Shown here piece after piece: positions 1 to 32,403 of a stretch of DNA of 32,403 nt. The translations under genes and the position numbers were made by a program. Location of the stretch: positions 1 to 32,403 of the forward strand of contig CAIUPP010000111.1 in assembly GCA_903901045.1 (NCBI GenBank). The letters are read 5' to 3'. The notes beneath the pieces were generated by a model. It did no database searches and was not told where the DNA came from. It worked only from the letters and a program-made list of their open reading frames with translations. The number at the start of each line of letters is the position of its first letter. Position 1 is the stretch's first letter. The stretch comes from an uncultured Planctomycetota bacterium (GTDB lineage Bacteria > Planctomycetota > Brocadiia > CAIUPP01).

Positions 1-134
1 CCCCTTCGGGGGCTCGATGATTGGGTACGACTTGCCCCCACGACTCGCTTCGCTCGCCGTGGGCTAGAGTCCGACGGCCGCTTCGCGGCCTGACGAACGG
101 AACAGAATGATTTCAACGGAGCAAAGCAGCTTCT

Positions 135-155
135 AATCGGTAATCGCAAATCGCC
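135..155 (+). repeat. Heptad microrepeat AATCGNN (3 units)
   Basis: Three consecutive 7-bp units of the form AATCGNN (AATCGGT, AATCGCA, AATCGCC) lie in the intergenic leader before the sugar kinase. The same heptad family recurs at 8281-8319 and 8529-8570. Bases 1-134 hold only short GC hairpins (CCCC/GGGG at 1-11 and a GGCCGC/GCGGCC pair near 76-90) and no gene that I can support. Confidence 0.6.
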
Positions 156-175
156 GTTCGTCCTCGCCGTCCGTC

Positions 176-203
176 TCGACTCCGCCGCGCTTCCGGGTAT
201 AAT
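176..203 (+). promoter_or_regulatory. Sigma70-type promoter of the sugar kinase
   Basis: A perfect -10 box TATAAT (198-203) follows a weaker -35 TCGACT (176-181) after 16 bp. It sits about 30 bp before the kinase start codon. An AAGGAAAGG ribosome-binding stretch (218-226) lies 6 bp before the ATG. Confidence 0.6.
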
Positions 204-232
204 TACGGAACCCGGTCAAGGAAAGGCACACT

Positions 233-1696
233 ATGTCCTATATCGTCGGCGTAGACGTCGGCACCAGCAAGATCGCCGCGCTTGTGCTCGATACCGAGTC
301 AGGCCAGACGCTCTCCCTGTGCGAGACCGCCAACGAATCCGAAACCACCTCCGCCGCCGACAAGGCCCTCGGGCGCAGCGAATGGGACGCCGACCGCGCC
401 GCCGACTTGACGATGGGCTGCATGGGCGAGGCGATCAGCCAGGTGGATGCCACGCGCATCACGGGGATCGGCATCGCCGGCCAGATGCACGGCATGGCGC
501 TGCTGGACCTGGAAGGACGCGCGGTCTCCCCCTTCATCGGCTGGCGCGACCAGCGCTGCCAGGAGTCCTTCCCCGGCAAGGATCAGACCTACATCAACCG
601 GATGATGGAACTGGCCGGACTCGGCGGGTTCGCGCACACCGGCTGCACCCCCGCCACCGGCTACATGGGCAGCACCCTGTTCTGGCTCGCCGCCAACGGC
701 GACCCGCGCGTCGCCCGGGGCGGCGCAGGCGCTCCCGTCCACGCCTGCTTCATGGCCGATTACCTCGTCATGAAACTCACCGGCGAAAGCCCGATGACCG
801 ATCCCACCAACGGCGGCGGCTCGGGCGTCTTCGACGTCGTCATCGGGGACTGGAACAAACCGTTGATCGAGCGGCTGGGGATCAAGTCGGAGATCTTCCC
901 CCCCGTGCGCAAGTCCTGCACCCGCGCGGGCGGGCTGACGGCGGATGTGGCGCGCGCCCTTGGGCTGCAGCCGGGCATCAGCGTGGCCGTCGGCTGCGGC
1001 GACAACCAGGCCAGCTTCGCCGGGAGCGTCTGCTGCCCGGCCGACTCGCTCCTGCTCAACATCGGCACCGGGGCGCAGGTCAGCGCCTGGGTCCCCAAGG
1101 GGCTCATCGTCCCCTCCGTGGATACCCGGCCCCACCTGGATGGCGGGTTCCTGCTGGTCGGCGCGCCGCTGTGCGGCGGCCTGTCGTACGCGCTGCTGCA
1201 GGATTTCTTCCGCAGCATAGGCAGCGCGTTCTTCGGGGCCGCCGGCGACGAGGAACTGTACGAGGAGATGAACCGGCTGGCGCGCTCCGTGCGCCCCGGC
1301 GCGGACGGGCTGACCTGCATTCCGCTCTTCACCGGCAGCCGCCTCGATCCCTCCAAGCGCGCCAGTTTCCACGGCGTCAACCCCGCCAATTTCACCCCCG
1401 GTCATTTCGCGCGCGCGATTCTGGAAGGGGTCGCCGAGCAGTTGCACCTGTACTATTCCGACATGCTCGAAAACGGCGTCAAGCCGCGCAAGGAGCTCAT
1501 CTGCTGCGGCAACGGCGTGCGGCGCAACCCCCTGCAGGCCGACATTCTCGCCCACACCTTCGTCATGCCCGCCCGGCTCCCCGTCAGCACCGAGGAATCC
1601 GCCTTCGGCGCGGCGCTGGTCGGCGCCGTCGCCTCCGGCGAGTACCCCACCCTCGCCCGCGCCATCAAACTGGTGCGGTACTGCGCCTGCGAGTGA
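233..1696 (+). CDS. FGGY-family carbohydrate kinase, sedoheptulokinase-like
   Basis: An ATP-dependent sugar kinase of the FGGY/xylulokinase superfamily (487 aa, full length for the family), expected to be cytoplasmic. The N-terminal phosphate-binding motif GVDVGTSK is at residues 6-13, and a GQMHGM substrate-side motif is at 83-88 followed by WRDQR (104-108). The presumed catalytic base D257 lies in GCGDNQ, NIGTG (276-280) follows, and a C-terminal GNGVRRN adenine-side motif is visible. The GQMHG...WRDQRC pairing and the ATGYMGSTLFWL stretch look more like sedoheptulokinase than xylulokinase, but the substrate cannot be fixed from sequence alone. The ATG at 233 is supported by a ribosome-binding site and a TATAAT promoter. 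The gene stands alone: the next gene is on the opposite strand beyond an inverted-repeat element. Confidence 0.85.
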   Translation: MSYIVGVDVGTSKIAALVLDTESGQTLSLCETANESETTSAADKALGRSEWDADRAADLTMGCMGEAISQVDATRITGIGIAGQMHGMALLDLEGRAVSPFIGWRDQRCQESFPGKDQTYINRMMELAGLGGFAHTGCTPATGYMGSTLFWLAANGDPRVARGGAGAPVHACFMADYLVMKLTGESPMTDPTNGGGSGVFDVVIGDWNKPLIERLGIKSEIFPPVRKSCTRAGGLTADVARALGLQPGISVAVGCGDNQASFAGSVCCPADSLLLNIGTGAQVSAWVPKGLIVPSVDTRPHLDGGFLLVGAPLCGGLSYALLQDFFRSIGSAFFGAAGDEELYEEMNRLARSVRPGADGLTCIPLFTGSRLDPSKRASFHGVNPANFTPGHFARAILEGVAEQLHLYYSDMLENGVKPRKELICCGNGVRRNPLQADILAHTFVMPARLPVSTEESAFGAALVGAVASGEYPTLARAIKLVRYCACE

Positions 1697-1704
1697 CTTC
1701 CTGA

Positions 1705-1902
1705 TTCACCACGGAGTCACGGAGAACGGCATCGGAGGGCAACGGCAACGTCATTAACCGCCGATGGACGCAGATGAACGCCGATTAGAAACCAGAAGTG
1801 CCACCCTCCCGCAGCATAGGCGCTCTTGTCTTCCCTATCCGCGTTTATCTGCGTTCATCGGCGGTTCCCCTCTTTCGCCGTTCTCCGTGACTCCGTGGTG
1901 AA
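1705..1902. repeat. Nested inverted-repeat intergenic element
   Basis: The outer arms 1705-1730 and 1877-1902 are perfect 26-bp inverted copies containing CACGGAGTCACGGAG. Inside them lie a second pair, 1756-1785 and 1837-1866, which match at 27 of 30 positions. The arms are built of short degenerate tandem units (about 8-9 bp outside, 10 bp inside). The element fills the space between two convergent genes, whose stop codons lie about 10-30 bp outside it, so it could also act as a bidirectional terminator. It has no U-run and no coding content. Confidence 0.85.
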
Positions 1903-1930
1903 CCAGGCCGTGAGAAGGCAGGGGACGCGC

Positions 1931-3559
1931 TTACGCCAACCCTTCAACGATCTCCGGGTTGATCATGTCGCGCAGTTTGCCGAGGGCGCCGGCTTCAATC
2001 TGGCGGATGCGTTCGCGGGTGAGGCCGAAGCGCTGGCCGATCTCCTCCAGCGTGCGGGCGGGGCGTCCGTCGGTGCCGTAGTGCGACTCGATCACCGCGC
2101 GCTCGCGCGCCGTCAGGCGGCCCACGGCGTGGGCGATGGAGGCGCGCACGTGCTCGAGCAACTCGCCGCGCTCCCGCTCCAGATGGCCGAGGTCGCCGGT
2201 GGCGTTGAGCCGCTCCTGCTGGCCGGTGACGAACGCGGCGAGGCGGTAGTTCTCCTCCGGGACCACGCGCGCAAAGTGCTTGGAGAGCGCCCAGGTCGCG
2301 TAGGTGGCGAAGCGCGCTTCGCGCCGGTAGTCGTAGCACTCCACCGTGCGCATCAGGCAGACGTTCCCTTCGCTGATCAGCTCCAGCAGGTTCGCCAGCG
2401 GGCCGGCGTGGCGCTTGGCGATGCTCACCACCAGCCGCAGGTTGCAGCGGATGAGGACCATCCGCGCCTGCTCGGCCGCCCGGCGCAACTCATTGAACCG
2501 CTCCATCAGCCGGGCGCGGTACCCGCTCTCCCGCAGGCGCGCCTGAAGCGCGGCCAGCCGGGACTTCAGGTAGTTGTACTTGCGGAAAAGCTCCGCCTCA
2601 CGCTCGCGCGACAGCAGAGGCACGGTGTACAGCTCGGCCAGATACGGGGGCAGCCCGTCCGGGGCGGGCGTCATCGGCGAGGCGGCTCTCGGCAGGGAGG
2701 TGGACAGCCCCTCTTCGCCCAGGCAGAAGCTCTCCGCATCCGCCGCGGTGAACTCGGGACTCGCTATGACGCTGACCTTCAGGGAGACCGCTTCGTCGAA
2801 GAACGCCTCCTGCAGCGCGCGCTGGACGCTGGATTCGCGGCGTCCGAAGCGACGCGCGATTTCGCTCGCCGCCACCCCTTGGCGGTGCAATTCCATGAAG
2901 CGCTCGCGGTCCGCCTGCGAGCCGTCGTTCCGAACCACCGCGTTGCCATGCAGCATGCGCCGCGCGCTGGAGAGGCTGATTCCGGTTTCGGAGGCCAGAG
3001 CGCGAACCACCTCGGGCTGCGGCGTTCCTTCGGACAGGAGCCGCTGCGCGCGTTCGATCGCCCCGCGGCGCTCCGAGTCGCTCAGCCGGCGCGCGCTCTT
3101 GCGGTCCGCTTCGCGGCGAGCGGCCAGAAATTGTTGCAGCAGGGAGGCCCGGACCCCCAGCGCGGCGCCCCGCTCGGCCAGATGATAGCCGACCGGCAGC
3201 CCCTCCATCCCCCAGCGCTTGACTGTGTTGGGGGTCACGCGGCAGCGCGCGGCCACTTCCTCCAGCGGGAGCGCGGCATCCTCCGGGTCGGAGGGATCGG
3301 CAGGCGCTTCGGCGGAGAGGGTGCGCAGCATCAGGCCCAGATCGCGGCGCAGTTCCTCGCCGGAGATGGCGACAAGTTCCTTCACGTCGGTCTGGAATCC
3401 GGTGACGCGGTGGAAGATGTACTCGTAGGCGTAGAGGCGTTCAGGGAGAAGTTCGGGCAGAAGGGTGGCGAGGCGTTCGAGGTGCGCCTTGCGCAGCCGC
3501 AACGGAGTGTAGGCCAACTCCGCCTCAAGCAGCCCGGTTTCCCGGTGGCGATACGTCAT
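1931..3559 (-). CDS. Sigma-70 family RNA polymerase sigma factor with N-terminal HTH array
   Basis: This 542-residue protein is a promoter-recognition subunit for RNA polymerase. Sigma region 1.2 is at about 304-335 (starting PPYLAELY), region 2 at 366-430 (RLVVSIAKRHAG, RFATYATWAL), and region 4 at 480-533 with a clear helix-turn-helix (TLEEIGQRFGLTRERIRQIE). The first 300 residues are unusual and contain three segments that read as helix-turn-helix units: 98-125 (VTPNTVKRW), 167-203 and 217-249 (ASEIARRFGRRESSVQRAL). Long sigma factors of this build are known to me from Planctomycetota and allied phyla. The ATG at 3559 is preceded by GGAGGGAGGTGA and a near-consensus promoter. It may be an alternative or principal sigma factor; its regulon is unknown. 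Confidence 0.88.
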   Translation of the reverse strand: MTYRHRETGLLEAELAYTPLRLRKAHLERLATLLPELLPERLYAYEYIFHRVTGFQTDVKELVAISGEELRRDLGLMLRTLSAEAPADPSDPEDAALPLEEVAARCRVTPNTVKRWGMEGLPVGYHLAERGAALGVRASLLQQFLAARREADRKSARRLSDSERRGAIERAQRLLSEGTPQPEVVRALASETGISLSSARRMLHGNAVVRNDGSQADRERFMELHRQGVAASEIARRFGRRESSVQRALQEAFFDEAVSLKVSVIASPEFTAADAESFCLGEEGLSTSLPRAASPMTPAPDGLPPYLAELYTVPLLSREREAELFRKYNYLKSRLAALQARLRESGYRARLMERFNELRRAAEQARMVLIRCNLRLVVSIAKRHAGPLANLLELISEGNVCLMRTVECYDYRREARFATYATWALSKHFARVVPEENYRLAAFVTGQQERLNATGDLGHLERERGELLEHVRASIAHAVGRLTARERAVIESHYGTDGRPARTLEEIGQRFGLTRERIRQIEAGALGKLRDMINPEIVEGLA

Positions 3560-3607
3560 ACGTCACCTCCCTCCGACGCGCAGCCCGTACAACCGCCGGA
3601 TACGCTA

Positions 3608-3636
3608 ATACTATGCCCTTATTGGGCTAATGTCAA
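3608..3636 (-). promoter_or_regulatory. Promoter of the sigma factor gene
   Basis: On the minus strand, a perfect -35 TTGACA (3631-3636) is followed after 17 bp by -10 TAGTAT (3608-3613). It lies about 50 bp before the sigma gene start. Positions 3637-3855 hold no gene that I can support. Confidence 0.8.
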
Positions 3637-3855
3637 TATATTTGTCCGGAAAATCGGTTCGATCAAGGGGATGTGGCACAGCTGCCCCCGGCTGTGCAAG
3701 TCTCTGTCCCGCTTCGACAAAGGGAGGGGCGCCAGCGCCAAATACGGCGCGTTCGCGGAAGGGGAATTCTCGGAAACGGTGCTGCGGCAAGAGGATAACT
3801 CGCCGGGGCGGCAGCCCCCCGCCGTCCCGGCGCACGAAAGAATCACGGATAGTCG

Positions 3856-4392
3856 CTATGTCGTTGGCGGCGGCGGAGTGGTGTACGATTCAGGCGCTTC
3901 TGCGGCGTGCGGTTGGACCTCCCGCCCATTCGGCGCGCCGGCGCTCGGGGCATGCCGCTGCGCCCGGCGGTAGTCGCGCGGCGAGGAGCCGGTCACTTTT
4001 TGGAAGGCCCGGGAGAAGGCGGAGGCATCGCCGTACCCCACCGTGCGCCCCACCGCGGCGATGGAGTCCTCCGTGCCGGCCAGGAGGTTCATGGCGCGGA
4101 CGATCCGGTAGCGCAGGAGGAACTCTCCCGGTGTCATTCCCGTCTCGCGCTTGAAGCGCCGGATGAAATGGAACGTGCTGAACCCCGCCGCGCGCGCCGC
4201 CTCCTGCACCGTGTTGCGGCGGTCGAAGCTGCCGGACATGTGCAGAATGCTGCTGTGCGCGAACGCCCCCGGCGCGGGGCTGGCTGTCTGCGGCGTCGCA
4301 AAAGTGCGCCGCGCAACGTGCGAAAGCAGGTGGGCCGGGGATGCATGCGGCATGGCCCCGTCGCACGACGCGTTCCGCTTTATCTCGCCCAT
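3856..4392 (-). CDS. AraC-type helix-turn-helix regulator, HTH domain only
   Basis: A transcription regulator of about 178 residues whose only recognisable domain is an AraC-type double HTH at about residues 53-135: VQEAARAAGFSTFHFIRRFK forms the first HTH, and VGYGDASAFSRAFQKVTGSSP the second with the usual C-terminal signature. There is no N-terminal ligand-binding domain; the leader of about 50 residues is too short for a cupin. An ATG at 4392 with GGAGGAGAG just upstream is preferred over a longer frame opening at 4569, because the extra residues are Pro/Arg-rich and lack a ribosome-binding site. The C-terminal tail (APNGREVQPH to the end) is low complexity. The target is unknown. It sits upstream of the sigma gene on the same strand, about 300 bp away. 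Confidence 0.8.
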   Translation of the reverse strand: MGEIKRNASCDGAMPHASPAHLLSHVARRTFATPQTASPAPGAFAHSSILHMSGSFDRRNTVQEAARAAGFSTFHFIRRFKRETGMTPGEFLLRYRIVRAMNLLAGTEDSIAAVGRTVGYGDASAFSRAFQKVTGSSPRDYRRAQRHAPSAGAPNGREVQPHAAEAPESYTTPPPPTT

Positions 4393-4696
4393 GATCTCTC
4401 CTCCGTTCGACGAACTCGTTCGGGCCCCCTGCACTGGAGCAACTCCAATGCGAACGGGATGCCGGATCGGCATCGCGCGCGGCAGTTCCTGCATCCTGCG
4501 CGGCGGCGCAGAGTTACCGACCGCGCGGCACGAAAGCAGTCCCGCGCAATGACGCTGGCGCAGCGACAAAAGCGCGGCAAACGAGGCGGAAATGTCGCTG
4601 CGCCGGCGACAGAGCGCCGTGGCCGCCGCGCTTTCCGGCGTGCTTCAAGTTCTTCGCGATGGAGGCCGTGGACGTTGGACGTTCCGCCGTCCCGCT

Positions 4697-4724
4697 TTGC
4701 TTCCTGCGCGCGGTCTGATAGAAT
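4697..4724 (+). promoter_or_regulatory. Promoter of lpxD
   Basis: TTGCTT (4697-4702), 16 bp, TAGAAT (4719-4724), about 45 bp before the lpxD ATG. The divergent intergenic space 4393-4696 otherwise shows only a short palindrome (TGGAG...CTCCA at 4435-4447), about 40 bp upstream of the araC-type start, which could be an operator. Confidence 0.6.
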
Positions 4725-4769
4725 TGCGTGGCCGCGCCCAGGCGCGGCGATTTCCGGTGGGAGAGGAGT

Positions 4770-5906
4770 ATGGCGCTGAAACTGAAGGAACTGGCCGCCC
4801 AGATCGGCGGCGAAGCGGTGGGCGACGGAGAGGTGCTGATTGAACGCGTGGCCCCGATTGACGAGGCCGGCCCGGGAGAGATCACCTTCGTCAGCAACCC
4901 CAAGTACCTGAACTTCGTGCGCACGACCAAGGCCTCCGCCATCATCGTCGCCCCGGCCCTGCGCGCGGTCCAGCGCAACATGATCGTCATGTCGAATCCC
5001 TACCTCGGCTTCGCGCGCGCGGTGTCGGTGCTGATGAAGCAGGCGCTGGCGCGCCCCATCGGCGTCCATCCGACGGCGGTGATTTCCCCCAAGGCGAAGC
5101 TGGGCAAGGATATCTCGGTCGGCCCGCACGTGATCATCGAGGATGGCGCGGTCATCAGCGACCGCGTGACGCTGATGGCGGGGGTCTATGTCGGCCCCAA
5201 CGTCGTCGTCGGGGAAGAGACCTGGATTCACCCGAACACCACGCTCTACCATGACACGCGCATCGGCAAGCGCTGCCTGATCCATGCGAACGTCTCCATC
5301 GGAAGCGACGGCTTCGGCTGGGCGCCCGAGGGGCGGCACTACGTGGCGATTCCGCAGGTGGGGGTCGCGGTGATCGGCGACGACGTCAGCATCGGCGCGA
5401 ACTCCGTCATCAACCGCGGCGGACTGGGCAACACCACCATCGGCAGCGGCACCAAGATCGACTCGCTCGTGGTGGTCAGCCACAACGTGAAGGTGGGCGG
5501 CGACTGCCTGCTGGTCAGCCTGGTGGGGATCAGCGGCTCGGCGGAGATCGGAGAGCACGTCACCCTGGGCGGGCAGGTGGGCGTGGCGGGCCACCTGAAG
5601 ATCGGCGACAACGTCCAAGTAGCGGCGCAGTCGGGGGTGAGCCATACGCTGGAGCCGAACAAGACCTACTTCGGCACGCCGGCGCGGCCGATGAACGAAA
5701 TGAAGCGCACGGTGGCGGCGCTGCACAAGCTGCCGGAGTTGCGCGACGAGATCCGCCACGTGCAGAAGCGCATGGCCGAGATCACGGCGATGCTCGACAA
5801 GGACGTTCACGAGGACAAGGCGGCGGCGCAGACACCGCAGACGCCGCCGATTCCGCCAACGTCGCAGCCGGCGCAACCGGCGCAGACGCCGCCAGCGCCG
5901 CTGTGA
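4770..5906 (+). CDS. lpxD: UDP-3-O-acylglucosamine N-acyltransferase LpxD
   Basis: The third step of lipid A synthesis: transfer of a 3-hydroxyacyl chain from acyl-ACP to UDP-3-O-acylglucosamine in the cytoplasm. Residues 1-95 form the LpxD N-terminal domain. Residues 98-310 are a left-handed beta helix of hexapeptide repeats, with H238 in VVSHNVKVG matching the catalytic histidine of the E. coli enzyme. The IPQVG and INRGGLG motifs correspond to IPQIG and IDRGAL. The length (378 aa) exceeds the usual 340 or so because of a coiled region and a Pro/Gln/Thr-rich tail after about residue 350. The ATG at 4770 (GGGAGAGG upstream) replaces a longer frame from 4728. It indicates a lipopolysaccharide-bearing outer membrane. 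The metallopeptidase gene begins 30 bp downstream and is probably co-transcribed. Confidence 0.93.
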   Translation: MALKLKELAAQIGGEAVGDGEVLIERVAPIDEAGPGEITFVSNPKYLNFVRTTKASAIIVAPALRAVQRNMIVMSNPYLGFARAVSVLMKQALARPIGVHPTAVISPKAKLGKDISVGPHVIIEDGAVISDRVTLMAGVYVGPNVVVGEETWIHPNTTLYHDTRIGKRCLIHANVSIGSDGFGWAPEGRHYVAIPQVGVAVIGDDVSIGANSVINRGGLGNTTIGSGTKIDSLVVVSHNVKVGGDCLLVSLVGISGSAEIGEHVTLGGQVGVAGHLKIGDNVQVAAQSGVSHTLEPNKTYFGTPARPMNEMKRTVAALHKLPELRDEIRHVQKRMAEITAMLDKDVHEDKAAAQTPQTPPIPPTSQPAQPAQTPPAPL

Positions 5907-5936
5907 CGGTGTTCGGCGCGGCATGAGGGCGCGGCC

Positions 5937-6971
5937 GTGAAGCATTCTCCAGCGCGACATCCATCCTCCCCCCTTCGACTCCCCGCCGCCCTCGCGCTCT
6001 GCCTGCTCCTGGCTACCGGCGCGCTTTCCCGCGCCGATGAACAACCCCTCCTGCTGGAACGCAACGGCGTTCAGGTGAGCTTTCACTCCGGCGACGCCGG
6101 CCTCGCGCGCGATGCCGCCGCGGCGCTGGAGGAGGGGGTCGCGCGGGTCCGCGCGAGGCTGGGGATCAGTTTCACCCGGCCCGTCCAGGTGCGCATCGTC
6201 CGGGGGCGCGAGGAGTTCAACCGGCTGATCGGCGAACGCATGCCCGACTGGGCAATGGCGGTGGCTCTGCCGCCCGACGCCATCGTGGTGGATGCCACGA
6301 AAGTCACCCCCGGCACCGAAGAGAACATGGGCCTGACGATCATCCACGAGGCGACGCATCTGGCGCTGGACAGCCTCGACGCCGGGCGCAGCCGGGGCCT
6401 GCCGCACTGGTTCCACGAAGGGACCGCCACCTGGCTCAGCAACACGGAGCACTTCGCGGCCGACTGGAGCGGCTTCAACCTGGCCGTCGCGCAGAATGCG
6501 CTGCCGAAACTCGACTCTCTGGAAGGAGAGTTCCCCGCCGACGCGCGCGCGGCGAACGTCGCCTACCTGGAGGGAGAATCCTTCGTGCGCTACCTGGTCC
6601 GCACACGCGGCGAGGAATCGATGCGCTGGATTCTGGATGAGTACCGCGCGGACGGCGACTTCCACGCGGCGTTCCGGCGCGCCGTGGGGACGACGGTGGA
6701 GAAAGAGGAAGCGGAGTGGCGCATCTCCATGCGCGGCTCCTTTCCCTGGCTGCGCGCGCTGGTGGGGTCGCTCTCCTTCTGGAGCCTCATGGCGGCGTTC
6801 ACCGTTCTGGTGTTCCTCGTGGTGCGATGGCAGCGCAAGCGCGAGATCGACGAGTGGGAGCGCGAGGAACGCGAATGGCAGGTGGCCGGCTCCGAGGAAG
6901 ACGGCCCCGATGAGCCGAGTGAAGACGTCTATGACGGACCGGTGGGGCCGGAGGAGGAGGAGGACTTTTGA
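5937..6971 (+). CDS. Membrane-anchored gluzincin metallopeptidase (peptidase MA-like)
   Basis: A predicted secreted zinc peptidase of 344 residues. A Sec signal peptide occupies about residues 1-33 (hydrophobic core LPAALALCLLLATGAL). The zinc motif HEATH is at 137-141, and E161 in PHWFHEG, 20 residues on, fits the third ligand of the gluzincin/peptidase MA family. A single transmembrane segment lies at about 278-297, followed by a basic stop-transfer stretch and an acidic tail ending EEEEDF. The likely topology is a periplasmic catalytic domain with a short cytoplasmic tail. The start is GTG at 5937, with GAGGG about 7 bp upstream. The substrate is unknown. The 30-bp gap after lpxD suggests an envelope-related operon. 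Confidence 0.8.
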   Translation: MKHSPARHPSSPLRLPAALALCLLLATGALSRADEQPLLLERNGVQVSFHSGDAGLARDAAAALEEGVARVRARLGISFTRPVQVRIVRGREEFNRLIGERMPDWAMAVALPPDAIVVDATKVTPGTEENMGLTIIHEATHLALDSLDAGRSRGLPHWFHEGTATWLSNTEHFAADWSGFNLAVAQNALPKLDSLEGEFPADARAANVAYLEGESFVRYLVRTRGEESMRWILDEYRADGDFHAAFRRAVGTTVEKEEAEWRISMRGSFPWLRALVGSLSFWSLMAAFTVLVFLVVRWQRKREIDEWEREEREWQVAGSEEDGPDEPSEDVYDGPVGPEEEEDF

Positions 6972-6975
6972 GCTG

Positions 6976-7240
6976 AACGGATTCAACGTTCAACTTTCAA
7001 CGTCCAACGTCCAACCAACAACGGTCAATGGGCAATTGGCAATGGATGTTCCTTCTCCAAATCATTCTTCCTGTTCTTCGCGTCCTTCGTGCGCTGTGTG
7101 GTGAAACGTCGTTGCCGTCGTTATCTTCCTCTCGCCGTTCTTTGCGCCTTTGCGACTTTGCGTGAGCCGCCGTTGCCGTCGTAGCCCTCCCATTCCGTTC
7201 TCTGCGTTCTCCGCGTCTCTGCGGTGAAACGCCGCCGCCG
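6976..7240 (+). repeat. Intergenic cluster of heptad and ~60-bp degenerate repeats
   Basis: This gap holds three kinds of short-period repeat. CAACNNY heptads occupy about 6980-7020. CAATNGG heptads occupy 7026-7046 (CAATGGG, CAATTGG, CAATGGA). Three degenerate copies of a unit of about 60 bp occupy about 7075-7240; these contain GTTCTNTGCG-like runs with an internal 8-9 bp period and share GTTGCCGTCGT at 7111-7121 and 7172-7182. No open reading frame of coding character is present. Confidence 0.75.
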
Positions 7241-7245
7241 GGCCG

Positions 7246-7274
7246 TTGACAGGCCGCGCCGCTCCGGTTACGCT
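7246..7274 (+). promoter_or_regulatory. Promoter of the epimerase gene
   Basis: Perfect -35 TTGACA (7246-7251), 17-bp spacer, -10 TACGCT (7269-7274). The start codon is 50 bp downstream, with AGGAGGAG at 7308-7315 as ribosome-binding site. Confidence 0.7.
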
Positions 7275-7324
7275 TCGGGGACGGTCGGGCGCGGACGAGT
7301 GCGCTTCAGGAGGAGCAGGCAGTC

Positions 7325-8275
7325 ATGGCGGAATATCTGGTGACGGGCGGGGCGGGGTTCATTGGCTCGCATATCGCCGAGGCGCTGGCGCGGCGAGGGG
7401 AGTCGGTGCGCATCCTGGACAACTTCTCCAGCGGACGGCGCGAGAACCTAGCGGAGTTCGCGGGGAAAGTGCGCGTGATCGAGGGGGACCTGAACGATCC
7501 GACGAAACTCGCCGAGGCGACGCGCGGCGTGGAGGTGATCTTCCACGAAGCGGCGCTGCCCAGCGTGCCGCGCTCCATCGCCGACCCCGTCGGCAGCAAC
7601 CTGGCGAACGTGAACGGCACCGTCGCGCTGCTCTGGGCGGCCAAGCAGGCGGGCGCGCGGCGCGTGGTGTACGCCGCCTCCTCCAGCGCCTATGGCGACC
7701 GGCCCCAATTCCCCCGCGTGGAGACCATCCTGCCGGAACCGCTCAGCCCGTACGCGGTGAGCAAGCTGGCGGGGGAGTATTATTGCTACGCCTTCGGCAA
7801 GTGCTACGGGCTGGAGACGGTGGCGCTGCGGTACTTCAACGTGTTCGGCCCGCGCCAGGATCCGGCGTCGCAATACGCGGCGGCGATCCCGCTGTTCATC
7901 GCGGCGATTCGCGCCGGGCGCCCCCCCACCGTCTACGGCGACGGAGAGCAGTCGCGCGATTTCACTTACATCGACAACGTGGTTCAGGCGAACCTGCTGG
8001 CGGCGCAGGCGCCGGGCGCGCCGGGAAAAGTGTTCAACATCGGCGTCGGGGGGGCGGTGACGGTGAACCACGTGATCGCGCAGATCAACAAGCTGCTCGG
8101 CAAAAACGTGCGCGCAGAGTACGTCGCGCCGCGCCCCGGCGACGTGCGGCACTCGCACGCGGATATCTCGCTGGCGCGCAAACACCTCGGCTACGACCCG
8201 AAGGTGAGTTTCGAGGAAGGGCTGCATCGGACGGTGGAGTGGATGACGGAAGAGACGACGAATACGGACTATTAA
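7325..8275 (+). CDS. NAD-dependent epimerase, UDP-hexose(amine) 4-epimerase type
   Basis: An extended short-chain dehydrogenase/reductase of 316 residues, cytoplasmic, that interconverts C4 epimers of nucleotide sugars for surface polysaccharide. The NAD-binding GGAGFIG is at residues 8-14, the active-site serine run at 119-121 in AASSSAYGD, and the catalytic Y143-K147 pair in SPYAVSKLAGE. The block LRYFNVFGPRQDP with YAAAIP and DFTYIDNVVQANLLAA is characteristic of the GalE/WbpP branch (UDP-GlcNAc/UDP-GalNAc 4-epimerases), which favours an N-acetylated sugar, though UDP-glucose is possible. The start is supported by a strong promoter and ribosome-binding site. It is a single-gene unit. Confidence 0.88.
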   Translation: MAEYLVTGGAGFIGSHIAEALARRGESVRILDNFSSGRRENLAEFAGKVRVIEGDLNDPTKLAEATRGVEVIFHEAALPSVPRSIADPVGSNLANVNGTVALLWAAKQAGARRVVYAASSSAYGDRPQFPRVETILPEPLSPYAVSKLAGEYYCYAFGKCYGLETVALRYFNVFGPRQDPASQYAAAIPLFIAAIRAGRPPTVYGDGEQSRDFTYIDNVVQANLLAAQAPGAPGKVFNIGVGGAVTVNHVIAQINKLLGKNVRAEYVAPRPGDVRHSHADISLARKHLGYDPKVSFEEGLHRTVEWMTEETTNTDY

Positions 8276-8280
8276 CGGAT

Positions 8281-8319
8281 GATTTGCGAATAGCGAATTG
8301 CGATTGGCGAATTGCGATT
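8281..8319 (-). repeat. Heptad array, left of the zinc-ribbon gene
   Basis: Read on the minus strand this is AATCGCA, ATTCGCC, AATCGCA, ATTCGCT, ATTCGCA and a partial AATC: a 7-bp period without indels. It faces the similar array at 8529-8570, so the two form a loose inverted pair around the small gene between them. Confidence 0.75.
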
Positions 8320-8334
8320 TTTTTGGGGGGGCCA

Positions 8335-8529
8335 ATGGCCGAGGAACATGTCGTGCCGTGGACGTGCCATATCTGCGGGGAGGAAGACGAACCGCCCTCC
8401 GGTCATTTCTGCGCGCGCTGCAAGAAGATGACGTGCGAACGACACATCAAGTGCGTAGGGGTGGCCGCGCAGAGAGGGGAAGAGTCAAATGCGGGATACG
8501 TTTGCAGGAAGTGTGAACCTGGCCGTTAA
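8335..8529 (+). CDS. Small zinc-ribbon protein, 64 aa
   Basis: A 64-residue protein rich in metal ligands. The spacing is CHIC near residues 11-14, then HFCARC (24-29), a TCERHIKC run (33-40) and a final CRKC (57-60). This predicts two zinc sites, as in a treble-clef or double zinc ribbon. The function is unknown; such folds commonly bind nucleic acid or protein. A GGGGGG run lies just before the ATG. Heptad arrays lie on both sides, and its TAA overlaps the start of the right array. A longer in-phase frame upstream is the shadow of the epimerase gene and is discarded. Confidence 0.7.
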   Translation: MAEEHVVPWTCHICGEEDEPPSGHFCARCKKMTCERHIKCVGVAAQRGEESNAGYVCRKCEPGR

Positions 8530-8570
8530 TTCGCAAATCGCCAATCAGTAATCGCCAATCGCAAATCGTC
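8529..8570 (+). repeat. Heptad array, right of the zinc-ribbon gene
   Basis: Six exact-length 7-bp units: ATTCGCA, AATCGCC, AATCAGT, AATCGCC, AATCGCA, AATCGTC. It fills nearly all of the 49 bp between two convergent genes and is inverted relative to 8281-8319. Confidence 0.8.
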
Positions 8571-8578
8571 CGTTGACT

Positions 8579-9424
8579 TCACGCAAGTTCCCGCTGGTAA
8601 ATCCACTCCGTCGGGCCTTTGGTCTCCGCGCGCACGAACCCCAGGTCGGTGAAGAACTTCACTTCGCGCACGAAGGCGATGTTGACGCGGACGTTGGCGA
8701 GCTTCTCGGGCAGGGGGCCCGCGGTGAAGAACTTGTAGAGCACGCCGCGCGCGAACTTGGCGAAGTTCACCGTCTCGGCCGGCGCGAGCGCAAAGGCCAC
8801 GGTCTTCTCGTCCGGCAGGAACTTGATGTATCCCAGCACCTTCCCCTCCGCCTCGACCACCCAGAAGTTCTTCGCCTCGCGGGAGAAATAGTCGTTGGGG
8901 ATGCTCAGCGGCACCTTGTGGGCGCGGTCGCTGAAGCTCTTGGCGGCGGCGACCAGCGCGGGGCCGTCCTGCGGCTGCTGCGGACGGAACTGCACCTTGT
9001 CCAGCGCCACCTGAATCTCGCGCCACTGGCCGAGCTGGCGGTCGAGTCCTTTGCGCAGGCCGTCCAGATCCGCGAGGATCACCGGAATGCCGCTCTTGTG
9101 GTTGGGGGTGAAGACCTTGGGGAAGCTGGTCATGCAATCGGCGTAGAACTTCAGGCGGTCGGTGAAATCCTGAATCTCCGTGGAGACCGCCTCCAGCAGC
9201 GGCAGCGGGTAGAATTTGCGCGCGTCGCGGTCGAAGCGCTTGTGGATGTCGGTGTAGCGCTGAGCGAGCGCCTCGGCGGTGTCTTCCTTGAGCTTCTTGC
9301 CCAGCGCCTGCTCGTTGCGCTCCTGCTCCAGACGGCGTTCCACCTCGCGCCGCTTCTCCATCTGCTGCACCGTCTCGCGCACACCCGCGAGTTGCTGCCG
9401 GAAACTGAGACCTTCCTGGGCCAT
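8579..9424 (-). CDS. Unknown protein with coiled N-terminus and GNAT-like C-terminus
   Basis: 281 residues. About residues 5-60 are charged and heptad-like (QQMEKRREVERRLEQERNEQ), predicting a coiled coil. A helical middle follows. Residues 185-281 read as a GNAT-type acyltransferase fold: a VVEAEGKVLGYIKFL strand pair, then a helix, and a closing KFFTDLGFVRAETKGPTEWIY typical of the last GNAT strands. I do not recognise the canonical acetyl-CoA pyrophosphate loop, so activity is uncertain and the resemblance may be structural only. The ATG at 9424 has a weak ribosome-binding site but a good promoter about 70 bp upstream. No signal peptide is present, so a cytoplasmic location is likely. Confidence 0.7.
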   Translation of the reverse strand: MAQEGLSFRQQLAGVRETVQQMEKRREVERRLEQERNEQALGKKLKEDTAEALAQRYTDIHKRFDRDARKFYPLPLLEAVSTEIQDFTDRLKFYADCMTSFPKVFTPNHKSGIPVILADLDGLRKGLDRQLGQWREIQVALDKVQFRPQQPQDGPALVAAAKSFSDRAHKVPLSIPNDYFSREAKNFWVVEAEGKVLGYIKFLPDEKTVAFALAPAETVNFAKFARGVLYKFFTAGPLPEKLANVRVNIAFVREVKFFTDLGFVRAETKGPTEWIYQRELA

Positions 9425-9494
9425 GTGTCAACCTGATCAAGAGAAGCGGGGAAGCCCCGTTCGGGGAATGTTGTTGCCGTTCGACGTACAGTGG

Positions 9495-9523
9495 ATTCTA
9501 GCAGTGCCGCCGGAAGGCGTCAA
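9495..9523 (-). promoter_or_regulatory. Promoter of the GNAT-like gene
   Basis: On the minus strand: -35 TTGACG (9518-9523), 17-bp spacer, -10 TAGAAT (9495-9500). Confidence 0.7.
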
Positions 9524-9537
9524 GCAACCCGACGCCC

Positions 9538-9794
9538 GGGGGCAGGGCAAACGCATCTACAAAGTGCCGTAGAATTTGGACTGCGCCGCCAATGGCGGCG
9601 CTTTGGCCACGACGGAGCGCACCTCTCATGGGGAGGCTTCCTTAGGACGCCGGACTCCACTGCAGCCAAAGCGGCGTCGTTGCCGCCGCACTCCACAGAG
9701 CTTCGCGCCTCAGCGTGATAGCAATCCCGCATTGCGATCCTGACCCTTGCCCTCACCCTCTGTGGCGCTTTTACGATGCGTTTGCCCTGCGCCC
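9538..9794. repeat. Intergenic element with inverted arms and internal hairpin
   Basis: The arms 9538-9568 and 9764-9794 are inverted copies. The core GCAGGGCAAACGCATC (9542-9557) is matched perfectly by its inverse at 9775-9790, with weaker similarity extending to 31 bp. Just inside the left arm, GCGCCGCC-AAT-GGCGGCGC (9583-9601) forms an 8-bp stem. No coding frame of convincing composition is present. It may be a dispersed non-coding element. The rest of the gap (9795-10110) is lower in GC and holds three TTGAGCAA octamers (9926, 9947, 10013) of unknown meaning. Confidence 0.65.
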
Positions 9795-10110
9795 GTGGCG
9801 GGAACGCGGACTCACTTATGTGTGTTATTTTCCTTCTCCCTTGGGTGGTTCGTTCTGTCCTAGGCCGTATGGATTTGTTGAACGGTTGTGCTCGCAAATC
9901 AGAACAAATAGGTGATCGGATTACTTTGAGCAAACTGTTGCGTAAGTTGAGCAACTATGGATGGCGACTGCAAACGGAAATAGTACTATTGCAGTATCTT
10001 GGGACATCTCAGTTGAGCAAATGATCTCACTTTCTCGACCGGCCCTTTACTTATTCGTCAGCATGCTTCTTCAGTCAACAGACAGGGTCTAAGAAAAGTA
10101 CTTAAATAGG

Positions 10111-10138
10111 TTGCAATACGCTGAAAATGGTATATACT
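10111..10138 (+). promoter_or_regulatory. Promoter of the Fur-family gene
   Basis: TTGCAA (10111-10116), 16 bp, TATACT (10133-10138), about 75 bp before the start codon. I see no clear Fur or PerR box, so autoregulation is not shown. Confidence 0.55.
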
Positions 10139-10215
10139 AGTTCCGTGTTCCGCGGGATTGGCGCGTCAGGGCCGCGGAGTTCATTGCGTACTTTTGATGT
10201 CGGTGGGCAATAACC

Positions 10216-10686
10216 ATGAGTGCGCCACAAGGTCGTGCGTCACAAGCGGAAGCCGTTAGCCGATTTGTAGATGCCTGCCGAAAGGCTGGGATGAAACTCA
10301 CCCACCAGCGGCTGGAAATCTACAAGGCCCTGGCTGCTTCTTTGGACCATCCGTCGGCGGAAGACCTCCACCGGCGCATAAGAGGCCGTCTGCCAACTGT
10401 TTCGCTCGACACGGTGTACAGAACGCTGGACACATTTGAACAGCACACGCTGGTCAACAAAGTGCCAGTGGTAAAGGGCCCCGCCCGCTACGATGCAGGC
10501 ATGCACCCGCATCATCATTGCGTTTGCGCCCGATGCAGGAAAATTGAGGACCTCGACTGGCAGGCGGTGGACGCCGTTGAACTGCCCTCAGGGTCGCAGG
10601 AATGGGGCCACGTAACGAACCGATTTGTGCAGTTATATGGTCTCTGTTCAAGTTGCAGCAAGGCGGAACAGCCGGCGACGGTGTAA
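10216..10686 (+). CDS. Fur/PerR-family metal-dependent repressor
   Basis: 156 residues with the Fur layout. The N-terminal winged helix has its recognition helix at about 63-75 (SLDTVYRTLDTF), and the C-terminal dimerisation domain carries the metal sites. D93, H97 and H99-H101, with D112 further on, fit the regulatory site. C104/C107 and C144/C147 are the two CxxC pairs of the structural zinc site, which is typical of PerR and many Fur proteins. Whether it senses iron, peroxide or another metal cannot be decided. The ATG at 10216 has only a weak GGTGGG upstream. It converges on an iron-type ABC binding protein gene, so a link to metal supply is plausible but inferred from position only. A strong terminator follows it. 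Confidence 0.88.
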   Translation: MSAPQGRASQAEAVSRFVDACRKAGMKLTHQRLEIYKALAASLDHPSAEDLHRRIRGRLPTVSLDTVYRTLDTFEQHTLVNKVPVVKGPARYDAGMHPHHHCVCARCRKIEDLDWQAVDAVELPSGSQEWGHVTNRFVQLYGLCSSCSKAEQPATV

Positions 10687-10716
10687 GGAAAGTTGTTCTA
10701 CCAGCTTGATATAGCT

Positions 10717-10753
10717 TGTGGCGCGGGTTATCCGACCCGCGCCACATTCTTTT
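10717..10753 (+). terminator. Rho-independent terminator after the Fur-family gene
   Basis: A perfect 12-bp stem (TGTGGCGCGGGT/ACCCGCGCCACA) with a 6-nt loop, followed by TTCTTTT. Confidence 0.9.
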
Positions 10754-10770
10754 GCACAGAGCATGGGCCG

Positions 10771-10813
10771 GTGGGGACACAAAACTTTCCTTTGGAAAGT
10801 ATTGTGTCCCCAC
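10771..10813. repeat. Long palindrome between convergent genes
   Basis: GTGGGGACACAA (10771-10782) is inverted perfectly at 10802-10813, with a second partial inverted pair (CTTTCC/GGAAAG) inside, forming one hairpin of about 43 nt. It lies just downstream of the ABC binding protein gene on the opposite strand and may terminate it. It could also be a REP-like mobile palindrome. Confidence 0.7.
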
Positions 10814-10835
10814 TTCGACCCACCACCCGCTGTTC

Positions 10836-12194
10836 CTACTTCGCAAGCGCCTGGTAACGCGCCCGGGCCGCGTTGATCCACTCGGCGACCTTCTCGTTTC
10901 GGAAGACCGAGTCCCCCCACCGCGCCGAACAGGCCGCCAACTCCTCCTCGGTCAGATAGGGTGCGCACAGTGCGCGCACCTCCTCCGGCTTCGTCCCGCG
11001 CCGGATCACCGCCTGCCACGCTTTCTGCAACTCGGGGGAGAGGTCGATCAGCGTCGCCTTGTAGAGATCCTTGAGCGCGTCGCGCCGCGCGGCCGCTTTG
11101 GGCGGGTCGTAGTGGAAACCGGCCTTCGCCTGCCCCGGGTCGAACATCACGTTGGTGATGGAGGCGTACTTCTCATAGACCTTGGGCAGCACGGGGATGC
11201 GCAGCAATTCGTTCTCCACCGGGCCGCCGGGCGCGCCCTTGGGCAATACCCAGAGCGCCTGCCCCTGCTCGGAGAGGACGAACTCGATGAAGCGCCGCCC
11301 CAGTTCGGCGTTCGGCGCGCCCTTGAGCAGGCCGATGCCGTCGGGGGTGATGGGGGTGAGCCCCTCGGGCAGAATGAAGCCGATCTTTTCCTTGCCGTCG
11401 AGCCGGATCTGGGTCCAGGCGTAGAAGTCGATTACCGTCCCGGCGGCGACCTGGCCGGTGCTGATGAGCTTGGGCACCTCGTTCGCGCCGGCGGTGAAGG
11501 TCTGGACGTTGGCGGCGGAGCGGGTGAGCACCTCGATCCCCTTCTCCCACCCGTACGCCTGGAGGATCACCTCCACCATGGAGAGGGCGGAACCGCTGGA
11601 GGCGGGATTGGCCGCAGCGACCTCGCGGAAGAACTCCGGCCGCCCCAGGTCCTCCCACGTCTTCGGCTGGGGCAGGTTCATTTCGGCGAGCCGCTTGCGG
11701 TTGTAGATGATGCCGAAGCTGCTCACCGCGGTGCCGTACCAGCGCCGCTCGGGATCGTACATCGGCACCCCGCCCATCTCTTTCGGAAGCGCGGCGAACT
11801 CTCCCTTCGTCAGGTCGACCGGCTGAAGCAGGCCCAGCTCGCTGAATTGCAGGTACGGCTCCGCCCCGCCGCCCCAGAACAGGTCGATGCCGATCCCCTG
11901 GGGGGAGGCGATGAATTCGGACTTGATGAACTTCACGTCGTCGCTGGTGCCTCCCTGGTCCTGGAACTCGACCGTGACCGCGGCGCCGTACTTCTCCTTG
12001 TGCCAGGCCTCGAAGGCGGGGCCGAATTCCCGCTGGATGGGGAGGTTGTTCGGGGTGAGGACGATGATCTTGGCTTCGTCCGCGTCGGAGCGCGCACCGC
12101 TCCCTTGCGGGACGCGCCCGCGCAGGAGGCTCAGCCCCAGAATGACGAGCACAGCCACGAGCGTTATCACGGCGATGGGGATGAGTCGGCGCAT
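10836..12194 (-). CDS. ABC transporter substrate-binding protein, Fe3+ type (AfuA-like)
   Basis: 452 residues. An N-terminal hydrophobic segment (about 5-24) acts as an uncleaved anchor or signal; no lipobox is seen. The rest fits the periplasmic binding fold of the iron(III)/2-aminoethylphosphonate family: IDLFWGGGAEPY after strand one, the GTAVSSFGIIYN hinge region, TWEDLGRPEF, and GLLKGAPNAELGRRFIEFVLSEQGQ near the end of the core. A C-terminal extension of about 90 residues (from about 360) is longer than usual. No permease or ATPase gene is adjacent, so it is an orphan binding protein; ligand identity rests on family only. AAGGAG precedes the ATG. Confidence 0.82.
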   Translation of the reverse strand: MRRLIPIAVITLVAVLVILGLSLLRGRVPQGSGARSDADEAKIIVLTPNNLPIQREFGPAFEAWHKEKYGAAVTVEFQDQGGTSDDVKFIKSEFIASPQGIGIDLFWGGGAEPYLQFSELGLLQPVDLTKGEFAALPKEMGGVPMYDPERRWYGTAVSSFGIIYNRKRLAEMNLPQPKTWEDLGRPEFFREVAAANPASSGSALSMVEVILQAYGWEKGIEVLTRSAANVQTFTAGANEVPKLISTGQVAAGTVIDFYAWTQIRLDGKEKIGFILPEGLTPITPDGIGLLKGAPNAELGRRFIEFVLSEQGQALWVLPKGAPGGPVENELLRIPVLPKVYEKYASITNVMFDPGQAKAGFHYDPPKAAARRDALKDLYKATLIDLSPELQKAWQAVIRRGTKPEEVRALCAPYLTEEELAACSARWGDSVFRNEKVAEWINAARARYQALAK

Positions 12195-12239
12195 CAGGTG
12201 CGCTCCTTCCGGGTTTCTTGCTGAGCGGGGAACAAGGAC

Positions 12240-12268
12240 ATTGTTTCGTGCAGGGCGGAGGATGTCAA
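12240..12268 (-). promoter_or_regulatory. Promoter of the ABC binding protein gene
   Basis: Minus-strand -35 TTGACA (12263-12268), 17 bp, -10 AACAAT (12240-12245). Confidence 0.55.
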
Positions 12269-12275
12269 GAGAACG

Positions 12276-12403
12276 GATTCAACTTTCAACGTCCAACGTT
12301 CAACTTTCAACATCCAATGCGTAGCAGATGAACGACTCGATCGCAGGGGGACATCGTCGTTAGTTGAAAGTTGGGCGTTGGACGTTGAATGTTGAACGTT
12401 GAG
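12276..12403. repeat. Facing CAAC heptad arrays (inverted pair)
   Basis: At 12276-12317 the plus strand reads CAACNNN heptads (CAACTTT, CAACGTC, CAACGTT, CAACTTT, CAACATC). At 12362-12403 the same family runs on the minus strand (CAACGTT, CAACATT, CAACGTC, CAACGCC, CAACTTT). The pair encloses about 45 bp. The 6980-7020 heptads belong to the same family. Confidence 0.75.
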
Positions 12404-12417
12404 TCTGTTACAGCCGC

Positions 12418-12446
12418 TTGACGCTCCTTCGCGCGCCGGATACGAT
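12418..12446 (+). promoter_or_regulatory. tRNA promoter
   Basis: TTGACG (12418-12423), 17-bp spacer, TACGAT (12441-12446). The mature tRNA 5' end is 15 bp further on. Confidence 0.8.
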
Positions 12447-12461
12447 AGCCCCGATGCATCC

Positions 12462-12538
12462 GGGCCCATAGCTCAGTTGGTCAGAGCAGGGGACTCATAA
12501 TCCCTTGGTCCCTGGTTCGAATCCAGGTGGGCCCACCA
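12462..12538 (+). tRNA. tRNA with anticodon CAU, probably tRNA-Ile2
   Basis: 77 nt including an encoded CCA. The 7-bp acceptor stem is GGGCCCA/TGGGCCC. The D-arm is GCTC...GAGC. The anticodon arm has loop CTCATAA, giving anticodon CAU. The T-arm is CCTGG-TTCGAAT-CCAGG. The GACTCATAATCCCTTGGT context resembles bacterial tRNA-Ile2, whose C34 is changed to lysidine to read AUA, more than initiator or elongator tRNA-Met. The 3' part is duplicated at 22636-22686 as an integration target. The gene is intact, so insertion at its 3' end kept it functional. Confidence 0.96.
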
Positions 12539-14031
12539 TCTTCCAAAGCACCGGAAATGCAAGACGGACTTTGTGTTTCGGGCACATGATGCTCTCTGCA
12601 CCCCTCGGAATTGCCGCCTTCGGTAGCGGCCAGAAGCGGACCGTGGCGGCCCCTTTCGGAACGTGCGACGGTCAGTTTAACGGTCAGTTGATCCGCTGCC
12701 CCGTCGGTGCCTGTCGCGCGCATTGCCTCAGCGTCGTCGCTGTCCAGATTTGGCAGGGTCTCCAACGCCCCCCGCTGGTCCAACACGCTGAGGTGCGTGT
12801 AACGATCCATCGTCAACGTGATCGTCGAATGCCTCATGAGCATTTGAATGACCTTCGGGTTCACACCCGCTTCCATCAGGCGCGTCGCAAACGTGTGACG
12901 CAGGCTATGAAAGTCCACCACGCACCCGGCGGCGTCCCGATCTTTCAGAAAATCCGCCTTGACACGCCGCTTCACTTCCTCGCGGTCGCCCCGCGCCGCC
13001 TTGATCCAGGCGATCCGCGCTGCTTTCAAGTCCGCTTGTAGTATCTTCGCCCCCTGATCCGAGGCCGGCATCGGGAATGCGGCGGCGACGGGCAGACAGT
13101 TCGCCAGGTAGTCACCCATGAAGTGCGCCGTCTTGGCATATAGGGGTAACGTATCTTCCCGCCGATGTTTGCTGTACGCCGCGCTGACGGTGATGGCGGG
13201 CCGGTCTCCGTCCAACTCGAAACTGCCGCGCGTCAGGCTGCGAAGCTCACTCCACCGCAGTCCGGTTTCGAGCGCCAGCTGGTAGAGCGCGGCCCGGTCT
13301 GGCCCACGCATGCCGTAGCGCAGTTCTACGCTGGCTTCAGTCGTCACAAGCAGATGTCGGCATTCATCTGCCGTCAGTGCCCGCCGCTCGCGTCGCCTGT
13401 CTGCTCGTGCGTTCAGCGGCTGCAGGTGGGTGAGTGGGCTGTCCGTCACGCGCCTCTCACACACCAGCCAATGGAAGAATTGCTTGATGGCGGCCAGGTA
13501 GTAGTTGGACGTCTGGGCACTGATTCCCGGCGTCACTCGACCACGGGCATCGCGGCGGTCTCTGCGCATGTCGGCCAATTCGGTTTGAACCCGCGCCGCT
13601 TCGATGTCGCTCAGATTCCTGAAACCACACGCGTCCAAGAGCTTCTTGGCACGAGCGTAGGTTTTCTGCGCGTGCGTGGTGGTTCCGCCCGTGGCTTCGA
13701 GCGCGTGCTTGAAGTCCTCCAAGTGGCCGGCAAGCGGTTTTCCAGCGCCGGCCACGTCGCCCGACAGCAGGTCCCAGTCTTTCATCTGCTCCAAGAGCTT
13801 GGGCGGCAGGATTTCCAGCCATCGTTGCAGGTCCGGGTCCGGTCGCATCCGCGCGGCGCGGAAGGACGCCAGCCGCTCGAAGCTCCGCCCCATGTCCGTC
13901 GCCGCACCCTTATCAGTACCGCAGACGACCGTCCGCAAGCACCCGTTGTGATCATGGAATGCGACGGTGTATTTCGCCGAGACGCCGACGGCATCTCTCT
14001 TGTCCCGCCACCGTCGCTTGAATACCCGCAT
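12481..14031 (-). CDS. int1: Tyrosine recombinase/integrase (int1)
   Basis: A site-specific recombinase of 516 residues. An N-terminal and core-binding region (about 1-215) precedes the catalytic domain, with R259 (ETGLRWSEL), K288 (AYSKHRRED), H375-x-x-R378 (FHSLRHTFATR), H401 (MRHSTIT) and nucleophile Y411 (MDRYTH). All catalytic residues are present. The AYSKHRRED and HSTITLTMDRYTH wording is familiar from planctomycete integrases. A tail of about 100 residues follows Y411. Its last 19 or so residues (ending WIRTRDQGIMSPLL) are encoded antisense to the tRNA 3' half, so this stretch is shaped by the att core and not by protein function. The ATG at 14031 has AGAGGA upstream and a promoter shared with int2. 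Confidence 0.93.
   Translation of the reverse strand: MRVFKRRWRDKRDAVGVSAKYTVAFHDHNGCLRTVVCGTDKGAATDMGRSFERLASFRAARMRPDPDLQRWLEILPPKLLEQMKDWDLLSGDVAGAGKPLAGHLEDFKHALEATGGTTTHAQKTYARAKKLLDACGFRNLSDIEAARVQTELADMRRDRRDARGRVTPGISAQTSNYYLAAIKQFFHWLVCERRVTDSPLTHLQPLNARADRRRERRALTADECRHLLVTTEASVELRYGMRGPDRAALYQLALETGLRWSELRSLTRGSFELDGDRPAITVSAAYSKHRREDTLPLYAKTAHFMGDYLANCLPVAAAFPMPASDQGAKILQADLKAARIAWIKAARGDREEVKRRVKADFLKDRDAAGCVVDFHSLRHTFATRLMEAGVNPKVIQMLMRHSTITLTMDRYTHLSVLDQRGALETLPNLDSDDAEAMRATGTDGAADQLTVKLTVARSERGRHGPLLAATEGGNSEGCREHHVPETQSPSCISGALEDGGPTWIRTRDQGIMSPLL
12490..12540 (+). repeat. att site 1 (tRNA-proximal direct repeat)
   Basis: 51 bp identical to 22636-22686, spanning the tRNA anticodon stem through the CCA end plus TC. 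The flanking bases on the tRNA side differ (G12489 against A22635). Similarity continues less perfectly into the integrase genes on the other side. Confidence 0.9.
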
Positions 14032-14063
14032 GATCTGTCCTCTATTTCCGTGCCCTCAACCGG

Positions 14064-14092
14064 ACGTTACCGTACGTTTCGACACTTATCAA
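14064..14092 (-). promoter_or_regulatory. int1 promoter
   Basis: Minus-strand TTGATA (14087-14092), 17 bp, TAACGT (14064-14069). The same arrangement with similar flanks is found before int2. The region 14093-14253 shows no gene. Confidence 0.6.
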
Positions 14093-14253
14093 GTTACTTA
14101 TCACGCTGTACGTCGGCGGGACCCCTTACCGCAGAATGGGAGATGGTTCTTTCGCTGTTAAGCCATACCATGAAGTAATGGTGAAGTACCGAGGCGGGCG
14201 AAACAGAGACTGAGTCCTCAGCGACTGATGCTTGTCATTCCGTGGGTAGAAGC

Positions 14254-14319
14254 CTTAACGAACTCTTAACGGCATCGCCGCCCATTCTAACAGCAACCTG
14301 ATACCCCTCGTGATAGACT
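14254..14319 (+). promoter_or_regulatory. Candidate KdpE operator and kdp promoter
   Basis: Two identical CTTAACG heptamers at 14254-14260 and 14265-14271 are spaced 11 bp apart, as expected for a dimer of an OmpR-type regulator on one helix face. A possible -10 TAGACT at 14314-14319 has no good -35, which fits an activated promoter with the operator about 55-70 bp upstream of transcription start. kdpF begins about 100 bp further on. Confidence 0.45.
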
Positions 14320-14416
14320 CGCTTATGCCGATTGAGACGCAACGCCGCGACTTCGTACCGCCACGCTGATCAGGCGGTGCGCACAGGCTCGTGTCAAACG
14401 GGTGGAGGATAGGACT

Positions 14417-14506
14417 GTGACGCTGATTGATGTCGTCTGCGGCATCATCGCCGTGGGACTCCTGGCATACTTGTTCGCGGCGCTGTTGAAGCCGGAGAAG
14501 TTCTGA
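14417..14506 (+). CDS. kdpF: KdpF, small stabilising subunit
   Basis: A 29-residue hydrophobic peptide starting at GTG: one transmembrane helix (IIAVGLLAYLFAALLKPEKF at its C-terminal end), the usual KdpF size and LxxPEKF ending. It stabilises the KdpABC potassium pump in the inner membrane. GGAGGA lies about 8 bp upstream. Its TGA overlaps the kdpA ATG by one base. Confidence 0.88.
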   Translation: MTLIDVVCGIIAVGLLAYLFAALLKPEKF

Positions 14507-16284
14507 TGAGCGCCAATGCGTGGTTTCAGATCGCCCTCTATATTGGCGCATTGCTCCTGCTGGCTCTGCCGTTGGGGGCGTACATGGCCAGGGTCTTCGA
14601 GGGTCGCAACCGATGGTCGGGAGCGGTCCTCGGCCCCTTGGAGCGGTTCATCTACCGGGCCTGCGGTGTGCGCGCCGACGCGGAGATGAACTGGAAGCAG
14701 TACGCCGTGGCGATGCTTCTTTTCAACCTGGCCGGGCTTCTGGCCGTCTGCCTGCTTCAGCGGATTCAGGGCGGGCTGCCGCTCAATCCCCAGCACTTGC
14801 CCGGCGTGTCTGCGGACTCCGCCTTCAACACCGCCGCGAGCTTTGCGACCAACACGAACTGGCAGGGGTATGCCGGCGAGTCCACGATGAGCTACCTGAC
14901 GCAAATGCTGGCGCTTACGGTTCAGAACTTCGTCTCGGCGGCCTGCGGGATCGCCGTGCTGGTGGCGCTGATTCGGGGGCTGACGCGCAAGGAGACGGAC
15001 CGCATCGGCAGTTTCTGGGTGGACCTCGCGCGCAGCACGCTGTATGTCCTTCTGCCCCTGTCTATTGTCCTCGCGGTCGTCTTGATCTGGCAAGGCGTGC
15101 CGCAGACGTTCGGCCATTATCCCGCGGTTTCCCTGCTGCAACCCGCGCAGGGCGCAGATGGAAAGGCCGTGACGGAACAGGTCGTGGCCGTCGGTCCGGT
15201 TGCTTCGCAGGTCGCCATCAAGCAACTCGGCACCAACGGCGGCGGCTACTTCAACGTCAACTCCGCCCATCCCTTCGAGAACCCGACGCCACTGTCCAAT
15301 TTTCTGGAGGTGCTGGCGATACTTCTGATCCCGGCAGCGCTCTGCTTCACGTTTGGCAGAATGGTCCGGGACAAGCGACAGGGGTGGGCCATTCTGGCGG
15401 CTATGGTGATTGTCTTTGCGGCGTGCGTCATCGGATGCGTCTGGGCTGAAGAGCGGGGCAATCCGGCGCTGGTGAGTCTCGGCGTAGACCAGCAGACGCA
15501 TGACGACGGAAATGGCGTTCTGACGGTGACCTCATCGAATGCCCAGGCGGGCGGAAACATGGAAGGCAAGGAGGTGCGCTTCGGCCCGGTGAATTCGGCG
15601 ATCTGGGCCACCGCGACGACTTCCGCCTCTAACGGCTCGGTGAACTCCATGCACGACTCCTTCACCCCCTTGGGCGGCCTGATTCCGATCTGGCTGATTC
15701 AGTTGGGAGAGGTCGTCTTTGGAGGAGTTGGGTCGGGACTGTACGGCATGCTCGCCTTTGTCATCGTGACCGTCTTCATCGCCGGGCTGATGGTGGGCCG
15801 GACGCCGGAGTATCTGGGCAAGAAGATCGAGGCGACCGAGATGAAGATGGCGTCGCTGATCATCCTGATTCCGCCGCTGCTGGTTCTCATCGGCACGGCG
15901 CTGGCCGCTGTAACGAACGCGGGAACGTCCAGCCTGGCGAATCCCGGCGCGCACGGCTTCAGCGAGATGCTTTATGCTTTCTCCTCCACGGGCAACAACA
16001 ACGGCAGCGCCTTCGCCGGGCTGAACGCCAACACTCCATTCTACAATTTGGCGACCGGCCTCGTGATGCTCATTGGGCGTTATGCGCTGGCCGTACCGAT
16101 CCTGATCATCGCCGGGGCGCTGGCTCGCAAGAAGATCGTGCCTGCCGGCGCGGGGACGCTGGCTACGCACACGCCGCTCTTTGTGGTCATGCTGATTTCT
16201 TCCGTGCTTCTCGTCGGTGCGCTGTCGTTCATCCCGGCCCTGGCGCTGGGACCGATTGTCGAATACCTGCAAATGCTCCATTGA
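14506..16284 (+). CDS. kdpA: KdpA, potassium-binding channel-like subunit
   Basis: A 592-residue multi-pass inner-membrane subunit that binds K+ and passes it to KdpB. The four filter-like motifs of the superfamily of K+ transporters are readable: TNTNWQGY (115-122), GTNGGGYFN (242-250), GEVVFGGVGSG (401-411) and GNNNGSAFAG (496-505). It is slightly longer than the E. coli protein (557). Translation is coupled to kdpF through a TGATG overlap. Confidence 0.96.
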   Translation: MSANAWFQIALYIGALLLLALPLGAYMARVFEGRNRWSGAVLGPLERFIYRACGVRADAEMNWKQYAVAMLLFNLAGLLAVCLLQRIQGGLPLNPQHLPGVSADSAFNTAASFATNTNWQGYAGESTMSYLTQMLALTVQNFVSAACGIAVLVALIRGLTRKETDRIGSFWVDLARSTLYVLLPLSIVLAVVLIWQGVPQTFGHYPAVSLLQPAQGADGKAVTEQVVAVGPVASQVAIKQLGTNGGGYFNVNSAHPFENPTPLSNFLEVLAILLIPAALCFTFGRMVRDKRQGWAILAAMVIVFAACVIGCVWAEERGNPALVSLGVDQQTHDDGNGVLTVTSSNAQAGGNMEGKEVRFGPVNSAIWATATTSASNGSVNSMHDSFTPLGGLIPIWLIQLGEVVFGGVGSGLYGMLAFVIVTVFIAGLMVGRTPEYLGKKIEATEMKMASLIILIPPLLVLIGTALAAVTNAGTSSLANPGAHGFSEMLYAFSSTGNNNGSAFAGLNANTPFYNLATGLVMLIGRYALAVPILIIAGALARKKIVPAGAGTLATHTPLFVVMLISSVLLVGALSFIPALALGPIVEYLQMLH

Positions 16285-16295
16285 TGTGAGAACGG

Positions 16296-18380
16296 GTGCA
16301 GATCGTGACGACTGAGAAAACGAATAGACGACCGCTCTTCGATCCGCCCATAGTCCGGCGGGCAATCCTGGACTCCGTCCTGAAACTGCACCCCAGGCAT
16401 CAGTGGCGCAACCCGGTGATGTTCACGGTGTTCATCGGCAGCCTGATCACGGCGGCGCTGTTCATTCAGGCGCTGCTGTCCAAGGGGGAAGAGCCTGCCG
16501 GATTCATTCTGGCGGTCTCGGTGTGGCTGTGGTTCACCGTTCTCTTCTCCAACTTTGCCGAGGCGATGGCCGAAGGGCGCGGTCGGGCGCAAGCCGACGC
16601 GCTGCGCAAGGCGCGCCGCGACATCCTCGCCAAGAAGCTGTCCGCTCCATCCCGTGACGCCGCCGTCACGCCAGTGCCTTCCGCCAACCTGCGGACGGGG
16701 GACGTGGTCCTCGTCGAAGCCGGGGAGTTTGTTCCCGGCGACGGCGAAGTGATCGAGGGGGTCGCCTCCGTGGACGAAAGCGCCATCACGGGCGAGAGCG
16801 CGCCGGTGATCCGTGAGAGCGGCGGCGACCGCAGCGCCGTCACCGGCGGAACGCGCGTCCTGTCGGATTGGCTGGTGATCCGTATCACGGCCAACCCCGG
16901 CGAGAGCTTCCTGGATCGGATGATCTCGATGGTCGAGGGGGCCAAGCGCCAGAAGACCCCCAACGAGATTGCGTTGAACATCCTACTCGCGGCCCTTACC
17001 ATCATCTTCCTGATCGTTTGTGCCACGTTGTTGCCGTATTCCATTTACAGCGTGAAAGCCGCCGGTCTTGGGAAGGTCGTCAGTATCACCGTCCTGGTCG
17101 CCCTTTTCGTCTGCCTTGCGCCGACGACCATCGGGGCGCTTCTGTCGGCCATCGGTATTGCGGGGATGGACCGGCTCATCCAAGCCAATTGCATCGCCAT
17201 GTCGGGGCGCGCCGTGGAGGCCGCCGGTGACGTGGATGTCCTGTTGCTGGATAAGACCGGCACGATCACTCTGGGCAACCGGCAAGCCACGGAATTCCTT
17301 CCTGCGCATGGCGTGCGCATGGAGAACCTGGCGGACGCGGCACAACTGGCGTCGCTGGCGGACGAGACCCCCGAAGGGCGAAGCATTGTCGTTCTGGCGA
17401 AAGAGAAGTACGGTCTGCGCGGGCGCGACATTCAGCAACTCGGAGCGACCTTCGTCCCCTTTACGGCGCAGACCCGGATGAGCGGCGTCAACTTGAATGG
17501 GCGCACGATTCGCAAGGGTGCTTCTGACGCCGTCGAGGCGCACGTCCATCGCTTGGGCGGCGCATTTCCTGACGATATCCTGCGGATCGTCCACGCCGTC
17601 GCCCGCGACGGAGCGACGCCGCTGGTGGTCTCGGACGGAGCGAAAGTCCTGGGAGTCATCCGCCTGAAGGATGTCGTTAAGGGGGGAATCCGCGAACGCT
17701 TCCTGGAACTGCGGCGGATGGGTATCAAGACGGTCATGATCACGGGGGACAATCCCCTCACGGCGGCGGCCATCGCAGCGGAAGCCGGTGTGGATGACTT
17801 CTTGGCCGAGGCCACACCGGAGGCCAAGCTGAAATACATCCGCGAGGCCCAGGCGGGCGGGCGCATGGTCGCCATGACCGGCGACGGCACGAATGACGCC
17901 CCCGCGCTGGCGCAGGCGGACGTGGCTGTGGCGATGCACACCGGCACCCAGGCCGCCAAGGAGGCCGGGAACATCATTGATCTGGACTCCAACCCCACCA
18001 AGCTCATTGAAATCGTATCCATCGGCAAGCAGTTGCTCATGACGCGCGGCTCGCTAACGACGTTCAGCATCGCCAATGACGTGGCGAAATACTTCGCCAT
18101 CATTCCGGCGGCGTTCGCGGGCACCTATCCGGCCTTGAACGCCCTGAACATCATGGGGCTGGCGACGCCGCAAAGCGCCATCCTCTCCGCCGTCATCTTC
18201 AACGCCCTGATCATCGTCTTTCTCATTCCACTGGCGCTGCGCGGAGTGAAGTACCGCCCCGTGGGAGCGGCCAGCATCCTCAAGATGAACCTCCTGGTCT
18301 ATGGCGTGGGAGGACTGATTGTGCCGTTTGTCGGCATCAAGCTGATTGACTTGACGCTCGTTGCATTGCGATTGGTATGA
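16296..18380 (+). CDS. kdpB: KdpB, P-type ATPase subunit
   Basis: The 694-residue energising subunit. The actuator TGES is at 165-168, the phosphorylated aspartate D319 is in DKTGT, and the hinge TGDGTNDAP is at 528-536. The transmembrane segment with LAPTTIGAL (about 274-282) is the expected unwound helix. The GTG start at 16296 follows kdpA by 11 bp with a weak ribosome-binding site; a GTG nine bases on is an alternative. Its stop overlaps the upstream edge of kdpC. Confidence 0.96.
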
Positions 18381-18391
18381 GGTGCAGGGTT

Positions 18392-18979
18392 ATGCTCGCT
18401 GAAGTCAAACGACAACTCCGTCCGGCGCTCGTGGCGCTGCTGCTCTTCTCGGTCCTCCTGGGGTTGATATATCCCGTCGTCATCACCGGCATCGCGCACG
18501 CGATCTTTTCGAGGCAGGCCCACGGCTCTCTTATCCAGAGCGAAGGACGGATTATTGGGTCAAATGTGATCGGCCAGCCGTTCAGCGATCCGAAATACTT
18601 CTGGAGCCGCCCGTCGGCTACTGCTCCGTTTCCGTACAACGCCGAGGCATCCTCCGGCTCAAACCTTGGGCCGACGAATCCTGCCCTCCGTGAGGCTGTA
18701 AGTGCTAGAATAGCGGCGTTGCGCGCGGCGGACCCCGGCAACGCCGCGCCGATTCCGATTGATCTGGTCACCGCCTCCGCGAGTGGACTGGACCCGCACG
18801 TTAGCCCGGCGGCGGTTGAGTTCCAGGTGAGGCGGGTCGCCAAGGCGCGGAAACTGGACGAAAAGGCCGTGCGTGGTCTCATCGCGCGATTCACCGAAGA
18901 CCGACAGGCCGGGTTGCTGGGTGAGCCGCGCGTGAACGTGCTCCAATTGAATCTTGCTCTGGACGCCGAAACAAAGTAA
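18392..18979 (+). CDS. kdpC: KdpC, potassium-transporting ATPase C subunit
   Basis: 195 residues: one N-terminal transmembrane helix (about 10-32) and a soluble periplasmic domain with the family motifs LIYPVVITGIA, YFWSRPSAT, SSGSNLGPTNPAL, DLVTASASGLDPHVSP. It probably increases ATP affinity of KdpB. The ATG at 18392 with GAGGTG about 7 bp upstream is preferred to an ATG at 18377 that would overlap the kdpB stop. Confidence 0.94.
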   Translation: MLAEVKRQLRPALVALLLFSVLLGLIYPVVITGIAHAIFSRQAHGSLIQSEGRIIGSNVIGQPFSDPKYFWSRPSATAPFPYNAEASSGSNLGPTNPALREAVSARIAALRAADPGNAAPIPIDLVTASASGLDPHVSPAAVEFQVRRVAKARKLDEKAVRGLIARFTEDRQAGLLGEPRVNVLQLNLALDAETK

Positions 18980-18989
18980 GAGTCATCCG

Positions 18990-21659
18990 ATGGAACCAGC
19001 GCGACCGAATCCCGACGAACTGCTCAAGCAGGTCCAGGCGGAGGAACTGCGCCAGAAACGCGGCAAGCTGAAGATGTTCTTCGGCGCGGCGGCGGGCGTG
19101 GGGAAGACCTACGCCATGCTGGAAGCCGCCCAAGCGCGAAAAGCCGAGGGATTGGACGTACTCGTCGGCATAGTCGAGACTCACGGCCGCAAGGAGACCG
19201 AGGCGCTCCTGCACGGCTTGGAACTGCTCCCGCCGCGCTTTGTCGAGTATCGCGGCACGAAACTGCGTGAATTCGACCTGGACGCCGCCCTGGCGCGCAA
19301 ACCGGCTGTCCTTCTGGTGGACGAACTCGCTCACACCAATGCCCCGGGCAGCCGGCATCCGAAACGCTGGCAGGATGTCCAAGCTCTGCTGGACGCCGGC
19401 ATCAACGTGTATACCACGCTGAATGTCCAGCACGTCGAAAGCCTCAACGACATCATCGCGCAAGTCACGGGAATCTCAGTCCGCGAAACCCTCCCTGATT
19501 CCGTCCTCGAACAGGCGGACGAAATCGAGTTGGTGGACCTCCCGCCGGACGATCTGCTGCAGCGCCTCAAGGAGGGGAAGGTCTATGTCTCCGACCAAGC
19601 GGGGCTGGCCGTCGAGCATTTCTTCCGCAAAGGCAACCTGATCGCCCTGCGCGAGTTGGCCTTGCGGGCCGTGGCCGAGCGCGTGGACCAGCAGGCGCGC
19701 GCCTTCCGCCAGGCGGAGGCGATCACCCGGACCTGGCGCACGTCCGAGCGCATTCTGGTCTGCGTCAGTCCGAGCCCATTCTCGGGCCAACTCGTGCGAG
19801 CGGCCCGGCGCATGGCGGCGGGGCTTCATGCGGATTGGGCCGCGGTCACAGTGGAGCAGCCGGAGCTCTCCGAGGCCGACCGCAAGCGCCTGGTGGAGAA
19901 CCTGGGCCTCGCGCAGCAGTTGGGGGCGCAGACGGCTACGCTGGCCGGCGAAAACGCGGTGGAGGAGATCGTCAAATATGCCCGCCAGAAGAACGTCACG
20001 AAGATCATCGCCGGAAAGCCGGGTTCCCTGCGCTGGCGGGAGCGCTTCAGCGGTTCCTTCGTGGGCAACCTGATCCGCGCCAGCGGTGACATTGACGTGT
20101 ACGTGATCAAGGGGGACGCCGAAGCAGCGGAAGTCACGCGCGCGGTCTCGGTGGAGAATCCGGTCGAGTGGAAACGATACGGATGGGCGGTCCTGTCGGT
20201 CGGGATATGCACCGCCGTTGCGTGGGCCATGAGCGGCTATTTTGAACTCGTGAATATCGTCATGGTGTACCTCCTGGGAGTGGCCGTCATTGCCGCGCGC
20301 GTGGGTCAGGGCCCGGCCATCCTCGCCTCAATCCTCAGCGTCGTGGCCTTTGATTTCTTTTTCGTTCCTCCCTTTCTGACGTTTGCGGTCTCCGACTCCC
20401 AGTACCTTATCACCTTTGCCGTCATGCTGATCGTGGCAATTCTCATCAGCGCACTCGGCGACCGATTGCGACGGCAGGCATTGGTGGCGCAGGAACGCGA
20501 GGGCCGCACGGCCGTCCTCCGGGCGGTCAGCGGACATCTTTCCGGCGCACGGGGGACCGCCGAGATATTGGATATTCTGGCGCAGGATGTTGCCGAGGTC
20601 TTCCGAGGAGACGTGGCCGTGCTGCTGCCGGATGCCACGGGACGGTTGGTCATTCGCGCGGGAAACGAATCCGCTTTTCCCCTGGACGCCCGCGAGCGAG
20701 GGGTTGCGCACTGGGTGCTCGACTTGGGCAGAGCGGCGGGAATGGGCACCGACACCATCCCAAGCGCCGAGTGCCTGTACCTGCCGCTGGCAGGCACGCG
20801 AGGAACGGTCGGCGTGCTCGGTGTGCGCCCCACGCGTGGTGGGCAAGGGCTGACGGCGGAATTGCTTCAATTGCTGGAAGCCGTCGCGGCCCAGGCGGGA
20901 TTGGCCATCGAGAGTCACGCGCTTGCGGAGGAAGCCCGTAAGGCCCAAGTGGAGGCCGAAACGGAAAAATCACGCAATGCCCTCTTGAACTCGGTTTCGC
21001 ACGATCTCAGGACGCCGCTGTCGGCGATCACCGGAGCGGCCAGCACGCTGATGGAGCAGACAGATACGCTGAATGCCCGGACGCGGCGTGAACTCCTTGA
21101 AACCATCGGCGACGAGGCGGGACACATGAGCCGGCTTATCACAAACCTGCTGGAGATGACCCGCCTCGAATCCGGCGCGGCCAAGGTCACGAAGGAGATG
21201 TGCCCCATAGAGGAAGTCATCGGCAGCGCGCGGAACCGATTGGACAAGCAATTGAATCGCCATCGCGTGACGACGAGTCTCCCCGCTGACCTTCCCCCCG
21301 TCCCCCTCGACCCCTTGCTGATGGAACAGGTCTTCATCAATTTGCTGGAAAATGCGGCCAAATATGCGCCGCCGGACTCCGAGATCGAGATCTCCGCAAA
21401 CGCCCGAAGCGACGAATTCACAGTCCAAGTGGCGGATCGCGGACCGGGCATCAACCCCGGCGACGAAAAGAGAATCTTCGAAAAGTTCTATCGTGGGAAA
21501 CTTGGCAAGAGCACATCAGGAGTGGGGCTGGGACTGACGATCTGTCGCGCCATCGTGGAAGCGCACGGCGGGAAGATATGGGTGGAGAACCGCCCGGAAG
21601 GCGGAGCTGCATTCCGCTTCACGCTGCCGATGGAAGACACCCGCGCACAAAGTGAGTGA
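18990..21659 (+). CDS. kdpD: KdpD, K+-responsive sensor histidine kinase
   Basis: 889 residues. The N-terminal KdpD domain has Walker A GAAAGVGKT (32-40) and VLLVDELAHTN (107-117). A universal-stress-protein domain spans about 250-370, four transmembrane helices about 395-490, a GAF-like region about 510-650, then the dimerisation/phosphotransfer helix with H671 (SVSHDLRTPL) and the ATPase core (NLLENAAKYAPP, DRGPGI, GVGLGLTIC). It phosphorylates KdpE under potassium limitation or salt stress. The start at 18990 is 10 bp after kdpC; a longer frame inside kdpC is rejected. Confidence 0.95.
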   Translation: MEPARPNPDELLKQVQAEELRQKRGKLKMFFGAAAGVGKTYAMLEAAQARKAEGLDVLVGIVETHGRKETEALLHGLELLPPRFVEYRGTKLREFDLDAALARKPAVLLVDELAHTNAPGSRHPKRWQDVQALLDAGINVYTTLNVQHVESLNDIIAQVTGISVRETLPDSVLEQADEIELVDLPPDDLLQRLKEGKVYVSDQAGLAVEHFFRKGNLIALRELALRAVAERVDQQARAFRQAEAITRTWRTSERILVCVSPSPFSGQLVRAARRMAAGLHADWAAVTVEQPELSEADRKRLVENLGLAQQLGAQTATLAGENAVEEIVKYARQKNVTKIIAGKPGSLRWRERFSGSFVGNLIRASGDIDVYVIKGDAEAAEVTRAVSVENPVEWKRYGWAVLSVGICTAVAWAMSGYFELVNIVMVYLLGVAVIAARVGQGPAILASILSVVAFDFFFVPPFLTFAVSDSQYLITFAVMLIVAILISALGDRLRRQALVAQEREGRTAVLRAVSGHLSGARGTAEILDILAQDVAEVFRGDVAVLLPDATGRLVIRAGNESAFPLDARERGVAHWVLDLGRAAGMGTDTIPSAECLYLPLAGTRGTVGVLGVRPTRGGQGLTAELLQLLEAVAAQAGLAIESHALAEEARKAQVEAETEKSRNALLNSVSHDLRTPLSAITGAASTLMEQTDTLNARTRRELLETIGDEAGHMSRLITNLLEMTRLESGAAKVTKEMCPIEEVIGSARNRLDKQLNRHRVTTSLPADLPPVPLDPLLMEQVFINLLENAAKYAPPDSEIEISANARSDEFTVQVADRGPGINPGDEKRIFEKFYRGKLGKSTSGVGLGLTICRAIVEAHGGKIWVENRPEGGAAFRFTLPMEDTRAQSE

Positions 21660-21664
21660 GTCGA

Positions 21665-22360
21665 ATGTCCGAGAAGAGCATCGCGATTCTGGTCATTGAA
21701 GACGAACTGCCCATCGTGCGGTTCCTTCGCGCAACCCTGGAGAACCAGGGCTACTCTTTGCGCGATGCCGCCACCGGGCAGGAGGGGATTGCCGAAGCCG
21801 GCACTTGCCGGCCGGACTTGATTCTGCTGGACTTGGGGTTGCCGGATATGGACGGGCTGGAAGTCATCCGGCGCGTGCGCGCCTGGACCGACGTACCCAT
21901 TGTCATCATCTCCGCGCGCGGCCAGGAAAGCGACAAGGTCGCCGCGTTGGACGCCGGGGCGGACGATTACCTCACCAAGCCCTTCGGCGTGCCGGAACTG
22001 ATGGCACGAATCCGAGTTGCTCTGCGGCGCGCTTCGCATGTCGGGGATCACGGGGAAAGCAGCTTCTTCACCTGCGGCGATCTCAAAGTGGACTTGGCCG
22101 GCCATCTTGTCCACCTGCGCGGTCAGGAGGTCAGCTTGACGCCCATAGAATTTCGGCTGCTGGCGGCCATGATCAAACACGCCGGGAAGGTCATCACGCA
22201 CCGTCAATTGCTCAGGGAAGTCTGGGGACCGCACCTGACGGACGAAAGCCACTACCTGCGCGTCTTCGTCCATCAACTCCGCCGCAAACTTGAAGACGAC
22301 CCAACCCGACCGAAGTTCATCCTAACCGAAGCGGGCATCGGTTATCGGTTGAGGGTGTGA
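21665..22360 (+). CDS. kdpE: KdpE, OmpR-family response regulator
   Basis: 231 residues: a receiver domain with acidic pocket (E12, D13), phospho-acceptor D56 (LILLDLGLPDMDG) and K105 (DDYLTKPF), then a winged-helix DNA-binding domain (LTPIEFRLLAAMIKHAGKV, then VHQLRRKLEDDP near the end). It activates kdpFABC when phosphorylated by KdpD. The ATG at 21665 lies 5 bp after the kdpD stop; a GTG at 21656 overlapping kdpD is an alternative. The presumed operator is the CTTAACG pair upstream of kdpF. Confidence 0.95.
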   Translation: MSEKSIAILVIEDELPIVRFLRATLENQGYSLRDAATGQEGIAEAGTCRPDLILLDLGLPDMDGLEVIRRVRAWTDVPIVIISARGQESDKVAALDAGADDYLTKPFGVPELMARIRVALRRASHVGDHGESSFFTCGDLKVDLAGHLVHLRGQEVSLTPIEFRLLAAMIKHAGKVITHRQLLREVWGPHLTDESHYLRVFVHQLRRKLEDDPTRPKFILTEAGIGYRLRV

Positions 22361-22635
22361 CAGGCACGCCGTGATGAGCTGCCGGGGGATGGTGGAGGAG
22401 GATCGCAAGGGGGAACCATTGGGGCCTCTGCGGTGCCCCCCTCCGCAATCCATGCGTAAGTTCCCTCGCTCCTTGACAGGTGTGGAAACGTGGGACGCCC
22501 TGTCAATCGCGTGGGCCGGGGAGTTCCACAGCGGACAATGACCCGGAGACAGACGCGTCCGCGGTGGGCTGGGAACACGCCTGATCAGTGACGGTCAGTT
22601 GATGCAAATGAGCTTGTGTTTACAGGGCCCGGCTA
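22361..22635 (+). other. Right end of element 1: inverted repeat and putative Int arm site
   Basis: No gene is supported here. TTGACAGG (22473-22480) is inverted at 22499-22506. ACGGTCAGTTGAT at 22591-22603 recurs exactly inside the 3' parts of both integrase genes (12680-12692 and 22826-22838), with the shorter ACGGTCAGTT repeated 12 bp before each. These may be arm-type integrase binding sites. Confidence 0.4.
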
Positions 22636-22684
22636 GGGACTCATAATCCCTTGGTCCCTGGTTCGAATCCAGGTGGGCCCACCA
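22625..22684 (+). pseudogene. tRNA-like fragment without D-arm at att site 2
   Basis: GGGCCC (22625-22630) can pair with GGGCCC (22675-22680). Between them are five bases, an intact anticodon arm with CAU, the variable loop and the T-arm, then ACCA. The D-arm is missing. It may be a remnant of the tRNA, or the palindromic GGGCCC may be fortuitous. No promoter is visible. Confidence 0.4.
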
Positions 22685-24177
22685 TCACTCGAAGCGCCGG
22701 AAACGCAAGACGGGCTTTGTGTTTCGGGCACATGATGCTTTCCGCCCCCCTCGGTATCGCCGCCTCCGGTAGCGGCCAGAAGCGGACGGTTGCGGCCCCT
22801 TTCGGAAGGTGCGACGGTCAGTTTCACGGTCAGTTGATCTGCTGCTCCATCGGTGCCTGTCGCGCGCATTGCCTCGGTGTCGTCGCTGTCCAGATTCGGC
22901 AGGGCCTCCAACGCCCCCCATTGGTCCAGCACGCTGAGGTGCGTGTAACGATCCATCGTCAACGTGATCGTCGAATGCCTCATGAGCATTTGAATGACCT
23001 TCGGGTTTACTCCCGCTTCCATCAGGCGTGTCGCAAACGTGTGACGCAAGCTATGAAAGTCCACCACGCACCCGGCGGCGTCCCGATCTTTCAGAAAGTC
23101 CGCCTTGACACGCCGCTTCACTTCCTCGCGGTCGCCCCGCGCAGCCTTGATCCAGGCAATACGCGCTGCCTTCAAGTCCGCGCGCAGCACCTCCGCCCCT
23201 TGATCCGTTGCAGGCATCGGGAATGCGGCGGCGGAGGGCAAGCAGTTCGCAAGGTAGTCACCCATGAAGTGGGCCGTATTGAGGCGTAAGGGCAACTTAT
23301 CTTCCCGCCGATGCTTGCTGTAGGCCGCTTTGACGGTGATGGTGGGCCGGTCTTCATCCAACTCGAAACTGCCGCGCGTCAGGCTGCGAAGCTCACTCCA
23401 CCGCAGTCCGGTTTCGAGCGCCAGTTTGTAGAGCGCAGCCCGGTCTGATCCACGCATGCCGTAGCGCATTCCCGCACTGGCCTCAGTCGCCGCAAGCAGA
23501 TGACGGCATTCATCTGCCGTCAATGCCCGCCGGACGCGCCGCCTGTCCGCTCGTGCGTTTAGAGGTTGCAGGTGGGCAAGCGGGCTATCCGTCACGCGCC
23601 GCTCGCGTACCAGCCAATGGAAGAATTGCTTGACGGCAGCCAGGTAGTAGTTGGACGTCTGGGCACTGATTCCCGGCGTCACTCGACCACGGGCGTCGCG
23701 GCAATCCTTGCGCATGTCGGCCAATTTCACGTGGACGCGCGTTGCTTCGATATCGCCCAGATTCCTGAAACCGCACGCGTCCAGAAGCTTCTTGGCGCGC
23801 GCATGGGTTTTTTGCGCGTGCTCAGTAGTTCCGCCCGTGGCTTCAAGGGCGCGCTTGAAGTCTTCCAAGTGGGCCGCGAGCGGCTTTCCAGCACCGGCCA
23901 CGTCGCTCGACAATATGTCCCAGGTTCTCAGTTGCTCCAAGCGTTCGGCCGGCAGCATTTCCAGCCATCGTTGCAGGTCAGGGTCGGGCCGCATCCGCGC
24001 CGCGCGGAAGGACACCAGCCGCTCGAAGCTCCGCCCCATGTCCGTCGCTGCGCCCTTGTCGGTACCACAGACAACGGTCCGCAAGCGCCCGTTGTGATCG
24101 TGGAACTCGACGGTGTATTTCTTCGAGACGCCGACTCCACCTCTCTTGTCTCGCCAACGTCGTTTGAATACCCGCAT
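22633..24177 (-). CDS. int2: Tyrosine recombinase/integrase (int2)
   Basis: 514 residues, collinear with int1 without gaps and about 88% identical by hand count (about 64 differences). All catalytic residues are kept (R259, K288, H375/R378, H401, Y411). Residues 333-419 are completely identical to int1, while the core-binding part is more divergent. The frame ends at a TAG immediately outside the att core (tail ...QGIMSP), two codons earlier than int1. The ATG at 24177 has AAGG about 8 bp upstream and a TTGATA/TAATGT promoter. Confidence 0.93.
   Translation of the reverse strand: MRVFKRRWRDKRGGVGVSKKYTVEFHDHNGRLRTVVCGTDKGAATDMGRSFERLVSFRAARMRPDPDLQRWLEMLPAERLEQLRTWDILSSDVAGAGKPLAAHLEDFKRALEATGGTTEHAQKTHARAKKLLDACGFRNLGDIEATRVHVKLADMRKDCRDARGRVTPGISAQTSNYYLAAVKQFFHWLVRERRVTDSPLAHLQPLNARADRRRVRRALTADECRHLLAATEASAGMRYGMRGSDRAALYKLALETGLRWSELRSLTRGSFELDEDRPTITVKAAYSKHRREDKLPLRLNTAHFMGDYLANCLPSAAAFPMPATDQGAEVLRADLKAARIAWIKAARGDREEVKRRVKADFLKDRDAAGCVVDFHSLRHTFATRLMEAGVNPKVIQMLMRHSTITLTMDRYTHLSVLDQWGALEALPNLDSDDTEAMRATGTDGAADQLTVKLTVAPSERGRNRPLLAATGGGDTEGGGKHHVPETQSPSCVSGASSDGGPTWIRTRDQGIMSP
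22636..22686 (+). repeat. att site 2 (junction of elements 1 and 2)
   Basis: A 51-bp exact copy of 12490-12540. It is the right end of element 1 and the left end of element 2, as in tandem insertions at one tRNA. Confidence 0.9.
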
Positions 24178-24209
24178 GGTTCAGCCTTTCTCTTCGTGCT
24201 TGTGACCGG

Positions 24210-24238
24210 ACATTAGCGTACACTCCGACACGTATCAA
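24210..24238 (-). promoter_or_regulatory. int2 promoter
   Basis: Minus-strand TTGATA (24233-24238), 17 bp, TAATGT (24210-24215), matching the int1 promoter in position and flanks. Confidence 0.6.
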
Positions 24239-24431
24239 GTCCTGTTGCGCTGCTTTCTGCGCCTGGCACTTCGTGGTGAGTCCGCCGTTCTGCGGTACGA
24301 CCTCAGTCGGCATAGGGGCGAAGTCAGGGCTTCTGCCGCAACGGACGCCCGCGCAGGCGGTAAGAGTGTCAGCGCCCGCTGGCATGAACTGCCGCCATTG
24401 TGCTCAGAGGGTGCTAGCGTTGCGGTTGAAG

Positions 24432-24511
24432 CAGAGCGTTGCAGCCCTTTTGGCATTAGTCCCAGTTGGAACGATTTCCTGGACAATACCTGAAATGCCT
24501 GCAACGCTCTG
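24432..24511. repeat. 13-bp inverted repeat between int2 and the primase gene
   Basis: CAGAGCGTTGCAG (24432-24444) is inverted perfectly at 24499-24511. Its right arm lies 10 bp past the primase stop codon, which reads leftward. The rest of 24239-24520 shows no gene. It could be a terminator-like or replication/regulatory structure. Confidence 0.55.
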
Positions 24512-24520
24512 TAACGCCTG

Positions 24521-26713
24521 CTACAACTGCTCATTCCGAGTACCTCCGCCCGACAATCCAATACCAGAAAAACCTCTCGTTGGCGTGCCGTGAATGCGCC
24601 TTGTGTCGTCGGCAATACCGTCAAGTTTCCGCAAACGCTCGTAGAAAGCCGTCCGGTCCAAGGGAGTGCGTTCGCCCGCCGTCTGTGCCCAGTTCTGATA
24701 AGCTGTGAAGATTTCCGTCCGGCTTGTCCATGCACCCGGATTTAGGATGCAGTGGCTTTCCACAAACTCCGCGAGCAAGTCCTGCTCATCCTGATAGGTA
24801 GCCGTCGCGACCGTCACTGCGTCCGGGGCCTTCAGACCCTCGCGCTGCCATTCGAGGCAGCCTCGCACCGCCCACGCCAAGATCCCAGGCCATTCAGCCA
24901 TGAGCCTCTGTGTCAAGTTCTTGTCTTGCTCGTCGTCCGGTATGACGACCGTGAACGGTATCAGTCGAAGCCGCCGCCAAACCGCATGACTTCCTTCACG
25001 TACACGGGGTTTGTTGTTCGTCGCCAGGATCAGCTTGAATGTGCGCAGAAACTCGAAGTAATTCTGCCGCATGAATCGACCTTTCAAGCGCGCATTGCCC
25101 GTCAGCCGCTTGATCAATTGGACCTTCAGGCGAACGCACTCCTCTGTCTCCGAACTCACGATGAGCCGTCTGCCCGCAAGGTCAGCGATCTCGCATGGAT
25201 GCTCGTCGGAATGCCGCACCACGAGAAGGTCGGGGGCCGCCTCCGCTGCATAGTCGCCGAGTAGGCCACAAAGGGTATCAAGAAAGACGCTCTTGCCATT
25301 CGCACCGGCACCGTAGAACAGAAACAGAGATTGTTCGCTTACGTCGCCGGTAAGGCACATCCCTGCAATCCGCCGAAGGTAGCTGATCATGGCCGGATTG
25401 CCGTCCATGACTCGATCCAGAAAGGCTTCCCACAATGCACACGTCGCCGTTGGGTCGAATACTACTGGCGCGAGTTTCGTAATCAGGTCTTCACGGCGAT
25501 GGTCCCTTAACCTTCCGGTGTGAAGGTCAACGGACCCATTCAGCACGTTCAAGAGAAACGCATCCCTGTCCAAGCTGACGGGCGACACCCCCAGTTCGCA
25601 CCGGGCAAGGTCGACCATCGCGCTGAGGCGTTCTCGAAATTGGGACGAAACCGCCCACCTTGAAAGGGCCTTCTGGCGCGGACCCATTTCATCTTTCGCT
25701 TCGTCGAAAATCGAAAGAGCAACGTCCTTTGCTAGACGCATCACATGGAGGTCCGTGTCCTCGCGCCAGCGGACGCCGTCCCATCTCAGCCACTTCCCAA
25801 AGCCCCCGCAGAACCGCAGGTCACTGCCGTGCCGACGAACAAGCCGCTCCGCGTTGCCCAAGTCTGTCAGGTGCGCAGCCCTTCCCTGGGGGTCTGCACC
25901 ACTGGCTTCATGTGCGCCGGCATGTGACGGTTCCCATGATGCTACTTCTGTCGCCAACTGTAGGAGCACCTCCCGGAGTTGTTCCGGCGTTCTTGAATCC
26001 AGCGACTCGATCCAGTCGGTCGCGTCCTTCCCCTTGCCAGGCATTTCCATCACTTTCACGCATGTGGTTTTGTCATGCAGACGTGCGGCCACGTCCTGAG
26101 CATGTTGGCGTCCCGCCGGGTCTTTATCGGCAACAACTACAACCCGTCGGCCATGCAATGCGACGTCGTCCCGCATGCAGGCCCACTTGCCCGCCCCGCC
26201 GGGGTTGCATGTAGCCGTCAATCCGAGCGCCCGCACATTTTCAACATCTTTCTCCCCCTCACATACGAACACGCATTCAGTCCTATCCGTTGCCAGAAGT
26301 TCGGGTAGGCGATATAAGACACGGGGCGTTTCGTTAAGGTTCCAGACCCAACCATTCCTTCCGTTTGGGCGTCGCTGCCGAAAGTCCTTCGGCTCATAGC
26401 GCACTACCTCAAAAAGCAGAGTCCCGGCCTCATCACGGTAGGGATACGTCGCTACGACCTGACGGGAGTTTTTTCTCGCGCAGGTTTCGTTGCGCTTTGC
26501 AGGGAATAAGTCGCGTGGCCTAATTTTGAGTGCCTGGCAGACTTCATGGAAAGAGCACCCCGCCTGACAGTGCAGAAGCACTCGACCATCATCGCCAACC
26601 GACACACTCAAGCTGGGTTTCCGGTCATCATGCGCCGGGCAACGGGCCGTCCATTTCCTGTCTCCGCACGACCGCACGCCGGAAAGCTTGGACAAGATCA
26701 TCGGCTTCTGCAC
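24521..26713 (-). CDS. P4-type primase-helicase (zinc finger, TOPRIM, SF3 helicase)
   Basis: A 730-residue replication protein of the phage P4 alpha/D5 type that primes and unwinds the element's own origin. In order: a zinc-binding primase finger with C25-x2-H28 and C49-x3-C53; a TOPRIM-like domain with CEGEKD (151-156) and VADKDPAG (194-201); a D5-N type linker at about 285-450; and a superfamily 3 helicase with Walker A GAGANGKS (468-475), RLIVSSETEE (516-525) and LATNNKPR (563-570). The GTG at 26713 is chosen because GAGAGGAG lies 7 bp upstream; an internal ATG at 26701 would give an ATGA overlap with the previous gene. It suggests autonomous replication after excision. Confidence 0.9.
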   Translation of the reverse strand: MQKPMILSKLSGVRSCGDRKWTARCPAHDDRKPSLSVSVGDDGRVLLHCQAGCSFHEVCQALKIRPRDLFPAKRNETCARKNSRQVVATYPYRDEAGTLLFEVVRYEPKDFRQRRPNGRNGWVWNLNETPRVLYRLPELLATDRTECVFVCEGEKDVENVRALGLTATCNPGGAGKWACMRDDVALHGRRVVVVADKDPAGRQHAQDVAARLHDKTTCVKVMEMPGKGKDATDWIESLDSRTPEQLREVLLQLATEVASWEPSHAGAHEASGADPQGRAAHLTDLGNAERLVRRHGSDLRFCGGFGKWLRWDGVRWREDTDLHVMRLAKDVALSIFDEAKDEMGPRQKALSRWAVSSQFRERLSAMVDLARCELGVSPVSLDRDAFLLNVLNGSVDLHTGRLRDHRREDLITKLAPVVFDPTATCALWEAFLDRVMDGNPAMISYLRRIAGMCLTGDVSEQSLFLFYGAGANGKSVFLDTLCGLLGDYAAEAAPDLLVVRHSDEHPCEIADLAGRRLIVSSETEECVRLKVQLIKRLTGNARLKGRFMRQNYFEFLRTFKLILATNNKPRVREGSHAVWRRLRLIPFTVVIPDDEQDKNLTQRLMAEWPGILAWAVRGCLEWQREGLKAPDAVTVATATYQDEQDLLAEFVESHCILNPGAWTSRTEIFTAYQNWAQTAGERTPLDRTAFYERLRKLDGIADDTRRIHGTPTRGFSGIGLSGGGTRNEQL

Positions 26714-26955
26714 GGGTAGTCTCCTCTCAATTCATAAACCCAACGTGTTGCCGGCGGACAGCCGCGAGCAACCCAGTCGGAAAATTCCTGTGCACGTACG
26801 CGCTGAAGTCTGCGAGTCAGAGTGATCACCTCAGGGCCGAAACTACCGGAAGCGCGGAGTCGCCGGAGTTCCCGAACGGATATGCCGAGGCCAGCGGCCA
26901 CTTGGGGAAGCGTAAGTAGCGTGGCGGGTGGGGTGGGGTGGGAGTTCTCGGTCAT
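26698..26955 (-). CDS. AlpA-like/MerR-type helix-turn-helix protein
   Basis: 85 residues. The core LTLPQVAAGLGISVRELRRLR is a MerR-type HTH of the AlpA/excisionase superfamily, followed by a wing (TRRLQRVRAQEFSDWVARG). It probably controls the integrase or acts as recombination directionality factor; which of the two is not decidable. The ATG at 26955 (GGAAGGCGGTGG upstream) is preferred to the frame opening at 27018. The stop overlaps the primase start, so the two are translated together. Confidence 0.75.
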   Translation of the reverse strand: MTENSHPTPPATLLTLPQVAAGLGISVRELRRLRASGSFGPEVITLTRRLQRVRAQEFSDWVARGCPPATRWVYELRGDYPCRSR

Positions 26956-27256
26956 CGTCCACCGCCTTCCCGACCGTGTTGGGGGCCAGCGAGGCCATGC
27001 CGCCTCTTGTGGCGGCACGCCCGTTCTGTCCGGCGCACGGTCTTGGGATAGCCCTCAGTTGCTTTCATCGAGCAGGTAAGGGCTTGTTCGGCCTTCCGTA
27101 TCGAGTCCATGTTCTGCGCTCCCGCATGCTGTGTGGCTGAAACGTGAGCGCAATGCTATGTGGTGGGCTCTCAGAAAAGTCGAAAAGAAACTGACTTTCT
27201 ACGGATATTCAGGCGGGATAAGGGCAGAATACGGAGGCCACGATTCGAGCAGAAAC
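26956..27256. other. Gap with no recognised content
   Basis: About 300 bp between the AlpA-like gene and the next leftward gene. I see no coding frame, strong hairpin or clear promoter here. Confidence 0.5.
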
Positions 27257-28381
27257 TCAGTTGCCGCGCTTCTTGGGTGTTCCCCGGCCCAGTCTTTTCA
27301 GCATGTCCTTCATGGCAGGCTTATCGGCGTTCTTAGGCTCGGCAACCTGGCGCGCCTCTCGCCGCGCGATATAGTTCTTGCACCAAACGTCAGCGTCCTT
27401 TGCCTTGACGTAGACGTTCCGTCCATCTTTTCGCGCAGGCAAATGGTTCAAATCCTTTTCCGGTAGTCGCGTCGCCTTTGATAGCGTCGGAAGACCAACA
27501 TCGTATTTCAGGGCGACTTCTGACAATGTCATTTCCTGACTGTTGTTTGAAGCAGGCGGGGTTGCCACCTCCACCATCAAAACGCGTTTCAGGTTGAACA
27601 AAGCGGAAATGCACGGCTCATTGAGGCGCTCAATTGCATTTTTCGTGTCCTGCGCGGGAAGGACACCTCGCCAAAACGAGTAGACCGATTTTGCAAGCTC
27701 TTTGAATGGCTCAAGGTCAACGCCACGGGGAATGGCCGCCAGGCAAAGCATTTCATGATCGCGATTGAAACGATCAAACCATGCGTCGTCGAGATCGCAA
27801 GCCATTCGCCCGGCCTCGGCAGGTGACATCAAGAAGAAGGTATTGAAACCCGCCATGCGCTCAATCATTCGATTGCAGTGAGCGAGTAGTGCGGCAGGTG
27901 TGGCCTGCGCATAGTCTTCAATACGATTCGCGTCTTCTGCTTCACCCCTATGATAGATGAGGGGGTAGATCGGGCTTTCATTCAGTAAAGGCAGCGGGCA
28001 ATCCGCCTTCACTTTTTCAAACCATGCCGGAAGGTGATGAACAGCGTCCGGCGTCAGCATCCCCAGGTGGTCAATGATGGAATGCCAGTCACCCAGCAAC
28101 GCCTGCTCTGCACCCCCGCCATGCGGCCCACTATCATGGAGCGCCCCTAAGAGTACGTACGCCTCATCAAGGTCACGCGGGCCATGTTCCATCATAGCTT
28201 CTATCGCACACGATAGGGCACCAGCGTCATCGCCCTTTGTCAGTCGCTTGCAGTAAGCGGCGACTGTTTCTAGGAAACGAGTCCGCGTCAAGTCATCGCT
28301 CAGGAAGTCCGCCAGGGCAGCGCGAAGGTTCGTCAGAATCGTTTCAGCCTTGTCATCATCGTCCATATTGCGTCTCTCCAT
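27257..28381 (-). CDS. Unknown protein with C-terminal DNA-binding segment
   Basis: 374 residues, not recognised. About residues 1-270 look helical and acidic at the start (MERRNMDDDDKAE) with no catalytic motif that I can name. Residues about 288-345 (LSEVALKYDVGLPTLSKAT, then GRNVYVKAKDADVWCKNY) resemble a helix-turn-helix with wing of the HTH_17 kind, followed by a lysine-rich end (GRGTPKKRGN). The ATG at 28381 has GGGAGG about 5 bp upstream. It lies in the leftward set with the AlpA-like and primase genes, so a role in replication or regulation of the element is inferred. Confidence 0.7.
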   Translation of the reverse strand: MERRNMDDDDKAETILTNLRAALADFLSDDLTRTRFLETVAAYCKRLTKGDDAGALSCAIEAMMEHGPRDLDEAYVLLGALHDSGPHGGGAEQALLGDWHSIIDHLGMLTPDAVHHLPAWFEKVKADCPLPLLNESPIYPLIYHRGEAEDANRIEDYAQATPAALLAHCNRMIERMAGFNTFFLMSPAEAGRMACDLDDAWFDRFNRDHEMLCLAAIPRGVDLEPFKELAKSVYSFWRGVLPAQDTKNAIERLNEPCISALFNLKRVLMVEVATPPASNNSQEMTLSEVALKYDVGLPTLSKATRLPEKDLNHLPARKDGRNVYVKAKDADVWCKNYIARREARQVAEPKNADKPAMKDMLKRLGRGTPKKRGN

Positions 28382-28542
28382 GCAGCCTCCCGCAAACGGG
28401 CGTGGCGAATACCGGCGAAAGTTGCCGGCGTTTCGGAAGCTACCTTATCGAAGAACGCATTGAAATCAAGTATCGCCCTTGCTCCACGTCGAGTAATCGG
28501 GAACTTCGTTCGTTCCCCTCCGAAATCGGTCACGCTCTCCAT
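28333..28542 (-). CDS. Possible small protein, 69 aa
   Basis: A frame that begins inside the last codons of the upstream gene and overlaps the next gene's start by about 49 bp, filling the only gap in this leftward run. The middle (ARAILDFNAFFDKVASETP) looks protein-like and amphipathic. There is no clear ribosome-binding site, so translation would rely on coupling. It may equally be spurious. Confidence 0.35.
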   Translation of the reverse strand: MESVTDFGGERTKFPITRRGARAILDFNAFFDKVASETPATFAGIRHARLREAAWRDAIWTMMTRLKRF

Positions 28543-28895
28543 CCCAGCTGCTTCGCCACTCGCTTGATCTGTGTGATGAACGCATCACCCGGGCGCTTAC
28601 GCTGAACTTCGGGATTGGACGTGGCCGCCCAGCGATAGATCTGCTCGATTGCGCCGTACCCCCGTCCGAAGCCTCGCGCATGCTTCAGACAGTTCTCCTT
28701 GGTTGGCGCATCCGACAGAACAACACGCAACTCATCATCCGTCCACGGCTCTCCCTTACGGTCTTCATCCCAGCCCTGCTCCTGTTCCCACTCACGAATC
28801 GTTTCCGTAAAAACCCGCCTCAACTCATAAGGGTCAACGTCGCGATTCTCTGTGATGATCTGCCGAAACTGGCGCTTCCACACTCGCATAGGCAT
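28530..28895 (-). CDS. Small protein with Myb/SANT-like segment, 121 aa
   Basis: Not assigned to a named family. Residues about 50-92 begin PWTDDELRVVLSDAP and contain spaced tryptophan and tyrosine, recalling SANT/Myb-type DNA-binding segments in phage and element proteins. The N-terminus is basic and helical, and the C-terminus (FITQIKRVAKQLGWRA) is a basic helix. It is the first gene of the leftward series and may be its regulator. Two ATGs (28895 and 6 bp later) are possible starts. Confidence 0.6.
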   Translation of the reverse strand: MPMRVWKRQFRQIITENRDVDPYELRRVFTETIREWEQEQGWDEDRKGEPWTDDELRVVLSDAPTKENCLKHARGFGRGYGAIEQIYRWAATSNPEVQRKRPGDAFITQIKRVAKQLGWRA

Positions 28896-29465
28896 GGGGT
28901 AGCCCTTTCCTCAGTAAGGTGTGCGCCGGGGATGTCCGCACCCTCCGCAATTTCCAGTCATCACCTTATGCCACCGGTGGGATTCTACTACGACCAGACG
29001 GGAAATACTATGGGGCTTCAACCGGCGGTTGCCAACTGACGGTCAATCAACCGGATGCGAGTCTGAAGTTCTGTCAGGTCCAGCAACAGCCCTTGTGTCG
29101 CCACACTCTTGACCCTTATCAAGGGATAGCTGGGTACGCTCGTTCTAAGGAAAGCAAAACGGCGCGAGTTCGGGAGAGGCTGGCGCGCTGCCCTTTCCGT
29201 CCCGCATGAGATTCTACTACGCCCCGCCATTAAACGCCATACCTGGAACAACTGTGGGCGTCAGCGTGGCGGGGGCGACGAAAGGGGCAGAACACACCTC
29301 GTCAGACTGAGAGTAATCTCTGCACAATGCTACACGAGCACAGAAGATAACTCCTTGCGGAATGTCACTGCCGCAGAGTATCATCCCTAACACGTCCGTG
29401 TGCCGGGGCGGGTGAATCAGCCAAATTGGAGAAGGCGATTCGGACAAATCTGAAAGGACTTGGCT
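28896..29465. other. Divergent intergenic region with a 12-bp direct repeat
   Basis: 570 bp between leftward replication genes and rightward nuclease genes. GATTCTACTACG occurs at 28981-28992 and again at 29210-29221, each followed by (A/C)CC. On the minus strand these read CGTAGTAGAAT and could include -10 elements. No gene is supported; a leftward frame ending at 29018 has a helical-looking end (LTELQTRIRLIDRQLATAG) but a non-coding character before it. Confidence 0.45.
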
Positions 29466-30554
29466 ATGGCCGATAAGCCCAGGAAGTCTCTGCCGCCCGC
29501 AGGTCGTCAATCCGAGCAGGCAATGGTGCAGCAATCCGCCGCACAACTTCCTTCCGACTACGGCCCCTTCCTTGAAGACCTGAAAACGCGAATTCAGACC
29601 GCTCGCGTCAAGGCGGCTCTTGCCGCGAACCGCGAGATGGTCTTGCTCTACTGGGACATTGGCCGTCGCATACTTGAACGCCAGAAGGCCCAAGGGTGGG
29701 GTGCGAAGGTCGTTGAACGTTTGGCTCACGATCTGCGGATCGCGTTCCCTGACATGAAGGGTTTCTCACGAGCGAACATCCTTTATATGCGCGCCTTTGC
29801 CGACGCCTACCCGGATGTGACGATTGTCCAGCAGGCTGCTGGACAAATCCCCTGGTTCCACAACGTTGTTATCCTAGAGAAGATCAAAGACCCTGCCACT
29901 CGCCTCTGGTACGTCAGAAAGACCATCGAGCACGGTTGGAGCCGCGCCGTCCTCGTCCACCAGATCGAGAGCGCCCTGCACGAGCGCCACGGCAAGGCCG
30001 TCACGAACTTCGACCGCACACTACCCGCGCCGCAGTCCGATTTAGCGCGGCAGACCCTCAAAGACCCGTACCTTTTCGACTTCCTCTCCCTCGCCGAAGA
30101 CGCGCACGAGCGGGATTTGGAGCGCGGGTTGGTTGAGCACATCCGAAAGTTCCTGATCGAACTCGGCGTCGGGTTCGCGTTTGTCGGCAGCCAGTACCAC
30201 CTCGAAGTCGAGGGCGAGGACTTCTATCTCGACCTGCTCTTCTACCACCTACGCCTGCGCTGCTTCGTGGTCATTGACTTGAAGATGGAGTCGTTCAAAC
30301 CGGAGTACGCGGGCAAGATGAACTTCTACCTGTCCGCCGTGGACGCGCAACTGCGGCACCCCGGCGACAACCCGACCATCGGCATCATCCTGTGCAAAAC
30401 CCGCAAGCGCCTCATTGCCGAATACGCACTACGCAATACCCGGACGCCCATCGGCGTCAGCGAATACAAGCTCACTCGCGCCATCCCCGCCGCGCTCAAA
30501 TCCAGCCTGCCGAGTATCAAAGAGTTGGAGAAGGAGTTGGGGCATGAGGGGTGA
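29466..30554 (+). CDS. YhcG/DUF1016-family PD-(D/E)XK nuclease
   Basis: 362 residues. The DUF1016 N-terminal winged-helix-like domain spans about 35-190 (YWDIGRRILERQ, GFSRANILYMRAF, IPWFHNVVIL). The C-terminal nuclease domain (about 198-350) has D256 in FYLDLLFYH and D271-x-K273 in VVIDLK, the PD-(D/E)XK core, followed by GKMNFYLSAVDAQLRHPGDNPTIGIILC. The family is found near restriction-modification and in defence islands; its substrate is unsettled. The ATG at 29466 has AAGGA upstream; a TTG two codons earlier is an alternative. Confidence 0.92.
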   Translation: MADKPRKSLPPAGRQSEQAMVQQSAAQLPSDYGPFLEDLKTRIQTARVKAALAANREMVLLYWDIGRRILERQKAQGWGAKVVERLAHDLRIAFPDMKGFSRANILYMRAFADAYPDVTIVQQAAGQIPWFHNVVILEKIKDPATRLWYVRKTIEHGWSRAVLVHQIESALHERHGKAVTNFDRTLPAPQSDLARQTLKDPYLFDFLSLAEDAHERDLERGLVEHIRKFLIELGVGFAFVGSQYHLEVEGEDFYLDLLFYHLRLRCFVVIDLKMESFKPEYAGKMNFYLSAVDAQLRHPGDNPTIGIILCKTRKRLIAEYALRNTRTPIGVSEYKLTRAIPAALKSSLPSIKELEKELGHEG

Positions 30555-30639
30555 GTGGTCCGCCCTGTCACTATACGAAGCCTATATCACATTGATCGAC
30601 TGCGATCATCGGATACCCTCTGCATGCGTCGAAAAGAAG

Positions 30640-30669
30640 TTGACCCAAGAGGGGGAAGGGGGGTACTCT
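30640..30669 (+). promoter_or_regulatory. Possible promoter upstream of the GIY-YIG/HARE gene
   Basis: TTGACC (30640-30645), 18 bp, TACTCT (30664-30669). It is followed by a GAAGGAGG stretch (30712-30719) that has no start codon at a suitable distance. Confidence 0.35.
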
Positions 30670-30917
30670 ACTGCCTGACGCACCCACGACGGTTTCAGAA
30701 TTGCACGGTTGAAGGAGGACTTTTCGACAGAACGTAACGCATCGACAACATACTGAAAAGCTCGATCCTGAGCTTTGGTGTCTCAGCGAACGAACAACCA
30801 CTTCTGGCCTTCGGGTCGGAAAACACACGAGACAGCAAGGCACTGGCCGATGCTCTCCTTTTCGGGAGCGTCGCCGTGTCTGCTTTCGTGTGGTGGGCCG
30901 TGGTTGGCCCGTTCGCT

Positions 30918-30951
30918 GGGAGCAGTCCGGTTGATGCTCCCGATTTGTTTT
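30918..30951 (+). terminator. Possible rho-independent terminator
   Basis: GGGAGCA (30918-30924) and TGCTCCC (30935-30941) form a 7-bp stem with a 10-nt loop, followed by GATTTGTTTT. It would separate the YhcG unit from the next gene, or attenuate transcription from 30640. Confidence 0.5.
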
Positions 30952-31011
30952 AAGGGCTTCGGGCCGAAAGACCGCTTCTCACACGGCAACGTCAAGTGAA
31001 AGGAGCTGCCC

Positions 31012-31932
31012 ATGCCGAAAGCGATCAACTTCAAGAGGGTGGTCATGAGGTTGACGGAGTCTGCCACGCGTGTCGCTGAGAAAGAGAGACAAGAAGGCAT
31101 TAACACGATAGCGGAGACCATTCGGACTATTCTGCGGCGGCAGTCATGGGGTAAACCGGGCACAGTCAAGATGAAGATTCTCGCGGAGTCTTATGCGCAG
31201 ATTAGAGAAGCTGTTACTTGCATTGACGCAACCCATTGTCTGCGGGAACACGCATTTGCCAAAGGTACACGATGGCTTGAATTCCACATTCCGCAGGCAT
31301 CTGACAACATGGATACACTGGACGCGCTGATACGAGAGGTGAAGGAAAGTTTGCGGAAGACCGGCTTGATTGAACGCGGATTCGTCTACGTAGTATGGTC
31401 CCTAAGGCCAAGAGAATTCTTCTACATAGGCAAAGCGCAGACTGTTGACCGCCTTGGTCATGGGAAATTCGCCTATGGGTCGGCATATGCCACGCGCCTT
31501 AGCCTTATCTTCCCTGCAAAGAACCAGGACGCTGCAAGGGCACAGGTGGAGGCGAGCTTGCTTGCTGTGATAAAGCGCATGACGAACGGGCAGCCTGAAC
31601 AGAATAAGCGAAAGGAACCCGTGCCAGCGGGGTGCGCCTCGCGCGACCTGGACAAACTCGCACATTTCATGACGGCGCAACAAGAGGCACTCAGCGGCCG
31701 GGGGACGAAGCAGACCACGCTCCTGGACGCAGCGGTCGCCATATTACGTAAAGCTAGCCGGCCAATGAGCGTTCAGGAAATAGTCGGGAAGATCCGAGCC
31801 AAACGCCTTTGGCGCAGCGAGGGCAAGACGCCCACCGCGACGCTCAGTTCGTCGATCCTGCGGGAAATACAAGACAAGGGTGACGACGCCCGTTTCATCA
31901 AGGTGGGGCCGGGCAGGTTCGCGTTGAAGTGA
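31012..31932 (+). CDS. Predicted GIY-YIG nuclease fused to HARE-HTH domain
   Basis: 306 residues. A helical N-terminus (1-120) precedes a GIY-YIG-like core: GFVYVVW (123-129) in place of GIY, FFYIGKA (136-142) for YIG, R147, the conserved glutamate candidate E180 (QVEASLLAVI) and N198. Residues about 234-306 match the HARE-HTH fold (LLDAAVAILRKASRPMSVQEIV, then ATLSSSILREI, and FIKVGPGRFALK), a winged helix shared with ASXL, HB1 and restriction endonucleases and proposed to sense modified DNA bases. Together these suggest a DNA-cutting enzyme directed to a base state. AAGGAG lies about 7 bp upstream. The 120-aa gene follows after 39 bp. The nuclease assignment rests on motif reading. Confidence 0.7.
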   Translation: MPKAINFKRVVMRLTESATRVAEKERQEGINTIAETIRTILRRQSWGKPGTVKMKILAESYAQIREAVTCIDATHCLREHAFAKGTRWLEFHIPQASDNMDTLDALIREVKESLRKTGLIERGFVYVVWSLRPREFFYIGKAQTVDRLGHGKFAYGSAYATRLSLIFPAKNQDAARAQVEASLLAVIKRMTNGQPEQNKRKEPVPAGCASRDLDKLAHFMTAQQEALSGRGTKQTTLLDAAVAILRKASRPMSVQEIVGKIRAKRLWRSEGKTPTATLSSSILREIQDKGDDARFIKVGPGRFALK

Positions 31933-31971
31933 GTATCCAAGTAATCACGACATATGGAATGGGAGGCGAAC

Positions 31972-32334
31972 ATGGCAGGCTATTCAAGGTTCTATGTGGT
32001 CGGCGGTCTCGGCGGGTTCCAGGGCGCAGATGGCGTCAACCCCATTACGTTTCAAATCCTAGTCCGCGACCAACCGGGGCAGCGGCTCGAAGCTCACTAC
32101 TTCGATTCCAGCATCAGACCGCTTGGGAAGATTCGCACGATTGTTCCTGCCGGCCCGGACACCCCGGAAGCTCTCATTGATGCCTGTATCGTCTTCTATC
32201 CTGGCCACTTCAAGGCATGTCCTTCACTCGCGAAGGTGCGCGAAAAGCTTAAGAATGCAAAAGGGCTAGAGCATATTAACATTTTACACCTACGTTGCAG
32301 TGACGAAAAAAGCCCTGGCTGTCCTGCGGCGTAA
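31972..32334 (+). CDS. Unknown 120-aa protein downstream of the GIY-YIG/HARE gene
   Basis: Not recognised. It starts at the ATG at 31972, with GGGAGG 5 bp upstream, preferred over an ATG at 31954. The N-terminal half is beta-rich with glycines (YVVGGLGGFQGADGVNP), and the C-terminal half is helical (SLAKVREKLKNAKG). There is no signal peptide or transmembrane segment. The close spacing suggests co-expression with the nuclease, as an accessory or immunity partner by inference. The remaining 69 bp of the window show no feature. Confidence 0.6.
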   Translation: MAGYSRFYVVGGLGGFQGADGVNPITFQILVRDQPGQRLEAHYFDSSIRPLGKIRTIVPAGPDTPEALIDACIVFYPGHFKACPSLAKVREKLKNAKGLEHINILHLRCSDEKSPGCPAA

Positions 32335-32403
32335 CGGCGTCGAGCGCTGAGGCGATGGCTGTCAAAAGCGCGTCATGCGTTCGAGCGCACAGGCGTTTGA
32401 GGA

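Follow-up and report, generated by a model that had tools for sequence, protein, structure and literature searches.

A stretch of DNA of 32,403 nucleotides from an uncultured Planctomycetota bacterium (the window) very probably carries a minimal tRNA island, here called element 1, which consists of an integrase gene and a horizontally acquired kdp operon and is stacked on a related element, element 2. Element 1 would extend from 12490 to 22635, would be closed by a core copy at 22636, and would comprise one recombinase, an attachment site, and kdpFABCDE as cargo. A preliminary description of this DNA had proposed two stacked tRNA-integrated elements with a complete kdp operon in the inner one. 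In view of the repeats, the intact integrases, and the repeated arm words, this is still the best reading.

The target is a tRNA gene with the anticodon CAU, and copies of its 3' part form the borders of the elements:

12462-12538, plus strand: tRNA gene (CAU), likely tRNA-Ile2, the target site; found with ARAGORN and the only tRNA found; from 12490 onward, it serves as attL of element 1
12490-12540, plus strand: attL core of element 1, 51 bp, with an exact copy at 22636-22686; 46 bp are common to contig C46
22636-22686, plus strand: middle core, attR of element 1 and attL of element 2; truncated tRNA

The tRNA is likely an Ile2 species because its best match in E. coli is an annotated tRNA-Ile and because its acceptor stem contains the pairs C4-G69 and C5-G68, presumably the known TilS determinants that mark a tRNA-CAU as tRNA-Ile2. 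The exact 51-bp repeat of the tRNA 3' end about 10.1 kb away, reported in the preliminary description, was confirmed. The two copies are spaced by 10,146 bp and consist of the last 49 tRNA bases and two more. A distal copy of the tRNA 3' end in direct orientation, as seen here, is a property of tRNA-integrated islands, and the copy at 22636-22686 has the Rfam score of a tRNA-like remnant. A third copy (46 of 49 nt) at position 16542 of contig C46 is the sole other one in this 4.77-Mb genome of 154 contigs; it has 46 identical bases followed by TTT where the other two copies have CCA. The CCA of the copies at 12490 and 22636 would come from the incoming elements, and the copy on C46 would retain the original chromosomal end.

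Both cores in the window are adjoined by an integrase gene:

12481-14031, minus strand: int1, intact tyrosine recombinase of 516 amino acids with a C-terminus encoded by tRNA sequence
22633-24177, minus strand: int2, intact tyrosine recombinase of 514 amino acids, 88% identical to int1 at the protein level

The presence of an undamaged tyrosine recombinase gene adjoining the tRNA is a further property of an integrated island. Int1 and Int2 both match PF00589, and the catalytic residues R, K, HxxR, H, and Y are present in the recombinases according to a reading of the translations by eye. Both genes run on the minus strand toward the tRNA or the core and end inside the repeats, and their last approximately 15 codons are an antisense reading of the tRNA 3' half. 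The earlier claim of a near-identical integrase starting at each repeat holds insofar as an integrase adjoins each repeat, with the identity given above, but the genes end there. It is only when reading along the plus strand that they start at the repeats.

Because dS between int1 and int2 is 0.32 and dN is 0.069 (Nei-Gojobori), with a dN/dS of about 0.2, the two lines appear to have separated some time ago and to have been under purifying selection since. The homology of elements 1 and 2 ends about 70 bp upstream of int; besides int, the arms, and the core, they have only a stretch of about 36 bp upstream of int in common. Across the integrase family, int runs toward the 3' end of a tRNA, with an overlap or a distance of up to about 320 bp, in 39 of 58 loci (counted from the locus rows; 31 with the narrower cut of the script), and the targets include at least a dozen tRNA species. 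Searches with the integrase against plasmids, phages, and IMG/VR gave no match at the limits used, and the named genomes scanned gave distant catalytic-domain matches only.

Repeated words are found in the sequences flanking the cores:

12667-12692, plus strand: left arm of element 1, presumed integrase sites; two spaced CGGTCAGT repeats, the second being CGGTCAGTTGAT at 12681; located within the 3' coding end of int1
22590-22623, plus strand: right arm of element 1; ACGGTCAGTTGAT plus ATGAGCTTGTGTTTAC
22813-22838, plus strand: left arm of element 2, presumed integrase sites

All five occurrences of CGGTCAGT in the window lie in these arms, two in the left and one in the right arm of element 1 and two in the left arm of element 2. 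The 12-mer CGGTCAGTTGAT has just three occurrences in the window, at 12681, 22592, and 22827; C46 has it nowhere but next to the core copy, where the motif TTGATGCANATGAGCTTGTGTTTAC from the right arm of element 1 is also found again. The longest word common to left and right arms has 13 nt in element 1 and 12 nt when element 2 is compared with C46. Among 2000 simulated arm pairs, the longest shared word was 12 nt in five and 14 nt in three, with none longer, and these three were the only pairs with at least 13 nt in common. The shared words look as arm-type integrase sites would and are presumed to have this role. The element in the sister-genus genome G001 (see below) has a 16-nt word on both arms that differs in sequence from the CGGTCAGT-type arms, so that the arms would seem to change with the integrase.

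These features also bear on two other explanations. A single decayed composite island is unlikely. In this view, nothing would be mobile today, and either kdp and int2 would have stayed behind as fixed parts of one older element, or a tandem duplication of int with the core would have produced the repeat. The lack of recognised transfer genes, the missing excisionase of element 1, the lack of a circular junction, and the restriction of common sequence to int, arms, and core would agree with decay, but both integrases are intact with the dS and dN/dS values given above, so are the arm words and the copies of the core, and each core is followed by its own integrase and unrelated cargo. It is very unlikely that elements of two strains were joined at their shared repeat during assembly of this metagenome-derived contig. 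Int1 and int2 differ throughout, so that only a short identical run is present at the junction, and the arm sequence is distinct on each side of the middle core. What would favour such a join is the fragmentation of the genome (154 contigs) and the int region shared by both elements, about 1.5 kb at 89% nucleotide identity with the 51-bp identical core. Two stacked elements are preferred, and the inner one carries the following cargo:

14249-14270, plus strand: 11-bp tandem repeat, a weak candidate for a KdpE operator, based on sequence only
14417-14506, plus strand: kdpF (PF09604)
14506-16284, plus strand: kdpA (TIGR00680)
16296-18380, plus strand: kdpB (TIGR01497, 1075 bits with a cut-off of 528)
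18377-18979, plus strand: kdpC (curated family match)
18990-21659, plus strand: kdpD, sensor kinase (curated family match); the open reading frame opens at TTG 18954
21656-22360, plus strand: kdpE, response regulator (curated family match)

The operon is complete, as had been described, with kdpF, kdpA, kdpB, kdpC, kdpD, and kdpE all present in full length and with curated family matches. For kdpD, the ATG at 18990 is the more likely start compared with the TTG at 18954. The far core follows 275 bp past kdpE and has a matching right arm, and the gene scan of element 1 revealed nothing recognisable beyond one integrase and kdpFABCDE. The proposal that the operon has its own KdpDE control and a candidate operator is borne out for kdpDE, but the operator candidate is a mere two-copy 11-bp repeat upstream of kdpF, and a search for sigma-70-type promoters upstream of kdpF found none. 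Likewise in agreement with the preliminary description, the scan of element 1 yielded no recognisable excisionase; a gene for an excisionase-like HTH protein is confined to element 2. The kdp operon is single-copy in the genome, and TrkH is encoded elsewhere in it.

Of the 147 genomes searched, 13 contain kdp, among them scattered genomes of the same class; the operon is absent from the sister-genus genome G001. In a KdpBCDE tree, the kdp of the window is sister to that of G333, which belongs to another class (SH-aLRT 100), and stands apart from seven same-class kdp operons. Forcing it into one clade with these seven made the tree 42.8 log units worse (p-AU 0.00044). Because of the sister relation to another class and the rejection of the same-class clade, horizontal acquisition appears as the best-supported origin of kdp, and horizontal cargo is a further property of tRNA-integrated islands. 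The kdp phylogeny, set beforehand as a test of the mobile nature of the operon, does not follow taxonomy, with same-class grouping rejected, and none of the genomes searched had kdp at the same tRNA site without integrases. Vertical inheritance of kdp was ruled out at the same p-AU.

The sister relation to G333 could reflect misbinning in G333, as its kdp contig is a 7-kb piece and its genome is fragmented with 4% contamination; the rejection of the same-class clade does not depend on G333 alone. The 1.6 kb following kdpE in G333 contain no integrase or tRNA. In no relative was kdp found beside the same integrase family, and only a distant integrase (26%) lies near kdp in G209. In four other genomes, kdp is located downstream of a tmRNA or tRNA, with one 14-nt candidate distal repeat; none of them has an integrase of the int1/int2 family at this place, and the genes of G372 were scanned without finding a recombinase domain. 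Misbinning of the window's own contig was considered and rejected. Its chromosomal flank encodes an LpxD whose best match is from the sister genus (70%), which argues against misbinning. No 16S gene was found in the assembly, and its gene content would point to Planctomycetota.

A native kdp operon of this lineage beside the tRNA is most improbable; element 2 would then have entered close by, and a copy of an integrase would have come to lie upstream of kdp by chance. While the scattered same-class genomes with kdp would fit this explanation, the far repeat 275 bp after kdpE with its matching right arm, the sister genus without kdp, and the rejected vertical grouping all speak against it. Horizontally acquired kdp as the cargo of element 1 is the preferred reading.

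G001 is the only other genome of the family in the comparison set and has a related integrase in the same position at the same tRNA (93%), with a distal 49-bp repeat 33.4 kb from the tRNA. Its element holds no kdp; the cargo is a CRISPR-Cas locus of type III-A together with genes resembling those of DISARM and Druantia. Element 1 and the G001 element have the tRNA target, the integrase family, the topology, and the arm logic in common, but differ in size (33 kb vs 10 kb) and in cargo (defence vs kdp). In the comparison of the tRNA-Ile2 locus with this sole family relative, the chromosomal flanks were not syntenic, so that G001 supplies no empty site.

Element 2 is readable up to the end of the contig:

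24521-26713, minus strand: P4-family primase/helicase (TIGR01613, 294 bits with a cut-off of 109)
26698-27018, minus strand: HTH protein, excisionase- or regulator-like (phrog_66; just below the Pfam cut-off)
29460-30554, plus strand: YhcG/DUF1016 nuclease, defence candidate PDC-S02
32263-32403, no strand assigned: beginning of a repeat with seven copies, taken for the 3' end of an IS630; the contig breaks off here within element 2

Position 32403, the end stated in the preliminary description, is the contig end within this repeat and not an element end. The repeat is also found near the ends of other contigs, at seven places in all, and was assigned to IS630 by reading its sequence. C46 opens with the opposite end of an IS630-like transposase in an orientation that matches that of the window (also read from the sequence), followed by a MurA-like gene with a 57% paralogue on C60, a type I-E CRISPR-Cas locus with an array of 24 repeats, the core copy, and chromosomal-type genes. 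C46 is likely the far end of element 2 across the contig gap; this link is not proven because the seven repeat copies permit other joins. Relaxase or type IV secretion genes, as expected of an integrative and conjugative element, were not found among the scanned genes of element 1 or of the readable part of element 2. Element 2 may be a P4-like phage satellite, which would depend on a helper phage; it encodes a P4-family primase, an integrase, and a regulator, and no capsid or packaging genes were seen.

The repeats, the intact genes, the repeated arm words, and the horizontal kdp can be read from the sequence and suggest the following course of events. The integrase would join attP to the 3' part of tRNA-Ile2, and element 1 would provide a new tRNA 3' end including CCA, so that the tRNA would remain whole and the old end would become the distal repeat. 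Binding of the integrase would involve the core together with the CGGTCAGT repeats of the two arms. As the 3' coding end of int contains the core, integration would alter the last residues of the integrase. Element 2, with its related integrase, P4-type primase, and excisionase-like HTH protein, would sit at the adjacent copy of this site, with its probable end on C46 beside the type I-E CRISPR-Cas locus. Kdp should act as a conventional high-affinity K+ pump under the control of its own KdpDE. Excision and transfer between cells may be supposed, possibly with help from element 2, and mobilisation of element 1 by element 2 is plausible. Element 1 may also be fixed, since neither an excisionase nor a transfer gene was recognised in it; neither a circular junction nor an empty site was seen. 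A rather doubtful extension would be that the integrase family represents phylum-wide stackable integrase-plus-cargo islands, in which the arms co-evolve, integration rewrites the integrase C-terminus, and defence and ion-uptake cargo alternate, with element 1 as a near-minimal member helped by its neighbour.

A kdp operon is located on staphylococcal SCCmec, the precedent given in the preliminary description. While kdp as mobile cargo is correct, its occurrence extends far beyond SCCmec: KdpB matches are present on 461 of 72,556 PLSDB plasmid records. The operon is also carried by Tn4371-like ICEs (PMC2789088), by ICEs and a plasmid of Acidithiobacillus caldus (PMC3826726), and by a Shewanella I-F3 CAST (PMC12452197). 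As in element 1, the kdp operon is the cargo of an integrating element in these ICEs, the CAST, and SCCmec, but these are conjugative, transposition, or Ccr systems of larger size and with numerous other genes, whereas the cargo of element 1 is kdpFABCDE alone.

Stacked RNA-gene islands and their possible cis-mobilisation have also been published (PMC3146451, PMC5704250). The Dehalococcoides vcr-GI (PMC3146451) resembles element 1 in its tandem arrangement, the copies of an RNA-gene 3' end at its borders, a recombinase at the left edge, and a cargo of one operon, but it has serine recombinases, a six-gene module, and a tmRNA target instead of one tyrosine recombinase and tRNA-Ile2. Dehalococcoides ssrA islands without integrase may be cis-mobilised (PMC3146451). 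Accretion tandems of IMEs, ICEs, and CIMEs (PMC5704250) likewise combine two elements of one att specificity at one tRNA with possible cis-mobilisation. Unlike in these tandems, no relaxase or conjugation genes were recognised in the readable part of the present locus.

Tycheposons, which Hackl et al. are said to have described in 2023, are reportedly tRNA-bounded elements of 4-200 kb with a tyrosine recombinase and nutrient-acquisition cargo. Going by a second-hand description (PMC10872708), element 1 can be likened to them by its tRNA borders, tyrosine recombinase, and nutrient cargo, but they come from marine cyanobacteria and others. The present locus is a compact case of an integrase-only island whose borders, arms, and cargo can be read base by base, and it permits direct comparison with the G001 element, which uses this tRNA as well. 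It would represent a self-regulated potassium pump moved between classes of one phylum, and it lends itself to a simple test of the dependence of minimal islands on a neighbour in the stack. As both kdp as mobile cargo and stacked tRNA/tmRNA islands have been published before, it is a clean new example of both, and what is unusual is its economy, with one recombinase and one self-regulated operon.

Immediately upstream of the tRNA-Ile2(CAU), the window carries an inverted repeat (12278-12396; 34 nt, 91%, with a loop of 51 nt), which is composed of repeated GTTGAAC-like units. On contig C46 of the same genome, the third core copy, a match to the 3' end of this tRNA, is flanked on its left by a type I-E CRISPR-Cas locus with an array of 24 repeats (L012 and L016). 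Searches of Pfam and PHROGs returned no match for the proteins of element 2, the outer of the stacked elements, at window positions 27257-28381 and 28530-28895, nor for the protein or proteins encoded at L012:7131-8888 in its probable C46 part.

The equivalent tRNA-Ile2 of the sister-genus genome G001 is the site of a 33-kb defence island (G001:C111:125155-158670; L093-L094) containing type III-A CRISPR-Cas, DrmD/DrmMI, and DruE-like genes. A further integrase, 45-57% identical, adjoins a tRNA-Leu(UAG) on contig C138 of the window's genome (L013), and the 3' end of its int gene holds its own repeat, ACTGTACCGGAA.

Elsewhere in the phylum, four genomes have kdp about 0.4-1.2 kb downstream of the 3' end of a tmRNA or tRNA-Arg, on the same strand as that RNA gene:

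L106 (G129), L168 (G372), L166 (G412), and L170 (G176): kdp downstream of a tmRNA or tRNA-Arg 3' end

A rough binomial estimate, assuming 60 RNA genes per 6 Mb and independent loci, gives P ~2e-5 for this proximity. In G372, the tmRNA 3' end has an exact 14-nt copy 17.7 kb downstream. The RNA genes of these four genomes are possible sites of older kdp islands.
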